DNA of 61,138 nucleotides from Polaromonas sp. (GTDB lineage Bacteria; Pseudomonadota; Gammaproteobacteria; Burkholderiales; Burkholderiaceae_C). Position 1 is the first letter of the stretch. Each line of letters starts with the position of its first letter. Of the stretch, positions 1 through 61,138 are shown one piece after another. The stretch lies in contig JANYED010000213.1 in assembly GCA_025363315.1 (NCBI GenBank), positions 1-61,138 on the forward strand, given 5' to 3'. The notes under the pieces are model-generated. The model was not told the origin of the DNA. It did not search any database and saw only the letters and a list, made by a program, of their open reading frames with translations. Both the position numbers and the translations under genes were made by a program.

Positions 1-69
1 CAACATCCGGTACCCGCGTCGATTGCCATGCAGGTGGAACACATCTTGCGACTGGTTAAACAGCTATGA
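1..69 (+). CDS. 3' end of an upstream gene (partial)
   Basis: An open frame enters from the left edge and ends at TGA 67-69; its last residues read MQVEHILRLVKQL. The stop overlaps the cobA start as ATGA, so the two genes are translationally coupled and probably one operon. Too little is present to identify the product; a nitrate/nitrite or sulfite assimilation gene would fit, since those need siroheme from CobA, but that is a guess. Confidence 0.6.
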   Translation, partial: QHPVPASIAMQVEHILRLVKQL

Positions 70-872
70 AAAACAACATGCTTACAGGTAAGTGCACCCT
101 GGTGGCGAATGGACGATGCACCCTAGTGGGTGCGGGTCCAGGCGACCCAGAATTGCTTACGCTCAAAGCACTCAAGGCCATTCAGGCCGCAAGCGTTCTG
201 TTTGTTGACGATCTGGTCAACCCAGACATCGTCGCGTTTGCTAGAGCCCAAGCGCGCATTGTGTACGTAGGCAAGCGCGGTGGCTGCAGTTCAACACCGC
301 AAGCCTTCATTGAAAAGCTGATGGTCATGGCGGTGAAAGAAGGCGACAACGTGGTACGCCTAAAAGGCGGTGACCCATTTATTTTTGGCCGGGGCGGCGA
401 AGAAATTGAAGCGCTGCACGCCGCAGGTATTGAAGTCACCGTCATCAACGGCATCACGTCTGGCCTGGCCGCCATGACTTCGCTGAATGTGCCGCTCACC
501 CACCGTGACCACGCGCACGGCGTGGTATTTGTCACCGGCCACGCCAAGCCGGGCGATGCCGGCACCAACTGGGCGCTGCTCGCTTCCACAGCGGCTGAGG
601 CCAAGCTGACGCTGGTAATTTACATGGGTGTCACAGGCGCCGAGCAGATTCAAAACGAGTTGTTGCAGGGCTTGGCGGCCAGCACGCCCGTCGCCATCAT
701 TCAAAACGCCAGCTTGCCCAGCCAGCGCCACGCGGTAGCAACGCTGGGCAGCTTGCGCGCCACGATTGAGCGTGAAGGGCTGCAAAGTCCCAGCGTGATT
801 GTGGTGGGCGATGTGTTGCAAGGTTCGGCGGCAGTGGCTAGTGACGCGGCCAACCAGCAAAAACAAGCCTGA
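66..872 (+). CDS. cobA: Uroporphyrinogen-III C-methyltransferase (SUMT)
   Basis: Transfers two methyl groups from S-adenosylmethionine to uroporphyrinogen III, giving precorrin-2 for siroheme and cobalamin. The 268-aa protein has the SAM-binding VGAGPGDPELLT at residues 21-32, the GGDPFIFGRGGEE loop at 100-112 and an internal GITSGLAA segment, all typical of single-domain CobA enzymes of this length. There is no CysG-type dehydrogenase domain. The first 20 residues are slightly unusual: the phrase CTLV occurs twice (10-13 and 18-21), so the true start could lie a little downstream. The ATG overlaps the preceding stop codon. Cytoplasmic; function well supported by family. Confidence 0.95.
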   Translation: MKNNMLTGKCTLVANGRCTLVGAGPGDPELLTLKALKAIQAASVLFVDDLVNPDIVAFARAQARIVYVGKRGGCSSTPQAFIEKLMVMAVKEGDNVVRLKGGDPFIFGRGGEEIEALHAAGIEVTVINGITSGLAAMTSLNVPLTHRDHAHGVVFVTGHAKPGDAGTNWALLASTAAEAKLTLVIYMGVTGAEQIQNELLQGLAASTPVAIIQNASLPSQRHAVATLGSLRATIEREGLQSPSVIVVGDVLQGSAAVASDAANQQKQA

Positions 873-877
873 AAAGC

Positions 878-1144
878 TTACCTTTGCGGGATGCGGTGCC
901 GCGCAATGTGCGGCCCACCATCGTTCATCTCTGCAGGCCGCAGCGCCGCATGCTTGGTCACCCTCCCCGCCATGCGCTTGCGCCACATCCTGAATGACGA
1001 CGCCTTCATCTCCCGGCGCATCAGCGCCACAACCGCTGACTCATTGAGCCCAAACTGAAGCTCAATCGCCTCAAACGTGGTGCGGTCTTCCCAAGCCATT
1101 TCAATGATGCGGGAGATGTCGGCAGGACTCAGATCGGTTGACAT
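878..1144 (-). CDS. TIGR03643-type small conserved protein
   Basis: An 88-aa protein with the conserved core DISRIIEMAWEDRTTFEAIE and FGLNESAVVALMRREMKASSFRMWRKRM, which matches the small TIGR03643 (DUF2805) family common in proteobacteria. The family has no assigned function; the segment 'IELQFGLNESAVVALMR' reads like a helix-turn-helix, which suggests nucleic-acid binding by inference. It converges on cobA with only 5 bp between the stops. Confidence 0.8.
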   Translation of the reverse strand: MSTDLSPADISRIIEMAWEDRTTFEAIELQFGLNESAVVALMRREMKASSFRMWRKRMAGRVTKHAALRPAEMNDGGPHIARHRIPQR

Positions 1145-1207
1145 GGTTTAAGGTTACACCAAGCGTCAATACAGCACCTAAAATAAGGTTTCATTTGCGC
1201 AGAAAAA

Positions 1208-1250
1208 CGCTATTTATTTAATAGCTACTCGCGCCCGAATCCATTGGTCT
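1208..1250 (-). repeat. Dispersed GGGCGC-AGCAGCT repeat, copy A
   Basis: On the minus strand it reads ccaatggattcgggcgcgag then tagctattaaataaatagcg; the last part folds as GCTAT-N-ATAGC. It lies just upstream of the flavoprotein start. Related copies lie at about 1711, 3744, 6451, 51408 and 57830, all outside the mobile element. Confidence 0.7.
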
Positions 1251-1260
1251 AGAGGCTTAT

Positions 1261-2529
1261 TTGACACATTATTTTGATGCCGTGGTAATTGGTGCAGGCG
1301 CTGCCGGCCTGTTTTGCGCCGCCACGGCTGGCCAGCGCGGGCTCAAGGTGCTGGTGATTGACCACAGCGAGAAGGTGGCTGAGAAAATCCGCATTTCAGG
1401 CGGCGGGCGCTGCAACTTCACCAACCGTGACGTGTCACCCGCCAACTTTTTAAGCGACAACCCGCACTTTTGCCGCTCCGCTCTGGCAGGCTACACGCCG
1501 CAAGACTTTATTGCCCTGCTGCAAAAGCACGGCGTGCCGTTTCACGAAAAGCATGAAGAAAAGGGTAAGGGCCAGCTGTTTTGTGACCGTTCGGCAGAAG
1601 ACGTGATTAACCTGCTGCTGGCTGAATGCGCAGCAGGCCAGGTTGAACGCTGGCAGCCTAGCAGTGTTAAAAAAGTGGCTTATTCAGGTATAAATAATGC
1701 CGGAGGCCCAACCAATACGGGCGCGAGCAGCTATCAAATTGATACTGACAGGGGCGTGGTGGAAACACCGCAAATCATCATTGCCACGGGTGGTTTATCG
1801 ATTCCAAAAATTGGCGCTACCGATTTTGGCTACCGCATCGCCCAGCAGTTTGGGCTGCGACTGGTCGAGCCGCGCGCTGCATTGGTGCCGTTGACGTTTG
1901 ACGGTGACGCCTGGCTGCCTTTTGCGCAGCTTGCGGGCCTGGCGCTGCCTGTGCAAATTGAAACTGGCGCACCTGATGCCACACCCAAGCAGCGCAAAAA
2001 AGCTACTGTGTTTGCAGAAGACCTGCTCTTTACCCACAAAGGCCTGAGCGGCCCGGCGGTGCTGCAAATATCCAGCTTCTGGCGCGAAGGCCACAGCCTG
2101 CGCATCAACCTGGCACCTGGCCAGGACTTGCCTGCAAGCCTGTTGCGCGCCAAAGCCAGCTCCAAAAAGCTTATCGCTAACGAGCTGGCGAGCGTGGTGC
2201 CCAGCCGCCTGGCAGACGCCTGGGCCAGCACAGACGCAGCGCTGCAGCGCCCGATTTGCGATGCCACTGACAAAGCCCTTACCCATCTGGCCGAGCGCCT
2301 GGCCGACTGGCAAATCTTGCCCAACGGCAGCGAAGGCTACAAAAAGGCCGAAGTCACCGCTGGCGGCGTAGATACGCGAGACCTGTCTTCCCAAACCATG
2401 GAATCAAAACAGCCCGGCCTGTACTTCATTGGCGAAGTGGTAGACGTAACCGGCTGGCTGGGCGGGTATAACTTTCAGTGGGCCTGGGCTAGCGGGTTTG
2501 CTTGTGGGAATGCGCTTTCGGTTCGTTGA
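1261..2529 (+). CDS. HI0933/YhiN (BaiN-like) FAD-dependent oxidoreductase
   Basis: Flavoprotein of 422 aa. The dinucleotide-binding motif VVIGAGAAGLFCA is at residues 8-20, GGGRCNFTN at about 47-55, the second FAD motif IIATGGLSIPKIGATDFGY near 173-191, and the C-terminal GLYFIGEVVDVTGWLGGYNFQWAWASG is the family hallmark. The start is TTG, preceded by AGAGG at 1251-1255 with 5 bp spacing; no ATG fits the N-terminus. The physiological substrate of most members is unknown. An insertion at about residues 145-155 (NNAGGPTNTGASS) is encoded by a copy of the dispersed chromosomal repeat. Confidence 0.9.
   Translation: MTHYFDAVVIGAGAAGLFCAATAGQRGLKVLVIDHSEKVAEKIRISGGGRCNFTNRDVSPANFLSDNPHFCRSALAGYTPQDFIALLQKHGVPFHEKHEEKGKGQLFCDRSAEDVINLLLAECAAGQVERWQPSSVKKVAYSGINNAGGPTNTGASSYQIDTDRGVVETPQIIIATGGLSIPKIGATDFGYRIAQQFGLRLVEPRAALVPLTFDGDAWLPFAQLAGLALPVQIETGAPDATPKQRKKATVFAEDLLFTHKGLSGPAVLQISSFWREGHSLRINLAPGQDLPASLLRAKASSKKLIANELASVVPSRLADAWASTDAALQRPICDATDKALTHLAERLADWQILPNGSEGYKKAEVTAGGVDTRDLSSQTMESKQPGLYFIGEVVDVTGWLGGYNFQWAWASGFACGNALSVR
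1708..1746 (+). repeat. Dispersed repeat, copy B, inside the flavoprotein gene
   Basis: Reads caaccaatacgggcgcgagc then agctatcaaattgata, matching the other copies over the GGGCGC-AGCAGCTAT core. It is read in frame as TNTGASSYQID, so the host gene tolerates it. Confidence 0.75.
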
Positions 2530-2585
2530 AGGCGAGAAGACGGCTTCCTTACCCACAACGGCCACGGCGTATTTGTCGCCGCGAA

Positions 2586-2769
2586 TGTCTCCCGCCCCCC
2601 AAAATCTGGGGAGGGGGCTCCTCCTTGATTTCGCTGCGACAAACACGCCATACCCGTTGCTTGACAGTTTGCTTGACAAAAGTTGGGATAAAACCCCAAA
2701 GTGGGTTGCCGATGCGTTTTGCGGAGGTCAAGGAGGAGGCCCCTCCCCAAGTTTTGGGGCCGGGGGACA
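2586..2769. repeat. MITE-like element with ~42-bp inverted arms
   Basis: The left arm (2586-2628) and right arm (2728-2769) are near-perfect inverted copies: both hold a CCCC-AAAA-TGGGGAGGGG-CTCCTCCTTGA core. About 100 bp of non-coding sequence lies between. A second inverted pair, gggttgccgatgcgttttgc (2704-2723) and gcaaaacgcattggcaaccc (2774-2793), overlaps the right arm. Short reading frames here are side effects of the symmetry. Together with flanking sequence this fills the 400-bp gap between the flavoprotein gene and rpsU. Confidence 0.7.
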
Positions 2770-2834
2770 CGTAGCAAAACGCATTGGCAACCCGCTTGCT
2801 CTCAAATGAAATAACACCGGCAACCGATTCAGCC

Positions 2835-2843
2835 TGTTATACT
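2835..2843 (+). promoter_or_regulatory. Extended -10 promoter element for rpsU
   Basis: TGTTATACT is an extended -10 (TGn-TATACT), about 90 bp upstream of the rpsU start. No clear -35 is seen, as is common with extended -10 promoters. Confidence 0.5.
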
Positions 2844-2931
2844 CACAGGCTTTGCTAGCAAACCCGCATCTGGCTAGATTCTGATCAAATCAATGGCTAA
2901 TAAGATGCACAATATTGGAAATTTTTGAACA

Positions 2932-3144
2932 ATGACGACCATTCGCGTAAAAGATAACGAGCCTTTTGACGTAGCACTGCGCCGCTTCAAGCGGACGATT
3001 GAAAAACTGGCTCTGCTGACGGACTTGCGTGCCCGTGAGTTTTATGAAAAGCCAACGGCCGAGCGCAAACGCAAAAAAGCGGCCGCCGTCAAGCGCAACT
3101 ACAAACGCATTCGTGCGATGCAGTTGCCCAAAAAGCTGTACTAA
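2932..3144 (+). CDS. rpsU: 30S ribosomal protein S21
   Basis: Complete 70-aa S21, a small basic protein of the 30S subunit that helps the ribosome engage mRNA leaders. It begins [21 protein letters not shown] and ends in the basic tail [13 protein letters not shown]; length and sequence fit the family throughout. It is followed by a strong terminator and then by yqeY, an order common in Burkholderiales. The start is ATG with only a weak GGAA as ribosome-binding site. Confidence 0.97.
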
Positions 3145-3165
3145 ACCGTATTGCAGCAGCTCAGT

Positions 3166-3198
3166 AAAAGCCCGCAAGATTTCCATCTGCGGGCTTTT
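3166..3198 (+). terminator. Rho-independent terminator after rpsU
   Basis: Perfect 11-bp stem AAAAGCCCGCA / TGCGGGCTTTT with an 11-nt loop and a T-rich end, 21 bp after the rpsU stop. Confidence 0.85.
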
Positions 3199-3223
3199 CT
3201 ACTATGGATGACCAGGAAACACG

Positions 3224-3685
3224 ATGCTACTTAAAGACCAGATCACCGAAGACATGAAAACCGCCATGCGCGCCAAGGACAGCGAGCGCCTGGGTACCAT
3301 CCGCCTGCTGCTGTCGGCGTGCAAGCAAAAAGAAGTCGACGAGCGTGTGGTGCTGGACGATGCAGCCGTCATTGCCATCATCGACAAAATGATCAAACAG
3401 CGCAAAGACTCGATTGAGGCCTTCACCAAAGCAGATCGCAAGGACATGGCTGACAAGGAAGCGCAGGAAATCACGGTGCTGACGGCTTACCTGCCCGCGC
3501 GCCTGAGTGCTGACGAGGTGCTGGCTGCGGTCAAAGCCGTCGTGGCCGACCTGGCCACAGCGTCGGGCACCAAAATGGGGCCGGGCGACATGGGCAAAGT
3601 CATGGGTGCTGCCAAGGCCGCGTTGACGGGCAAGGCGGAAATGGGGCAAATATCGAGTGCCGTCAAAGCGGCATTGGCCAGCTAA
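3224..3685 (+). CDS. yqeY: GatB/YqeY domain protein
   Basis: A 153-aa free-standing YqeY protein, related to the tail domain of the GatB amidotransferase subunit that grips tRNA. Markers are LKDQITEDMKTAMRAKDSERLGTIRLL at the N-terminus, the KQRKDSIEAF segment near residue 60, the central AYLPARLSADEV and the GPGDMGKVMGA turn at about 117-127. The cellular role of stand-alone members is not settled; a link to tRNA or translation is inferred from the fold. The ATG follows AGGAAACACG. Confidence 0.9.
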   Translation: MLLKDQITEDMKTAMRAKDSERLGTIRLLLSACKQKEVDERVVLDDAAVIAIIDKMIKQRKDSIEAFTKADRKDMADKEAQEITVLTAYLPARLSADEVLAAVKAVVADLATASGTKMGPGDMGKVMGAAKAALTGKAEMGQISSAVKAALAS

Positions 3686-3710
3686 CAAGCATTCAACTAC
3701 CCGACCATTT

Positions 3711-5141
3711 ATGCACATTCAACACCAAAAAACCGCTGCAGCCCAATCCATTCGGGCGCAAGCAGCTATCGTTTTAATACTGTCATCGCTTGGTATGGCG
3801 GCGTTTGCACAAACGACCGCCACAGAACCCAGCTTGCCTTACGTCGTCAAGCCGTCCGACAACCTCAGCAAATTTGGCCGCGAGATGCTGACGAGCCCCC
3901 GCGCCTGGAACGAGGTTGCCACATTTAACCAGCTCAAAAACCCGAATCTCATCGTTCTCGGCCAGCAGTTAAACATACCGCTGCGCTTTTTGAAATCACA
4001 AGCATCCGGCGGCAAAGTGATCAGCGCTGAAGGTGACGTGACGCTGGCCGGCAATGGCGTGCAGCCGGGCGCAGCCGTAGCAGACGGTGCCAAAATTAAA
4101 ACGGGCAGCAACAGTTCTGCGGTTATTGAACTCGGTGACGGCAGCCGCATCAAGGTTTTGCCCAACAGCCTGGCAGAGGTCGTCACCAACCGCGACTACG
4201 CCATGCGCGATTCGTCCAAAAGCGGCTCGACCAACTGGTTTTCAGGCTTGATGCGGCTGACAGAAGGCGCGCTCGAGGCGTTGGCCTCAAAAACCAGCAA
4301 GCGCGCCACGCCCCTGCAAATTGAAACGCCCACCTCCATCGTCGGCGTGCGCGGCACCGAGTTTCGCGTGGCTTATGACGACCCGTTGGGCAAAGCCGCC
4401 CGCACTGAAGTCATCGAGGGTAAAGTGCGCGCCGACAATCCCGCGCAGGCCAGCGGCGCTGATTTGCCAATGGGCACAGGCGCGGTCCTCAAGCCGCAAG
4501 AAAAAGACATCAAGGTCGTGACGCTTTTGCCCGCACCTGACCTGTCGGGTATTCCGTCCGACGTGGTCAAACCTCAGGGCAGCTGGCCAATGCCCGCGCT
4601 GGCAGGGGCCAGTGCCTACCACGTGCAGGTAGCCAGCGACGAGCAGTTTGACAAGATTGTGCGCGACCTGAAAGTTGCCAGCAACGCCAGTGCCGACCTG
4701 GCCAGCCTGCCGAACGGCAACTGGTTTGCGCGCGTACGCGGCATTGACGCCGTCGGGCTGGAAGGCTTTAACACAGTCAAGCTAATTGCCGTGAAAGACG
4801 GCGAATGGCGTGTGACCGATTCAAGCGTCAGCGTTGTCGTAGGCAAAACCGTGCTCAGCTGGACAGGCCAGCAAACCAGTGGCCAGGCGATGCAGGCCAG
4901 CAGTTATTCCGCGATCGTGGCGCGTGACGCCGCTTTGACGCAAGGCGCCATCACCGTGCAAGGCGCCAACATGACTGATGGCAAGGCCAGCCTGGTGCTG
5001 GGCGATTTAAAACCCGGTACCTATTACATCCGCCTGCAAAATGCGTCGGGGCTGCGCAGTGAAACTTACCGGCTGGAGTTGTCGGGCAACTGGGCGCAGA
5101 CCGAGTTTGCCAAAACGTCAGCCCTGCAGGCTGTCAAGTAA
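3711..5141 (+). CDS. Secreted LysM + FecR domain protein
   Basis: A 476-aa exported protein. After a signal peptide ending near AFAQ it carries a LysM module (YVVKPSDNLSKFGREML ... LIVLGQQLNIP) for peptidoglycan binding and then a FecR domain (KTGSNSSAVIELGDGSRIKVLPNS; TSIVGVRGTEFRVAYD). The C-terminal half has repeated beta-rich segments (e.g. ASAYHVQVASDEQFDKIVRDL), fibronectin-like in rhythm. The ATG at 3711 is preferred over an upstream ATG at 3657 inside yqeY because it starts the signal peptide. The hydrophobic core of that peptide (AAQSIRAQAAIVLIL) is encoded by a copy of the dispersed repeat. A role in envelope structure or signalling is inferred only. Confidence 0.85.
   Translation: MHIQHQKTAAAQSIRAQAAIVLILSSLGMAAFAQTTATEPSLPYVVKPSDNLSKFGREMLTSPRAWNEVATFNQLKNPNLIVLGQQLNIPLRFLKSQASGGKVISAEGDVTLAGNGVQPGAAVADGAKIKTGSNSSAVIELGDGSRIKVLPNSLAEVVTNRDYAMRDSSKSGSTNWFSGLMRLTEGALEALASKTSKRATPLQIETPTSIVGVRGTEFRVAYDDPLGKAARTEVIEGKVRADNPAQASGADLPMGTGAVLKPQEKDIKVVTLLPAPDLSGIPSDVVKPQGSWPMPALAGASAYHVQVASDEQFDKIVRDLKVASNASADLASLPNGNWFARVRGIDAVGLEGFNTVKLIAVKDGEWRVTDSSVSVVVGKTVLSWTGQQTSGQAMQASSYSAIVARDAALTQGAITVQGANMTDGKASLVLGDLKPGTYYIRLQNASGLRSETYRLELSGNWAQTEFAKTSALQAVK
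3744..3784 (+). repeat. Dispersed repeat, copy C, in a signal-peptide coding region
   Basis: The core ATTCGGGCGCAAGCAGCTAT is read in frame as IRAQAAI and followed by hydrophobic residues, so the repeat forms part of a working-looking signal peptide. Confidence 0.75.
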
Positions 5142-5152
5142 TTGCTGGGGGC

Positions 5153-5959
5153 TTACTTGCCCATCAGCTGGGTGAGCTTGTCGGCCTCAAAGGTGCATTC
5201 AAGCGCTGCGTCGCTGGGCACGCAGTCTTTGCTGGTGCCAGTGTAGTTACCGCTTTTGGACAGCTTTTCAATCGCCTGCCAGAGCAGCGCAATTTGCTGC
5301 TCCTGGGTGGCGGCGCTGTCGATCAGCCCTTTCATGGCCAGCGACACCGGGTCGTCTTCCAGCGTGATGCCGTAAGCTGAAAACGTGGTGGTTACCACGT
5401 CAGCCGAGATGGCTTTGTCGCCGTCGCCTTTGTCGCCCTCACTTTTGGCTGGAATGATCCGCGCCGGAATGCCCACCGCCGTCGCCCCAGCGGGCACAGG
5501 CTTGATCACCACCGCATTGCTGCCAATCTTGGCCCCGTCACCGACCAAAAAGCCGCCCAGAACCTTGGCGCCAGCGCTGACCACCACGTTTTTACCCAGC
5601 GTCGGGTGGCGCTTGGCACCTTTGTACAACGACGTACCGCCCAGCGTCACACCCTGGTAAATCGTGCAGCCGTCGCCGATTTCAGCCGTTTCGCCGACCA
5701 CCACGCCCATCGCATGGTCAAAAAACACACAGGTGCCGATTTTTGCGCCGGGGTGAATTTCAATGCCCGTCAGACCGCGAGAAATATGCGAGATGAAGCG
5801 CCCCAGCCACTTGAAGCCGTTGTGCCAGCACCAGTGCGCACGGCGGTGCAACACCAGCGCGTGCAAGCCCGGGTAGCAGGTCAGCACTTCCCACGTGGTG
5901 CGGGCGGCCGGGTCCCGGTCCAGGATGCAGGCAATGTCTGAGCGGAGGCGTGAAAACAT
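5153..5959 (-). CDS. cysE: Serine O-acetyltransferase
   Basis: Makes O-acetylserine from serine and acetyl-CoA, the first step of cysteine synthesis. The 268-aa protein has the CysE N-terminal helical part ([26 protein letters not shown]) followed by a left-handed beta-helix of hexapeptide repeats holding the catalytic [16 protein letters not shown] (about residues 90-105) and [20 protein letters not shown]. The tail after the helix is about 100 aa longer than in short CysE proteins, a common state in Burkholderiales. It converges on the FecR gene and lies 15 bp after trmJ, so trmJ-cysE probably form one operon. Confidence 0.95.
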
Positions 5960-5974
5960 GTGGCTAGTCTAATG

Positions 5975-6790
5975 TCACGGTGAAGGACTTGCAGGCACAG
6001 ACTTTTTCATCATCATCTTGGCAATACCCCGCAAGATATGGATTTCTTCCGGGCTGAGTTCCGCGCGGTTGACCAGCTGGTTCAGGCGCGGCATGAGTTT
6101 TTTAGGTGCCGACGGGTCTAAGAAATCAATGGCCACCAGCGCTTGTTCGAGGTGTTTCAGCATGCCTGCGACCTCTTTGGCATCAGCCAGCCTGGGCGCA
6201 GCGGTGGCCTGCTGAACACTGAATCCGCCCAAAGCCTCGCGCCAGTCGTAAGCAATCAGCTGCACCGCCGCCGCCAGATTGAGCGAGCCAAAATTCGGGT
6301 CGGTCGGAATGCTCAGGGCCACGTTGCAGCGGTACACGTCCTCGTTTTGCATGCCAAAGCGCTCAGAGCCAAACAAAAAAGCAACGCCGTCGGGGGTTTT
6401 AGCGTTTTGACATGAAATAAACCCGTTATTATCTGGCAAATCTGGCTCTAGCCCAATAAATTCGGGCGCGAACAGCTCCTGATTTAATAGCGATTTAAAG
6501 TGCTCGCGCGGTGCGCGGGTCGGCGGCCCAAAGTCACGCGGCGTCATGGCGGTGGCGCACAGGTGCGTCATGCCATCAAGCGCTTCGTCCAGCGTTTCAA
6601 CAATGCGCGCATTCTTCAAAACGTCCAGCGCCCCACTGGCCCTTTGAATGGTTTCTTCGCGCCGCAGCACGTTGGCCCAGCGCGGAGCCACCAGCACCAA
6701 ATCGTCAAAGCCCATGACTTTCATCGCGCGCGCTGCAGCGCCCACGTTGCCGGCGTGGCTGGTGTTGATGAGGATGAAACGAGTTTTCAC
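5975..6790 (-). CDS. trmJ: tRNA (cytidine/uridine-32-2'-O)-methyltransferase
   Basis: SPOUT-class methyltransferase modifying position 32 of the tRNA anticodon loop. The 271-aa protein begins FILINTSHAGNVGAAARAMKVMGF and has the knot motifs FLFGSERFGM and NFGSLNLAAAVQLIAYDW, diagnostic of TrmJ. Between the N-terminal part and FLFG there is an extra stretch of about 30 residues (around LNQELFAPEFIGLEPDL) encoded by a copy of the dispersed repeat at 6440-6500, so the protein is longer there than usual. It is divergent from suhB with a 90-bp gap. Confidence 0.92.
   Translation of the reverse strand: MKTRFILINTSHAGNVGAAARAMKVMGFDDLVLVAPRWANVLRREETIQRASGALDVLKNARIVETLDEALDGMTHLCATAMTPRDFGPPTRAPREHFKSLLNQELFAPEFIGLEPDLPDNNGFISCQNAKTPDGVAFLFGSERFGMQNEDVYRCNVALSIPTDPNFGSLNLAAAVQLIAYDWREALGGFSVQQATAAPRLADAKEVAGMLKHLEQALVAIDFLDPSAPKKLMPRLNQLVNRAELSPEEIHILRGIAKMMMKKSVPASPSP
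6440..6500 (+). repeat. Dispersed repeat, copy D, inside trmJ
   Basis: On the plus strand: gcccaataaattcgggcgcg then aacagctcctgatttaatagcg. It lies antisense to trmJ and is translated in frame as an insert just before the SAM-binding FLFGSERFG motif. Confidence 0.7.
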
Positions 6791-6880
6791 GGCGGTCAGT
6801 GCAAAGTGGCAAGGTAAAATCGGTATTGTCGCTGCCCCCGATGGTCGGCCTGCAGTTTGTGCCCGTTCTTTCCCACCTCT

Positions 6881-7855
6881 ATGTCAGCAAATCTGCACCC
6901 CATGCTCAACGTGGCCATCAAGGCTGCACGCGCCGCTGGCGCCATCATCAACCGCGCCGCGCTGGACATTGAATCGGTTCGTGTCTCGACCAAGCAAATC
7001 AACGACTTTGTGACCGACATCGACCAAAAAGCCGAGGCGGTGATCATTGAAACACTGCTGACCGCCTACCCCACCCACGGCATTCTGGCCGAAGAATCCG
7101 GCAGCGAACATGGTGCGCAGAGTTCTGACTTCGTCTGGATCATCGACCCGCTTGACGGCACGACCAACTTCATTCACGGCTTTCCGGTTTATTGCGTGTC
7201 GATTGCGCTGGCGGTGAATGGCAAGGTCGAACAAGGCGTGGTGTATGACCCCACCCGCAACGATATTTTTTGCGCCACCAAAGGCCGCGGCGCCTACATG
7301 AACGACCGCCGCATCCGCGTGTCCAAGCGCACGCGCCTGCAAGAGTGTTTGATTTCTACCGGCTTTCCTTACCAGCCCGGCAACAAGCTCAGGCAACACC
7401 TGGCGATGCTGGGCGACATGATTGTTCAAACCGCAGGCGTGCGCCGCCCGGGCGCAGCCGCGCTCGATTTGGCGTACGTGGCTGCAGGCTTTAGCGACGG
7501 CTTTTTTGAAAGCGGCTTGAAGCCCTGGGACGTGGCTGCAGGCTCGCTGCTGATCACCGAGGCGGGCGGCTTGGTCGGCAACTACACAGGCGATTCCGAG
7601 TTTTTGCATGAGGGCGAATGCGTGGCTGCCAACCCGCGCATTTACGGCCAGATGGTGGCCACGCTGGCTAAGTACAGCCAGTTTGAAGCAGCCCCCAAGC
7701 CGAAGAAAACGTCGGTGGGCCGGCCTGTGGTGGATTCAGAAGTCGCACGAGACAACGCAATTGAAAATGCTTTCGTAGCCGCAAAGCCCACTCTGACCGC
7801 CAAGCCACGCCGCATCAAGCCAGCGCAAGCTGCCGCACCAGACGCGCCGTTTTAG
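6881..7855 (+). CDS. suhB: Inositol monophosphatase family protein SuhB
   Basis: Mg2+-dependent inositol-1-phosphatase fold; in E. coli SuhB also joins the rRNA antitermination complex. The protein (324 aa from ATG 6881) starts [20 protein letters not shown], matching E. coli MHPMLN. It keeps the metal ligands in [11 protein letters not shown], the EES motif (about residues 73-75), [15 protein letters not shown] and the C-terminal [17 protein letters not shown]. An upstream TTG at 6857 is possible but less likely. A basic, Pro/Ala-rich tail of about 50 aa extends beyond the E. coli length. It lies directly before the truncated mutS start at the left end of the element. Confidence 0.93.
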
Positions 7856-7875
7856 CCCCTCGCTACACTTTCGGC

Positions 7876-7986
7876 GTGACGTTAAAACTAGCCACACCTA
7901 CCCCGCCTGAGGCCGCTCACACGCCGATGATGCGGCACTACCTTGGGATGACTTCAAAACCCGCATGGATATTGGCTTTGCGCTAA
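7876..7986 (+). pseudogene. Stranded 5' stub of mutS at the left junction
   Basis: Starting at GTG 7876 the frame reads (M)TLKLATPTPPEAAHTPMM then RHYLGM and runs to TAA 7984-7986 (36 aa). The HTPMMR piece is the conserved MutS N-terminus and is shared at nucleotide level with intact mutS at 50309-50328. This is the original mutS start, cut off by insertion; after the 20-bp repeat the frame enters element sequence and stops. The host mutS promoter should lie in the 20 bp before it or further back in suhB. Confidence 0.8.
7918..7937 (+). repeat. attL core (20-bp direct repeat)
   Basis: cacacgccgatgatgcggca, identical to 50309-50328. The flanking bases differ on both sides (left: ccgct/ctacc; right: gggaa/gtatc), so the identity ends sharply at 20 bp. 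Confidence 0.85.
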
Positions 7987-8000
7987 TTCATCCAATGCTC

Positions 8001-8020
8001 AGTCCCCATATAGTCCCCAT
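8001..8020 (+). repeat. Integrase arm-type site pair, left end
   Basis: AGTCCCCAT at 8001-8009 and again at 8012-8020, exactly 11 bp apart (one helical turn). The same pair with 11-bp phasing occurs at the right end (50163 and 50174). Position 60-80 bp inside the core suits arm-type sites of a tyrosine integrase. Confidence 0.6.
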
Positions 8021-8087
8021 CAACCATGACGGCATTCGAGGGAATGGGCTTTTCCCGCGAAACGCTCTGCGCGCCTAAAATTTGGGC

Positions 8088-8268
8088 ATCAGGTCCCAGT
8101 CCGATGATGGCATTGGCGGCACCCTCTCCTCGCGGCGGCTATCAACGCGAGGACCAAGTAGGACCTGATTAATCGGGGTTGATCCCCACTCGATACAGCT
8201 TGCCGAAAGGCGGGGAAATCATTCCCTTGGACGGGCTGTCGATATGACCCCTTGGCGGCCGCCAAGGG
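8088..8268. other. Highly structured non-coding stretch near the left end
   Basis: Nested perfect inverted repeats: ATCAGGTCC (8088-8096) pairs with GGACCTGAT (8161-8169) and encloses the hairpin CCTCGCG (8128-8134) / CGCGAGG (8146-8152). It is followed by GGGG-TTGAT-CCCC at about 8175-8187 and a perfect 20-bp palindrome, CCCTTGGCGG/CCGCCAAGGG, at 8249-8268. A 48-codon frame at 8026-8172 overlaps it but has no ribosome-binding site. It could be a structured RNA, a folded single-strand DNA site or a control region for the methyltransferase that follows. The rest of the 7938-8358 gap shows nothing else. Confidence 0.5.
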
Positions 8269-8358
8269 TAGCCGTAGCGGAGTTTTCTTCCGTGAACCGG
8301 CGTCCGAACTCGCCGTGGCTTCTTAGATGATGGCCATGGCTCCGTTCGGAGTCATATT

Positions 8359-9747
8359 TTGAAAGCTTCCCCACGCGCCTGCCGCGCTCTCGCCAACTTC
8401 CTGGCGACCCCCGACGCCGCGACCTTCTTCAACGGTCGCGGCGTCATCTCCAATCCATCTTTCAAGCTGATTCGCGAAGCCACAGAGGCCGAGATTGGCT
8501 TTCAGGTTGTGGCCCACGAAGCCGAGCCCGGCGCCTGGATCGCCGAGCCTGGCTGGCTGTGCCGGTCGAACGCCATGCCGTTGGACATGACTCCGCTGCA
8601 CCGCGGGTCGACACGCTTCCAAACCAAAAGCGAGGCGGTCGAGGACGCGATGAATCGCGGCATGCTGATGATTCGCGCCCAACGACACCGTGCCTCCCAG
8701 TCTTCCGCCTGGCTGGCCGAGATCGAAGCGATTCGCTCGTGGATGGCCGATGCCATGGTCACGGTCCGCGCGGACGATGCCTCCCTGCCCCTTCGCGGCG
8801 TGACCTGCATCGACATCTTCAGTGGCGGCAACGGCGGCTTCTCGCTGGGCTTGGCGAGCCTGGGGGCGACCATCGAGCTCGCATGCGAGATCGACGCGAA
8901 CGCCCGCGATGTTTATCGTCAAAACGTCCGCCCCAAGGCCATGCACGACGACGTATGCACGCTGAGCCTCAAAGGCCGAAAGGTCGACATCGTGACGATG
9001 GGCCTTCTCTGCCAAGCGTTTTCTCCGTCCGGCAAAGGACTAGGGTTCGCGGACCCCAAGCTGGCCGCCGCATACGCCGCCTCCATGCGTTTGCTCGAGG
9101 AAGTCGACGCCAAGGTCGCCATCATTGAATGCTCCTCGAAGTTCCTGAACCTCCATGGCGGCAAGCATTCGGACGAGCTCATCGGCCGCATGCTCGCTTC
9201 CGGCTACCGCGCTCAGCATCGCGTGATGAATTCGGCAGGCTTCGGCGTGCCCCAGGACCGTGAGCGTTCAGTGCTGGTGTTCACCCGAGTGGGAGTGCCC
9301 GTGGACGCCCTCATGGGATTCATCTTCCCGGAGGAGGCCGCTCCTTCTGTCTCGGTGGAAGACATCATGGAATCCGGCGTGCCGGTGACCATCAGTGAAT
9401 CCCAACTGACTCTCAATGCGGACGAGCCCGCAGAGCGGGTCGGCGCGACCGTCCGCTTGGGTGACATCGACGGCAAAAAGCATCAGGGTTACCGGATTTA
9501 CAGCACAAAGGGCATCGGAATCGCCCTTACCGCCAGCAGCGGCGGAAAAGGCCGTTTTAGCGGGGCATACCGCGTCAAAGGCGGAGCGCGCGCCCTGACC
9601 CCTCGCGAGGCATGCCGTATGCAAGGACAGCCGGAATGGGCGGCCCATCACGAGACGCACACTCATGCCATGCGTCATGCGGGAAACGCCATCGCGACAC
9701 CTCTGGCCCGCGAAATCGGACGCCAGTTGGCCTCGATCCTAAGCTAG
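8359..9747 (+). CDS. Atypical C5-cytosine DNA methyltransferase (lone)
   Basis: A 462-aa protein with the C5-methyltransferase motif order but altered key motifs. SAM motif I is CIDIFSGGNGGFSLGL (residues 150-165). The catalytic loop reads LCQAFSPSGKGLG at 217-229, with Leu in place of the almost invariant Pro of PCQ but the Cys kept. Motif VI reads IEC (256-258) instead of ENV, keeping Glu. QDRER (motif VIII), the target-recognition region, RALTPREACRMQG (IX) and GNAIATP (X) are normal. The N-terminal 145 aa form an extra domain of unknown role. The TTG start is chosen because GGAG at 8348-8351 precedes it with 7 bp spacing and no ATG exists before residue 73. No restriction gene adjoins it. 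Confidence 0.8.
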   Translation: MKASPRACRALANFLATPDAATFFNGRGVISNPSFKLIREATEAEIGFQVVAHEAEPGAWIAEPGWLCRSNAMPLDMTPLHRGSTRFQTKSEAVEDAMNRGMLMIRAQRHRASQSSAWLAEIEAIRSWMADAMVTVRADDASLPLRGVTCIDIFSGGNGGFSLGLASLGATIELACEIDANARDVYRQNVRPKAMHDDVCTLSLKGRKVDIVTMGLLCQAFSPSGKGLGFADPKLAAAYAASMRLLEEVDAKVAIIECSSKFLNLHGGKHSDELIGRMLASGYRAQHRVMNSAGFGVPQDRERSVLVFTRVGVPVDALMGFIFPEEAAPSVSVEDIMESGVPVTISESQLTLNADEPAERVGATVRLGDIDGKKHQGYRIYSTKGIGIALTASSGGKGRFSGAYRVKGGARALTPREACRMQGQPEWAAHHETHTHAMRHAGNAIATPLAREIGRQLASILS

Positions 9748-9758
9748 CCGAAGAAGAA

Positions 9759-9784
9759 AGCCGACCGATGTTGTTCGGTCGGCT
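9759..9784. terminator. Hairpin between convergent genes
   Basis: Perfect 9-bp stem AGCCGACCG / CGGTCGGCT with an 8-nt loop, placed between the stop codons of the methyltransferase and the convergent 257-aa gene. Probably terminates from both sides; T-tracts are weak. Confidence 0.65.
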
Positions 9785-9787
9785 CGT

Positions 9788-10561
9788 TCAACGCGCGGAG
9801 GGTTGATCCTCATCTTCTTCCTCGCCTAAATCCTCGTCATCGCTGGACATTACTGGCAGCAACATGGAATTGCGGCTGGGGGAGTAACGGTGGCCGTCTT
9901 TCTTAGCTTGAAGCAATGTTTCTTCGCTCCAGCCTTGGCGAACAAGAGTGGCGATCACGTCTGGCGTCAATTCAACGGCGTCGAACTGCCCAAAAATTTC
10001 CGCAAACTTGATATCGACTGGCTTGACCTCTTCAAGAACAGGCCGCAGCTCATCGAGCGGGTAACCTGCGATCGCCCTTTCGCCAATGTCTTCGTCATGG
10101 CTTTGAATGCTGAAAAACTTCCCCAGAAGCTCGTAGTGGCCCTCGAACCCAAGTTCGAGCTTGGACGGATCCTCACTGAGCGCCAGCTTCCGCTTAGAGC
10201 CCTGCCAGACAAGGCACATTCCGAGCTGCTCGCTGGGATCAAGGAGCCAAGCATCGCCGATTCCAGTGGAAAACAGAACGAAGGGACCGGCCCCTATCTC
10301 TGGCCCTGTGACGATCATCTTTGATTCGCCGCGCAGCTCTGCGGCGGCGATGGCTTCGCATTCGCGCCAAAGCGTCGACATGCCCGACGCCGCGGCCCCT
10401 CGGCCGTGACACTCGACGACGTGATGCCAGTGGTCGTAATTCGCCTGCTTGGCAACCTTATCCAATAGGTCGGAGTGTTTGCCGCCACCTTTGCGTTGAA
10501 GCTTCTTGGCGAGTTTGCGGAGTTGTTCGACGCGCGCGTCGGACGTGGGTATGTAACGCAT
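9788..10561 (-). CDS. Hypothetical protein with acidic tail
   Basis: A 257-aa protein of unknown function. The N-terminal 50 residues (VEQLRKLAKKLQRKGGGKHSDLLDKVAKQANYDHWHHV) resemble a short helical module (lysine-rich helix, then 'H-x-LLD-x-VA-x-x-A-x-Y-x-x-W') seen at the start of several plasmid-borne proteins. A middle alpha/beta part follows, and the protein ends in a strongly acidic run (SSDDEDLGEEEDEDQ). The start is supported by AGGAATCTGTC before ATG. It stands alone on its strand; 246 bp upstream separate it from the next operon. Confidence 0.7.
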   Translation of the reverse strand: MRYIPTSDARVEQLRKLAKKLQRKGGGKHSDLLDKVAKQANYDHWHHVVECHGRGAAASGMSTLWRECEAIAAAELRGESKMIVTGPEIGAGPFVLFSTGIGDAWLLDPSEQLGMCLVWQGSKRKLALSEDPSKLELGFEGHYELLGKFFSIQSHDEDIGERAIAGYPLDELRPVLEEVKPVDIKFAEIFGQFDAVELTPDVIATLVRQGWSEETLLQAKKDGHRYSPSRNSMLLPVMSSDDEDLGEEEDEDQPSAR

Positions 10562-10807
10562 GACAGATTCCTTCCGTATGCGAATCGCGGGTGCCCACTG
10601 CCAGTGACTCGCCTACAAAGGGAATCAGGATTGATGATGTGTGATGAAAAGCCGTCCCGTGAGGGTTTGCCGTGGTGGGCAGCAGGCGTCGACGTGCGCC
10701 TGACTCCACTGTAAGCCACCTCTTGCGTGCAAGTCAACTTCTGACTAGTCAAGTCTGGTGAGAGGGATCCCCCAGAGCCGGCGCTGCTGCCTCACTGCGG
10801 TGACCGT

Positions 10808-11104
10808 TTAGCCCGAGCGTCTCGGTCCCCTAGGATCCTCACTCGGGAAAGAGTCGAGCACAGATTCCGCCTCCTGATGGAGCGCCTTGCCGGAACGCGC
10901 GGCGTCTCTCCAAGCAAGGCTTTCCGAAATTAAGAGTTTGGCCTCGCCAAGAGAAATTCCAGCGGATTCCCTCACGGCCTTGATGCATTCGGAAATGGTT
11001 AAGCCGCGCTCTTTCAAATCGGCGATGAGAGGCTCAGGCACCGTCTTTGACGCGGAGACGCCCCTCATCCGCAGAAAGCCCACGGCGTCCTCGTATACGC
11101 TCAT
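10808..11104 (-). CDS. Small protein with an L7/L12 C-terminal-like helix pair
   Basis: A 98-aa protein, third gene of a three-gene operon; its ATG overlaps the stop of the 113-aa gene (ATGA). Residues 34-65 (ECIKAVRESAGISLGEAKLLISES) follow the pattern of the ribosomal L7/L12 C-terminal domain (IKxVRExxGxxLxEAKxLV), the surface that recruits translational GTPases. Ribosomal identity is not implied: the protein is short and lacks the dimerization domain and hinge. Whether it mimics L7/L12 is inference. Confidence 0.65.
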   Translation of the reverse strand: MSVYEDAVGFLRMRGVSASKTVPEPLIADLKERGLTISECIKAVRESAGISLGEAKLLISESLAWRDAARSGKALHQEAESVLDSFPSEDPRGPRRSG

Positions 11105-11442
11105 GTCAGCCTTTTCATAGTCACGATTTTTCCTGGATTAGCGGAACTGCTGTTGGGCACCCTTCGGCCCCCAAATGTCACATCAGCATAGCCCATGGAA
11201 TCAGCAGCCCGCAAGAGGCTTCTCAAGGCGCCACGCAATGGGCGCGTAATGCTTCCCCTGGGAAGCGGTGGGGGGTCGACTTGCTTATAGATGGCCATGT
11301 CTTTGAACGACAGGCCTCCATGCTCGAAGACAGCTTCCGCTAGCACGTCCACCGGGCCATGTTGAGTTTCGACAACGCACTGAAATAGGCCAACACCATC
11401 GGACCGGGCTTCGGCAATCGCAGTGGCGAGAGCCGCCCTCAC
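11101..11442 (-). CDS. Hypothetical protein (113 aa)
   Basis: Middle gene of the three-gene operon, overlapping its neighbours by 4 bp on both sides (12716 to 10808). No family recognised. The sequence alternates short hydrophobic strands and charged turns (CVVETQHGPVDVLAEAVFEHGGLSFKDM), compatible with a small beta-rich domain, followed by a helix (LRGALRSLLRAADSMGY). Tight coupling implies a shared function with the ankyrin protein. Confidence 0.6.
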   Translation of the reverse strand: MRAALATAIAEARSDGVGLFQCVVETQHGPVDVLAEAVFEHGGLSFKDMAIYKQVDPPPLPRGSITRPLRGALRSLLRAADSMGYADVTFGGRRVPNSSSANPGKIVTMKRLT

Positions 11443-12716
11443 TCAATCGACCGATTGGTAGAAGCGCCAGCCCTGGATAAAAACATTCGCGACACCTCGT
11501 CGTCACTTCGACCAGACGAGATGAGGTTTACATCCTCGAAAGGGAAAGCATGCAAATAAGCCCGTGCTTCATCGATTTCGGCTTGCGTCGTCCGATACAT
11601 GGTGAGGTAATGCCCTACTGAAAGGAAGTGATTTGCCCAAGCCTCTTCGCTGTCGAAATATGGTCCGAGGCAAGCGGCGCATTTTCTTCTGACCTGATCT
11701 TTGTTGGGGTTGTTCCGCAGCAATTTCGCGACGTCTCCACCCGTATAGGCCCACGTCGCCTTCATATCAGCGAACGCCTCCATCGCATTCGCAACTTTTT
11801 TCAACTGAAATTTCAATACCGATCCGCCAAGCAGTTCGTTCCCGCGCCTGATGATGGAATCATCGCTTGCCACATCGTCATCAGGAGGCCTTGGCAGCGC
11901 GACCGGCTCAGGCAACTGACCGTTACCAGCAGGTGGCTCATCCAATGTTGGACGCTTGGCATTGGCCTGGTCTCGGAATTTGGCCACCTCATCGATCAGC
12001 GCCCGACGCTCCACTGATGGCTCTTGCTCGTCGAGCTGCTCAAGAAGCGAGATGGCAGTGGTTCCGTCGTCGGAAGCAGCCCATGGATCGGCGCCGCCGG
12101 AAAACATGTAGACGAAGCTCTCTGTGTTTGGCCGCCCCCAAGTTTGGACGCCGGACGAATAGATCAGAGGCGTGTCGCCCATTTCATTGCGAGCAGCCAC
12201 ATTCCCGCCGTGCTGAACAAGCCATTTCACGGCCCTCGGATTCGTGCCTGGGAAATACTGTTGGCTGGCGAAATAGTGCAGCGCAGTCATTCCTTGGGAG
12301 TCAGCGGCGTTGATGTCGAATCCCGCCCAATGCAGGAAGCGGACGACTGCGAATTCGCCTTGCAGTCCCTCATATGAATGGCGGTTAAATGCGTTCCAGG
12401 GAATGACTGGAAGACTTTTCTCCGCGCCGACTTGAGCGAGGGCGATCGCTCCTAAGATGTAGTTGTCTTGCATGTCAGCTTTGATCAGCGACGCCAAATC
12501 TTCTCCGCCTGCGGACAGATACCTTCGTTGAAATGCTGAAGTGAATTCATGCGCGCGATCTTCCGACAAGGCAAATCGACAGACCTCATCCCAATCCTCG
12601 TCTCGCTCGAATTGACCTCCCAAGTCGGCGTGATAAAGCAGCATCTTGAAGCTTGCCGAGTGATCCGGGCTAATGTGATGCATGAATCGCCGTAGCTGAA
12701 TGCTGCCAAAGCCCAT
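11439..12716 (-). CDS. Ankyrin-repeat protein with a C-terminal C2H2-like zinc site
   Basis: A 425-aa protein and first gene of the operon. Ankyrin-type repeats lie at about residues 130-225 (e.g. INAADSQGMTALHYFASQQ, VAARNEMGDTPLIYSSG, GADPWAASDDGTTAISLLEQL), a protein-binding scaffold. A linker rich in Pro and Asp follows. Near the C-terminus C346-x2-C349-x13-H363-x5-H369 has the spacing of a C2H2-like zinc knuckle. The function is unknown; a defence or toxin-type role is possible for ankyrin proteins on mobile elements but nothing here proves it. Confidence 0.7.
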   Translation of the reverse strand: MGFGSIQLRRFMHHISPDHSASFKMLLYHADLGGQFERDEDWDEVCRFALSEDRAHEFTSAFQRRYLSAGGEDLASLIKADMQDNYILGAIALAQVGAEKSLPVIPWNAFNRHSYEGLQGEFAVVRFLHWAGFDINAADSQGMTALHYFASQQYFPGTNPRAVKWLVQHGGNVAARNEMGDTPLIYSSGVQTWGRPNTESFVYMFSGGADPWAASDDGTTAISLLEQLDEQEPSVERRALIDEVAKFRDQANAKRPTLDEPPAGNGQLPEPVALPRPPDDDVASDDSIIRRGNELLGGSVLKFQLKKVANAMEAFADMKATWAYTGGDVAKLLRNNPNKDQVRRKCAACLGPYFDSEEAWANHFLSVGHYLTMYRTTQAEIDEARAYLHAFPFEDVNLISSGRSDDEVSRMFLSRAGASTNRSIE

Positions 12717-12900
12717 TTATTCCCCCTGTTTTTACTACTCTCCAATGTATCCAAATGGCCCTTCGGCGCCAGTAGGGGTTTGCGCGCGAAGTCAAAGATT
12801 TCCATCACTGTGTGCCGAATCGAGGTTTGATGCGGTCGCTCAATTGCGAGAGCGATGGCGCACCGATGCAATCAGCGCATAAGCGCGCAATTCCTCAAAA

Positions 12901-12916
12901 CTGTTTATTATTACAG
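12901..12916 (+). promoter_or_regulatory. LexA (SOS) box of the umuDC-type operon
   Basis: CTGT-TTATTATT-ACAG is a perfect match to the CTGT-N8-ACAG SOS operator of beta- and gammaproteobacteria, with an AT-only centre. It lies 30 bp before the ATG at 12947 and is the only perfect match noticed in the window. It should make the five genes that follow damage-inducible. Confidence 0.85.
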
Positions 12917-12946
12917 CACTGGTTTTAGATACAGTATGATTTGCAA

Positions 12947-13141
12947 ATGGACCAGATCAATCCCATCGAATGGATCACTCGTTGCGCGGCGCGGCTGCAC
13001 GAGCGGTGGCGAAGCGTCGAGCCGGCCGACCTGGAGGAAGTCGCCGTCGTGATCTGGCAGAACCCAGAGCTTCGCTCAAAGCCGCCCGAGGAAGCGGCTG
13101 CCGCGTGGCTGCGCCCCATCACCACCCACTCACCCTTTTGA
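12947..13141 (+). CDS. Small SOS-operon leader protein, unknown
   Basis: A 64-aa protein, first gene behind the LexA box and 12 bp before the umuD-like gene. It reads MDQINPIEWITRCAARLHER, continues with a helical part (VEPADLEEVAVVIWQ) and ends AAAAWLRPITTHSPF. It is rich in Trp and charged residues and has no signal peptide or membrane segment. No family recognised with confidence. Its first position suggests a modulator of the UmuD/UmuC-like pair or of the damage response, which is inference. TTG 12941, two codons earlier, is an alternative start. Confidence 0.7.
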   Translation: MDQINPIEWITRCAARLHERWRSVEPADLEEVAVVIWQNPELRSKPPEEAAAAWLRPITTHSPF

Positions 13142-13153
13142 ACCCGCTCTTCC

Positions 13154-13585
13154 GTGTCCGCCCTACTTCCGCAACTGCTGGACGCGTCGCCCATTTGGGT
13201 CCACGAGCTCGATTCGCTGATCAAAGCGGGCTTCCCCTCTCCGGCCGAGGATCTGGGCGCCACCCGGATCGATGTTTTCGACAAGCTGATCGTGCGGCCG
13301 GCCGCGACCTTTGTCATGCGAGTGAGCGGCGACTCGATGATCGCCTACAAAATCTTTGACGGGGACGTGATCGTCATCGACCGTGGGGTGAAAGCCAGGC
13401 ACGGCCACATCGTCGTCGCGCACTTGGACAACGATTTCCTCGTCAAGTGCCTCTACAAAAAGAACGGCGTCATCAAGCTCCAATCGGGCAACCCCACCTT
13501 CCCGGACATCGTGCCCAAAGAGGGCCAGACGCTCAACGTCTGGGGCGTGGTGACGGCGTCAGTCACTCGCTTCGTGCCGGTGTGA
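13154..13585 (+). CDS. UmuD-like self-cleaving S24 peptidase
   Basis: A 143-aa UmuD homologue: RecA-promoted self-cleavage gives the active subunit of DNA polymerase V. The cleavage pair A25-G26 sits in LIKAGFPSP, the nucleophile is S61 in VSGDSM and the general base is K98 in DFLVKCLYK; these match E. coli UmuD (24/25, S60, K97) almost residue for residue. The start is GTG at 13154, 12 bp after the small leader gene; the UmuC-like gene begins 5 bp after its stop. Controlled by the LexA box at 12901. Confidence 0.92.
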
Positions 13586-13589
13586 CGCC

Positions 13590-14888
13590 ATGTTCGCGCT
13601 AATCGATGGGAACAACTTCTATGTGAGTTGCGAGCGGGTGTTTCGGCCCGACCTCAACGGCCTTCCGGTGGTTGTGCTCTCCAACAATGACGGGTGCGCG
13701 ATCGCCAGGAGCAACGAGGCGAAAGCCCTGGGCATCGCGATGGGCGCCCCGTGGTTTCAGATCAAGCACATGTCTGAGTCGCATGGGCTCGTGGCTCTAA
13801 GCGCCAACTTCGCGTTGTATGGCGACCTCTCCGACCGCGTGGCGAGCCTGACGGCGGGATTCGGCCCGCGCCAGGAGATTTATTCCATCGACGAGAGCTT
13901 CATCGACCTCGCTGGCGTGACGAGGGACCAAGTCGCCTATGGGCACCGCATGCGCGCACGCATCCTCGACTGGGTGGGCATCCCCTGCGGCATCGGCATT
14001 GGCTCGACAAAAACGCTGGCGAAGCTCGCGAATCATGTCGCCAAGACGGCTGAGCGCAAGCCTGGCTCATATCCGATTCAGTTCGCCCAGGTCTGCGACT
14101 TCTCGGCGATGTCTCCTGTGGAGTTCACCGACGTGATGGAGCGGACCAACGTGGACGAAGTCTGGGGCGTCGGCAGGCAAATATCGAACCAGCTTAATGA
14201 TGGCGGCGTGAGGACGGTCGCGCAGTTGATGGCCCTCGACCCCGCGACGGTCCGCCGTGGGTGGAGCGTGGTGTTGGAGCGCACGGTGCGCGAACTGCAA
14301 GGCGTGTCGTGCGTGGCTTTGGAAGACGTGCCCGCGGACAAGAAAGAGATCGCGAACACGCGCTCTTTCGGCCACGTCATCACGGAGAAATATCAATTGG
14401 TCGAAGCGGTGACGGACTTCGCCACCCGCGCGGGCGAGAAGGTCCGAAAGCAAAGCGGGCTCGCGGGCCTGGTTCACGTGTTCATCCGCACCAGCCCCTT
14501 TCGCAAAGACGACGCGCAATACTCGGGCTGCATCACGGTGCCCCTTCGGCGCCCCACCTGCGACACGAGGCATCTCGTCGCGGCGGCCGTCATGGGGTTG
14601 GAGCGCATCTACCGTCCGGGCTACAACTACGCCAAGGGCGGAGTGATGCTGTTGGAGCTGCAGCCCGACACCCGCATCCAAAACGAGCTTGATCTCGGCG
14701 ACGACGTGCCGGACAAAGGGAAGCTCATGGCCGCCCTGGACAGCCTCAACCAACGCTACGGGAAAGGCACGGTGATCATGGGAAGCTCGGGCAACCGGGG
14801 AAGCGACCGCGAGTGGAGCATGAAGCAGGAAAGGCGCACGCCGGCATATACGACAGAATGGGAGGACATGCCCATCGCCAGGGCATGA
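13590..14888 (+). CDS. UmuC-like Y-family DNA polymerase
   Basis: Error-prone translesion polymerase subunit, 432 aa (E. coli UmuC 422). The palm begins [20 protein letters not shown], with metal-binding D6 in LIDGNN and the second acidic pair in SIDESFIDL (about residues 99-107). [26 protein letters not shown] is the Y-family finger region. Little-finger and C-terminal segments follow, with QNELDLGDD near residue 370 at the place where E. coli UmuC has its beta-clamp-binding QLNLF; the match is partial. It should act with the UmuD-like protein after DNA damage and raise mutation frequency. Confidence 0.93.
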
Positions 14889-14906
14889 TTACAAGGAGGC
14901 CGCCGC

Positions 14907-15644
14907 ATGTGTTCGAACTATCGCCCCGTGACCCGCGACGACCGTCTCCTCGCCTTCTTTGGCGTCGAGCGCGGCCGGGACGAGCCGTCGAGCGACGTGT
15001 TCCCTTCGGGCCTTGCGCCCATGATCCGGCTTGCTTTCGACGATGGGACGGTGAGCGGCGGGCGGCTTGCCATCATCGACGCGATCTTTCGCTTCGTCCC
15101 AGACTTCGTTTCCAAAGTCGAATGGGCCAAGCGCACCTACAACGCCAGGACCGAGACGGTCGATGAGCGAGGCTCATACAAAGAGGCTTGGGCCAAAGGC
15201 CAGCGTTGCGTGATTCCTGTCGAGGGCTTTTACGAGCCTTACTACGACCCGGCCGACCCCAACGGCAAATCGGTGCGCTGGAACATCCAACAACCCGGCG
15301 GCGTGCCTATGGGCATCGCGGGAATCTACCGCACATGGGAGATGCCTGACGGCCGCATCGCTTACGCGATGGCGATGATGACCGTGAACGCCGACGACCA
15401 TCCCTTCATGAAGCGGTTCCACAAGCCAGGCGACGAGAAGCGGATGGTCGTGATCCTCGACCCATCCGATTACAGCAAATGGCTGTCTTGCCCCGTGGCC
15501 GAGGCGAAGTCGCTTTGCAAACAGTGGATGGGGCCGCTCGATGGCAACCCTGCGCCGCTCGCGCCACGCATCGCCAAGCCCAAGGCTCCCAAGCCGCCTA
15601 AGCCAGCCCCACCACCGATGCCGACCACAGGAGACCTTTTTTGA
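14907..15644 (+). CDS. SRAP/HMCES (YedK)-family abasic-site protein
   Basis: SRAP proteins shield abasic sites in single-stranded DNA by a covalent link through Cys2. This 245-aa member begins MCSNYRPVTRDD with Cys2 in place, and keeps the family Asn in YNARTET, the Glu in PVEGFYEPYY and the His in NADDHPFMKRF. A Pro/Lys-rich tail ends in TTGDLF, similar to beta-clamp-binding peptides (Q-x-x-L-F), although the Gln is missing. It is fourth in the SOS operon, 18 bp after the polymerase gene, and overlaps the next gene by 4 bp. Pairing with a translesion polymerase fits its role in handling abasic lesions at forks. Confidence 0.92.
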   Translation: MCSNYRPVTRDDRLLAFFGVERGRDEPSSDVFPSGLAPMIRLAFDDGTVSGGRLAIIDAIFRFVPDFVSKVEWAKRTYNARTETVDERGSYKEAWAKGQRCVIPVEGFYEPYYDPADPNGKSVRWNIQQPGGVPMGIAGIYRTWEMPDGRIAYAMAMMTVNADDHPFMKRFHKPGDEKRMVVILDPSDYSKWLSCPVAEAKSLCKQWMGPLDGNPAPLAPRIAKPKAPKPPKPAPPPMPTTGDLF

Positions 15645-16144
15645 TGCGCAACAGTGGCGAAGGTGGAACGCGCCTCGTCTTCGGATTTCTGCTCGCTGCG
15701 CTTTCGTCGCTGCCGGTCCACGCCGACATCACCGGGAAAGTCGTCGCCATTCAAGATGGAGACACGCTCACGGTGCTTGACGAAGCCAACACCCAGCACC
15801 GAGTCCGTCTGACTGGCATCGACGCGCCGGAAAAGCGACAAGCGTTCGGACAACGATCAAAGGAAGCCCTGAGCGATTGCGCCTATGGAAAAGCAGTTGT
15901 GGTCGTAGGCGATAAATTTGACCGCTACAAGCGACTGCTGGGGAAAATCGTCGTGGACGGCCAAGACTGCAACCTGAGGCAGATCAAGTTGGGGCTGGCT
16001 TGGCATTACAAGAAATATGAGCGCACGCAACCCTTGGGCGAACGCACTTCATATGCTCGCGAGGAAATCCTCGCCAAGGAATCACGAGCAGGGCTTTGGA
16101 AAGACGAGGCGCCAATCCCGCCATGGGATTTTCGACACCCTTAA
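15641..16144 (+). CDS. Secreted thermonuclease (SNase)-family nuclease
   Basis: Staphylococcal-nuclease-like OB-fold nuclease, 167 aa. A signal peptide (RLVFGFLLAALSSLPVHA) precedes ITGKVVAIQDGDTLTVL, with the calcium ligand Asp in QDGDTL, VRLTGIDAPEKRQAFG with catalytic Arg and Asp-Ala-Pro-Glu, and the second Arg region KFDRYKRLLG. It overlaps the SRAP gene (ATGA-type coupling). A periplasmic or secreted nuclease in an SOS operon is odd; SNase genes are, however, frequent on conjugative elements, where they may process or clear DNA. Confidence 0.88.
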   Translation: MMRNSGEGGTRLVFGFLLAALSSLPVHADITGKVVAIQDGDTLTVLDEANTQHRVRLTGIDAPEKRQAFGQRSKEALSDCAYGKAVVVVGDKFDRYKRLLGKIVVDGQDCNLRQIKLGLAWHYKKYERTQPLGERTSYAREEILAKESRAGLWKDEAPIPPWDFRHP

Positions 16145-16182
16145 TTTCACAGCCACTCAAAAGATGAACTTCAAAGCCTCAC

Positions 16183-17844
16183 ATGATTTTTGATATCGAC
16201 CTTCTCGAATCCGCTCAGCCTTCGTCCGCTCCCGAAAGTTTTCGGGCCTGTCTCAACGCCCACGGCTCCTACACTCCAAGCCACTTCGTTTTGCGGCTTA
16301 GCCCACGAAATCATGAGCTTATCAGCAGCATTGGGGACCGGACGGTCATCCGCGCTGGTGATGTAGACCCTGAACTCATCCAGGCGTTTTCGACATACCT
16401 GCACGAAACAGTTCACTGGTGGCAACACAAAGGATCGACCAGCGGCTTCATTCGCAGCATGCTTTATCCCGCTCAGTCCCATCTCAATTTTGTGAACCTG
16501 AAAGAGCTAAGTGATTTGATAGGACCGAAAAAATCAATACGCACATGGGCTGAAGCTGCGCTGATTGAGAACAGGGACAGACCTGTCGGCACTGAGCAAA
16601 TGGCCAACACTCTAGTCAACAATTTTCTAGACTCGGAGTTCTACTTGGCGCTGACCTACGATCCACGACTGGCAGAGGAGATTTACTACGACCGATACTT
16701 CGAGTCTGCCGGTCACTCATTTCACATTGCATATACGCACGTCATTCGGGTCATTCAAGACACGGTTGATCGCGAGCACAAAGGACTTCTGGATATTGAT
16801 GATTGGGAGGACAGGTTTCAAAAATTGAGCACGAACCGGACTCAAGGTTACTTTTATGGAACTCCTATCCAAATGGCACCGTTGGGTTTATTCGAATTGC
16901 TCGAAGGCCAAGCAAGATTTATCCAGCTTCAGTTTTTGAGCTCGCCCACAGGCGTTATAAGAATAAAAGAAGCGCACGACGCGGGTTTGCTTTTTGAGGA
17001 ATATGGCTACGCGTTTCGAGTATTTTTGCAGCTGACAGAGTCCGAAGAGCCTGAGTTTATTGAGGATCCATTGGTTGCCCTATTCCTGTTGATTTGCGAT
17101 CTCTCGATCAACCCGACAGAGGGATTCCCATCCAAAATTAAAAACTTCGAGAGCTTTTACCTTGACGCCGATCCGGGGATTCGCTTCGCGAACTTATGCC
17201 AGGCGGTGCCCAGAAAACATCCTGAGTTCAGGACTCTTATTAAGAACTACTCCAAAGAGGAATATCTGCACGTGGCAGATTCTTTATCAGGCGATTGTGG
17301 GTATGAGAACCCCATTGAGGCCCTCAAGCAAGTCATGACTTGGGAGAATGATCACGAAAACGTCGCGGAGGTCATGAAAGAACATGAGACCTTCGATTTT
17401 CAGCCTGGAAATTTACCCATCAGAGTCTTGCTCTCGCAATTTATATCGTTCACGCGCGACAAAATCGAACGACCAGAATTTTTTTGCTGGGCCGGCGTTT
17501 GGATGACCGGAGAGCGGGCCCAAAAAGCGGAAGCTGATTTGTGGCTCAAGCACCTATCTTTGTTCTCCGATAGAGCCGATGACGGTGGAGTCTTTCCAAG
17601 AATTATTCCAGGGCGGTCTCCAACCTCCGTGCAAAAAACTTTTGACCAATTTTTTTGGACAAACATGCTTTATGACCTCGTGAAGCAGTGGGTGATAGTG
17701 CCCGGTCTATTCAAAATGAAGTTTCGCTGGCTAACCACCTCAATTCCCGCTGAAACGATGGAGGCATCTTCAAAGGATGGGCTGGAAAAAAGGTTCGGCG
17801 TGAAATTCGACGACTTCGAATACGTCCCATCGCAACTGCCGTGA
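16183..17844 (+). CDS. Unknown protein with HExxH zinc-protease-like motif
   Basis: A 553-aa protein without a recognised family. Residues 74-78 are HETVH inside a helix (AFSTYLHETVHWWQHKGSTSG), the zinc-binding motif of metallopeptidases. LLEGQARFIQLQF at about 238-250 offers a glutamate in the right setting for a third ligand (gluzincin type). The rest is largely helical with many aromatic residues, and no signal peptide is present, so it should be cytoplasmic. It is less GC-rich than its neighbours, which suggests separate acquisition. A role as a defence effector protease is possible but unproven. Confidence 0.75.
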   Translation: MIFDIDLLESAQPSSAPESFRACLNAHGSYTPSHFVLRLSPRNHELISSIGDRTVIRAGDVDPELIQAFSTYLHETVHWWQHKGSTSGFIRSMLYPAQSHLNFVNLKELSDLIGPKKSIRTWAEAALIENRDRPVGTEQMANTLVNNFLDSEFYLALTYDPRLAEEIYYDRYFESAGHSFHIAYTHVIRVIQDTVDREHKGLLDIDDWEDRFQKLSTNRTQGYFYGTPIQMAPLGLFELLEGQARFIQLQFLSSPTGVIRIKEAHDAGLLFEEYGYAFRVFLQLTESEEPEFIEDPLVALFLLICDLSINPTEGFPSKIKNFESFYLDADPGIRFANLCQAVPRKHPEFRTLIKNYSKEEYLHVADSLSGDCGYENPIEALKQVMTWENDHENVAEVMKEHETFDFQPGNLPIRVLLSQFISFTRDKIERPEFFCWAGVWMTGERAQKAEADLWLKHLSLFSDRADDGGVFPRIIPGRSPTSVQKTFDQFFWTNMLYDLVKQWVIVPGLFKMKFRWLTTSIPAETMEASSKDGLEKRFGVKFDDFEYVPSQLP

Positions 17845-17906
17845 TGTTGAATCCGCGGTAAATCTGCGGCGCCTGGACGTGGACCTCGACCTCGACTTTG
17901 AAAATC

Positions 17907-18500
17907 TCAGTCCTGTTTGGGGAAGAAGTCTCGGATGTCCGCGAACATCGCATAACCCTTGACTGCTGAAACCATCCCCAGCGCTTTCGTAAGTTCAGTG
18001 AACTCCACGATTGGAGCGTCGGTGACTGGCATATTGACCGTGTCGCAAGCGAAGTTCGTCTCGTAGTAGGAGGCGTGGTTCCGGCACACCAGAGGCCGAT
18101 CCTCGTAGACGGTGCACATGCTGTCGAGAAGAAACGGACAATCGACTCCGTCGAATGTTTCGATCGCATGCGGTTTGGGGCGGGTTATCGCTGCCATTTT
18201 TCGGCCTGTGGCGTTGGCGATTTGCTCCGCTTCCAGCGTCGAGATCACGACGTTCATCCGGCAGCAATTCGCGCAGCCTTTTTTGCACGCGATGAATGGA
18301 TCCCGATTTTTGGCGAGCTCGTCGCTCATGGCATAAATGCGCCGCAATTTGCATTTCGCGGAAGCGTTCACGCGGGCCAAGGTTTCAGGAAGGGCATCCT
18401 CACGGACGAGGGCATCTGCGGTGAGCGATGCCTTGAATCCATCCATGCGATCGTGCGCCTTGGCGACCTGCTGGCTGTAATCGGATGGCAAGTCACTCAT
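17907..18500 (-). CDS. YkgJ-family cysteine-cluster protein
   Basis: A 197-aa protein with the zinc/iron-chelating cysteine pattern of the YkgJ (CxxCxxxCC) family: CKKGCANCCRMNVVIS at about residues 73-88, then CPFLLDSMCTVYEDRPLVCRNH at about 121-142. The family is widespread and its function is unknown; Fe-S or zinc binding is inferred from the cysteines. It converges on the HExxH gene and lies in the same direction as the Shedu gene, 80 bp after its stop. Confidence 0.85.
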   Translation of the reverse strand: MSDLPSDYSQQVAKAHDRMDGFKASLTADALVREDALPETLARVNASAKCKLRRIYAMSDELAKNRDPFIACKKGCANCCRMNVVISTLEAEQIANATGRKMAAITRPKPHAIETFDGVDCPFLLDSMCTVYEDRPLVCRNHASYYETNFACDTVNMPVTDAPIVEFTELTKALGMVSAVKGYAMFADIRDFFPKQD

Positions 18501-18581
18501 CGGAAAATCCTACCGGCAGGCTTGCGGCCGGCGCAGCAGCGAGGGGCAAAAATTTTCACCATGGGATGGCCAGGTCTGAAC

Positions 18582-19541
18582 TCAATCCTTGTCCATGTCG
18601 ATGATGCGTTCCGCGCGTGTCAGGACATGGTCATACGTCAGGACAGTCAAGTTGTGGAAGCTGGCGTTCAATATGCGATACGCCTCCGCCTGCTCAGGCG
18701 TCCAATCGTTTGACCTTCCGAACAGAAGAACGCAGCGGGGCTTGACGGTTTTCACTCCACCAACGTTGTCTAAAAATTTCACGCTGTTCGCTTCGAGCTC
18801 GATTTCGTGGATGTAGCGCGAGGCTTGAGTGATCGCTTTGATGAGGTCTGTGGAGGGGACAGAGTTTCCGTGATCGAGGGCCGCGGCCCAAAACTGCATG
18901 CCGCCCCCTGGCCGCTTGATTTCCACTACGTCGAGGAAGCCGTCATAGGCCTCCATGAGGAAGTCGGAGATGTTCTTCGTGTCGATGCGCCTCTCGTCGA
19001 GGATGCGGACGAACTCGCTGCCCAGCACCCAGCTGTTCTCCTGGAACCACTGCTGCCAGCGCTGCTCGACCAGGTCCTCTTCGAGCATGGATCGATATTC
19101 CCGCACTGCCCGCAGCCGCTTTGCCTGGCGAAGACCATCGGCGAGTTCGTCAGGAATGATGTCGTTGTCCAAAATGAAACGCACGAGCTCAGCCTTCTGG
19201 GGAACGGAGAACAGAGCTTTGATCTGGCTGGCGTTGTCCGCCTCGAATGGACTGTCCAATGGGATGAACGCCTTCACGCCTTGCCGAAACGGCTCATAGC
19301 TCTCTTGCAAAAAAGCGATGAGCTCCTTGAACTCGTCATGGTCCAGCGTCAGCTCGCTTTTAGGATCCAGCGTCTCCGCCTCCTCTTTCTGGTCAAACCA
19401 TGCTGATGTTTTGTAGCGGCCGATCTTGAGGCATACATCCTCCCTAGGCGTGTTATGCGGAATCTTCCAGAAAAACGCCCGCGTGACGACCGTGGGCTTT
19501 GTCCTCAGGACCCTCTTCAACTGGCCTTCGATTTTTTGCAT
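18582..19541 (-). CDS. Shedu (SduA, DUF4263) anti-phage nuclease
   Basis: Single-gene Shedu defence protein, 319 aa. The C-terminal domain has the PD-(D/E)xK-type active site D204-x2-E207-x-K209 in GFLDVVEIKRPGG, followed by DLIKAITQASRYIHEIE and RCVLLFGRSNDWTPEQ, typical of DUF4263. The N-terminal 150 aa are a variable sensor part. The ATG at 19541 is chosen because a perfect GGAGG lies 5 bp before it; the frame is open further upstream but that stretch is not protein-like. Shedu proteins block phage by DNA cleavage. It is divergent from vsr, sharing a 121-bp promoter region. Confidence 0.88.
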   Translation of the reverse strand: MQKIEGQLKRVLRTKPTVVTRAFFWKIPHNTPREDVCLKIGRYKTSAWFDQKEEAETLDPKSELTLDHDEFKELIAFLQESYEPFRQGVKAFIPLDSPFEADNASQIKALFSVPQKAELVRFILDNDIIPDELADGLRQAKRLRAVREYRSMLEEDLVEQRWQQWFQENSWVLGSEFVRILDERRIDTKNISDFLMEAYDGFLDVVEIKRPGGGMQFWAAALDHGNSVPSTDLIKAITQASRYIHEIELEANSVKFLDNVGGVKTVKPRCVLLFGRSNDWTPEQAEAYRILNASFHNLTVLTYDHVLTRAERIIDMDKD

Positions 19542-19662
19542 GGCGCCTCCTATTTTTTTGAAGTTGTCAGGGCATTCTCCACGTGTTGCGATGAAATGAA
19601 CACCTCGCCTCTGACCAGCCCGGCATTCGCGCCGTCGCGGGCGACACGCATTAGCATCGAGC

Positions 19663-20097
19663 ATGGCCGATTCACTGACTCCCGAGCAACGCGTGAAGAC
19701 CATGCGGGCGGTGAAGTCGAGCGGCACGCGCCCCGAGCTCCTCGCGCGGCGCCTTTGCCGCGAACTCGGCATGCCAGGCTACCGACTCAACCGGTCCGAC
19801 ATCCCGGGCAAACCTGACATCGCGTTCATCGGCCGCAAGCTGGCCATTTTTGTCCATGGGTGCTTCTGGCATCGACATGACTGCAAGGCCGGGATCAAGA
19901 TCCCTGCGACCAACGCCGAATACTGGATACGCAAGTTCGACCGCAATGTGAGCCGCGACAAGATCGCGCTTCGCAGCCTCAAGCTTTTCGGTTGGTCTGT
20001 GCTGACGCTTTGGGAGTGCGAGCTCTCAAACGAGGCGAAAATCCGCAGAAGGATGCAGAATTTTTTCGCCAAGCACGCGAACCCATCAACCCGCTAA
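19663..20097 (+). CDS. vsr: Very short patch repair endonuclease
   Basis: Nicks next to T:G mismatches left when 5-methylcytosine deaminates, so protects sites of a cognate cytosine methyltransferase. The 144-aa protein has RVKTMRAVKSSGTRPELLAR, the catalytic Asp52 in IPGKPDIAF and the zinc/active-site segment FVHGCFWHRHDC (63-74). It is placed just before a C5-methyltransferase and GIY-YIG nuclease, the usual place for a restriction-linked Vsr. In E. coli excess Vsr interferes with MutS/MutL repair and is mutagenic, which matters here because the element also alters mutS. Confidence 0.95.
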   Translation: MADSLTPEQRVKTMRAVKSSGTRPELLARRLCRELGMPGYRLNRSDIPGKPDIAFIGRKLAIFVHGCFWHRHDCKAGIKIPATNAEYWIRKFDRNVSRDKIALRSLKLFGWSVLTLWECELSNEAKIRRRMQNFFAKHANPSTR

Positions 20098-20170
20098 AAT
20101 ACTGTATTAATATAGCTATTGGATAAAACGTAGCGCGTTAGCCGCACCATGGGCGTCCTAGGGGCGGTTT

Positions 20171-20190
20171 GGATACACAAATGTGTATCC
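20171..20190. promoter_or_regulatory. Perfect palindromic operator before the RHH gene
   Basis: GGATACACA-AA-TGTGTATCC, a perfect 9+2+9 palindrome ending 12 bp before the GTG of the ribbon-helix-helix gene. Size, symmetry and place fit an autoregulatory operator bound by the RHH protein, controlling the methyltransferase and nuclease genes behind it. Confidence 0.7.
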
Positions 20191-20202
20191 AGCTGGTAAT
20201 CT

Positions 20203-20421
20203 GTGTTCACGAGCACAAAAGACGCTGGCTTGCGGATTCGCGTCGAACGCGAATTGCGCGAGGCGTTCGTCTTGGCGTGCTTCGCGGATCACCGCAAAGC
20301 GTCCGACGTGCTGCGCGAGTTCATGTCGGCATACGCCAAGAAGAATCCTGGCGGCAAGCAGACGAACTTGTTTGTCAGCGGAGATGCGATCACTACCGGG
20401 GCAGCCCGCAAGAAGGAATGA
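20203..20421 (+). CDS. Ribbon-helix-helix regulator (controller-like)
   Basis: A 72-aa protein: GLRIRVERELREAFVLACFA is a beta-strand plus helix, and HRKASDVLREFMSAYAKK is the second helix, together an Arc/MetJ-type DNA-binding dimer unit. The tail contains QTNLF, which fits the Q-x-x-L-F beta-clamp-binding pattern (tentative). The GTG start follows the palindrome at 20171; the stop overlaps the methyltransferase start (ATGA). It probably acts as the controller of the restriction-modification operon, in place of the usual HTH C protein. Confidence 0.75.
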   Translation: MFTSTKDAGLRIRVERELREAFVLACFADHRKASDVLREFMSAYAKKNPGGKQTNLFVSGDAITTGAARKKE

Positions 20422-21566
20422 CTATGCGGACTTTTTACGAATTTTTCGCTGGCGGAGGCATGGCCCGCGCGGGCCTCGGCAAGGGCTGGAATTGCCTCTT
20501 CGCCAACGATTTCGACGCCAAGAAGGGCCTGAGCTACGCCGAAAACTGGGGCGGCGATCATCTGCACGTGAGCGACGTGGCTCAAATCAAAAGCTCGATG
20601 CTTCCCAAAGAGGCTGACTTGGTATGGGCCTCTTTCCCGTGCCAAGACCTTTCGCTCGCGGGAGCTGGAGCGGGCCTTAAAGGCAGCCGATCAGGCACCT
20701 TTTGGCCGTTCTGGCAGCTTGTGAAGAAGCTGGGCAAAGAGGGGCGCGCGCCTAGAATGATCTTGCTGGAAAACGTGTGCGGAGCGTTGACCTCCCACGA
20801 AGGCAAGGATTTCTCGGCCATCGCCGGCGCCCTCGCTCGGGAAGGCTTCCGGGTTGGCGCGGTCGTCGTTGACGCCGTGAGCTTCGTCCCCCAATCGCGT
20901 CCTCGGCTCTTCTTCGTGGGCGTGCATGCCGACGCCCCGATCCCCCATGAGCTCGTGTCCAGCACCCCCATGGGCCAGTGGCACACGCCTGGCTTGATCG
21001 ACGCCTTCAACAGGCTCCCGAAGATTTCCAAGGACGCTTGGCTGTGGTGGAGGATGCCGGCTCCGGCGCCTCGCACCACCGTATTCGCCGATTTGATCGA
21101 GGAAGAACCCACCGGCGTTCGCTGGCATACAGCGGCCGAAACCGACAAGCTCCTCGCGATGATGGCTCCTTTGCACCTCGAAAAGGTCGAGAAAGCTAAG
21201 AAAGCGGGACGCCGCATGGTGGGCGCGATCTACCGCCGCACCCGTCCTGACGGCATGGGAGGCCGAGGCGTCCGTGCGGAAGTCCGCTTCGACGACATCG
21301 CAGGCTGCCTGCGCACCCCATCGGGAGGCTCTTCGCGCCAGATTATCATGCTGGTCGAAGGCAACAAGATCCGCACTCGTTTGCTCTCCCCCAGGGAGGC
21401 GGCGCGGTTGATGGGCTTGCCGGAAACCTACAAGCTGCCGACAAACTACAACGATGCCTACCACCTGGCTGGCGACGGACTAGCGGTTCCGGCCGTGCGA
21501 TACATCGCCGCCAATATTTTGGAGCCCTTGCTCGCTGGAGGCCGCGCGATGAAAATGGCGGCATGA
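20418..21566 (+). CDS. C5-cytosine DNA methyltransferase of a type II RM system
   Basis: A 382-aa Dcm-type enzyme with intact motifs: SAM motif I FYEFFAGGGMARAGLG at the very N-terminus, the catalytic SFPCQDLSLAG with Cys75, the ENV motif at 118-120 (LLENVCG), QSRPRLFFVGV (motif VIII), a target-recognition region, and LLSPREAARLMGLPE (IX). The usual GN-x-V/I near the end is replaced by AGDGLAVPAVRYIA. ATG 20418 overlaps the RHH stop; ATG 20424 is an alternative. It overlaps the GIY-YIG gene by 4 bp, so methylase and nuclease are translated together. Confidence 0.92.
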   Translation: MTMRTFYEFFAGGGMARAGLGKGWNCLFANDFDAKKGLSYAENWGGDHLHVSDVAQIKSSMLPKEADLVWASFPCQDLSLAGAGAGLKGSRSGTFWPFWQLVKKLGKEGRAPRMILLENVCGALTSHEGKDFSAIAGALAREGFRVGAVVVDAVSFVPQSRPRLFFVGVHADAPIPHELVSSTPMGQWHTPGLIDAFNRLPKISKDAWLWWRMPAPAPRTTVFADLIEEEPTGVRWHTAAETDKLLAMMAPLHLEKVEKAKKAGRRMVGAIYRRTRPDGMGGRGVRAEVRFDDIAGCLRTPSGGSSRQIIMLVEGNKIRTRLLSPREAARLMGLPETYKLPTNYNDAYHLAGDGLAVPAVRYIAANILEPLLAGGRAMKMAA

Positions 21567-22258
21567 CACAGCCGCCTTTCGAAACGCGCGAACTCCGCGC
21601 CAAGCTCCTGGAATACCTCAATCAGAAGGTCCAAGACCCAATCACCGGCACCCAGCGCCCCCTAGGCTCCTACAAGTTCGGCGTCTACGCGTTCTTCGAT
21701 TACGACAAAGAACCGATCTACGTCGGCCAGACCGCCGAGGGCATCAAGGTGCGCATTGGCCGTCACCTCACCAATCAGCGCACCGATGCCGTCGCGATGA
21801 AGGTTCTGGACCCTTTCGAGGTCTATCAGGTGGAAGTGTGGCCGCTGCCGCAATACGATTCGCGCGCGACCGGCGACACCGAGGCTAGGGCTCATCTCAA
21901 CTGGCTTGAATACGAGATCTTCCAACATTTCTTGAAGGAATCTCATTTCAATGCGGTCCTCAACGAGAAAGATCCGTTCGAGTTTCCCGCGGGCTCCTTC
22001 GTCCGTCCCGAGGGCTACCGGGGCACCATCGTGAGCCAAGCCGTTTACGACCTTCGCAGCCATCCCGATACGCGCATCGCAAGGCGAGGCGAAACACTGT
22101 CATTGCTGGCGAAAGTCATCAGCGAGCGTCAGGTTCAAAAAGGCCTGCGCAAAACTTTGCTGACCCAAGCCAAGCGGCTTGCATGGCTCGCGGAGCGCCG
22201 CCTCGGCGAGTTCGCGGACCAGCCAGACGACGCCGTAGAACCAGAGAAATCAGTCTAG
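21563..22258 (+). CDS. GIY-YIG endonuclease, probable restriction enzyme
   Basis: A 231-aa protein with a GIY-YIG nuclease core: FGVYAFFD (39-46), PIYVGQTAEGIKVRIGRHL (51-69) with the catalytic Arg, and a downstream Glu in NWLEYEIFQHFL. Only a few restriction enzymes (Eco29kI and Cfr42I type, cutting CCGCGG) use this fold. The 4-bp overlap with a cytosine methyltransferase, an RHH regulator and vsr upstream indicates a complete type II system. The recognition site cannot be read from sequence; CCGCGG is only a guess from the relatives. Confidence 0.8.
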   Translation: MTQPPFETRELRAKLLEYLNQKVQDPITGTQRPLGSYKFGVYAFFDYDKEPIYVGQTAEGIKVRIGRHLTNQRTDAVAMKVLDPFEVYQVEVWPLPQYDSRATGDTEARAHLNWLEYEIFQHFLKESHFNAVLNEKDPFEFPAGSFVRPEGYRGTIVSQAVYDLRSHPDTRIARRGETLSLLAKVISERQVQKGLRKTLLTQAKRLAWLAERRLGEFADQPDDAVEPEKSV

Positions 22259-22260
22259 GC

Positions 22261-22986
22261 TCACTCCCAAGTCACGCGGCACGCCAAGTATTCACTGATG
22301 GCAATGTGGACAAAATTGCCTTGGGTCTGCCCGACGAGATACCGATATCGGCCGTCCTGAATGTCTTGCCAGTCGTCGTTGATCTTGTCGCCACTGGGAA
22401 GCATTCTTAGAAAAGCTCGCGAGCCGATTTCAGGCCAAAGAGTTGCGGGCCCAGGATCGGGGTTTTCAAAAAATTCAAGTTGGTCTGGCGTCATTAGCGG
22501 CATTGGCGTGATCTCGAAAACGTCAGGATCGCGCCACTCCTGAAGGCATAGCTCGTAGTCCAAATGCCCACGCGCCAATTTGACGACGACATTGCGCACT
22601 CGGTCCATGTCAGGCTTCCAAATTTTCGTGCCGTCCGGACTGAGAGATAAAGACGCCGCGATGCTTGCCACCAGCTTCGGCTGTTCGCGCAGGGTTTGTT
22701 TGACGCTGTCGCGTGTCACTTCGTCGGGATTCGTCGAACCACAAATGGCGCACTCCAAAAAACAGGCGAGATATTGCTCATCCAGCGAGAAGGAGTTGTT
22801 GCACTTTAGGCATGCAAGGACCACTCGAAGATCCGCAGGATAAGGCTCGTCGAGTAAAGTTTTTGAGGGACAGTGATCTTTCGTGTCAGGCTTGGCACCG
22901 CAAAAGACGCATCTGCCCCGCAGCCTCTCATCCGCGAATATTTTTCTTGGATCGTTCACGCCGAGCCCTTTCCATTTTTCGGACAT
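22261..22986 (-). CDS. HNH-like zinc-finger nuclease candidate
   Basis: A 241-aa protein with CVFCGAKPDTKDHCPSK (26-42) and ACLKCNNSFSLDEQYLACFLEC (58-79): two CxxC pairs around a D-H, the arrangement of an HNH nuclease with a structural zinc. The C-terminal 150 aa are unrecognised. It lies tail to tail with the GIY-YIG gene (2-bp gap), at the edge of the RM block. A restriction or defence nuclease is likely from context, but catalytic activity is inferred only. Confidence 0.7.
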   Translation of the reverse strand: MSEKWKGLGVNDPRKIFADERLRGRCVFCGAKPDTKDHCPSKTLLDEPYPADLRVVLACLKCNNSFSLDEQYLACFLECAICGSTNPDEVTRDSVKQTLREQPKLVASIAASLSLSPDGTKIWKPDMDRVRNVVVKLARGHLDYELCLQEWRDPDVFEITPMPLMTPDQLEFFENPDPGPATLWPEIGSRAFLRMLPSGDKINDDWQDIQDGRYRYLVGQTQGNFVHIAISEYLACRVTWE

Positions 22987-23010
22987 TGTGTTCCAACGCG
23001 TAATAAAAAA

Positions 23011-24078
23011 TCAACGGGCAGTTGCGAACTCTCTGGCGCCCTCATGTTCTGCGAGCCATTCCTTGTGCGGAGCTAAGGTCGTCATCTCCCTCTCCAATCC
23101 AAGCATGTAGTTCGCCATCAGGTCTGCGTCCTTCGCGGCTGAGAACACGGCCATCGGGTCGTTCTTGATGGCTTTGATCCAACTGCGCAAATACGCCGCG
23201 TGATTTTCAAGGTGCTTTTGGTCTTGGCTCATTGGCACGCCAGTTTCCGACGCGAGAATGGCGGAAGCGATCTCTGCTCGGAGCTCCTCCACTGCGTAAG
23301 CCTCGTCTCCCCAGCGCTGGCCCAAGGCTTCAGTGCGGTTGAGGCGGCTCGCGTGCAAGGTGCTATGGGCCGCCTCATGCATTGCCGTCGCGTAATAGTC
23401 GTAGATGGACGCAAACTTCTTTTGGTTCGGGATGCGTATCTCGTCGAGCTTGGGCGAGTAGAAAGCTTTGTTGCCGCCATGGACGATCAGCAGCCCAGTC
23501 TTTTCTTTGAGGGCCGTCAGCACCGCTTCGGCCTTTCGCACGGGATCGAACGCCAAATCGGTCGCTTGCTGCATGGGAGGGATGCCCTCGACCTGCTCCG
23601 CGTTGAAGACGAAATAGCGGCGCAGCGCGAGGCTCTTGCGACGCTCGCTGTTTGGCTTCTCGCTCCCGACATTGGCGTCCTCTCCCTGGGTCGAACCACG
23701 CTCGTCCTTCGCGCGGTCGAACTCGACCACCTTCACAATCATCGTCCCCTTCTCGCCGCCTTTGACTTGCCACCCTTTGTCTAGCGCCTGCTGGTAAGTC
23801 ATCCAACGGTTGTCGGAATAGGCGCCAGGACTGCCACCCCCGGAACGCGTCGCCAACGCCAGCAACACACGATTGATCCCTTTGTATCCGTTGGAGGTGG
23901 TGGCGTTCACGGGCTTCATCGAGTTGACGCTCCATGGCCGCTGCCACGGCGTCTCCCCCTTCTCCATGGCGTCAATCAGTGTCTGAGCGACGTGGGACTT
24001 CACGTCGAACCGCGGCTCGTGCCCCGGCTTGCCCCCGGCCTCGCCGCTCGTTGCGCTCTCTTGGTGTTTTGTCGTCAT
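23011..24078 (-). CDS. ardC: ArdC-like antirestriction protein
   Basis: A 355-aa ArdC homologue. The N-terminal domain binds single-stranded DNA (VAQTLIDAMEKGETPWQRPW ... GYKGINRVLLAL ... RWMTYQQALDKGWQVKGGEKGTMIV), and the C-terminal zincin-like domain has HEAAHSTLHASRLNR with an HExxH motif. RYFVFNAEQVEGIP is also typical. ArdC proteins are carried by conjugative plasmids and protect incoming DNA from restriction during transfer. It lies next to the transfer coupling-protein gene, consistent with expression on entry. Confidence 0.92.
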   Translation of the reverse strand: MTTKHQESATSGEAGGKPGHEPRFDVKSHVAQTLIDAMEKGETPWQRPWSVNSMKPVNATTSNGYKGINRVLLALATRSGGGSPGAYSDNRWMTYQQALDKGWQVKGGEKGTMIVKVVEFDRAKDERGSTQGEDANVGSEKPNSERRKSLALRRYFVFNAEQVEGIPPMQQATDLAFDPVRKAEAVLTALKEKTGLLIVHGGNKAFYSPKLDEIRIPNQKKFASIYDYYATAMHEAAHSTLHASRLNRTEALGQRWGDEAYAVEELRAEIASAILASETGVPMSQDQKHLENHAAYLRSWIKAIKNDPMAVFSAAKDADLMANYMLGLEREMTTLAPHKEWLAEHEGAREFATAR

Positions 24079-24129
24079 GGCGGCCTCCGCAGTGAATCGA
24101 TGTTCTGGTGTTCAGGTGTTCGCCTGGCT

Positions 24130-24711
24130 TTATGCGGCTTCGAAAATTCGCGGCCAGCGCCGCGACGGCCCGGCGCTGGATTTCGTAGCGCGGGGCGCCC
24201 TCCCCTTGAAGTCAGCCTCCAAGGCTGGCTTCAAAGCGACGAAGGCCGCAGGCTTGGTCGCATCCCCCTGCGCCTCCGAGTTCGGTGGCGCTGCCTTTTC
24301 CGGGTAGTCATCTGGCCCGGCGCCAGCGTGCTCCGGGCCGACCGCTTCTTCGAAAAGACGCGACCACTCCTCCGCAGGAGTTCGAGCGGCTTCCCAAGGC
24401 CGGCGCAGCGGCTCGCCGATACCAAAAAAATCTTGGGCTTCACGAAGCCGATGCCGCAGCCAAGCCAAACGGCTTGGCGGTTCGGCCGGCTGCAGGTCGG
24501 CCCAATATTGAAGTCGCTCGGAGAGCCAGCCATCGCTGTCGTCCTGGTCGTTGTCCAGTTCGCCGATGAGCTCGATCTCGTCGTCGTCCAGCTCATTGGG
24601 TTCAACCGGGCGCTCCAGCGGCAGCGGCGCGCCCCAACTCCCCTTTCCATTGCGACGGCGCTCCTCGTCCTGGCGCCGCTCCTTATCCGATCGTCCGTCG
24701 TCGTGATCCAT
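24130..24711 (-). CDS. Hypothetical acidic protein
   Basis: A 193-aa protein from ATG 24711, preceded by AGGAGACAGCC. It has a charged N-terminus (RRQDEERRRNGKG), an acidic patch (NELDDDEIELIGELDNDQDDSDGW), a Trp/Leu/Arg-rich middle (WADLQPAEPPSRLAWLRHRLREAQDFFGI) and an Ala/Pro/Lys-rich C-terminus. No family recognised. It sits between the coupling-protein gene and ardC on the same strand, so a transfer-linked role is possible. Confidence 0.6.
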   Translation of the reverse strand: MDHDDGRSDKERRQDEERRRNGKGSWGAPLPLERPVEPNELDDDEIELIGELDNDQDDSDGWLSERLQYWADLQPAEPPSRLAWLRHRLREAQDFFGIGEPLRRPWEAARTPAEEWSRLFEEAVGPEHAGAGPDDYPEKAAPPNSEAQGDATKPAAFVALKPALEADFKGRAPRATKSSAGPSRRWPRIFEAA

Positions 24712-24798
24712 GGCTGTCTCCTGTGAAGGGCCGCGCCGCGCTCGGCCTCCTTTCAAAAGCTCGCGAGTGTCAACCTCCCGCCGTGGAAAGACAGCCGA

Positions 24799-26565
24799 CT
24801 AGACGAGCGGCTCGTCGGCCGGCTCATCGGGTTGGCGGACGCTTTTGGTCCAGCTCGCCGGGACATGCCTTGGCCGCTCTTTGCGGTGGGGAAAGTGCGG
24901 CCACACGAGCTCATGGGCATCGCCTCCGGTGAAGAGAATCAGCTTCACGCCTTTGCCGTCCGGCGTGAGCCCAAGGCGCGACGCGAGTTCGGAGGGCTTA
25001 TAGAGCGCGACCTCCTCTCGCGAGAACGAGAAGGACTTGGACGAGCCAAAGCCCGTCGAGTTTTGCGACACCGACACATTGGGTCGCTCGATCTCGCGCG
25101 CGCCCATGGCGTCGCAGAGGGCCTTGGCGGTGTCGCCTGGCATCATTTGTCCCACGATCATCGTGCCGCACATCGACACGATGGCCTTGACCATGGGCGC
25201 GCCGTAGATCTCTTCGAGCTGTCCCAAGTCCTGGACGGCCACGCAACATCGCACTCCGCGTGAGCGGCCCATTTCAAAGAGCTGGCGCACGCCAGGCAGT
25301 TTGCCCATCTGGGCGAACTCATCTGCGATGAAAGAAATCTTGCGGCTCGGGTCGTCGTCCATCTCGACGCTGTTGACCATGGCGGAGATGAGCCCGACGA
25401 TGCCTTCGACGTAGCTCTTGGTGAGCTCGCCATACGCGCCGTGCCCCTGCAGGATCAATTGGCGGTGCTCGCGGCCCGTGAGTATCCACTCGACGAAGCT
25501 GACGCGGCGCTCGGGCGGCGACTCTCCCCACGCCCTGGCCAGGTCGAATATCGGAGCGCAGAACGACGAGAGGTTGATCAGGATGCCGGCGGTGGTGACC
25601 GACGCCTTCTCCACCGACCTCACCGCCTCAGGGTGGTAGCGGCGCATGATTTCAAGCAGCTCGATCTGCGGGCGCGAGAGCAGCTCCGCGAGCTCGCTCC
25701 ATCCCCAGTCGTCGCCCTGGGCGGACTTCAAGTGGATCATGACGCCGACGAGAAGTTGGCGCGAAGCGTTCGACCACATCGGGTCGTGGCTCTCGCGGAT
25801 CATCGCGGCGGCGAAGCGGCGCATGTCCAAGGTGTTGCGCATGTCGCGGGCGATGTCCCAGCTCAGGCTGCGCTCGTCCCAAGGCGCGAATATTTCGGGC
25901 GTGCCGAACGCGGCTGTGAATTCGCTCTTGGGATCAAACAGGATGATCTGCTCGCCGCTCTTCACGACTTGGTCGATGAGGCCCTTCATCGTCGTGGACT
26001 TTCCAGAGCCGGTGCCGCCCACTATGATGATGTGCCGGGTGAGCATGTCCGCAGGGTAGGTGATGCCCGGCGCGATCTCGTGGTCGGGCCGCAGCTTGGC
26101 GGCTGGCGCGAGCTTCGCCTTCAATGCTTGGACTGCCTCAGCGCCTTCGAATCGGCGCGAACCGCGCATGTGGATCAACGCGTCGCGCGGCTTCAAGAAG
26201 CTGCCGGCGAGCAAAACCGCCGGAGCGCAACCTGCGAGAGCGGCGACAGAGGCTCGCCACGCGATGGCGATCCTTTCGGCGCCACCCAAGCCATTCCAGA
26301 ATTTGGCATAGACGCGGGCGTCCGATTCAAACGCCGACGGCATCGCGAGCCTGGCTCCCATCTTCGCCCAATAGCCCAAGTGTTCGAGGGTCGGAAACGG
26401 GGGCGCTGGAAGGCCTGGCAGCGGCCTCCAAAGCAATGTCAGAACCAGCAGGGCCATAACCACCCCTAAGCACACGCTTGCCACCATCCAACCGAGCGGA
26501 TCGACTCTCTTTATGGACGGCGCGGCGTGGATGGACGTTCCCCATTCGGTCGCGGTGTTTGGCAT
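24799..26565 (-). CDS. Type IV coupling protein (VirD4/TraD/TraG-like ATPase)
   Basis: Links the relaxase-DNA complex to a type IV secretion channel. The 588-aa protein has two N-terminal membrane segments (WMVASVCLGVVMALLVLTLLW; SVAALAGCAPAVLLAGSFL), Walker A GGTGSGKST near residue 185, FDPKSEFTAAF, Walker B KISFIADEFAQMG near 405 and CVAVQDLGQLEEIYG. This is the usual coupling-protein layout and length. The rest of a secretion channel is missing from the element, so it should dock on a helper's channel. Confidence 0.92.
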   Translation of the reverse strand: MPNTATEWGTSIHAAPSIKRVDPLGWMVASVCLGVVMALLVLTLLWRPLPGLPAPPFPTLEHLGYWAKMGARLAMPSAFESDARVYAKFWNGLGGAERIAIAWRASVAALAGCAPAVLLAGSFLKPRDALIHMRGSRRFEGAEAVQALKAKLAPAAKLRPDHEIAPGITYPADMLTRHIIIVGGTGSGKSTTMKGLIDQVVKSGEQIILFDPKSEFTAAFGTPEIFAPWDERSLSWDIARDMRNTLDMRRFAAAMIRESHDPMWSNASRQLLVGVMIHLKSAQGDDWGWSELAELLSRPQIELLEIMRRYHPEAVRSVEKASVTTAGILINLSSFCAPIFDLARAWGESPPERRVSFVEWILTGREHRQLILQGHGAYGELTKSYVEGIVGLISAMVNSVEMDDDPSRKISFIADEFAQMGKLPGVRQLFEMGRSRGVRCCVAVQDLGQLEEIYGAPMVKAIVSMCGTMIVGQMMPGDTAKALCDAMGAREIERPNVSVSQNSTGFGSSKSFSFSREEVALYKPSELASRLGLTPDGKGVKLILFTGGDAHELVWPHFPHRKERPRHVPASWTKSVRQPDEPADEPLV

Positions 26566-26738
26566 GGCGTCCCCTTCCGCTCAAAAGCCGGCGACGGGAG
26601 TCTTTCGGACGCGGCTGCGACGGATGGCTCGGCCTTGCCGCCCATCGGCCGCCGCGCTAGCGTGTGTCCGGCCCGAAAGCTGGGGCAGCTATGGAGTGGA
26701 GGGGCGCATGCCCCGCCTACGCAACAGAAGGAGAGCCC

Positions 26739-27293
26739 ATGGCCGCCACCACATCGCAAATACTCGAAGCATTCCAAAATCAAACGCCAGCGGAAGCTCT
26801 GGCTCTCTCCCGATACGCAGCGTGGTGCATGCGCGGAACAACATTTTCGGAGCCTCTCGACCTGGTTCACGAGGCCTTGGGACGAGCCCTCGACGGCAGG
26901 CGCAATTGGTCGCTGTCGGACCCCTTCGCGAAATTCATGGTGACGACGATGAAGAGCATCGTGAACGGAGTGCGGCGCCGCGAGGAGAACAACGCGTCCA
27001 CTCATTTCTCCTTGGATGCCATCCTCGAAGACGATCCCGATGAATTTATGGTCCTCGGCGCGTTGGACGATGAGCGCATCGCAAGGGAGAGGTTCAACAC
27101 GTGCCGCAGCATCGCGCAATTGGCTCATGACGACCTTCGCGGCGACGACGAAGCCCAGCAAGTTCTGGAAGGAATGCTTCTGGGCATGACCGCCAGTGAA
27201 ATGAGATCAGTGCTCGATCTCGACGAGAAGACTTTCGACGCCGCCAGAAAGCGCGCCACCCGAAAGCTCGGCCGCATGGCAGGCCCCAACTAA
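26739..27293 (+). CDS. Sigma-70-like (ECF-type) regulator
   Basis: A 184-aa protein resembling small sigma factors. Region 2-like sequence is LDLVHEALGRALDGRRNW ... FAKFMVTTMKSIVNGVRRRE; the C-terminal part (MLLGMTASEMRSVLDLDEKTFDAARKRATRKL) looks like region 4 with a helix-turn-helix. ATG 26739 follows GAAGGAGAGCCC and is preferred to 26664. It is 16 bp before the S24 gene and divergent from the coupling-protein gene, so it could direct transcription of element genes; that is inference, and it might instead be only a DNA-binding remnant. Confidence 0.65.
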   Translation: MAATTSQILEAFQNQTPAEALALSRYAAWCMRGTTFSEPLDLVHEALGRALDGRRNWSLSDPFAKFMVTTMKSIVNGVRRREENNASTHFSLDAILEDDPDEFMVLGALDDERIARERFNTCRSIAQLAHDDLRGDDEAQQVLEGMLLGMTASEMRSVLDLDEKTFDAARKRATRKLGRMAGPN

Positions 27294-27309
27294 TCGCAAG
27301 GAGACGGAC

Positions 27310-27939
27310 ATGACCAAGCAACACGACAAAAATTTCAACGAAGGCCTGGGGAGATTCCTCTCCGAAGCCCCATCGGACATCCATCGCCTCATCGGGCTCA
27401 CTCCCGAGCAAGTGCTCAAAGAGACGCTCGACGCCGGGCTCGACCCCGATGCGGAGGTGGAGGCGATGCGGCGCCTCGGCCTAGTTCTCGCGGCCAAATA
27501 CGCTCCTCAGATCGAACGAGAGCGGCTCGGCGAGGCTGCGTTCTCGAAGACGTTCCCCATCTTCGCCGACGCGGTGGCGGCGGGCGCTCCCGCATGGGCC
27601 GGCTCGTCGTATGACGGGAAAGAGGCCTCCATCCTCGACGTGCTGCGCGACGCCGACCCCGAGGGGGTGATCTGGGCTCGCGTGTCGGGCTGGTCCATGC
27701 GCGACGAGGGCATCTTCGATGGCGACATGGTGCTGGTGGACACGAAGGCGGAGGCCAAAGACGGCGACATCGTGCTCGCGCACATCGCGGGTCAAGGCCA
27801 AGTGGTGAAACGCCTCAAAAAAGACGCCTTCGGAGCGTGCCTGGAATCCGCGAACCCCGAATTCGCGCCGATCGTGCTGGACGAATCGACCGTTCTGACG
27901 ATACATGGCGTTGTGATCGGCAAAGCCGGAAAACTGTGA
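27310..27939 (+). CDS. S24-family (LexA/UmuD-like) self-cleaving regulator
   Basis: A 209-aa protein with a C-terminal S24 peptidase domain: cleavage pair A91-G92 in DAVAAGAPAW, nucleophile S129 in RVSGWSMRDEGIFDGDMVLVD and base K167 in GQVVKRLKK. The N-terminal 85 aa are not UmuD-like and hold a possible short DNA- or protein-binding domain (DIHRLIGLTPEQVLKETLDAGLD). It could be a RecA-sensitive repressor or antirepressor that releases the element after DNA damage. It pairs with the sigma-like gene upstream and precedes the replication initiator. Confidence 0.85.
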   Translation: MTKQHDKNFNEGLGRFLSEAPSDIHRLIGLTPEQVLKETLDAGLDPDAEVEAMRRLGLVLAAKYAPQIERERLGEAAFSKTFPIFADAVAAGAPAWAGSSYDGKEASILDVLRDADPEGVIWARVSGWSMRDEGIFDGDMVLVDTKAEAKDGDIVLAHIAGQGQVVKRLKKDAFGACLESANPEFAPIVLDESTVLTIHGVVIGKAGKL

Positions 27940-27947
27940 GCTGCCAA

Positions 27948-27977
27948 GCCGAGCTTCCCTGAGAAGGGAGGCTCGGC
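27948..27977 (+). terminator. Strong hairpin after the S24 gene
   Basis: GCCGAGC-TTCCCT-GAGA-AGGGAG-GCTCGGC forms a nearly perfect 13-bp stem with a 4-nt loop, 9 bp after the S24 stop. There is no T-tract, so it may act as a mRNA-stabilising or factor-dependent end. Confidence 0.6.
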
Positions 27978-28103
27978 CGCTGCATTGCGCGAGTCCATAA
28001 ATGTTTTTTAGCGCAAGCGTTTCGCCAAGTATTGACACGAGTGTTTTTCCTTGAGAGGAATAAAGGCTGATACGCGCACTTCAATCAATGACCAGGAGCA
28101 CCC

Positions 28104-29204
28104 ATGACCTCACGCCAAAGCCAATCACAGGGCGCGCCCATTCCGGATGGTTGGCCCGACGATTCCTGCGACGCGACGCGCCCGCGCGAGGCGAACCAAC
28201 CCCTGCCGACTGCGGCTTTGAACGACGACTGGCCCGAATATGTGGTTCCTCGTCCGCCTGTAAAGACAGCTGCGCCCAACGTCCCCAGCCCGGTGGAACC
28301 GACACCGCATTCCGCGCCTGACGAAGGCCAAGTGGGCGCGGCCATCCCAGCCGCAACGCCTTTTCCAAAGGTGGGGCTTCCGCTCAAATTTCCAGGCTTC
28401 GCCACTCGGTCCGCGTTGTTCCAAGTCGGAGGCGCGCCAGGCGGCCCGCTGTCCGGACCACTCGCGTCAAGCGGCCAATACGAGCTGAACTATTTCGGCC
28501 CCCGGCTTTCGATGCGCGACAAGCGGATTTGGGAAATGGCGATGACAGCGGCGCAGGCGCATGGTTGGCTCGATTCGGAATTCCGCCTGTCGTTGTGGAA
28601 GATCGCGAAAGGCTTGGGCTTGAAGGACCGCAGCTCGAAGACTGCGGACTCGATTTTCGAGAGCCTGCAGCGCCTGGCTCTCGCCGACCTCTCATTCACG
28701 ATCAATGGATACGCGTCGGGGCGCGGCAAGCTGCTGGGATCGGCCCGCAAGGGTGGGTCGCTGGCGCTCGTCTCGGCCAGCGGCTCGTTCGCGGGTGTCG
28801 CGTTCACGAAGGACACGCGCTTCGAACGCGCGGCGCCTGAGTCCAGGATCGTGACTAGCTTGGGGAAATGGCTGCTCGATTTCGTCTGGGTCAACGAGGA
28901 ATACAAGCCCGGCTTCGATGTGGAATACCTCCTGCGCCTCTCGGGCAGCGGCGCGAGCTCCGAAGGCTTCGTGAAGCACCTGCGGAAAGCGCTCAAGGAA
29001 GTGTCGGCAGCCGCTCCCGACGTGCTCGTCAGCAGCCGCATCGACGAGGTGGGGCGCGACGCGGGCAAGTGGATGGTGTTCATGGAGCGCGGCGCCGAAG
29101 TTCCGCCCTACGAACGGCCGCAAAAAGAGCGCTCTAAGGGGCCAGGGTCTTCAAAGGGTCGCAAAGGGCAAAAAAAGCCCAAAAAAGGAGGGGTGGCGCT
29201 GTGA
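28104..29204 (+). CDS. TrfA-like plasmid replication initiator
   Basis: A 366-aa protein. The first 130 aa are Pro-rich and unstructured; the core (YELNYFGPRLSMRDKRIWEMAMTAAQAHG ... FRLSLWKIAKGLGL ... TADSIFESLQRLALADLSFTI ... RIVTSLGKWLLDFV) follows the winged-helix layout of TrfA-type initiators. A very basic tail (KGRKGQKKPKKGG) ends it. ATG 28104 follows AGGAGCACCC. It suggests the element can replicate as a circle after excision. Iteron-like repeats lie 340 bp downstream. Confidence 0.75.
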   Translation: MTSRQSQSQGAPIPDGWPDDSCDATRPREANQPLPTAALNDDWPEYVVPRPPVKTAAPNVPSPVEPTPHSAPDEGQVGAAIPAATPFPKVGLPLKFPGFATRSALFQVGGAPGGPLSGPLASSGQYELNYFGPRLSMRDKRIWEMAMTAAQAHGWLDSEFRLSLWKIAKGLGLKDRSSKTADSIFESLQRLALADLSFTINGYASGRGKLLGSARKGGSLALVSASGSFAGVAFTKDTRFERAAPESRIVTSLGKWLLDFVWVNEEYKPGFDVEYLLRLSGSGASSEGFVKHLRKALKEVSAAAPDVLVSSRIDEVGRDAGKWMVFMERGAEVPPYERPQKERSKGPGSSKGRKGQKKPKKGGVAL

Positions 29205-29672
29205 TTGTCTCTTGTCAGTGATGCGCGCGGTCGGTCGATGCCGAAACATGCATGGATAGGCCAGGCGGGGGGCGAAAACCACGCATAGGCATTTATGAAT
29301 TCGGGATTGGGCGCCGCCGAAATTTTTTATGTTACGTCCGCAGAGGACTTCAAAGAGGGATCGCGCGATCGCGCGACGGAGCCGTGATTGCGGCTCCGGG
29401 CTTTGGCTTCGGTCTTGGTTTTTAGGCTCGGTTTCGCATGGGGCGGCGGGCGGCAAAGCCGACCTCGCTGCCTCCTTCTATATTTTCTTTTCTATGAGAA
29501 TCTATATAGAGAGCGCGCTTCGGCGGCAGCGGGTCCCGAATTTGCCGTGAGCCCATCCCGAATTTGGGAAGCTTTGCCGTGAGCCCATCCCGATTTTTCG
29601 GCTTGGAATCGCGAAAAAAGCCAGCCGAGTCGATGCTTGCGGCAGCCATTCCCGAATCCAGCGAGGGGTTGA
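29205..29672. other. Candidate replication origin region
   Basis: A gene-free region after the initiator gene. It holds two 21-bp direct repeats (29541-29561 and 29573-29593), a further CCCGAATTT at 29535 giving a 22-bp period, an inverted partial copy (AATTCGGGATTGGGC) near 29297, an AT-rich tract at 29478-29511, a palindrome GATCGCGCGATC (29359-29370) and a hairpin GGAGCCG-N6-CGGCTCC (29378-29397). This mix of iterons, AT-rich DNA and hairpins is what an iteron-type oriV needs. The function is inferred. Confidence 0.55.
29541..29593 (+). repeat. Iteron-like direct repeats
   Basis: TTTGCCGTGAGCCCATCCCGA occurs at 29541-29561 and 29573-29593, 32 bp apart, and a partial unit (CCCGAATTTGCC) starts at 29535. 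Shorter relatives (CCCGAATCC) lie near 29650. Confidence 0.65.
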
Positions 29673-30089
29673 TCATGGCCTGGCTCGGACAGCCCGGCCT
29701 CGCGGCTTCTGGACCCCATTTTTGGCGTGGACTTCGGCTATCAAGGTATCCATTTCGGACTTGTCCCAACGCATCCCGCGAGGCGCGCCACGCGCCGCGG
29801 AACGCGATTCGCCCGCTTCTTTAATGGCGTCGGCGCAATACCATGCGACGAGATCTTCGAATTTGACGGCGGGCGCCGAGCCAAGCATTCGGTGAGGAAT
29901 GAAAAACGTTCCTCGGCGGATCGAGGCATATATGGTGGCCGGCGCAAGTCCGAGCACCTTGGACAATGTCGATACTTTCACAAAAGCCGATTCGATGCCA
30001 AATTGCGCGGAGAGAAAAGCCCGTGCGCTCTCATGGCCGATCAAGGTGGCGGCTTCGCCAAGGCGTTCTGATTGCGATGCGTCGCGCAT
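29673..30089 (-). CDS. AlpA/MerR-type helix-turn-helix protein
   Basis: A 138-aa protein from ATG 30089, supported by GGAGAAAATC before it. The middle (VSTLSKVLGLAPATIYASIRRGTFFIPHRMLGSAPAVKFEDLVAWY) is an excisionase/AlpA-like winged helix: helix, turn, recognition helix, then the 'V-x-x-x-DL-x-x-W' strand-helix. It may regulate replication or act as a recombination directionality factor. It points toward the iteron region and is divergent from the 384-aa recombinase. Confidence 0.65.
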   Translation of the reverse strand: MRDASQSERLGEAATLIGHESARAFLSAQFGIESAFVKVSTLSKVLGLAPATIYASIRRGTFFIPHRMLGSAPAVKFEDLVAWYCADAIKEAGESRSAARGAPRGMRWDKSEMDTLIAEVHAKNGVQKPRGRAVRARP

Positions 30090-30197
30090 GATTTTCTCCT
30101 GGGGGATGAATGAGAGCCCTGGGCTCATCTTCAAAAGCTCCCCGGCGACGCATTTGAGACAGATCGCCGTCAAACGTCGAACAATCGAATCCGAGCC

Positions 30198-30380
30198 CTA
30201 GCCGTCCATCATCTGGCTTGACCATTCGTCGCGGATTTTATGGCTCCCACATGGGGGAGCAACGTGGTTTTCTAGGCATAAATCCTGCTCAAAATGGACG
30301 CTTTCTAATCGCTCAAAATTTAGGTGCCGCCGAAGTTTGGTGGATGAACGAAATTTTTCGAGGGCCGTCGGTTTAGTCAT
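30198..30380 (-). CDS. Possible small protein (60 aa)
   Basis: Frame MTKPTALEKFRSSTKLRRHL to QMMDG, with GAGGAGG close to the ATG (spacing short). It contains two Cys and several His but no recognised domain. Only the ribosome-binding site speaks for it; it may be non-coding. Confidence 0.25.
   Translation of the reverse strand: MTKPTALEKFRSSTKLRRHLNFERLESVHFEQDLCLENHVAPPCGSHKIRDEWSSQMMDG
30243..30260. other. Short hairpin in the 30.2-30.7 kb gap
   Basis: GCTCCC-ACATGG-GGGAGC, a 6-bp perfect stem. The rest of the 30174-30707 gap holds only this, a weak DnaA-box-like TTATCCACG at 30584-30592 and the inverted repeat at 30599. Confidence 0.4.
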
Positions 30381-30598
30381 TCCTCCTCTGAAAAATAGAT
30401 TGCGGACTGTGTCAATTTTTGATGGACTGCAACAAATGCCCATGCGCGGACATAAATTTCACGCTCCCGCGACGCTAGTTCTTTAGCGGTTCGACTGCTG
30501 CCGCGCCCATCACTATTTTTGCTGAGATGAAAATTTCATGGCGCTTTTCCCCTCTGTAATTCGCGTCAATCTTCTGTTTTCATTTATCCACGGACGAC

Positions 30599-30627
30599 AA
30601 ATGTGGGACCGACCAACTCCCACATTT
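30599..30627. promoter_or_regulatory. 10-bp inverted repeat before the second recombinase
   Basis: AAATGTGGGA / TCCCACATTT, perfect arms with a 9-nt loop, about 80 bp before the 384-aa recombinase. It could be a terminator from the left or an operator/recombination site. Confidence 0.5.
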
Positions 30628-30707
30628 TCTTGACAAGCGTCCGAACCCCGCTACTCGCGAGCTTTTGCTGACGGGACGGGACATAAAAATGAAAACAGGG
30701 AGTTGAC

Positions 30708-31862
30708 ATGGCATACATCGAGAAAAGAGAGAACAAAGACGGGACCACGATCTGGAAAGTTCAAATCCGCATCGCGGGCGCCCCGCCGGCGAACGAGAGC
30801 TTCGACAGTTATGAGCTGGCGAAAGAATTCGAGCACGACACTGAGAAGAAGATCAGAGACAGGTTGAAAAAATATGGGACAGCGAACGCGTTCGCTGTCA
30901 CCGACGACACCTTTCTCGATACCAAAATCAAGGACATCGTTGGCAGGTATCTCGCCATACCGTTAGATGCCGAGACGATCCAAAACAACGCGGAGACTGC
31001 CGCAAACCCCGCGGACATCAAAAAAATAAAACGACTCAAGAGCAACGTTGAGAAGTGGGGCAGCATCGCGCCCAAAACCCTCACATGCGTCGGGACCGCG
31101 ACGCTTCGCGACATGAAAGTCAAGTGGTTCAAGAACTACATAAAGGACATGCGTGCGATGAAGACCAATATCGGGAATCAATTTACCTACGTCACCATTG
31201 ATAAACAGATGTCGCTGCTCCGCCGCGCCATCGCGTCCGAAGCCGAAGACCGGGACGTCATGCCGCCTCCGTTCCTCTTTTCGACCGCCACCATGTTTCC
31301 CAAGAACTGGGCCCGCGGCAGGAACCGGAGGCTTCGCCCTGGAGAGGAAGCGCTGATCGCCGCGAGACTCAAAAGAATCAGGAGCCAGTCGAGCAGGCAT
31401 TGGCTGTATCTATTCAAGTTGGCATTGGAAAGCGGAGCGAGGCTTCAGGAACTGCTCTTTAGCGATTTCTCTCACTTCGAGGAATGCGGAAATGCCATCT
31501 TCTGGATCATCCCGGCAGCGAACACAAAAAAAGACACAGAGCGCAGAGTGTGCCTAAACAAGCGTGCTCGAAGAATTTTCCGCATCTTGAAGCGCCTCGC
31601 GGACCCAAAATCCACGCGAGTGTTTCACCATCTTGGAAGTCCGACTTCGGTCAGTTGCTCATTCAAGGGCTACGTTCGAGAAGCCGGAATCGTGAATTTC
31701 AAATTCCACGACTGTCGGCATGAGAGCATAAGTCGAATGTGCTCGGGAAAATCGGAGGCGCAAATCTTCATGCTGATGGAGATGGTCGGCCACACCACCA
31801 CAGAGATGTTCAGGCGCTACTGCCATCCGACGGATGAAGATTTTGTGAAGATGATGGGATAA
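30708..31862 (+). CDS. Second tyrosine recombinase
   Basis: A 384-aa integrase-family protein. The N-terminal arm-type domain (YIEKRENKDGTTIWKVQIRI ... YELAKEFEHDTEKKI) precedes a core-binding region and the catalytic domain with Arg in LALESGARLQELLF, Lys candidates around NTKKDTERR, H-x-x-R in FKFHDCRHESISR, the late His in EMVGHTTTEMFRRYCH and a Tyr (RRYC) as nucleophile. GGGAGTTGAC precedes the ATG. Adjacent to the relaxase, it may resolve multimers or belong to an older nested element; the integrase at 48446 is the likelier enzyme for the mutS site. Confidence 0.85.
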   Translation: MAYIEKRENKDGTTIWKVQIRIAGAPPANESFDSYELAKEFEHDTEKKIRDRLKKYGTANAFAVTDDTFLDTKIKDIVGRYLAIPLDAETIQNNAETAANPADIKKIKRLKSNVEKWGSIAPKTLTCVGTATLRDMKVKWFKNYIKDMRAMKTNIGNQFTYVTIDKQMSLLRRAIASEAEDRDVMPPPFLFSTATMFPKNWARGRNRRLRPGEEALIAARLKRIRSQSSRHWLYLFKLALESGARLQELLFSDFSHFEECGNAIFWIIPAANTKKDTERRVCLNKRARRIFRILKRLADPKSTRVFHHLGSPTSVSCSFKGYVREAGIVNFKFHDCRHESISRMCSGKSEAQIFMLMEMVGHTTTEMFRRYCHPTDEDFVKMMG

Positions 31863-31871
31863 GTCCGAAAC

Positions 31872-31908
31872 GCCCTCCTCGCGAGCTTTTGCGTGGGGAG
31901 GGCTTTTT
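31872..31908 (+). terminator. Terminator hairpin carrying the relaxase ribosome-binding site
   Basis: GCCCTCC (31872-31878) pairs with GGAGGGC (31897-31903) and is followed by TTTTT (31904-31908); the relaxase ATG begins at 31909. The 3' arm GGAGGG is also the only Shine-Dalgarno for the relaxase, 6 bp before the ATG, so the fold would both end transcription of the recombinase and hide the start site. Confidence 0.75.
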
Positions 31909-34803
31909 ATGCTTTCGATAACGAAGATCGTGGCGGCGAGCGCGCAGCCCAAGTCAAGCTCCGGCAAGGGCTACCTGCACTATTTGGGCGAGCCGACTAA
32001 GCGGCAACGGGGTGATTTCGACGACTACGCGCGGGGCCAAGACCAATCGGGGGGACCTCCTCCGTTTTGGGCTTGCAAAGGCCCCGCGCTTCTTGGTCTC
32101 GACGCTGTCGCTGAAGCCGAGCATGTCGAACGCTTGGCTAAAGGCTTCCACCCCGTCAACGGACACCCCTTGGTCAAGGGCGCGGGCGACGGACACGTGA
32201 TGGGCCTGGACATGACGTTCTCGGCACCCAAAGACTTTTCGGCGGTGTTCGCGGGAGCGGACGCGTCCACGCGCGACCAGCTGATCGAGTGCCTGCAATC
32301 GTCTGCGAAAGCAGCACTTGGCTTCGCCGAATCCAACGCGATCACCCGACACGGCCATGCGGGACGGATCAAGCAAGTCGCCGAGGCGGCCATCGCCGCG
32401 TGCTACACCCATTTTTCAAGCCGGGCGCTCGACCCTCAGCTCCACGTCCATGCGTTCATGTTCAATGTTGGAAAACGCGAGCAGTCCTCGGAATGGAGCG
32501 CGTTGGAGCACCGGCCCCAGTTCGAATCCAAGATGGCGACGGGGATACTCTTTCGCGTCGAGCTGGCCCATCGCCTGCGCGCGATGGGCTTTGGCGTTCT
32601 GCCGACCGGCCCTTACTTCACTATTGAGGGCATCACCGAAGTCCAGCGCGAGAGCCTCTCCACCCGCAGCCGCCAAATCGCAGCCTACATGCAAGAGTCT
32701 GGCTTGACTGGCATGGACGACACGGCCGCGCGCGAGATCGCCGCGCTCAACACCCGCTCAGCCAAGGCGGAGCCTCCGCTGCATGAGCTCTTGGAAAAAT
32801 TCGAGAAGGCGGCGGAAGCCTTGGGCATCACGCCCACGAGCGTCGCCGCCATGCGAGCGACGCAGGCGCCAATCCATGAGCCGTTGATCCTGGACCACGT
32901 CGCGATTCTCGACTCCCTCATGGAGTCGCAGTCGTGCGCGACGGCCCAGGAGGCCTTGACTGTTATCTGCGAGCTGGCCATGGGGCGTTGGTCGGCGGCT
33001 GAGTGCCTGGCTGAGCTTGAACGCTTCATGTCTTGCGAGCAGGTCGTCCAATTGGGACAGACCGAGCAGCTCACGCGCGTGTTCACGTCCAGGGCGACCA
33101 AAGAGCTCGAAGCGCGCATCGACCGAGTGGCGTCGGCCGGCGTCCATGACTTCGCCCACCGCATATCGGCCACGCTCATCGACGCCCAGTTCAATGCGTT
33201 GGAGCGCGAGCTCCAGGCCAAGCTCGGCGTCGCGGTATCTTTGGATCAGCAGCGGGCGGCGGCGTTGCATATCGCCTCGGACACAGGCCGCCACTCGTTC
33301 ATCGAGGGCTGGGCGGGCACGGGAAAGACCACCATGCTCAAAAGCGTGGGAGCCGCCTACCGCGCCGCCGGCCTGCAAGTCGTCGGCTGTTGCCAATCGG
33401 CGGCGGCAGCCCAGAACCTGGCCCGCGAGACCGGCATTCCATCCCGAACCATCGCTAGCCTGCTTCTGTCGCTGCGCGAAGGCCGCTCGAAGCTTGGGCC
33501 AAAGACCATCTTGGTTCTTGACGAGGCTGGCATGGTGGGGTCCTCTGAATTCGCCCTTCTGCAAGAGGAGGCCATGGAGGCTGGCGCTAAGCTGGTTTGC
33601 GTGGGCGACCCCAAGCAGCTCCAACCTATCGGCGCGGGCGGCATCTTCGGCTCGCTCATGCGAAAACATGGCCGCGCCGAGATCTCGAACATCCAGCGCC
33701 AGCGCACCGACTTTGAGCCGCTCTTGGCCTGGCTCGATGTCCGAGCGGGCCGCGCTGGCGGTGGGTTGACGCCAGAACAGGCCCGGACTCTGCGCCAAGT
33801 GCCCGAGGACGCCCGGATGCCCGCCATCGAGGCCGTGTGCGCCTTGGACGCCAAACTCTCTCGCGCGTTCGCCAGGTGGCGCTCGCGCTACGACTTCGAA
33901 TGGATGCGCGAAGCGGTGGAGATGTTCGCCAAAGGCGACGCTCTCCCCGCGTTGCGGATGCTCGACTCGAAGGGCCGTTTGAAGCTCGTTTCAGGCCCTT
34001 CCCAGGCGTTTGAGGCCCTGATCCATGCCTGGGCCATGGACAAGACGCCGCTGGCCTCCAAGACCATTGTGGCGGCCACCCGAATCGAGGTGGCGGAGCT
34101 CAATGCCCAGGCCCGCGCCCACTTGGTCGCCAACGGCGTGGTCTCCGACCATTTAGGCGCCGAGATCGAGATCATCCACCGCGACGAGACGACCGACTTG
34201 AAGAGGTTCGCGCCCGGCGACCGCATCGTATTAACCAAGAACGACAAGCTGCTCGGTGTCTCCAATGGCGTTTCCGGACGGATCGTCAAGGTCTCGTCGC
34301 GAGGATCGTCCCCTATGCTCAGCGTCGAGCTTGACGACCCCAATGAGAGAGGCGAAAAGCTGGTCGAGGTGCCCGCGTCCTTCGGCCGTTTTGATCACGC
34401 CTATTGCCTAACCAATCACAAGTCCCAAGGCAGGACCTTCGACGCGGCCTATGTCCTGGCCAACCCTTCCATGAGCGATAGGGAGTGGACCTACGTCGCC
34501 GCGAGCCGCTCGCGGTTCGCCACAACCCTGTTCGTCAACGCGGCGGCACTCGGCCTCGTCGATCCCGAATCCCACGACTCCCCACGCAGTCCGAAGCATT
34601 CCCGCGAGAAGGTGGTCGAGGCTTTGGCCGGCCGCATGCGCCGCAGCAGGGCCAAAGGCACGAGTCTCGACCATGTCCCAGCACTTGAAAGCGAGGGCAT
34701 GACGGATTCCGTCAGAGGATTCAAGGAAATATCTAAGGCCGCAGTGGAGTCCTTGCTGCGTCGCGCGCGACGACTCCACCAAGAAATGGAGATGGACCCA
34801 TGA
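31909..34803 (+). CDS. MobF-family relaxase-helicase (TrwC/TraI-like)
   Basis: Nicks oriT, stays bound to the strand through a tyrosine and unwinds it for transfer. The 964-aa size is close to TrwC (966). N-terminal tyrosines (GYLHYLG, residues 22 and 25) are nucleophile candidates; GLDMTFSAPKDFSAVFA and HFSSRALDPQLHVHAFMFN (three-His metal site, about 168-186) are MobF hallmarks. The helicase half has GWAGTGKTTMLKS (about 467-479), VLDEAGMVGS, VGDPKQLQPIGAG and a late LTNHKSQGRTFDAAYVL. ATG lies directly behind a terminator-like hairpin. The next gene overlaps it by 4 bp. Confidence 0.94.
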   Translation: MLSITKIVAASAQPKSSSGKGYLHYLGEPTKRQRGDFDDYARGQDQSGGPPPFWACKGPALLGLDAVAEAEHVERLAKGFHPVNGHPLVKGAGDGHVMGLDMTFSAPKDFSAVFAGADASTRDQLIECLQSSAKAALGFAESNAITRHGHAGRIKQVAEAAIAACYTHFSSRALDPQLHVHAFMFNVGKREQSSEWSALEHRPQFESKMATGILFRVELAHRLRAMGFGVLPTGPYFTIEGITEVQRESLSTRSRQIAAYMQESGLTGMDDTAAREIAALNTRSAKAEPPLHELLEKFEKAAEALGITPTSVAAMRATQAPIHEPLILDHVAILDSLMESQSCATAQEALTVICELAMGRWSAAECLAELERFMSCEQVVQLGQTEQLTRVFTSRATKELEARIDRVASAGVHDFAHRISATLIDAQFNALERELQAKLGVAVSLDQQRAAALHIASDTGRHSFIEGWAGTGKTTMLKSVGAAYRAAGLQVVGCCQSAAAAQNLARETGIPSRTIASLLLSLREGRSKLGPKTILVLDEAGMVGSSEFALLQEEAMEAGAKLVCVGDPKQLQPIGAGGIFGSLMRKHGRAEISNIQRQRTDFEPLLAWLDVRAGRAGGGLTPEQARTLRQVPEDARMPAIEAVCALDAKLSRAFARWRSRYDFEWMREAVEMFAKGDALPALRMLDSKGRLKLVSGPSQAFEALIHAWAMDKTPLASKTIVAATRIEVAELNAQARAHLVANGVVSDHLGAEIEIIHRDETTDLKRFAPGDRIVLTKNDKLLGVSNGVSGRIVKVSSRGSSPMLSVELDDPNERGEKLVEVPASFGRFDHAYCLTNHKSQGRTFDAAYVLANPSMSDREWTYVAASRSRFATTLFVNAAALGLVDPESHDSPRSPKHSREKVVEALAGRMRRSRAKGTSLDHVPALESEGMTDSVRGFKEISKAAVESLLRRARRLHQEMEMDP

Positions 34804-35198
34804 CGACAATGCAACGCACAACGTCAGCAGTCGATCAGTTGCGAACTTCTGCGCCCTCTTCAACTCCGCCGAACCATCCGAAACCAGTCGGCAAAGGGTG
34901 GAGTCGCGACCAAGTCACCGTCAAGCTCACCCCACGGCGAAAGTCGCTTCTCTGCGACATCGCGTTGGGTATGCCAAATGGGACCACGCCGAGCGATGCC
35001 ATCGAGCGCGCGCTGGAGGATACCTGGGCCGCGAACCACGAGCTAGCAGAGCTAGCGGCCCGCATAGAGTTTTTGCAGGACACGGTTCAGGCAGCAAACG
35101 AAGAGCGGCGACGCGAGGCGATTGAGAACATGGAGGCGCTAGCGGCATTGACTGCCAATCTCTCGATGCTTCTCAAGCTAATCCAAGAAATGGCTTAA
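34800..35198 (+). CDS. RHH/coiled-coil relaxosome accessory candidate
   Basis: A 132-aa protein overlapping the relaxase gene end (ATGA). The middle (DQVTVKLTPRRKSLLCDIALGMPNGTTPSDAIERALEDTW) reads as strand-helix-helix of a ribbon-helix-helix domain; the C-terminus is a long heptad-rich helix (ELAELAARIEFLQDTVQAANEERRREAIENMEALAAL). This resembles TrwA-type proteins that bind oriT and help the relaxase. Identity is inferred from context. Confidence 0.6.
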   Translation: MTTMQRTTSAVDQLRTSAPSSTPPNHPKPVGKGWSRDQVTVKLTPRRKSLLCDIALGMPNGTTPSDAIERALEDTWAANHELAELAARIEFLQDTVQAANEERRREAIENMEALAALTANLSMLLKLIQEMA

Positions 35199-35222
35199 AC
35201 GATGCATTTCCGGACGCGGGAA

Positions 35223-35240
35223 AATGCCACAGCTGGCATT
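35223..35240. other. Short hairpin after the relaxase operon
   Basis: AATGCCA-CAGC-TGGCATT, a perfect 7-bp stem without a T-tract. It could be a weak terminator or part of an oriT region. Confidence 0.4.
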
Positions 35241-35275
35241 AGCTCTTGAAATTCTTGCAGGTAACATGCCGACGC

Positions 35276-36139
35276 ATGAGAACTGTTCGAGTCATACCCG
35301 CATTAGGCCTAAGCAAACAGGCCAAAGAATTGGCCATTAACCTTAGGCCTCTCGTGGCGCAGCTCGAGACTCTCGGTGCATTCCCCACAAGTCCCGAATC
35401 AATAACGCTTTTAATCGTCTTGGAAGGCGCCCGTTCACGTCCGATATTCAGAAACATATGGGACGCCGTCAAAGGCATGGGCACCATCAATACACCAGGC
35501 GATGAAAACGACGATGCTGTCATTGTCAGGAAACCAGGTAGTGAATGCGTCATTCTCGTCAGCAAGCGTTTCTATGAAGAAAGCATAGGCTTAGCATTGG
35601 CGGAGGCTGGCAACACAAATGAAGCCATAGGCATCTTTTTCATCGCTCATGAAGTCCACCACATCTCCGAACCTGAGCGCCAGAATTCGTGCGGGATAAC
35701 GATTAGGGAAAGCGACCACAAAATATTGCGCGGGGCGCAGCCACACTTTCCCGTAAGCTGGATAGCAGCCGCCCGCGCCTTGGCATCCTTGGATGCTGAT
35801 AAAAACGATTTGAACCTGAAATTCGCACTAGACGCATTTGACGAAGGATCGGCGGACATGACCGGCCTATGGTTCGCTCGCGAAGCTAATCTGCCTTGGG
35901 AAAAACTGTGCTGCGCCATGTCGGAATACCGAAAGGCTAAATATTTGCCGGGCTACGGCGTTGGGTGGCTTCTCGACGAATTTTTGAAAGAAGGACTTCC
36001 TGATTCCCGCAAGGAACTCTATACGCGATGTTGGCGCAAGGCATTTACTCTTGCCATGACCAGCCATGCAGTTTCTGAGCAGCCAGACGTTTTCAGCGCT
36101 TTGGCAATGGCGCTGATTGAAGACACTTCATCAGCATGA
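35276..36139 (+). CDS. Unknown protein with HExxH and downstream Glu
   Basis: A 287-aa protein from ATG 35276 (TTG 35246 is possible). IFFIAHEVHHISEPE gives H125-E-V-H-H129, and DAFDEGSADMTGLWFA at about 187-202 offers Glu190 as third ligand, the gluzincin pattern of zinc peptidases. The zinc site sits in a helix ahead of a helical domain; no signal peptide. It does not match ArdC or ImmA closely. It could be an anti-defence protease or toxin, but the sequence does not decide. Confidence 0.7.
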   Translation: MRTVRVIPALGLSKQAKELAINLRPLVAQLETLGAFPTSPESITLLIVLEGARSRPIFRNIWDAVKGMGTINTPGDENDDAVIVRKPGSECVILVSKRFYEESIGLALAEAGNTNEAIGIFFIAHEVHHISEPERQNSCGITIRESDHKILRGAQPHFPVSWIAAARALASLDADKNDLNLKFALDAFDEGSADMTGLWFAREANLPWEKLCCAMSEYRKAKYLPGYGVGWLLDEFLKEGLPDSRKELYTRCWRKAFTLAMTSHAVSEQPDVFSALAMALIEDTSSA

Positions 36140-36163
36140 GCCAAGCCCGTAGGAATGCAGTAT

Positions 36164-36880
36164 TCAGACATGGGCATCGACTTGATAATCGTCCAACCAC
36201 TGACTGCCAAATATAAGTCGAAGCCGACCCTCATCAAGCGCCAATCGGGCTATCGAATCGCTCGGAAATTGATAGGCGACGCGAATGCCGGACCGCGGAT
36301 CGGTCGCGATCAGGAAGTCGCCACTGAGCTCAAAAGACGGCGGCTTGTCGAACATTCCTCCGGCATATGCAAGCACGAAGTCGACCTCCTCCGTCGCCGT
36401 GCGCATGAGCGATGGTCCCAGTTCATCGGCGTCCACTGTCAGACCAAATAAGCTGGGATGGCGTCTTTCGTCGATAGCGGACGCATCCGCGCGGCTTCCC
36501 GTCTGGTCGCCAGACCACCAGCCGCCGGCCCTCCGAATGCGCGCACCAGCCATTAGGCCTCCCCAAACCTCCTCGGAATGTTCCTGATCGTCGCTGTCTT
36601 TGCTCGCCCAAATGGCCAAAATTGCATCGTCAGAGAGCCAGTCCGGCAGTGAACAGCGCCACACACCCTCTGGCCTTCTAAGGTAGAGGTTTTTTTCGTC
36701 CGCGCCCCACATTGGCGGTAGCCACCCAAGCATTCCGAATATGACCACATCGACGAGACGGCCGTCAGAATCATCGCGTGTCCATTTCGCGTCGAGCTCG
36801 GTGGCAATGCTGATTTCCTGAAAAAAGGTGCGAGGCGCGTCGAACAAAGCGCCCCATCTGCCGACGCCAGCGTTTGACAT
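36164..36880 (-). CDS. Hypothetical protein (238 aa)
   Basis: Unrecognised, convergent with the HExxH gene (24-bp gap). It is rich in Trp and Asp (e.g. VVIFGMLGWLPPMWGADEKN; IRRAGGWWSGDQTGSRAD), with alternating strands suggesting a beta-rich soluble fold. Its GGAGG lies in the loop and arm of a small hairpin (36882-36897, AAGGCC-TCCT-GGCCTT), which may tune translation. The 36881-37235 gap shows nothing else. Confidence 0.65.
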   Translation of the reverse strand: MSNAGVGRWGALFDAPRTFFQEISIATELDAKWTRDDSDGRLVDVVIFGMLGWLPPMWGADEKNLYLRRPEGVWRCSLPDWLSDDAILAIWASKDSDDQEHSEEVWGGLMAGARIRRAGGWWSGDQTGSRADASAIDERRHPSLFGLTVDADELGPSLMRTATEEVDFVLAYAGGMFDKPPSFELSGDFLIATDPRSGIRVAYQFPSDSIARLALDEGRLRLIFGSQWLDDYQVDAHV

Positions 36881-37235
36881 AAAGGCCTCCTGGCCTTGTT
36901 CTCGCGCTTCTTGTGCTCCGGCGCAAGGCCCGCTGAAATTTGGATATGTGACGAAACTTCAAGGCGCGGGGTTCTACGGACCACGGCAAATGAAGGACCT
37001 CGCGGAACCACCATTAGGTGCGTCGGGTGTATACAGGCATATGCATGCAATGCAAAAAATTGAGAGTCGCCGTGTCCTCCGTCGCGGATGATCCACAACT
37101 ACCGTCGAGTCTGATCCGGTCACCCGTCAAATGTGATTCAACCAAAGCCTACCGTATTCCTAGGCGACTCCCGAATGCGCGCGGGAGGCGGCGCTGGACG
37201 AGAGACTGCGCTGCCGAAGCCTGCTCTCATTCGAC

Positions 37236-37805
37236 TCATGGCATGCTCCCCCGGAGCTCGTTGATCTCTTGCTGCAATATTTCGGTCCAGCGATTTCGGT
37301 CGGATTTTTTGAACATCGACACGCGCCATTCGGGATGTTCCACGTCGCGCACCTTCACGAAGAAGCCCGTCATGGCCGCCGCGTTCGCCGCCGCTCCCAT
37401 GGCGGCGGCTCCGGCGGCGACGCTGTTGGCCAAGCCTCCCATCGGAATGAACGTCGCGGCTTGGCCCTGGGCGCTGGTCCATTCGCGAATATCGGCGAAC
37501 GGGTAAGTTTTGATCGATGACTTCACTTTGAGCGTCAGGGTGCCTGCGCCAGGGTCGATGGCGACGGCCGTGTCATTTTCAAAGTGGGAATATTTAGGGG
37601 AGCCCGCCTGCTTAAAGAACTCCGCTTTGGCCGCCGCCACTTTGGCGCTGGCTACGCTGGCTCTCCAAAGGGAGATGGCCAACGGAACATAAGCTACCGC
37701 CAGGAACCCCAACAACGGCATGTTGTTGCGAGCATAGTCCTCGCTCGCCCGCGACAAGGTTCCCACCACGGCCCAAGCTGACCAGAAAATAACGCTAAAT
37801 CTCAT
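37236..37805 (-). CDS. Membrane protein, DUF4755-like
   Basis: A 189-aa protein with two N-terminal membrane segments (FSVIFWSAWAVVGTLS; MPLLGFLAVAYVPLAISLW) and a cytoplasmic part, NDTAVAIDPGAGTLTLKVKSSIKTYPFADIREW ... FFVKVRDVEHPEWRVSMF, that looks like a small PH-like beta domain. A Gly/Ala stretch (NSVAAGAAAMGAAANAAAM) could insert in or lie on the membrane. The resemblance to the plasmid-borne DUF4755 group is from memory and tentative. It is last in a group of minus-strand membrane-protein genes (37.2-41.3 kb). Confidence 0.6.
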   Translation of the reverse strand: MRFSVIFWSAWAVVGTLSRASEDYARNNMPLLGFLAVAYVPLAISLWRASVASAKVAAAKAEFFKQAGSPKYSHFENDTAVAIDPGAGTLTLKVKSSIKTYPFADIREWTSAQGQAATFIPMGGLANSVAAGAAAMGAAANAAAMTGFFVKVRDVEHPEWRVSMFKKSDRNRWTEILQQEINELRGSMP

Positions 37806-38045
37806 TGCTATTCCTTCGTTGATTCACTCGAGCCGCGGCGAGCCGCGTCAGCTTTCTGTCGTTCCATCGTGCGCGCAAAGCGCCCAAAACGAAGGCCTCC
37901 ATGCCTAGGCCTGGCGCTTTTGAGCATCTTCGCGGCGCCTTAAAACGAGTTCCATGGCGAGGAGAAACATCCCACACGGTAAAGCCGCGGTTTACCCCCG
38001 TTTGGCCGGCGGCCCCCATCGCGGCCGAAGCCGCTACCATGCCCA

Positions 38046-38990
38046 TCACCCGCCGACTTTCCATCCCATCGCGCTCGCCAGCTTCGCGGGAGCGTCCGAC
38101 GTCCGGCACGAAGGCCCGGAAGGGTCCAAGCAAGCCGCGTCCGATATCCACTCCAGGATTCGGGCGGCCGCGACGACCCCCGAGGAATCGAGGTCCGTCG
38201 ATATGCGCCTGGAGGCCTCGGTGTTCGCCTCTCTGGCCACGGCCGCGCACGACCTGCGCGCCATGAGCACTGGTTGCCCGCGCAGCCCGGTGAGAAACGG
38301 CAGCAAACAGGCATCCCGGCCTGCGGAGGCCACTCCGCGCTTAGCCTCGCCGATGAGGAAAAGCACCGCGCGCGTCGAGACAAAAATCCCCGAACGCGCC
38401 TCCGACTCCAGCGCGCACTCGGAGTTCGTCTGGCAAAGGTAGGCGGACAGGAGCTCCCTGCGCGTCGCCGTCGCCAAGGGGCCGGATTCGAGGAGCGCCC
38501 CCAGGCGCATGGCCGAAGCCATTTGCTTGGGCGACGCGTAGGTTGATGGAGGTGCGAGGCGCGCGCCGGGAGCGACGCTTCGGAAGGCGATTTGCGCGAG
38601 TCCGCGCTCGGCGCCCGAGTCCCGCCAGCGGTTGTTTGCTCCCGCGGCGGCGGTCAAAATGGATACGGCAAGAGCGAGTATGAGAAGCGGCCAAACGAAG
38701 AGCCACTTCATAGCGCCGACCAAGAAAATTCCGATCCAACTGTGATCAACAGGCGCGGACGATCGCGCTGGAGCATAGCCGCCGCTTCCGTAGCGCGGAC
38801 TGGCGGCCGGCTGGCCGTTGAACTCGTCGAGGCCCAGCATCAAGCGGCGATTGCGAACCCTGAGCCCCGCTGTGAATGCGTCGTCGTAGGGCGTCACGCC
38901 GGCCGACCACTGCTCTCCGGTCGTCGCCCCCGGTATCCCGAGACTGTGGAATTGGCCCTCGTCGTTGCGGTTGGGGTCGTGGTAGCTCAT
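38046..38990 (-). CDS. Hypothetical membrane protein (314 aa)
   Basis: One clear membrane segment (WLFVWPLLILALAVSILTAAAG, about residues 91-112) separates a Gly/Pro-rich N-terminus from an Ala/Arg-rich C-terminal domain with several Cys (YLCQTNSEC, RDACLLPFL, DAACLDPSGPSC), which suggests a disulfide-bonded domain outside the cytoplasm. No family recognised. About 240 bp without a gene follow it before 37805. Confidence 0.6.
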   Translation of the reverse strand: MSYHDPNRNDEGQFHSLGIPGATTGEQWSAGVTPYDDAFTAGLRVRNRRLMLGLDEFNGQPAASPRYGSGGYAPARSSAPVDHSWIGIFLVGAMKWLFVWPLLILALAVSILTAAAGANNRWRDSGAERGLAQIAFRSVAPGARLAPPSTYASPKQMASAMRLGALLESGPLATATRRELLSAYLCQTNSECALESEARSGIFVSTRAVLFLIGEAKRGVASAGRDACLLPFLTGLRGQPVLMARRSCAAVAREANTEASRRISTDLDSSGVVAAARILEWISDAACLDPSGPSCRTSDAPAKLASAMGWKVGG

Positions 38991-39100
38991 CGCGCCGCGC
39001 CCCGGCCGCGCCCGCGCGGTGTCGCGGGCGGCGCGACGACAAGCTGCATGCGTTGGTGGTTAATGCGAACAATCATGAGCGCTTCTTTCGCCGCGCAGGT

Positions 39101-39517
39101 TCAAGAGAGCTTGAAGAACAAGCCCAGCCTCGAATACCAAAGGTCCATCTCGGTTTTGGAGTCGAATCCGATCACATGGATCGGGCTGGACAACGACATG
39201 GTGTGCAAAATCAGTTGGCACTCCTTGTCTTTGTGGAATCCTTTGCCCCACGCGTTGTATTTGGTTTCGCGCAGCGACGACTTCTCGATCGAGCGCACAT
39301 CGCCGGGCAGCAGGATCCACGCCGCGTCGGTATAGATGAATGCCTTGCCGGCTCTTGAATCTATGCCCAGGACGCTTCCATATCGATAGTCCAAATCCAT
39401 TCCGTGCTTGGACAGCCAGGATTGCAACTCATTGTTTTTACGCAAATGCAGAAAAACAATACATCCCGCCACGCCGAGAGCGGCGAGAATAAATACGCTT
39501 TGGGCAAGCCCGCTCAT
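39101..39517 (-). CDS. Small membrane protein with a PH-like domain
   Basis: A 138-aa protein: an N-terminal membrane helix (VFILAALGVAGCIVFLHL), then GKAFIYTDAAWILLPGDVRSIEKSSLRET ... IHVIGFDSKTEMDLWYSRLGLFF. The cytoplasmic part has the same rhythm (strand, '-DVRSIE-', strand, '-W-' helix) as the 189-aa protein at 37236, so the two may be distant paralogues. Function unknown. Confidence 0.6.
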   Translation of the reverse strand: MSGLAQSVFILAALGVAGCIVFLHLRKNNELQSWLSKHGMDLDYRYGSVLGIDSRAGKAFIYTDAAWILLPGDVRSIEKSSLRETKYNAWGKGFHKDKECQLILHTMSLSSPIHVIGFDSKTEMDLWYSRLGLFFKLS

Positions 39518-39574
39518 ATCACTCCTTCCATGTCATGCGCGGACTTTCTCCGCGACTGTTGCCTTGAACCCTCT

Positions 39575-40675
39575 TCAACCCGGCGCGGCGGTCGCCACGC
39601 CTTTGGAAATCGATATCCGCGCGGCTCCCGCGTTCCCCGCCGAGCGCCATTTGCACACCAGCGGCCTCGAAGGCGGCAGGACGCCTTCGGAGGCCAAATG
39701 CCCGTAGAGCTCCTTGTCGCCGCGCATGGCGGCCAGCTCGATCAACGCCACGCCTCCGGACGACGAGGCGAGGCACCGCGCGAGATCGCTCCATGCGTCC
39801 AAAGACGCATCTCCCGTGGGAGGAGGAAAGCGGGTGAATCTCAAAACGGGGTTCGCCTCGTAATTAGCCAGGCGCAAGGCATCTTTGGCGAGCTTGCCCG
39901 CCGCTGGCGTGGCGCTGGCGGGGTCGAGGACGGAGAGGACGAAAATCGCGTTGACATCCAGCCCATGGGCAACAAGGAGGTCCAGCATCTCCGCGCGGTC
40001 GGGCTTCGCCGACTGCCCAAGGGCGGCGAGCAACACACCCCTGTGGATCGGGTGGGGAGGCAGCGCCGCGCCTTTCGCGAACAGTTTCGCGACAGCTTTG
40101 ACGCTGGCCCCCTCGGTCACCGCGCACGTGATGTCCGGACAGCGATCGGCGGGATTGGCTGGGTCCACCGCGCCCACCAGCGCGTCGAGCTTCGAGTTCG
40201 CCGCGTCCACTCCCGACTTGATCTCGTTGGTGTCGGCTTTGATAGAGAGCAGAGAGCTTTGCATCACCCTGATTTCTGGAAAGGCGCTCGCGATCGCGCC
40301 GCCCTGGCTGGCTTTGGCCATCGACGCGTAGCCGGCAAGCGAGACGAAAGTCAAAATCGCCACCGCGAGCTGCCACGCGGGCCTGCGCCACAAAGGCGCG
40401 CCGTCGCGGCGCGAAGCCGCAAAGCCCATGAATGAAAACGCCCTGCGCACTAGCGCCGGGGCGATCGCGGCAAGGACCATCAGGACGACCAGCCCCGCGG
40501 TGGCGCCGTAGATGATCTTGGGAAGCAAGGAAACCCTCGGCGCAAGAAAATCCAACGTGGCCACCAGGGTGCCCGCGGCCAGGACGAGCGCGTTGACGAC
40601 CACGACATGCTGCTTCACGAAGGCGTAGAAGCCTTCGAGGGGGTTGGCGGCGGGGGCGGTGGCCAGGGACGCCAC
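39575..40675 (-). CDS. Hypothetical membrane protein with ankyrin-like tail
   Basis: GTG 40675 is chosen because GGAGG lies 6 bp before it and the upstream lipoprotein gene ends 2 bp away; the protein is then 366 aa. Three membrane segments fall in the first 130 residues (VVVNALVLAAGTLVATLDFL, IIYGATAGLVVLMVLAAIAPAL, AVAILTFVSLAGYASMA). A helical part with four Cys follows, and repeats such as EMLDLLVAHGLDVNAIF and GGVALIELAAMRGDKELYGHLASEG have an ankyrin-like pattern. Function unknown. Confidence 0.6.
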   Translation of the reverse strand: MASLATAPAANPLEGFYAFVKQHVVVVNALVLAAGTLVATLDFLAPRVSLLPKIIYGATAGLVVLMVLAAIAPALVRRAFSFMGFAASRRDGAPLWRRPAWQLAVAILTFVSLAGYASMAKASQGGAIASAFPEIRVMQSSLLSIKADTNEIKSGVDAANSKLDALVGAVDPANPADRCPDITCAVTEGASVKAVAKLFAKGAALPPHPIHRGVLLAALGQSAKPDRAEMLDLLVAHGLDVNAIFVLSVLDPASATPAAGKLAKDALRLANYEANPVLRFTRFPPPTGDASLDAWSDLARCLASSSGGVALIELAAMRGDKELYGHLASEGVLPPSRPLVCKWRSAGNAGAARISISKGVATAAPG

Positions 40676-40677
40676 GA

Positions 40678-40947
40678 TCAGCCTCCGTTGGCGGTGGCGA
40701 CCCAGCCTGAATCCGACTTGACGAAGCGCATGCCGAGCGCGCCCAGCGGCCCGTTCAAGTCGCAACGGTAGCCACCCGCGTCCGCCTTCGCGCATCCCAA
40801 GAGCTTGGTCTTCGCGATCTCATCTTTGAACACGTCCCCCATCTGGGCGCGCAACGCCGCGCGCGCCTCATCTTCGGAGGGCGCCATGCCGCAGCCGGCA
40901 AGCGCCAGAAGAACGGCGCACGCCCCTGTCAATTTGATTCTTTTCAT
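40678..40947 (-). CDS. Small lipoprotein
   Basis: An 89-aa protein with a lipoprotein signal peptide: MKRIKLTGACAVLLALAGCG, lipobox LAGC with Cys19. The mature part has two further Cys (LLGCAKADAGGYRC) that may form a disulfide. It is 2 bp ahead of the membrane-protein gene and probably co-transcribed with it. Function unknown. Confidence 0.7.
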   Translation of the reverse strand: MKRIKLTGACAVLLALAGCGMAPSEDEARAALRAQMGDVFKDEIAKTKLLGCAKADAGGYRCDLNGPLGALGMRFVKSDSGWVATANGG

Positions 40948-40986
40948 GGGAAGGCTTTCTCGCGCGCCCAGTCGGGCGCGGCTGGC

Positions 40987-41349
40987 TCAAAGATGGAAGT
41001 GGCCGGATGAGCGCGGGTTGCAACCGCAGATTTGGCGATGCCCGCTCGCGTCGAATCCGACGACGGTGGTCTGCGCCTGGATGCCGTTGTCCGCCAAAAA
41101 CGACTTCTTGACCGGGCGCACATAGTGCTCGCGCTTCTCCACGTCCGTCGTCTCCAGGAGAATCTCGTCGTCGTCGACCGCGAAATGGGAATGCAGCAGC
41201 GCGAGGCCGAATCGCTCGGCCTGGCCGTGTTTGAGCAGCACGCCGCGTATCTCCTCGAGGCACGGGCCGTCGCTGTCGTCGATGGGGCGCATGTCGGCGA
41301 TATGGCGCAATGAATTCCACTGCATGGACTCGACCACTACTTGATTCAT
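40987..41349 (-). CDS. Hypothetical protein (120 aa)
   Basis: ATG 41349 is chosen because GGAG precedes it by 8 bp and codes for a plausible soluble protein; the longer frame upstream is antisense to the Bug gene. MNQVVVESMQWNSLRHIADM opens it; the middle has HSHFAVDDDEILLETTDVEKREHYVRPV and the end QICGCNPRSSGHFHL, with Cys and His that could bind metal. No family recognised. First gene of the minus-strand membrane-protein group and divergent from the Bug gene. Confidence 0.6.
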   Translation of the reverse strand: MNQVVVESMQWNSLRHIADMRPIDDSDGPCLEEIRGVLLKHGQAERFGLALLHSHFAVDDDEILLETTDVEKREHYVRPVKKSFLADNGIQAQTTVVGFDASGHRQICGCNPRSSGHFHL

Positions 41350-41467
41350 AGGAAGCTCCGTTTGGTTTGAAACACGTCTAAAACCCAGCCTCCGCTTGGA
41401 GGCGCTGGCTCGCCACCATCGTCGAACGGCGGTCGCAAGGAATTTTGTCCGCGTGTCGCCTTCGACG

Positions 41468-41484
41468 CTTGAATCCAAACGACA
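41468..41484. promoter_or_regulatory. Shared divergent-promoter motif, site 1
   Basis: CTTGAATCCAAACGACA between the divergent genes at 41349(-) and 41591(+). The same motif lies in two other divergent gaps, at 42983 and 44411. Candidate binding site for the AraC regulator at 43391. Confidence 0.5.
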
Positions 41485-41590
41485 CAAGGCCGCCGCCGAC
41501 GCTCGCAGCCACTGAGCCGCGTCCCGGCCCGGGAGCGGCGCCAACGCGGCGAGCGCCGGCGCGCTATATTGGGAGCAAGGGAGTTGCAGC

Positions 41591-42574
41591 ATGCGCCACA
41601 TGAAATTTTTCGTCGCGCGCGCCGTATTGGCGTGCGCGGCCGGTCTAGTTCCATACGCCGCGCGAGCGGCCGATTGGCCCGAGGGCCAACCCATCCGGCT
41701 CATCGTCCCCGCCTCGGCGGGCAGCGCCCCCGATTTCGTCAGCAGGAAGGTCGCGGTATTTTTGGCTGAGAGACTGGGGCAGGCGGTGGTGGTCGACAAC
41801 AAGCCGGGAGCCTCGGGAGCCATCGCCATGCAGGCGCTGGCCGCGAGCCGGCCCGACGGCTACACGCTGGGCTACGGCAACGTCGCGACCTTGTCGATCA
41901 ATCCCAGCCTGCTCGCCAAGCTGCCCTACGATCCCGAGAGGGATTTCGCCCCCGTCATCGCGTTGATCAGCATCCCCAACGTCCTCGTCGCGCGCGTCGG
42001 CTTGCCCGCCGACTCCGCGCGCGCCCTCATCTCCTACGCGAAGGCCAACCCCGGCAGGCTCTCGATGGCCTCGGCCGGCGTGGGCACGACCAGCCACCTC
42101 GCCGGCGAGCTCCTCAAAAAGGGCGCGGGCATCTCGTTCGTCCACGTCCCCTATCAAAACGCCCCCCAAGGCGTCTCCGATCTCATGGGCGGAAACATCG
42201 ACTTCATGATCGAGAACTTGTCCGCGGTGCTCGGCGCCATCCAAAGCGGCAAGGCGCGAGCGCTTGCGATCACCAGCAAGTCCAGGTCTCCCGTCCTTCC
42301 GGAGGTCCCCACCATGGAGGAGGCGGGGCTCCCCGGCTTCGAGGTGTCGGCGTGGGGCGGCTTCCTCGCTCCCGTCGGCGCGCCCAGGAGCGTCGTCGAT
42401 CGGCTGAACCGGGAGCTCAACGAGTTCGCAAGCCTGCCGGCCACCCAAAAGGAGTTCGCCCAGTTCTCGGCGTCGCTCATCGGCGGAACTCCCGAGGCAT
42501 TCCAACGGCTCATCTCCGACGAGTCCAAGCGTTGGGGCGCGATCATCCGCGCGAACGGGATCAAGCCCGAGTGA
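41591..42574 (+). CDS. Bug-family (TctC) periplasmic substrate-binding protein
   Basis: Extracytoplasmic binding protein for small carboxylates or related solutes. The 327-aa protein has a signal peptide (FFVARAVLACAAGLVPYAARA), then WPEGQPIRLIVPASAGSAPDFVSRKVA, VVDNKPGASGAIAMQALAASRPDGYTL, LPYDPERDFAPV, GELLKKGAGISFVHVPYQNAP and LPEVPTMEEAGLPGFEV, the standard Bug sequence order. No TctA/TctB membrane genes lie nearby, so it is an orphan receptor, as is common for Bug genes in Burkholderiales. Its presence on a mobile element is unusual cargo. Confidence 0.92.
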   Translation: MRHMKFFVARAVLACAAGLVPYAARAADWPEGQPIRLIVPASAGSAPDFVSRKVAVFLAERLGQAVVVDNKPGASGAIAMQALAASRPDGYTLGYGNVATLSINPSLLAKLPYDPERDFAPVIALISIPNVLVARVGLPADSARALISYAKANPGRLSMASAGVGTTSHLAGELLKKGAGISFVHVPYQNAPQGVSDLMGGNIDFMIENLSAVLGAIQSGKARALAITSKSRSPVLPEVPTMEEAGLPGFEVSAWGGFLAPVGAPRSVVDRLNRELNEFASLPATQKEFAQFSASLIGGTPEAFQRLISDESKRWGAIIRANGIKPE

Positions 42575-42597
42575 GCTTTACGGAGCTCAGGCTCCGG

Positions 42598-42900
42598 TCA
42601 GCGCGCGCCCCGCCCGGCGACTCTCCCCTCCTCGGACTTTTCGCCGAGCCTCGCCGCGCATGCCGCGCTAAGCTCGCCGATGGCGGCGCGCGGGCCGCCC
42701 GGGATCGCGGCGATGGCCTGGGCCAACGATCGCGCGTAGTCGGCGCCGACAGAGTCGGCGAGCTGCCCGTCGCCGCCTGAGAATTGGGCGCATCGCGTGG
42801 GATGGTCCGCGAAGCGGGCGGCAGGCATGGCGATCGGCGGAGCGGCCTGGGCAGACGCGGCGAGAAGCAGGCCAGCTGCGGCGGCGAGAAGATGGTTCAT
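42598..42900 (-). CDS. Small secreted protein (100 aa)
   Basis: A signal peptide (MNHLLAAAAGLLLAASAQA) followed by about 80 aa with two Cys (TRCAQF, SAACAARL). No family recognised. It is convergent with the Bug gene and divergent from the 84-aa gene at 43120. Confidence 0.6.
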   Translation of the reverse strand: MNHLLAAAAGLLLAASAQAAPPIAMPAARFADHPTRCAQFSGGDGQLADSVGADYARSLAQAIAAIPGGPRAAIGELSAACAARLGEKSEEGRVAGRGAR

Positions 42901-42982
42901 GGTTGTCCCTCAGCGTTGTGGTTCGATGGAGCGGCGCCCTTCAGCGCGTTTGTCGCACTCTATGCATCGAAAACCGGATTGG

Positions 42983-42998
42983 CTTGAATCCAAACGAC
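42983..42998. promoter_or_regulatory. Shared divergent-promoter motif, site 2
   Basis: CTTGAATCCAAACGAC, identical over 16 bp to site 1 (41468), between the divergent genes at 42900(-) and 43120(+). Confidence 0.5.
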
Positions 42999-43119
42999 CG
43001 CGCGCGACATGCCATCGGCCCGCTCGATCCACGCGCACATGACGCGAGGATTCAATCGCGTCTGGGCGCGAAGGCGAACAATCGCAGCGGGCGGTGTCGC
43101 TCGCATTAAGGATTTGATC

Positions 43120-43374
43120 ATGGAAGAAAACAAAGCGCCCGGCTCTGGCGCCAATCGCTCGGGAATCTTGCAGTTTGCGGGAGTCGCGCTGGCGATGGCC
43201 GCATTGAGCGCGGTGGCGGCCCTGTCCAACCATGCGGACGCGGCTTTGGAGCCGTTGGCAGGGGGCTACGAACCGCCGATGGAGGCGCGCCAAGCGTTCG
43301 GGGCCGAACCCGCCGTCGCGTTTGCTCCGGCCGAGGTTTCCGCGACATTGGCGGCGGCGCGCGCGCGGCCCTGA
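43120..43374 (+). CDS. Small membrane or secreted protein (84 aa)
   Basis: ATG 43120 follows AAGGATTTGATC. One hydrophobic segment (ILQFAGVALAMAALSAVAAL) after a charged start could be a signal anchor; an Ala/Pro-rich tail follows. No family recognised. Convergent with the AraC gene. Confidence 0.5.
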   Translation: MEENKAPGSGANRSGILQFAGVALAMAALSAVAALSNHADAALEPLAGGYEPPMEARQAFGAEPAVAFAPAEVSATLAAARARP

Positions 43375-43390
43375 GCGCGCCAGCCGCGAC

Positions 43391-44269
43391 TCAGCGGGAT
43401 GCGGCTGGGGCGGCGAAGGCTTGGCGCAGGATGCTCGGCGCCAACGCGCACGAGGCCACGAACGCCCGCGTCATGTGCGCGTGGTCGGAGTAGCCGGCCT
43501 CGTGGGCGATTTCGGTGAGCGTCAGCGCGCTCGGCAGCAGCGCGGTCGCCCGCGAGAGCATGCAAGCGCGCTTCAATGTCTCTGCGGTCATGCCGCTCAC
43601 TTTGAATTCCCTTTGGAGGGTGCGGCGGTGGCATCCCAAGCGACGCGCGACATCCTCGACCTTCATCTCCGAGTCGGACTCGAATGCGAGGGCGGCTTCG
43701 CTCGGGGCGCCGGACCCCAAGCCGAGCATGGCCGCCAATGCGCTGATGTGTCGCGGCGGGCTGAGCCGGGAGCGGCCGCCAAAGGGAAAACCGCCGACGG
43801 GGGCGCCCTCATCGATGCTGGCGAGGATGATGTCCATGCCCATCAGGTGGACGTCGCGGCAGACCGTGGGATCCTCCCCAGACAATGACGCGGAGCGGCT
43901 CGTCACCGTGAGCGCTCCCGAGCCGTCGAAGCCCATCTCGGTCCTGACCGCGAGGGCGGCGAGCTTGTTGAGGCTTTGATGCACCAGCAAAGCGCCGCGC
44001 CGGCTCGGAGCCCGCAGCATGCATTGCACGAAAGGGTTCATGTCGACGCGGAGCTCATCGGCCACGATGGCCGCCAGCGCGGACTCCGGAAGGCGCTCGG
44101 CCCCGGCCAACCGACCGGCGCGCTGATAGCGGTCCACGTGGACGAAACCATTCAACACGTGCCCCACAGCATCGGAAAACACACGCCGGGCCGTAAGCGG
44201 CGCGCAGGCGACGGACTCCAAAGAACGCGATAGGGTGTGGTAGCCGGCCATTAAGGGTGGTCTATGCAT
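43391..44269 (-). CDS. AraC-family transcriptional regulator
   Basis: A 292-aa regulator. The C-terminal 100 aa contain the double helix-turn-helix: KVEDVARRLGCHRRTLQREFKVSGMT and LTLTEIAHEAGYSDHAHMTRAFVASCALAPSILR. The N-terminal 180 aa form the ligand/dimer domain and are not close to a named subgroup. It may control the Bug gene and the neighbouring divergent genes, since the same 16-bp motif lies in their promoter regions and in its own. The start could also be ATG 44251. Confidence 0.88.
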   Translation of the reverse strand: MHRPPLMAGYHTLSRSLESVACAPLTARRVFSDAVGHVLNGFVHVDRYQRAGRLAGAERLPESALAAIVADELRVDMNPFVQCMLRAPSRRGALLVHQSLNKLAALAVRTEMGFDGSGALTVTSRSASLSGEDPTVCRDVHLMGMDIILASIDEGAPVGGFPFGGRSRLSPPRHISALAAMLGLGSGAPSEAALAFESDSEMKVEDVARRLGCHRRTLQREFKVSGMTAETLKRACMLSRATALLPSALTLTEIAHEAGYSDHAHMTRAFVASCALAPSILRQAFAAPAASR

Positions 44270-44410
44270 GCATTGGCGGATGCGCCGGCGGCAGCTCGCC
44301 TTTCAGCAGACATGATTCCCGACGACAGAAACATCACGAGCCCCTTCTATTTTTATAATACCAAATGCCTCCAAACAAAGACCCATCATCGTTAGGCCAA
44401 GCGCCCGGCG

Positions 44411-44427
44411 CTTGAATCCATGCGACA
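44411..44427. promoter_or_regulatory. Shared divergent-promoter motif, site 3
   Basis: CTTGAATCCATGCGACA, matching site 1 at 15 of 17 bases. It lies upstream of the AraC gene on one side and of the genes at 44462 and 44647 on the other. Confidence 0.45.
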
Positions 44428-44461
44428 TCTCGACGATGCGATATTTAATAGATCGTAATCA

Positions 44462-44605
44462 ATGCTACTCAATAAGTTGACTATCTGGCTCAATTTATGG
44501 ACCGATGATTTGACTCTTGGGGACCGCGAGCTCATGGTGGGCATGGTCAAAACGCTCGCCGCAACGTTGAAGACCAAGACGGAGGATCGCAAGACTCGGC
44601 GATAA
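44462..44605 (+). CDS. Possible small protein (47 aa)
   Basis: A frame beginning MLLNKLTIWLNLWTDDLTLG and ending KTKTEDRKTRR, with an amphipathic or hydrophobic N-terminus and a basic tail, 41 bp before the 326-aa gene. No ribosome-binding site is visible. It is the only protein-like frame in the 44270-44646 gap. Confidence 0.35.
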   Translation: MLLNKLTIWLNLWTDDLTLGDRELMVGMVKTLAATLKTKTEDRKTRR

Positions 44606-44646
44606 GCGCATCGCACGACGGACAATGGAGCCTACCAAGAGGCGCC

Positions 44647-45627
44647 ATGGACCCCATAGACCACAAAAAGTATTTGCCAAGCATCAACAAAGACATGTTG
44701 GCTCAGCTTGCCCGCGTGTCCAACGTTATCCCGAAGTCTTTCTTCGCCAATCCTGTGGCGGGCGACGCGCTCCGAAAGAACTTGGAGTTTCCTAAAAAGT
44801 TTCATCCGGTCGCGATGCCGGCCATAGGCCAGGCGGCCGCTGCGGGCATGCTGAACCGCGCCATCTTGCCGACGGGCCTCTTTCCCGGCCTGGTCAATGT
44901 GAACAAGGCGTTCGGCGACGCGCTCAACATGATCCGGTTTCCGGTCGTTCCGGTATTCCCGTGGATGGCCGATTTCAGCAAGGCTTTCGCGGAGATGCCG
45001 CCTAAGCTCCAAAACGCATTGCTCCTCTTGGGAAAGCACGGCTGGTATCTGGACATGGACATGTCGCTGCCTGATATCTGGCGATTCGAGAAGGCGCTCT
45101 TGGAAGGCCGCATCGACGACGCCGGGGAAATGCTCTGCGCTCACTATGGAAGCCGTCTGGACGACATCGAAAAGAAGGTATCGGAGAAATGCCCGGGGCG
45201 GGCCAAAATTCTCGCATCCGCCTTCAAGGCTCATAGGCAGGGAGACTTCAATCTATCGATCCCGGTGTTCTTCACTCAAATCGACGGCGTCTGCAAAGAG
45301 CTCTGCGAACGCTACTTTTTCATGAAGGAGCGAGGAACGGGCAGGCCTCAAACGGCTTCCTACGTCGAAGAAGGAGACCGCAAAGACTTCATGCTGGCGG
45401 TGCTGAGTCCGCTCACGACATCGTTGCCCGTCGCCATGTCGGAAAAAGAAAGGGGCGCCGGCGCGACCGAGCTCAATCGGCACAAGGTCATGCACGGCGA
45501 GTCCTTGGATTACGGCACGCGCGTCAACGGACTGAAAACAATCTCCCTGCTCAATTATTTGGCGGGCGTGCTGAGAGACCCCGGAGATCCTGCGGACCCT
45601 GCGGGACACGGTGAGAACGATGAATAG
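44647..45627 (+). CDS. Hypothetical protein with HEPN-like RNase motif
   Basis: A 326-aa protein. Near the C-terminus, TELNRHKVMHGESLDYGTRVNGLKTISLLNYLA contains R-x4-H followed by Gly, the active-site pattern of HEPN ribonucleases found in abortive-infection and toxin systems. The N-terminal half is helical (PSINKDMLAQLARVSNVIPKS ... LQNALLLLGKHGWYLDMDMSL) and could be the sensor. No antitoxin-like partner is obvious. A defence role is inferred from this motif and the mobile context. Confidence 0.6.
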   Translation: MDPIDHKKYLPSINKDMLAQLARVSNVIPKSFFANPVAGDALRKNLEFPKKFHPVAMPAIGQAAAAGMLNRAILPTGLFPGLVNVNKAFGDALNMIRFPVVPVFPWMADFSKAFAEMPPKLQNALLLLGKHGWYLDMDMSLPDIWRFEKALLEGRIDDAGEMLCAHYGSRLDDIEKKVSEKCPGRAKILASAFKAHRQGDFNLSIPVFFTQIDGVCKELCERYFFMKERGTGRPQTASYVEEGDRKDFMLAVLSPLTTSLPVAMSEKERGAGATELNRHKVMHGESLDYGTRVNGLKTISLLNYLAGVLRDPGDPADPAGHGENDE

Positions 45628-45644
45628 GGGCCGCAGCCCCAAGG

Positions 45645-46142
45645 TCATAGCAGGCCCCGCTCCGCGAACGAAGTGACGCGCCCACCACCCACCACCATGC
45701 GATTGAGCACGCGCACGTCCACCATCGCCATGGCTGATTTCAGCGTCTGGGGCAGGTATTCATCGGCTCGGCTGGGTTCCGCGGCTCCGGAAGGATGGTT
45801 GTGCGCCAGGATCACCGCCGCCGCGTTGAGCTCCAGGGACAACTTGACGACTTCCCTCGAATAAACCGATGTCTGGGTCAGAGTGCCTTGAAACATTTCG
45901 CGGTATTCGATGACTGCGTTTTGCGCGTCCAGAAAGATCACGGAAAACACTTCGCGCTCATACGCGCCCATCTTCAACGACAGGTAGTCCTTGACCGCGG
46001 ATGGATTCGCGAAAAGGTTTGTCCTGGCGAGGCGCCTGTCGAGGCATTGCCGGGCATTGGCGACGATGGTTTTGGCATCAGCCGGGTGATACGCGCCTTG
46101 GGCGTCGATGGTGAAAAGGTTTGAAAGAGAGTTCTGCGCCAT
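45645..46142 (-). CDS. RadC/YeeS-like JAB-domain protein
   Basis: A 165-aa protein of the RadC-like JAB (MPN+) domain: FSVIFLDAQNAVIEYREMFQGTLTQTSVYSREVVKLSLELNAAAVILAHNHPSGAAEPSRADEYLPQTLK. It keeps the metal-binding H-x-H-P-S-G and following acidic residue. It lacks the helix-hairpin-helix start of full-length RadC, as in the short versions typical of plasmids and genomic islands. The cellular role of RadC is unclear; a DNA-processing role is usually assumed. Confidence 0.9.
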   Translation of the reverse strand: MAQNSLSNLFTIDAQGAYHPADAKTIVANARQCLDRRLARTNLFANPSAVKDYLSLKMGAYEREVFSVIFLDAQNAVIEYREMFQGTLTQTSVYSREVVKLSLELNAAAVILAHNHPSGAAEPSRADEYLPQTLKSAMAMVDVRVLNRMVVGGGRVTSFAERGLL

Positions 46143-46313
46143 GTCGCGCTCCTGGTAGCAGGCGGGATTGCCTGCCGGCCGTGGGATCGGGCCGCAGCGC
46201 AGGGGTCAGGGCTGCAAACGGCCGCAGGACGCGAGCGCGCGCGCGAAGGCCTTTACCGCGAGAACGGTCTGATAGGCTGGCACGATCAGCAAGCCCTCCT
46301 CCTACTTTCACCC

Positions 46314-46335
46314 AAAAAAAAGGACCCGAAGGTCC
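46314..46335 (-). terminator. Rho-independent terminator with TTCG loop
   Basis: On the minus strand GGACC-TTCG-GGTCC followed by eight T; the very stable UUCG tetraloop makes it a clear terminator for the gene ending at 46357. Confidence 0.85.
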
Positions 46336-46356
46336 GTAAATAAACGCATTTCACAG

Positions 46357-46791
46357 TCATAGGCGATGCGATGTTTGTCGCGTCGCCTGCACTTTTTCAA
46401 CCGGTGCCGCACGAGTCTTGAACGTGGCTCGGCGAAGCTCAGCTCGCTCCGACTTGGCAGCTTTAGCCTTGCGTTTTTGTTCGACCTCAGCGGCGTGAAT
46501 TTGGCGTATTTGAGATATCGATGGAGCAAAAAAACGCAAATGAGTGCCTATGAAAAAGCCGTTGCGACGCTGACGAAAAATCCAAACGAAATGTCCAGGT
46601 TCATCCGGATCTGTCGGAGCGGGATCCTTCCATTCCACAAAATTCATGCGACTTTCGATGATGGCTCGCATATCCATTTCAGTTCTTGGGCTCTTCAGCT
46701 CGCCCTCCTCATCGCCCCCTGGCTGGTCCACCTCAAAACTTTCGCGCGCAAGTCGCAGGGCAGTGCGAACGATCCATCCTTTGTGCTTCAT
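46357..46791 (-). CDS. Hypothetical protein (144 aa)
   Basis: No family recognised. The ATG has GGAGG 4 bp upstream and a strong terminator follows the stop, so the unit is well defined. The protein has a beta-rich middle (FVWIFRQRRNGFFIGTHLRFF) and a long, very basic helix at the C-terminus (VEQKRKAKAAKSERAELRR), which suggests nucleic-acid contact. Confidence 0.7.
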   Translation of the reverse strand: MKHKGWIVRTALRLARESFEVDQPGGDEEGELKSPRTEMDMRAIIESRMNFVEWKDPAPTDPDEPGHFVWIFRQRRNGFFIGTHLRFFAPSISQIRQIHAAEVEQKRKAKAAKSERAELRRATFKTRAAPVEKVQATRQTSHRL

Positions 46792-46976
46792 AAATCCTCC
46801 AAATTCCGCTTAGCGAGATGCGGCGGTGGAAGAATTTTCGAATGGGGACGCCTTTCAAAACCGTCTGAAAATGACGATGACGGCAAATGAAGGTGCTTGA
46901 GGTTTCAAACGCACGCCTAGAGGAAAGATGTCTTGATCGATTCGTCGCGAAAACGACAACAGCTGACATCAGCGCG

Positions 46977-47636
46977 TCAAAGCCCGGGACGCATTCCTTC
47001 CTTAGGCTCGGTTGTCGCTCCGCGCTCGCCACGAGTGGACTCCAAAATATCGCTCGATTCGACGCCGCCTTTGACGCTCTTGATCGCGTTGGAGAGGACC
47101 TGCTCCACGCTGCTTGCGAATTCTTTATGCGCGCTCAAATCATTCCAGCGTCCAGACGCCGCGTCGACTGGCGTCATCCATGCGAGGTTCCACCCGCCGA
47201 TGCGCTCCATGACCGTGTCCAGCGGATTGTTCTCCGCCAAACTTTCGATATTCCCATCCTGGTCCACGTAGAACGCCTCTTCATGGGCGAGCTCCATGAT
47301 GCTTGTGAACGCTTGGCCTTTGCGCACTGCCGCCTGCATGGTGTTCGACACCTTGTTCGCTTGCGTCCATGCGATCAAATCCGCTTTTTCATAAAGGACG
47401 CTTTGATTGCTGCCTTTGGCTCCGGCCTTGCCAGACTGGATGTAATCGGGGCCTTCGCCGCTGACGCGCCAGCGCTCGAGCGTGGTGACGGATTTGCGGA
47501 GAAACAACGCCGCTTCGCTGGTCGTGAGCTGCGCGTTGTTGGGCAAATTGAGAAGGATGGTCATCACATCGAAAGCCGCCATGGCCGTCCCCTGATGGGC
47601 GATCGTCGATGTCAGCGACTTGCTAGGACTGGACAT
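46977..47636 (-). CDS. Helix-turn-helix (HTH_17-like) DNA-binding protein
   Basis: A 219-aa protein, start supported by a perfect AGGAGG. Residues 37-65 (LTTSEAALFLRKSVTTLERWRVSGEGPDYIQ) form an excisionase-type winged helix; the following SVLYEKADLIAWTQAN is the usual strand-helix. The C-terminal 130 aa are unrecognised. The domain suggests a regulator or recombination directionality factor near the integrase end of the element. Confidence 0.75.
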   Translation of the reverse strand: MSSPSKSLTSTIAHQGTAMAAFDVMTILLNLPNNAQLTTSEAALFLRKSVTTLERWRVSGEGPDYIQSGKAGAKGSNQSVLYEKADLIAWTQANKVSNTMQAAVRKGQAFTSIMELAHEEAFYVDQDGNIESLAENNPLDTVMERIGGWNLAWMTPVDAASGRWNDLSAHKEFASSVEQVLSNAIKSVKGGVESSDILESTRGERGATTEPKEGMRPGL

Positions 47637-47731
47637 GGTTTCCTCCTGAGTTGTTTTCAGAATGGTAACTGCCCCGCCATTGAGCTTTTCCTACGACAAA
47701 CCCTAACCACCATAGCCAGTAAAATTCGTCC

Positions 47732-48160
47732 ATGAGCAATCCAAAGACTGTAGATTTCAAGCTTCATCAGGGCATGCGGGTCGATCAAATTTTTTCAATT
47801 TGCGAGGAAGCTTTCGATGCCACCACAAACAAGCAAATTTTCATTTTGTGCCTGCCGAACGGGGCGCATATTCCTTATGAGGAAAATGACCAGGACACGC
47901 AGGCAGTGTCGGATTGGAAAAATCTACGACTGAAGACCTCGCTGCCTAAGACGACCGATCAGGGATCGGCGACATTGGACGGTGGCGTATTCATCGAATT
48001 CAACAACGTTCTTGCTGTTGTGCAGGGATATCACAACGATGCCGGAGAAGAGTTGATCATCGTTTTCATGCGCGACGGAGCAATCAACGTGGTTTTGGCG
48101 ACGCCGCACAACCGTGCGATCTTGGGCGCATGGAAACCCCAAAAGGATTGGGCTCCCTAA
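47732..48160 (+). CDS. Hypothetical protein (142 aa)
   Basis: Unrecognised. A beta-rich sequence (QIFILCLPNGAHIPYEE ... GGVFIEFNNVLAVVQGYHNDAGEELIIVFMRDGAINVVLATP) with no signal peptide. No clear ribosome-binding site. Its end overlaps the end of the 66-aa gene by 4 bp (tail to tail). Confidence 0.6.
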   Translation: MSNPKTVDFKLHQGMRVDQIFSICEEAFDATTNKQIFILCLPNGAHIPYEENDQDTQAVSDWKNLRLKTSLPKTTDQGSATLDGGVFIEFNNVLAVVQGYHNDAGEELIIVFMRDGAINVVLATPHNRAILGAWKPQKDWAP

Positions 48161-48357
48161 TCCGGATAATTTTGAACTCGATCCTGCGGGTTGCCGGCAG
48201 CTTTTTCAATGGCTCTTTCAAAGCGTTTGAACTGCCCAAGCACGTCGATAAGGTGCGCTGAGCCATTTTCGTCAATTGCTTCCGCGACAGCCTTGTGGAG
48301 GGCTTGGGTCAAACGTAGGTAATAGAGGTGCCGAACCTCATCAGGCGTCAAAGTCAT
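48157..48357 (-). CDS. Small hypothetical protein (66 aa)
   Basis: Helical small protein (VRHLYYLRLTQALHKAVAEAIDENG ... VLGQFKRFERAIEKAAG) lying just downstream of the integrase gene on the same strand. Its position suits an accessory gene of the integration module, but no family is recognised. Confidence 0.5.
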   Translation of the reverse strand: MTLTPDEVRHLYYLRLTQALHKAVAEAIDENGSAHLIDVLGQFKRFERAIEKAAGNPQDRVQNYPD

Positions 48358-48445
48358 GCCGCATCCTTGTTTGTGAGTTGCCCAAAGTCATCTCACAATC
48401 CAAGGCTGCAATCAACAGCAGCTCAGCCTCTGGTGAAGCGACAGG

Positions 48446-50035
48446 CTAAATCGTCATTTCATCTTCAATTGGTGCTGAGACCTTTTTGGGCCGCCCTGTG
48501 CGCGCCGCGGCTGGCTTGCAGACATGGGGCTCGGGAGCCGGAATAGGTGGCCATGCGGCAGGTTTAAGCGAGTTGTAGACGTTGGGGGCGCGCACGAGGA
48601 TGGCCTGCTCGATCTTCTCCATCCACTCGCGCAGAAGCTGCCATTCGGCCTGCGTGTAGGTGTCGGTCACGCTCATCTTGCCGTGGTTGAAGAACCGGCG
48701 CCTGATGGTGCCAGGGACGTCCAGCGAGGCCATCACCGCGCCAAAGGAGCGGCGCAGGTCATGGTTGGTCAGCTTCTCCAAATTGACCTCTTGGCGCAGC
48801 TCGTCGAGCAAGTCGGTCGCGTCGGAGTAGTGCCCCGACTTCGAGAGCTTGCTTCTGGCGGGAAACACGAATTTGCGAGACTTCCCCTCGAACCCGCGCC
48901 GCACGGCCTCCTCGGCCGCGAGCAACTGGCGCCGCTTCAACAGCTCCAAGGCCATCGGGGTGATCGGCAGGCGGTGATTGAGGCCGTTCTTGGTCTTGTA
49001 GAAGAAGACATAAGGCCCCCAGTCCTGGTCGTCCTTGATGCACACGTGGCTAGTGACCCTGCGCCCAACGCCCTCCTCGGCCGAATGCTCTTTGAGAAGC
49101 TCCAGCCACATGGTCTTGGCGTGCTCCGCCTTGCGGCACCCCCACAGCAGCATCAGCATCAGGTAGTGGACGCCCGTGGCGTTGTCGTTCGAGTCCTTCT
49201 TGCTCCACGCGGCCTCCAAGAACGAGCCAAGCGTCGTCGTGGGCCTCAGTGGGTTGCGTTTGCTGCGCTCCTCGCGCTCGCGCTCAATCTGCTCGCCCGT
49301 GCGGTATTGCTTGTTGAGGATGAGCACCATGAAGGGGTTGGCGACCAGCGTCGGCTCCCTGCGCTCCGCGCTTGCCGCAAGCGTCTCGAAACCAATGCAC
49401 CAGCGGACGGCGGCAGTGGCCCAGCGGAAGGCCTGCTCGTTTGCGGTGGGGAAAGCCTTGCCCTCGGCGAACTTGTCCATGATTTCGGTAGTGCCGAGCT
49501 CGCGGACTTTTCTGGTCGTCCATTTCCACCCGACGAACTTTTTCACCGCTCGGTCATAGACCCGGAGCGTCTCCTTGGTCGCGGGCTTCTGCTGCCGCTC
49601 GACCAGATGGCGCCGATACTGCGCCAGCGCGTCGCCCAGGGTCAATTCCTCGGCTGAGAGCTTGCGCGCGAGCTCGTTGGGATTTTTGCCCGTCTCGACC
49701 ATGGTCAAGGCGAGTTCAGCCGCTTTATTGCGCGCGGTCTCGATCCGCAGGAAGTCGGCGACATTGCCGACGGTGGGCATGATCGATTTGCCGTGGACCT
49801 TGCGCCGGATGATGTAGGTCTTCTTGCCGGCGACGCGGATGCCAAAGCCTGGGGGAGCCGAGCGGTTGCTGTCCCATAAGATATAGGAGGGGACGAAGTC
49901 GGGGTTTGGATGTCCATCCGCGCCCAATTTGGGATTGGCCTTGAAGATGAGCTTGCCTGTTGTGGAGTCGTAGCCTTTGGGGATCTGCTCCAAAGTCAGG
50001 CCCTTGATGAATTTGAGATCGAGATCAGTCTTCAT
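48446..50035 (-). CDS. int: Tyrosine integrase of the element
   Basis: A 529-aa site-specific recombinase, placed 270 bp from attR and transcribed inward, the usual place for the integrase that made the junctions. The N-terminal half has a DUF4102-like arm-binding part (GFGIRVAGKKTYIIRRKVHGKSIMPTVG) and a core-binding helix bundle. The catalytic domain has Arg in LLWGCRKAEHAK, H-x-L-R in TNHDLRRSFGAV, a late FNHGKMSVTDTYTQ with the His and nucleophilic Tyr, and Lys in the KTKNGLNHRLPI strand. Arm-type AGTCCCCAT sites occur at both ends. The likely target is the 20-bp mutS core. Confidence 0.92.
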   Translation of the reverse strand: MKTDLDLKFIKGLTLEQIPKGYDSTTGKLIFKANPKLGADGHPNPDFVPSYILWDSNRSAPPGFGIRVAGKKTYIIRRKVHGKSIMPTVGNVADFLRIETARNKAAELALTMVETGKNPNELARKLSAEELTLGDALAQYRRHLVERQQKPATKETLRVYDRAVKKFVGWKWTTRKVRELGTTEIMDKFAEGKAFPTANEQAFRWATAAVRWCIGFETLAASAERREPTLVANPFMVLILNKQYRTGEQIEREREERSKRNPLRPTTTLGSFLEAAWSKKDSNDNATGVHYLMLMLLWGCRKAEHAKTMWLELLKEHSAEEGVGRRVTSHVCIKDDQDWGPYVFFYKTKNGLNHRLPITPMALELLKRRQLLAAEEAVRRGFEGKSRKFVFPARSKLSKSGHYSDATDLLDELRQEVNLEKLTNHDLRRSFGAVMASLDVPGTIRRRFFNHGKMSVTDTYTQAEWQLLREWMEKIEQAILVRAPNVYNSLKPAAWPPIPAPEPHVCKPAAARTGRPKKVSAPIEDEMTI

Positions 50036-50052
50036 CGCTCTGCCCTTTCGTT

Positions 50053-50085
50053 GATCTTCGGGGGACCGAAATTTCCGCGAAGATC
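50053..50085. other. Inverted repeat at the integrase start
   Basis: GATCTTCG (50053-50060) and CGAAGATC (50078-50085), perfect 8-bp arms 18 bp upstream of the integrase ATG on its strand. Possible operator or arm-site array. Confidence 0.45.
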
Positions 50086-50162
50086 ATTGTTTTAATTAGG
50101 ATTTTCAGTCCAACCTTTAAGGGGGACTGATATCGCAGTGTATAGGAAAATGTCGAATGCCC

Positions 50163-50182
50163 AGTCACCCCAGAGTCCCCAT
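50163..50182 (+). repeat. Integrase arm-type site pair, right end
   Basis: AGTCACCCC at 50163 and AGTCCCCAT at 50174-50182, 11 bp apart as at the left end; an inverted relative (GGGGGACT) lies at 50121-50128. Confidence 0.6.
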
Positions 50183-50242
50183 AAAAAGCGAGATGCGTGG
50201 GGTCAAGGGGGTGCATGTGACGGCAAATGACGGAACCGGATT

Positions 50243-52870
50243 GTGGAAATTTCGTTGATTTCAAAGGAAAAAATAGATTTCGTTCCGAGCCCGCTGGAGG
50301 CTGGGAAACACACGCCGATGATGCGGCAGTATCTGGCCATCAAGGCTGAATACCCAGACACCCTGTTGCTGTACCGGATGGGAGATTTTTACGAAGTGTT
50401 TTTTGCCGACGCTGAAAAAGCGTCGCGGCTGCTGGGCATCACGCTGACCAAACGCGGTGCCACCAATGGTGAGCCAATCCAGATGGCGGGCGTGCCGTTT
50501 CATTCGCTTGAAGGCTATCTGGCCAAGCTGATCAAATTGGGCGAATCAGTCGCCATTTGTGAACAGGTCGGCGATGTGGCCACGAGTAAAGGCCCGGTCG
50601 AACGCAAAGTCGTGCGGGTGGTGACGCCCGGAACGTTGACAGACACCGAACTGCTGGGCGACAAATCCGAATCAGTTCTGCTGGCCGTACACCAGGGTGC
50701 ACGCAACACCTGCGGCCTGGCGTGGCTGAGCGTGACGCAGGGCCAGATCAGTCTGGCGGAATGTGCCAGCGATGAACTTGAGATTTGGTTGGCTCGTATC
50801 GCGCCCAGTGAGCTGATTTACAACGTGGATGTGACGCCCGCATTCGAGGCGCGATTGAAAGCTGCGCGCTGCGCCACCGCTGCCCGCGCTGCCTGGCAGT
50901 TTGACGCTGCGCTGGGCGCGCGGCGCTTGTTAGAGCAGCTCAAGGCCCTATCGCTAGCGTCCTGGCACGCTGAAGATCTGCACCAGGCCCACGCCGCCGC
51001 CGCCGCCCTGCTGGGCTATGCCGAGCACACCCAAGGCCGCACACTGCCCCACGTGCGGGCTTTGCAAGTGGTGCGGTCGGGCGAGTTGATCGACCTGCCA
51101 CTGACAACCCGACGCAATCTGGAGCTGACGCAAACCCTGCGCGCTGAGGATTCACCCACATTGTTTTCGTTGCTGGACACCTGCACCACCGGCATGGGCA
51201 GCCGCGCGCTAAAAAGCTGGCTGCTTAGCCCGCGACGTGCCAGAGCCGAAGCAACCGCTCGCCTGGAAGCCGTCACGCATTTGCGCGGTGGATTGCAGCA
51301 AACCTTGCGCGCGCAGCTTAAAGGCTCAAGCGACGTAGAACGCATCACCGCCCGCATCGCGCTGCGGCAGGTACGCCCGCGCGAGCTGGTGGCGCTACAG
51401 CAAACGCTATTAAAAGCAGAGCTGCTCGCGCCCAAATCCATTGGGTTACCGGCGCTTTTGGCAGGTATTTTTAGCGATTTACAGCCTCCAGAAGGCTGCG
51501 CAGCGCTTTTGAGGCGCTATTTGCTTGATGAGCCCGCCGCGCTGGTGCGTGATGGCGGCGTCATCAACCATGGCTGCGATGCAGACCTGGACGAATTGCG
51601 CGGCATTCAAACCAACTGTGACGCGTTTTTACTCGACTTGGAAGGCCGTGAAAAGGCGCGCACAGGCATCAGCAACCTGCGGGTGCAGTTCAACAAGGTG
51701 CACGGCTTTTATATTGAAGTCACGCAGGGTCAGGCCAGCAAAGTACCTGACGACTACCGCCGCCGCCAAACCCTCAAAAACGCAGAGCGCTACATCACGC
51801 CTGAGCTGAAAGCCTTTGAAGACAAAGCCTTGTCAGCGCAAGAACGCGCACTGGCACGCGAAAAGTTTTTATACGAGCAACTGCTGGACGAGTTGCAAAC
51901 CTTTATCCCCGCATTAAGCAAACTGGCGCGCGCACTCGCCTGCCTGGATGCACTTTGCGCGCTGGCAGAACGCTCTTTAACCCTAAACTGGGCGGCGCCC
52001 GTTTTCGTCAACCAGCCCTGCATCGACATTACCCAAGGCCGCCACCCGGTAGTGCAAGCGCGCCTGGCTGAAACGACAGGTGGCTCATTCATTGCCAACG
52101 ACTGCAGCCTTTCCGCCAAGCAGCGCATGCAGGTCATCACCGGCCCCAACATGGGCGGTAAATCAACCTACATGCGCCAAGTCGCGCTGATTGTGCTGCT
52201 GGCCAGCGTTGGCTCATACGTGCCAGCAGCGGCGTGTCGGCTCGGGCCGATTGACGCGATTCACACCCGCATTGGCGCGGCCGATGATGTGGCCAACGCA
52301 CAATCCACCTTCATGCTGGAGATGACGGAGGCCGCGCAAATTTTGCACACTGCCACTGCGCACAGCCTGGTGCTGATGGACGAAATCGGACGAGGCACAT
52401 CAACGTTTGACGGGCTGGCATTGGCAGGCGGCATTGCCGCGTACCTGCACAACAAAACGCAGGCTTTCACTTTGTTTGCGACACATTACTTTGAGCTGAC
52501 TGAGTTTCCGGCGCAGCACCACGGCGCTGTCAACGTGCATGTAAGCGCGGTTGAATCGGGCAACAACATTGTGTTTTTGCACCACATTGAGCCTGGCCCG
52601 GCCAGCAAAAGCTACGGCATTGCAGTGGCCAAGCTGGCAGGCGTGCCGGGGGCCGTTGTCAACCACGCACGCCATGCCTTGAATGCATTGGAGGCACAGC
52701 AAAGCGATGCTCGCGCGCAGGTTGATTTGTTTGCTGCGCCACCACAAACGCTTACCAGAGAACCAAGCCCTGTCGACAAGGCATTGGGTACGATAGAGCC
52801 TGACGCGCTCAGCCCGCGGGAGGCGCTTGATGCGCTGTACGAGCTGAAAAAACTCCTCAAACAAAATTAA
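50243..52870 (+). CDS. mutS: DNA mismatch repair protein MutS with an element-encoded start
   Basis: Recognises base mismatches and starts repair with MutL. The 875-aa protein has the mismatch-binding [14 protein letters not shown], connector, lever and clamp regions, Walker [28 protein letters not shown] and the C-terminal tetramer helix [15 protein letters not shown]. The first 22 residues ([20 protein letters not shown] then GK) come from the integrated element; conserved MutS sequence begins at [12 protein letters not shown] 50243 is the first possible start after an in-frame stop at 50228, with only a weak CGGA before it; TTG 50255 is an alternative, and the internal ATG pair at 50318 would drop HTP. 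Expression therefore depends on signals in the last few hundred bp of the element. Residues around 395 ([17 protein letters not shown]) include a dispersed-repeat copy. Confidence 0.95.
50309..50328 (+). repeat. attR core (20-bp direct repeat) within mutS
   Basis: Same 20 bases as 7918-7937, read in mutS frame as H-T-P-M-M-R plus two bases of the next codon. Confidence 0.85.
51408..51452 (-). repeat. Dispersed repeat, copy E, inside mutS
   Basis: Minus-strand reading cccaatggatttgggcgcga then gcagctctgcttttaatagcg. It sits in a variable linker of MutS and is translated in frame. Confidence 0.7.
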
Positions 52871-52888
52871 TCAAAAGCAATCAACAAC

Positions 52889-53716
52889 ATGACCTATTGC
52901 GTCGCCATCAAACTTAATGCCGGGCTGGTTTTTTTGTCTGACTCGCGTACCAACGCGGGCCTGGATCAGATCAGCACCTTCCGCAAGATGATCATTTATG
53001 AAAAGCAGAATGACCGATTCATGGTGCTGCTGTCAGCGGGCAATTTGTCGATCTCGCAGTCGGTGCGCGAGATTTTGCAGGTTGAGCAGCTCAAAGACGC
53101 GGGCGGCGGCCCGCCCATCACCATCTGGAACGCCAAAAGCATGTTTGATGCTGCCCGCGTGCTTGGCTCAGCCATTCGCCGTGTGCATGAGCGTGATGCC
53201 GAAGACCTCAAAGCCTCGGGCGTTGACTTCAATGTGTCGCTGGTGTTGGGCGGGCAAATCAAGGGCGAAGGCATGCGCCTGTTCCAGGTGTATTCAGCCG
53301 GTAACTTCATTGAAGCCACAAGCGAAACCCCCTACTTTCAGGTCGGCGAATCCAAATATGGCAAGCCCGTGCTTGACCGCGTCATCACGCCCGAAACACC
53401 GCTGGACGAAGCCGCCAAATGCGCGCTTGTGTCAATGGACTCCACCCTTAAGTCAAACCTGTCTGTTGGCCTGCCGCTGGACATGGTGGTGTATGAGGTA
53501 GATACCTTTCAAAGCAACAAGGTGGTGTGTATTGACCATGAAAACCCATACTTTCGCATGCTGCATGACAACTGGGGCAAAAAGCTGCGTGAGGTGTTTG
53601 ACAGCATTGAAGACCCGATGTGGACGGGCGGTGCCACGCAGGTGCCGCTGCTCACACCACTGACGCGCAACCAGCCCTTGAGAAAAATCACGTCGCCTGA
53701 AGAAAAACTGATTTGA
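52889..53716 (+). CDS. Anbu-type bacterial proteasome homologue
   Basis: A 275-aa Ntn-hydrolase. The sequence MTYCVAIKLNAGLVFLSDSRTNAG places the nucleophile Thr at position 2, and D18/R20 in SDSRTNAG plus RFMVLLSAGNLSISQ match the Anbu (ancestral beta-subunit) family. Anbu proteins assemble into open ring or helical particles; the substrate is unknown, and they often lie beside transglutaminase and circularly permuted ATP-grasp genes, which are not seen here. It follows mutS by 18 bp and may share its transcript, so changes in mutS expression could reach it. Confidence 0.88.
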   Translation: MTYCVAIKLNAGLVFLSDSRTNAGLDQISTFRKMIIYEKQNDRFMVLLSAGNLSISQSVREILQVEQLKDAGGGPPITIWNAKSMFDAARVLGSAIRRVHERDAEDLKASGVDFNVSLVLGGQIKGEGMRLFQVYSAGNFIEATSETPYFQVGESKYGKPVLDRVITPETPLDEAAKCALVSMDSTLKSNLSVGLPLDMVVYEVDTFQSNKVVCIDHENPYFRMLHDNWGKKLREVFDSIEDPMWTGGATQVPLLTPLTRNQPLRKITSPEEKLI

Positions 53717-54585
53717 CACGCCCATCACCGCACGGCTCGGGGCCAGCACCTGCTGCGTCAATACACAAGCCGGTCATTGTTTTTTCCCACGGCAACAGCT
53801 TTCCAGCCAGCACCTACGGCGTTGTTTTTCGCCAGCTTGAGGCGCGCGGCTACAGCGTCAAAGCCATCGAAAAATTTGGCCACGATCCCGCCTACCCCGT
53901 CACCAGCAACTGGCCACACCTGGTGCAGCAGCTGGCTGACTTCAGCGCGCAGCAGGTTAAAAAAACTGGCCAACCGGTATTTTTAGTCGGCCACTCGCTG
54001 GGCGGATTTTTAAGCCTGATGTGTGCGGCCCGCCACCCTGAACTGGGCGACAAGCCCGTATGCGGTGTGGTGCTGCTGGACGCGCCCTTGATTGGCGGCT
54101 GGCGCGCCACTGGCCTCAGCATCGCCAAGCGCACAAGTCTGGTCGGCTCGGTATTGCCCGGCGTGGTAAGCCGAAGACGCAAGCATCAGTGGCCTGATTT
54201 GGATTCAGTGTTCACGCATTTCCGCAGTAAAAAAGCCTTTGCCCGCTGGAATGATGACGTGCTGCGTGACTACATCGAGCAAGGCACACACGATGCGGCA
54301 GGCCTGCGCGCTTTGAGCTTTGACCGCGATGTAGAAACCGCCATCTACAACACCCTTCCCCACAACCTGGACCAGCTCATCAAGCGCCATCCGCTCAGGT
54401 GTCCGGTCACATTTATCGGCGGGCTTCAGTCAATGGAAATGAAGCAGGTCGGCATGGCGCTGACAACAAAAGTCAGCAAAGGCCGCATCATGATGCTGGA
54501 AGGCAGCCATTTGTTCCCGATGGAAAAACCATTAGCCACAGCCAGCGCAATTGAAACGGCGTTGCTCAATATGAGCAGCATGTAA
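53713..54585 (+). CDS. Alpha/beta hydrolase
   Basis: A 290-aa esterase/lipase-like protein. PVIVFSHGNSFPASTYGVVF is the oxyanion region, VFLVGHSLGGFLSLM holds the nucleophile elbow G-H-S-L-G, VVLLDAPLIGG follows, and GRIMMLEGSHLFPME carries the catalytic His. The TTG start overlaps the stop of the Anbu gene by 4 bp, so the two are coupled. Substrate unknown. Confidence 0.88.
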   Translation: MTRPSPHGSGPAPAASIHKPVIVFSHGNSFPASTYGVVFRQLEARGYSVKAIEKFGHDPAYPVTSNWPHLVQQLADFSAQQVKKTGQPVFLVGHSLGGFLSLMCAARHPELGDKPVCGVVLLDAPLIGGWRATGLSIAKRTSLVGSVLPGVVSRRRKHQWPDLDSVFTHFRSKKAFARWNDDVLRDYIEQGTHDAAGLRALSFDRDVETAIYNTLPHNLDQLIKRHPLRCPVTFIGGLQSMEMKQVGMALTTKVSKGRIMMLEGSHLFPMEKPLATASAIETALLNMSSM

Positions 54586-54596
54586 GTATTAAGCGC

Positions 54597-55430
54597 CTAT
54601 GCGGCCCACGTCACCAGCCCGCTCCACGCGGTGGCCAGCACCACCAGGCCAAACGCAATCCGGTACCAGGCAAACGGCACAAAGCTGTGGCTGGATATAT
54701 ATCGCAGCAGCCAGCGTATGCACAGCCAGGCGCTGATGAATGAGAACACCAGCCCAACGGCAAACATCGGCACATCAGCCATGCTGAGCAGCGCACGCTC
54801 TTTGTACAAACTGTAGACGCCCGCGCCTATCAGCGTAGGCATGGCCAGGAAGAACGAAAAATCAGTAGCCGCCTTGCGCGACAGCCCCAGCAGCATGCCG
54901 CCAATGATGGTGGCGCCACTGCGGCTGGTACCGGGCACCATAGCCAGCGTTTGCACCAGCCCCACTTTCAGCGCGTCTTGCCAGGTCATCGTGTCGACGG
55001 AATCGATCCGGGCTAGCGCCGGGTTGTTGGCCTGCCGCTTTTCAGCCCACAAAATAATCAGGCCGCCAACAATGAAGGTGCTGGCCACCACCACAGGCGT
55101 AAAAAGGTTGGCCTTGATCGCCCTGCCAAACAGCAGGCCCAGCACCACGGCGGGCAGGAAGGCGATAAACACATTCAGCGCAAACTGCTGCGCCTGTTTG
55201 TCAGTCGGCAGCGCAATGAATGTGGTGCGGATTTTTTGCCAGTAAACCAAAATCACCGCAAATATCGCCCCGGTTTGAATGGCAATGTCAAACACCTTGG
55301 CTTTTTCATCGTCAAAGCCCAACAGCGCACCCGCCAAAATCAGATGGCCGGTTGACGAAATAGGCAAAAACTCGGTCAGTCCCTCGACGATGCCCATGAT
55401 GGCGGCTTTGACTAGCAGGGTAATGTCCAC
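54597..55430 (-). CDS. uppP: Undecaprenyl-diphosphatase
   Basis: Integral membrane enzyme that recycles undecaprenyl pyrophosphate for cell-wall synthesis and gives bacitracin resistance. The 277-aa protein has the two conserved motifs [18 protein letters not shown] (15-32) and [33 protein letters not shown], and about eight membrane helices. It converges on the hydrolase gene. Confidence 0.95.
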
Positions 55431-55590
55431 TTAAAACTCCAGAGTTGAGACTTGAATTATCGCTGGCGGGTTTGGCCGTTCAAACCGCGCGAAAGGCGGC
55501 TCACGCCCTTTTTCGGCGTTTCGTCGCACAGCGATTGCGGCCGAGGTGTGTCAAAGGCACAGTCCAGTCCATCAACCGACAAGGCTCACC

Positions 55591-56010
55591 ATGCAACTCA
55601 CACCTTTGATAGCCGTTCACATGACTGCCGCCTTGACAGCCGTAGCCATTGGCCCGGTTGCCCTGTGGGCGCGCAAAGGCGCCGTCCAGCGGCCCAAGCT
55701 GCACCGCGCCTTTGGCTATGCGTGGGTGACGATGATGCTGATGACGGCTGTAACGGCGATTTTTATACGCGACTTCAGGCTGCCAAATGTGGCGGGTTAC
55801 ACGCCGATTCACCTCTTTGTGCCCATAACTTTCCACTTTTTGTTTCGCGCCTTTCAAGCCTTGGGACGGGCAGATGTTCAGGGTCACCGCAAAGCCATGG
55901 TGCGGCTGTACATCAGTGCCTGTGTGGTGGCGGGTGCGTTTACGCTGCTGCCGCAGCGCTATTTGGGCAACCTGGTCTGGCATCAGTGGCTGGGCATCAC
56001 ACTGTTTTAA
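55591..56010 (+). CDS. DUF2306 membrane protein
   Basis: A 139-aa protein from ATG 55591 (a longer frame upstream is not membrane-like). It has four membrane helices with HMTAALTAVAIGPVALW, KLHRAFGYAWVTMML, TPIHLFVPITFHFLFRA and HRKAMVRLYISACVVAGAFTLLPQRYLG; the conserved His and Arg between helices are typical of DUF2306. Function unknown. Confidence 0.8.
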   Translation: MQLTPLIAVHMTAALTAVAIGPVALWARKGAVQRPKLHRAFGYAWVTMMLMTAVTAIFIRDFRLPNVAGYTPIHLFVPITFHFLFRAFQALGRADVQGHRKAMVRLYISACVVAGAFTLLPQRYLGNLVWHQWLGITLF

Positions 56011-56053
56011 CCCGCAACCCTATTCACCTACCCTCTCACAACAGGAGATCAAC

Positions 56054-56347
56054 ATGTCAACATCCATCCCGCTACAACCCCAGCGAGAACGCCAGGCCAG
56101 ACGCCGCGCCAGCGCAAAAATGGGCTGGTACATCCATGCACTGGTGTACGTCAGCGTCAACCTGATGCTGGCGCTGTTGTCTGGCGTGCGCGGCAATCAT
56201 TGGGCTGTTTTTCCGGCGTTGGGATGGGGCCTGGGGCTGGCCATTCACGGTTTAGTGGTGTTTTTTGCCACCGATGGTGCTGGCCTGCATGAACGACTGG
56301 TGCAGCGCGAGCGCGAACGTCTTGCCGCACACCGCGACGCCTGGTAA
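56054..56347 (+). CDS. 2TM-domain protein
   Basis: A 97-aa protein with a charged start, two membrane helices (YIHALVYVSVNLMLALLSG; WAVFPALGWGLGLAIHGLVVFFA) and a charged C-terminal helix, the 2TM layout usually found next to LytS/LytTR systems, as here. AGGAGATCAAC precedes the ATG. Confidence 0.85.
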   Translation: MSTSIPLQPQRERQARRRASAKMGWYIHALVYVSVNLMLALLSGVRGNHWAVFPALGWGLGLAIHGLVVFFATDGAGLHERLVQRERERLAAHRDAW

Positions 56348-56426
56348 CTGGCTAATCTATCATTGTGTGATGCAAGTTTTGATCCCACCACCAACTGCTG
56401 AACAGGCACGCACGCCGTTGGCAAAC

Positions 56427-56438
56427 TTGCTTGCTTGC
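56427..56438 (+). repeat. TTGC tetranucleotide tract at the kinase 5' end
   Basis: TTGCTTGCTTGC, three units, at the point where the ATG-initiated frame and the kinase frame meet. Loss of one unit would fuse them. Confidence 0.5.
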
Positions 56439-57456
56439 CTGTCTGCCTGGTCTGGCCCGGCACAGCCTGATTGTCATGGGCTTTTGTCTGCTCATTGCAG
56501 TCGTGCTGTGGCTGGCCAAGCCAGGTCAGCACTTTGATGTGCAACTGGTTTACTCGCTGGTCACTGGGCTGAGTTCTTGGCTACTGATTGACGGGGCACG
56601 GTTTTTTATTGATGTGAAATCGCCGTTTGGCTTTCCCCGGGGTTGGCGCGGCGTGGCAGTTATTCTTGTGGGTGTTTGCCTTGGATTTGTAGCGGGCACG
56701 CTGGCAGGCGATGCGTACAGCGGCAGGTCAACCTTTGAACTCTTGCCCAACCAGCCGCGCTTTTTTCTGTATCTGTTTTTGTTCACCGCCAGCGTCGGTG
56801 TAGGTATCAGCTACTTTTTTTATGCCATCGGCAAAAGCGCCTATTTGCAGCGCGAACTGGCCACGTCGCGTCAGCAGGCCACCGAAGCGCAGCTCAAGCT
56901 GCTGCAAAGCCAGCTGGAGCCGCACATGCTGTTCAACACGCTGGCCAACTTGCGTGCTTTGATCAACGCCGATCCGCCCCGTGCCACCACCATGCTGGAC
57001 AGCCTCATCGACTACCTTCGCGCCACCTTAAGCGCGTCACGCGCAACCAGCCACAGCCTGCAAAACGAGTTTGCCCGGCTGCACGACTACCTGGCGCTAA
57101 TGCAGGTGCGCATGGGGCCCCGCTTGACTTACACACTGGATTTACCCGCAGACATTGCCGGGCAGAGTGTGCCCACCCTGCTGCTACAGCCGCTGGTTGA
57201 AAACGCCATCAAACACGGGTTGGAGCCCAAAATTGAGGGCGGTAGCGTGGCCGTTAGCGCGCACCATGACGGTCCCAACATCATCCTTGATGTGGTTGAC
57301 AGCGGCGTGGGGCTAAAGGACGGCAGCGGCTTTGGCTTGACGCAGGTGCGTGAGCGTTTGCAGGCCGTGTATGGTAACCAAGCCACTATTTATTTAGGAG
57401 CTGGTCGCACCGGTTTTACAAGGGCTTGCGTTACTTTTCCTTCGAAAAAATCATGA
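56431..57456 (+). CDS. LytS/AlgZ-type sensor histidine kinase (5' end uncertain)
   Basis: A 341-aa kinase from TTG 56431: four to five membrane helices, then the His_kinase box QSQLEPHMLFNTLANLRALI with the phospho-His, the N box LLLQPLVENAIKHGLEPK and DVVDSGVGLKDGSGFGLTQVRERL. It phosphorylates the LytTR response regulator that overlaps it by 4 bp. An ATG at 56370 in another frame (MQVLIPPPTAEQARTPLANL) looks like the natural start and joins this frame if one TTGC unit of the tract at 56427-56438 is removed, so the gene may be frameshifted here. A repeat-like segment lies near its end (about 57380-57415). Confidence 0.8.
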   Translation: MLACLPGLARHSLIVMGFCLLIAVVLWLAKPGQHFDVQLVYSLVTGLSSWLLIDGARFFIDVKSPFGFPRGWRGVAVILVGVCLGFVAGTLAGDAYSGRSTFELLPNQPRFFLYLFLFTASVGVGISYFFYAIGKSAYLQRELATSRQQATEAQLKLLQSQLEPHMLFNTLANLRALINADPPRATTMLDSLIDYLRATLSASRATSHSLQNEFARLHDYLALMQVRMGPRLTYTLDLPADIAGQSVPTLLLQPLVENAIKHGLEPKIEGGSVAVSAHHDGPNIILDVVDSGVGLKDGSGFGLTQVRERLQAVYGNQATIYLGAGRTGFTRACVTFPSKKS

Positions 57457-58286
57457 CGACCACATTGATTGCTGAAGATGAACCCTTGCTTGCAGCTGCC
57501 CTGGAAGCGGAACTGGCGCTGGCCTGGCCAGCGCTGCAAGTGCTTGCCACGGTAGGCAACGGTGCGTCTGCAGTCGCGCAGGCTCTTGCCTTGCAGCCTG
57601 ACGTGTTGTTCTTTGACATTCAAATGCCGGGCATGACGGGGCTTGAGGCAGCTGTAGAGCTGCTGGACGCTTGGCCACTTCAGGCCGGTAGCAAACCGTT
57701 CCCGGCACTGGTGTTTGTCACTGCGTATGACCAGTACGCCGTGGCCGCGTTTGAAGCGCAGGCGATGGACTACCTGCTCAAGCCTGTGCAGCCCACCAGA
57801 CTGGCAAAAACAGTACAAAAAGTGCAATTAGCCCAACAAATACGGGCGTGAGCAGCTCCTATAAGTATAGCAAATACCGATTCACAGCTAGAACTGACAC
57901 TCGCCCAGTTGCGTGCCTTGCTGCCTTCCTTAGCAGCCCCGCCAGCCCAGCCCCTGCAAATCATTTCTGCCACGCGCGCTGGCACCCACGGCAACCAGCT
58001 GCAAATGGTGGCCATTACCGACGTGCTGTACTTTGAGGCGGCCGACAAGTACATCCGCGTGCTGACGGCCAGCGCGCAATACCTGATTCGCACGCCACTC
58101 AAAGACCTGTTGGCCCGACTAAGCAGCAATGCCTTTTGGCAAATCCACCGCGGTACGGTGGTGCGGGCCACCGCCATCCACACGGTGCTGCGCGACGAGC
58201 AAGGCAAGCTCTCACTCACGCTGCATGGCAGCCCTGACAAGCTTGCCGTCAGCCGGCTGTACAGCCATCTTTTCAAGGCGATGTAG
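57453..58286 (+). pseudogene. LytTR response regulator interrupted by an in-frame TGA
   Basis: The first part (57453-57851, 132 aa) is a receiver domain: TTTLIAEDEPLLAAAL, phospho-Asp in VLFFDIQMPGMTG, FVTAYDQYAVAAFEAQAMDYLLKP. After TGA 57849-57851 the same frame continues to a LytTR DNA-binding domain (DVLYFEAADKYIRVLTASAQYLIRTPLKDLL ... FWQIHRGTVVRA ... SRLYSHLF). The stop lies inside a dispersed-repeat copy, at the C of GGGCGCGAG changed to T (CGA to TGA). No frameshift is needed, so a single change separates signal input from output. The second half may be re-initiated (e.g. TTG 57909). Confidence 0.85.
57826..57872 (+). repeat. Dispersed repeat, copy G, inside the response regulator
   Basis: gcccaacaaatacgggcgtg then agcagctcctataagtatagc, in the linker between receiver and LytTR domains and in the same reading frame as copy C (IRA-x-AA). 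Confidence 0.75.
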
Positions 58287-58408
58287 CGCAACTGATGCGA
58301 CTGACGGCCCTGTCTTGCGGACTCGGCCTGCTGCGTCCTACAGGGTGTTGCAGCTGTTGCAGTTGTACTGGAGTGACATAAAACAACGTCATTAACAAAC
58401 CGGAGGAC

Positions 58409-59002
58409 ATGATGAAATCTACCCGCACCACCGCCAAAGCCTATGGCAAAGTCGCTCTCGCAACTCTGGCCATGGTGGCAGGCACCGCCGTCATGATGGC
58501 CGCGTGCTCCAGCGTCAAGCCACCCGCCAAAGAGTACAGCCAGGACAGGCTGGCTGAAGCGATTCGCGTGCCGGCAGGCAACTAGGTGGTGCTGGAAACC
58601 ACCGGCGTCGGCGTGCTCAATTACGAATGCCGCGCCAACGTGGCAGCCAGCGGCACCATTGGCTGGGCACTCGCCAGCCCCAAGGCAGATCTGATTGACC
58701 GCACCGGCAAAACGGTCGGCACCTACAGCGGCCCGCCTGCCACCTGGACGCACATGGACGGCTCAACCGTGGTCGGCACGCAGCTGGCCATATCGCCAGT
58801 CGTGGGTAGCAACAACATTGCACTGCAATTGTCCAAGGGCACCCCTGGCGCAGGTGCGGGCGTGATGCAAAACATCAGTTTTATCCAGCGCATCAACACC
58901 AAAGGCGGACAGGACATCAGCCTGCCCTGCACGCAAGCCAATATCGGCAACAAGCTGACGCTGCCGTATCAGGCGGACTATATTTTCTGGAAGGCGATGT
59001 AA
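58409..59002 (+). pseudogene. DUF3455-type lipoprotein gene with an in-frame TAG
   Basis: ATG 58409 (after GGAGG) opens a lipoprotein signal (MMAACSSVKPPA) and continues to LAEAIRVPAGN, then TAG at 58583-58585. The same frame goes on as VVLETTGVGVLNYECRANVA and GPPATWTHMDGSTVVGTQ to 59002, the main part of a DUF3455 protein. One substitution separates the export signal from the domain. GTG 58586 could restart translation, but the product would lack a signal peptide. Function of DUF3455 proteins is unknown. Confidence 0.8.
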
Positions 59003-59023
59003 GCCGCATCACAAGCTGACGTG

Positions 59024-59050
59024 AAAAAACCTGCTCAAAGCAGGTTTTTT
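59024..59050. terminator. Bidirectional terminator
   Basis: AAAAAACCTGC-TCAAA-GCAGGTTTTTT, a perfect 11-bp stem with A and T tracts on either side, between convergent genes. Confidence 0.85.
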
Positions 59051-59069
59051 TATGACTTGAACCAGCGGT

Positions 59070-59573
59070 TTAACGCCTGTAATAAACCTGGCCATAACCT
59101 TGGCCATAACCTTGGCCATACCCCTGACCATATCCCTGACCGTATCCCTGACCATAAGCTTGTGGCGACTGCTGGTAGTTGCCTCCGCGGCGCTCATCGC
59201 GGTCACCGTCATGCCGGTGATGGTGGCCGTACCAGCCCGGTGGGCGACCGTAATAAACCGGTTGTGGCACCACATAAACCGGCGGGCGGCTGTAGTACAC
59301 CGGCGCTGGCTGGTAGTACACCGGGGCGGGCTGCACGTACACCGGTGCGGGCTGCACATAGACCGGCCGCGGCTGTGAATACACCGGGGAGGCGTTCGTC
59401 GCGCCAATCACCACACCCGGCACGCCGATGCCGACCGAGAACGACACGTTGTCGCGCGCCTGCGCGGTGCCCACCAAACCAACAGCTGCCAGGGCAACGG
59501 CAGCAGACATGCCGGCTACCTGCAGTAAACCATTTGAACGTTTTGAACGTTTTAAACACGTGACTGTTTTCAT
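59070..59573 (-). CDS. Secreted repeat protein (PVY-QPAP and GYGQ repeats)
   Basis: A 167-aa exported protein from ATG 59573 (GGAG 6 bp upstream). The signal peptide ends near TAQA; the mature part has tandem PVYxQPAPVYxQPAP units, then a His/Arg/Asp-rich stretch (GHHHRHDGDRDERRGG), then six GYGQ units. Low-complexity Tyr/Gly/Pro proteins of this type are probably envelope-associated; the family is common in Burkholderiales but its function is not known. The repeats could vary in number by slippage. Confidence 0.8.
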   Translation of the reverse strand: MKTVTCLKRSKRSNGLLQVAGMSAAVALAAVGLVGTAQARDNVSFSVGIGVPGVVIGATNASPVYSQPRPVYVQPAPVYVQPAPVYYQPAPVYYSRPPVYVVPQPVYYGRPPGWYGHHHRHDGDRDERRGGNYQQSPQAYGQGYGQGYGQGYGQGYGQGYGQVYYRR

Positions 59574-59712
59574 ACATTGCTCCAAGTACAGGGCGTGAAG
59601 TACCCATGTGTTTTATTAAACGCGCCACCCGCCCCGTCGCCTACCCGACCGCTTGTAAAGACGGTGCAAATGCGTAACAAAATTTGGCGGGTGTAAGCCC
59701 TAAAATCAACGC

Positions 59713-61138
59713 ATGAATTCCCCCGCATCACCCCGCCCGCCAGACAACTCGACAAATAGCGCCAAACCCAGCAACTTTTTACGCCAAATTATTGAGAAAG
59801 ACCTGGCAACAGGTACTTACGATGGCCGCCATTGGGGCGGTAGCCCTGGCGACGCAGCGCACCATGCGGCCGGGCCGATTGATGCGCAAAAAGTACGCAT
59901 GCGCTTTCCGCCCGAGCCCAACGGCTACCTGCACGTCGGCCATGCCAAAAGCATTTGCTTAAATTTCGGCCTGGCACGCGACTACGGCGGCGTGTGCCAC
60001 CTACGCTTTGACGACACCAACCCTGAAAAAGAAGAGATTGAATACGTCAACGGCATCATTGACGCGGTAAAGTGGCTGGGCTTTGACTGGGCCCAGCCCG
60101 GTAACGACGCCCCCTATCAGGCCAGCGATTACTTTGACTTCATGTACCGCGTGGCTGAATACCTGATTGAAGCAGGCCTGGCCTATGTGGACGAGCAAAC
60201 GCCCGACGAGATGCGCGTTAATCGGGGCGACTTTGGCAAGTCGGGCACTGACAGCCCCTTCCGCACCCGCACTGTGGCCGAGAACCTGGCACGCTTCAGG
60301 GAAATGCGTGACGGCAAGCTTGATGATGGTGCCGCCGTGCTGCGCGCCAAGATCGACATGGCCAGCCCCAACATTAATATGCGCGACCCGGCCATCTACC
60401 GCATTCGCCGTGCGCACCACCACAACACGGGCGACAAATGGTGCATCTACCCCATGTACACCTTTGCGCACCCGATTGAAGACGCTCTCGAGCAGATCAC
60501 CCACAGCATTTGCACACTAGAGTTTGAAGACCAGCGCCCGTTTTATGACTGGCTGTTGGACAGGCTGTGTGAAACGACAAAACTACCCGACGGGCGGGTC
60601 GTGGGTGGCTTGATAGCCACACCTCACCCCCGCCAATACGAATTTGCAAGGCTGAACCTGACCTACGTGCTGACCAGCAAACGCAAGCTGGCGCAACTGG
60701 TGTACGACCATAAAGTGACTGGCTGGGACGACCCCCGCATGCCCACCATCGTCGGCCTGCGCCGGCGCGGCTACACGCCCGAGGCCCTGCAACTGTTTGC
60801 AGAACGCATCGGCGTGACCAAAAGCGACAGCTGGATTGACTACAGCACCCTGGAAGGCTGCCTGCGCGAAACCCTGGATGGCAGCGCCCCAAGAGCAATG
60901 GCCGTGCTGGACCCGGTGAAGCTGGTGTTGACGAATTGGGATGAAGTCATCGGAGCGGGAAAGCTCGACGATTGCTCCGCCCCCGTACACCCGCATCACC
61001 CCGAGTTGGGCAAACGTCATTTCAAAATCGGCAAGGAAGTGTGGATTGACCGAAGCGACTTTGAAGAGACGCCGCCAAAAGGGTTCTTTAGATTGTTCCC
61101 GCCGCATGTGAACGCAAGCGGTGCAGCGCTTGCGGGGA
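59713..61138 (+). CDS. glnS: Glutaminyl-tRNA synthetase (5' part, runs off the window)
   Basis: Charges tRNA-Gln. After a divergent N-terminus ([12 protein letters not shown]...) the class I signature [24 protein letters not shown] (HIGH-type) and [20 protein letters not shown] are clear, followed by [43 protein letters not shown] and [22 protein letters not shown]. About 475 codons are present; the frame is open at 61138. The last residues ([12 protein letters not shown]) show a longer loop than in E. coli. Confidence 0.95.

Follow-up and report, generated by a model that had tools for sequence, protein, structure and literature searches.

Islands specific for mutS were reported in Burkholderia in 2008 (PMC2612704), and Chu et al. 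2017 described elements that replace the promoter and start of mutS at the same motif in Beta- and Gammaproteobacteria, with excision shown by PCR, Burkholderia multivorans included (PMC5296598). The mutS-associated Burkholderia islands GI8c and Bt-GI4 reside, like the element analysed here, in betaproteobacterial hosts, and their 15-bp site ACGCCGATGATGCAG overlaps the core found in this study; GI8c, however, is a putative prophage by its description, and the available text of the report does not discuss a replaced start (PMC2612704). SpyCI of Streptococcus pyogenes, likewise a mobile island, lies at the 5' end of a gene for mismatch repair and controls the mutation rate, but that gene is another one, mutL, in another phylum; most of the tested carriers are mutators, while one is rescued by a promoter inside int (PMC3430984). 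Two further elements are conjugation-related. ICEEa1 of Elizabethkingia anophelis also sits in a DNA-repair gene, though near the 3' end of mutY, which it truncates while supplying no replacement (PMC5458099), and the SXT/R391 elements use a tyrosine integrase and the 5' end of a conserved gene, but are full conjugative elements whose target is prfC rather than mutS (PMC2791158, PMC2654960).

We analysed a 61,138-nucleotide stretch of Polaromonas DNA, called the window throughout, which very probably carries a 42.4-kb integrative mobilizable element with a tyrosine integrase, inserted at the HTPMM motif of mutS and bringing a substitute start. The features of its two ends, in the order of the forward strand, are the following.

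6857-7855, forward: host gene for a suhB-like inositol monophosphatase, the upstream neighbour of the native start of mutS (Pfam Inositol_P, 1.5e-72)
7876-7917, forward: native start of mutS, now stranded, with GTG and 13 further codons (comparable stub in genome G037, intact start in genome G058)
7918-7937, forward: attL, left attachment core, mutS codons H-T-P-M-M-R (exact 20-bp repeat)
8001-8018, forward: AGTCCCC in two copies, candidates for the left arm-type sites of the integrase
48446-50035, reverse: mutS-specific tyrosine integrase with an arm-binding domain, reading away from mutS (Pfam Phage_integrase, 1.5e-7; Arm-DNA-bind_3, 2.2e-6)
50122-50180, both strands: AGTCCCC copies, one per strand, candidate right arm-type sites
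50243-50308, forward: element-supplied mutS leader, from GTG 50243 (22 codons) or TTG 50255 (18 codons)
50309-50328, forward: attR, right attachment core, in frame in mutS (exact 20-bp repeat)
50309-52870, forward: mutS body, intact (Pfam MutS domains I-V)

The insertion site, its core, the stranded start, the in-frame leader and the intact MutS can be read directly from the DNA, as can the site shared by the integrase family and an element-free relative. Even with up to three mismatches permitted, the 61-kb window contains the 20-mer CACACGCCGATGATGCGGCA exactly twice, against a mean of 0 in 100 shuffled controls, and its copies at 7918-7937 and 50309-50328 bound an element of 42,391 bp. At the left end, GTG 7876 opens a run of 14 codons (VTLKLATPTPPEAA); the HTPMMR codons of the core follow, and after HYLGMTSKPAWILALR the frame stops. 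A mobile element is thus, as read from these ends, integrated within mutS codons H-T-P-M-M-R with the native start stranded, as the earlier note had proposed. Joining both flanks at the core gave one uninterrupted mutS reading frame (867 codons and a stop), which indicates that simple recombination there would be scarless. The frame would therefore be open before and after excision, as it is in E. coli 536, P. putida F1 and B. multivorans CF2 (PMC5296598), and, unlike for the element of Vibrio splendidus 12B01, no 2-bp scar is predicted. The genome from which the window comes (386 contigs, 95% complete) has a single mutS match.

At the right end, GTG 50243 and 22 codons lead through the core into a MutS of 875 residues in which all five Pfam domains of MutS are present, which bears out the replacement leader claimed in the earlier note. 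TTG 50255, with a leader of 18 residues, may be the start instead, since it is in register with the starts of relatives, one of which (L112) has no start codon upstream of the matching position. For comparison, SXT provides prfC with a new start. The MutS structures found for bacteria align to the window's MutS only from the HTPMM motif, or next to it, onwards (residues 22-24), placing the leader outside the conserved fold. Both ends of the element were also scanned for promoters and terminators, and no sigma-70 consensus promoter was found in 49900-50400 at the right end or in 7700-8400 at the left; a new promoter for mutS from the right end is plausible, but its supply by the element is hence unproven.

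The window element thus resembles those of Chu et al. 2017 in its insertion into the HTPMM(Q) motif (HTPMMQQ in their elements), in the integrase gene beside mutS (integrase start 50035, core 50309), in the orphaned host start at the far end, which resembles the starts of element-free relatives, and in the in-frame start that the element supplies (PMC5296598). It differs in having a MOBF relaxase and a coupling protein; the word 'relaxase' does not occur in the main text of that paper, and the sole match to 'conjugat' is in its reference list (PMC5296598). Although the earlier note knew of no conjugation-related element acting on a betaproteobacterial mutS, the phenomenon was already in print (PMC2612704, PMC5296598). 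Our locus is a clear new example of a phenomenon that reports of 2008 and 2017 had documented in related bacteria, so that the interpretation is not new; it extends a known, little-studied takeover of the mutS start to mobilizable islands of environmental Polaromonas.

We propose that the tyrosine integrase inserts the element into the conserved HTPMM codons, where the identical 20-bp core preserves the reading frame in both the integrated and the excised state. The right end brings a substitute translation start and a leader resembling the mutS start regions of the genus, by which MutS would still be produced after insertion, while excision would hand mutS back to the host start. The right end may also drive transcription, the element may excise and transfer with a helper secretion system, and the level of MutS may differ between the two states.

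Filled and empty sites within Polaromonas agree with this proposal. In the element-free relative G058, mutS reads uninterrupted, as the earlier note had predicted, and the stranded stub of the element-carrying G037 equals the mutS start of G058 over the 113 bp before the core, the two genomes diverging further upstream. This natural pair would allow an effect on mismatch repair to be measured. A stub also directly follows suhB in G081, and G010 has, to the left of two elements in tandem, an MQRK-type stub as seen at other mutS genes of Polaromonas. For a survey of the genus 73 mutS starts were fetched, of which 70 were readable (L093 and L103 were unreadable, L063 has only 7 bp before the core, and G052, with a match starting at residue 181, was not in the set). 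None of the 70 begins with the 13 residues which, in a relative lacking the element, the earlier note had named as evidence against its reading. Start regions of the element type, scored with a matrix made without L120 and two near-duplicates (L117, L118), were present at 24 of the 70 loci, each with a score higher than any of 96,488 background positions; three of these have the integrase beside mutS and were members of the training set, and a fourth (L059, in G010) lies in a decayed tandem. The integrase-free ones may be fossils of the element, or equally native starts that the element copied.

The association with mutS is shared by the integrase family. One scan of genome contigs gave 18 loci with a relative of the integrase; at 17 of them mutS lies 269-384 bp away from the integrase match, and the eighteenth (L127) ends 103 bp upstream, so that relatives stand beside mutS at 17/17 readable loci. 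In the frame of mutS, all 18 loci (17 relatives and the window) have a start codon 10 or more codons upstream, as compared with 2/18 and 3/18 in the other two frames, and each of another 12 loci (L134 and 11 with integrases of the E. coli 536 type) likewise has an in-frame leader with a start codon. BLASTP detected no similarity between the window integrase and that of E. coli 536 (E 1.5), and the two types fell into separate clades in the tree, with an AU p of 0.005 against one clade. A second tree was built without window_int2; the short or broken 536-type L201, L206 and L207 were in neither tree, and the trees took in no V. splendidus 12B01 or B. multivorans CF2 integrase. What these comparisons add is that the clade of the window's integrase seems distinct from the mutS integrases of the E. 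coli 536 type, and that readable loci of both clades have in-frame leaders.

What the leader does for its host can be read in several ways. With somewhat better than an even chance, the element is an ordinary passenger whose leader keeps mutS neutral and has no regulatory role, a reading compatible with the proposal above; it accords with leader sequences that vary across loci while the frame is kept, and with a leader outside the conserved MutS fold. Conserved genes are favoured insertion targets, the site being stable. We consider it unlikely that the insertion acts as a switch of the SpyCI kind, severing mutS from its promoter so that MutS falls and carriers are mutators until excision. The lack of a consensus promoter at the right end would suit such a switch, as would the mutator phenotype from SpyCI in mutL (PMC3430984) and the altered mutation rate upon excision of the V. 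splendidus 12B01 element, through a frameshift there (PMC5296598); against it stand the intact MutS and the in-frame leaders with start codons at 18/18 family loci and 12/12 further loci, which point to selection for continued MutS synthesis. That two integrase clades keep the frame at every readable locus suggests selection not to harm mutS, and bears on whether such elements are mutation-rate switches or careful passengers. A more far-reaching idea, which we hold improbable, is that two integrase clades each settled on the same mutS codons and each evolved an end that mimics a mutS start, so that repair of the target is built in, with the takeover of mutS coupled here to an imported pol V (umuDC) in a unit that would set the host mutation rate from both sides. 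That the leader is the lineage's native mutS start, and the left stub a chance or duplicated piece, is already disfavoured by the G058/G037 pair and most improbable: the element-type starts without an adjacent integrase (the 24 of 70 minus the exceptions noted) would fit it, but the stub is fused to the core directly after suhB, it is the stub and not the leader of G037 that equals the element-free start, and G010 has its MQRK-type stub left of two tandem elements.

Returning to the preferred reading, a mobilizable element with a substitute mutS start, the interior carries the following cargo and transfer genes.

8359-9747, forward: C5 cytosine DNA methylase, cargo (Pfam DNA_methylase, 2.3e-38)
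13154-14888, forward: umuDC, pol V subunits, cargo; UmuD 13154-13585 (NF007621, 1.2e-38) and UmuC 13590-14888 (Pfam IMS, 6.5e-34)
14907-15644, forward: SRAP-domain protein, cargo (Pfam SRAP, 4.6e-29)
18582-19772, reverse: Shedu (SduA) anti-phage protein, cargo (PADLOC SduA, 1.6e-144; Pfam SduA_C, 3.7e-18)
20169-22258, forward: second C5 DNA methylase, then a GIY-YIG protein, a possible restriction-modification pair
23011-24078, reverse: ArdC-like anti-restriction protein (Pfam ArdcN, MPTase-PolyVal)
24799-26565, reverse: type IV coupling protein of the TrwB/TraD type (Pfam TrwB_AAD_bind, 5.3e-65)
27310-27939, forward: S24-peptidase (LexA/CI-like) protein, possibly the element's repressor (Pfam Peptidase_S24, 5.4e-24; 56% in the G049 element)
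30708-31862, forward: second tyrosine recombinase, adjoining the relaxase (Pfam Phage_integrase, 4.2e-13; 28% homologue beside the relaxase in G049)
31909-34803, forward: MOBF relaxase-helicase of the TrwC/TraI type (Pfam TrwC, 4.7e-57, and helicase domains)

The earlier note called the element conjugation-related, which holds for the relaxase and the coupling protein; no type IV secretion protein was matched by Pfam among the 38 element ORFs scanned, a set that leaves smaller and other ORFs outside, and 'mobilizable' is the better word for what, judged by its genes, the element looks to be. It is set apart from the SXT/R391 elements, with their prfC site and complete conjugation genes, by its site in mutS and by the secretion system not found. 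The G049 element has a 69% match to the relaxase and 64% identity in the coupling protein, and pieces of the relaxase occur in G037 and G006; as a relaxase is present in just 3 of 18 integrase-family records (known to lie on the integrase contig only in G520), it is not a feature of the family. Neither could umuDC be upheld as a family trait, Y-family polymerase genes being present in 15/18 family records versus 11/14 control genomes. In G520, the sole record whose integrase contig (C7) is named, these genes are on other contigs, and no Y-family polymerase was seen in the G049 element stretch L109, the UmuD match there being the S24 gene. The LexA-box pattern matched once in the window (12901-12916) with 0.46 expected and at least one match in 34 of 100 shuffles, and was given no weight.

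The heptamer AGTCCCC occurs four times in the 61 kb (8001, 8012, 50122 and 50174), always inside the two ends of the element; the count is no enrichment over the 5.3 expected, and it is the placement alone that is notable and fits arm-type integrase sites. No excision factor was recognised in the Pfam scan of the element ORFs, which was not a dedicated search, and no excised circle or attP was seen in the contigs searched. Phage and plasmid collections gave distant integrases only, with at most 35% identity, and viral contigs gave no excised form: the sole integrase relative there (L129) is on a linear contig, with a single match, at two mismatches, to the core pattern.

In Polaromonas, suhB and mutS lie between roughly 0.1 kb and 97 kb apart. 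Of 53 readable loci (a set without G085, at a contig end, L141, L157 and L182, with less than 300 bp, and L190, with 49 bp), only 8 were flagged for a core-like stub in the first 1.5 kb or so beyond suhB, and we rejected the idea that this element family accounts for the whole of the variable gap. Four of the eight are an unrelated protein (G064, G049, G015, G060) and two are mutS itself (G024, and G033, cut by a contig end), while those in G037 and G081 are real stubs.

The 20-bp repeat CACACGCCGATGATGCGGCA occurs in the window as a single copy each at 7918-7937 and 50309-50328, with 0 expected by chance, and both copies sit within the H-T-P-M-M-R codons of mutS, as the earlier note had claimed; this core bounds an element of 42,391 bp, core to core. 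Its neighbour and gene content are as follows.

6857-7855: suhB, upstream neighbour of the left stub (the stranded native mutS start)
48446-50035: tyrosine integrase with catalytic and arm-binding domains, transcribed away from mutS
Element backbone: MOBF relaxase, coupling protein, ArdC, second tyrosine recombinase, S24 protein
Element cargo: umuDC, SRAP, Shedu and two C5 methylases, one adjoining a GIY-YIG protein

At the left end, the original start said to be stranded was indeed present, as GTG 7876, 20 bp past suhB, opens 14 codons that run into the core and reach a stop 22 codons later. At the right end, the leader, likewise foreseen as a new in-frame start, reads from GTG 50243 or TTG 50255 through the core into complete MutS (875 residues counted from GTG 50243), and a search of the window's own genome gave a single mutS match. 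Joining the left and right flanks at the core produced one open mutS, indicating that loss of the element would be scarless provided that recombination occurs in the core. Read from the sequence, the element has replaced both the start and the N-terminus of mutS; by analogy with relatives, it may also have replaced the promoter, undergo excision and affect the mutation rate.

Among 87 genomes of the genus, Polaromonas, 75 gave a mutS match; not counting the window, 73 mutS starts were retrieved, 70 of them readable. The window's leader was absent from all 70 readable Polaromonas starts, none of them being an element-free relative that already begins with it, the case that the earlier note had set against its own claim. 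The uninterrupted empty site that it had predicted was found in the element-free genome G058, whose MutS is 92% identical to the window's over the part compared and whose 113 bp preceding the core are identical to the stranded stub of genome G037, the two sequences diverging further upstream. Integrase relatives at 59-65% identity were detected in G049, G037 and G006, plus a partial match in G081, and the leader is in frame in all three of these genomes whose contig extends to mutS. In G010, three mutS cores lie in a row (L107:6302, L059:3358 and L059:7158; G010:C79), of which one belongs to a stub, one to a chimeric junction and one to mutS, with an integrase of 35% identity interrupted by two stop codons; this is apparently a decayed tandem of two elements.

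Where a single contig of a Polaromonas genome spans it, the suhB-mutS gap measures between about 0.1 and 97 kb, and several unrelated gene sets recur directly upstream of mutS, mostly with no mutS core soon after suhB. In G058 (L033), about 850 bp with two ORFs, tentatively read as a DUF1778-acetyltransferase toxin-antitoxin pair, part suhB from mutS. The gap of about 42 kb in G042 holds a second, truncated mutS 5' copy (L091:1989; G042:C1 about 3512537) with an open stretch of about 140 codons and, over 412 bp, 93% identity to the mutS of that genome.

One scan of genome contigs gave 18 loci with relatives of the present integrase. In 17 of them the contig is long enough to show the neighbourhood, and in every one of these mutS lies 269-384 bp from the integrase match; L114, L116 and L123 among these are apparently the already counted G049, G037 and G006. 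In all of 18 cases (17 loci and the window) the mutS frame is open from a start codon lying 10 or more codons upstream, whereas the two other frames offer one in 2 and 3 of 18. Leaders vary among the loci, and a common TTGA changes phase according to which start codon serves, suggesting that the reading frame is maintained and the spacing is not. At L125, from a genome named as Hyphomonadaceae, an element of this type is fused to a mutS that shares 83% identity with the window's mutS over the part compared; this suggests either faulty binning or very recent transfer.

The novelty implied by the earlier note did not hold: mutS-specific recombination was reported in Burkholderia in 2008, at a 15-bp site overlapping the window's core (PMC2612704), and hundreds of Beta- and Gammaproteobacteria carry elements in the HTPMMQQ motif that replace the mutS start and promoter (PMC5296598). 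In the latter study excision was seen in four strains, E. coli 536 among them, and was clean in three; in V. splendidus 12B01 it led to a 2-bp frameshift and a hypermutator (PMC5296598). The window's element is a real, clean example of this already known kind; within the open-licence titles and passages covered, no mutS-inserted element from Polaromonas or of MOBF type is described.

By BLASTP, the mutS-adjacent integrase of E. coli 536 is not significantly similar to the present one (E 1.5). Among 369 genomes of the class, 12 hold relatives of the 536 integrase, at 13 places, 11 of which adjoin mutS; the exceptions are L202, which has 296 bp of its locus upstream, and L203, whose genome shows mutS on its other piece, L207. 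These 11 and L134, a distant member of the present clade (28% identity), all have a start codon in the mutS frame 5 or more codons upstream (12 of 12), whereas the two remaining frames have one in 0 and 1 of 12. When the present set (20 rows) and the 536-type set (10 rows) were placed in one tree together with 21 further tyrosine integrases, the two sets fell into separate clades and a joint clade was rejected (p 0.005); because the outside rows were collected by searching with the present integrase, and because long branches were flagged, two separate clades are likely, not proven.

By a start-region matrix built from 15 family loci, 24 of the 70 Polaromonas mutS starts outscored every one of 96,488 background positions, so the element leader resembles a start region common in the genus. 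These 24 include three training loci and the G010 tandem, and in the other 20 the present integrase was not matched within 2 kb. The likeness presumably arose by capture, in either direction.

AGTCCCC has four copies in the entire window, two near each element end; the count is about that expected by chance, but the placement is not. Of the 18 integrase loci, 15 have at least one GGGGACT/AGTCCCC copy within 420 bp of the core at the right end; when 420-bp stretches taken from Polaromonas mutS loci were shuffled, 7% had one. A Pfam scan of 38 element ORFs revealed no secretion-system gene, so the element is best termed mobilizable. The G049 element has the coupling protein, relaxase, ArdC, S24 gene, second recombinase and others in common with it at 28-69% identity. 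A relaxase is present in 3 of 18 integrase-family records, and this backbone is of limited spread within the family; umuDC is, as far as seen, private to the window's element. The second recombinase (30708-31862) lies directly 5' of the MOBF relaxase, and in the G049 element a 28% homologue is placed likewise. A DNA-damage cargo block (13154-16144) comprises umuD, umuC, SRAP and a staphylococcal-nuclease-like gene, and near it is a LexA-box-like match without statistical weight at 12901-12916.
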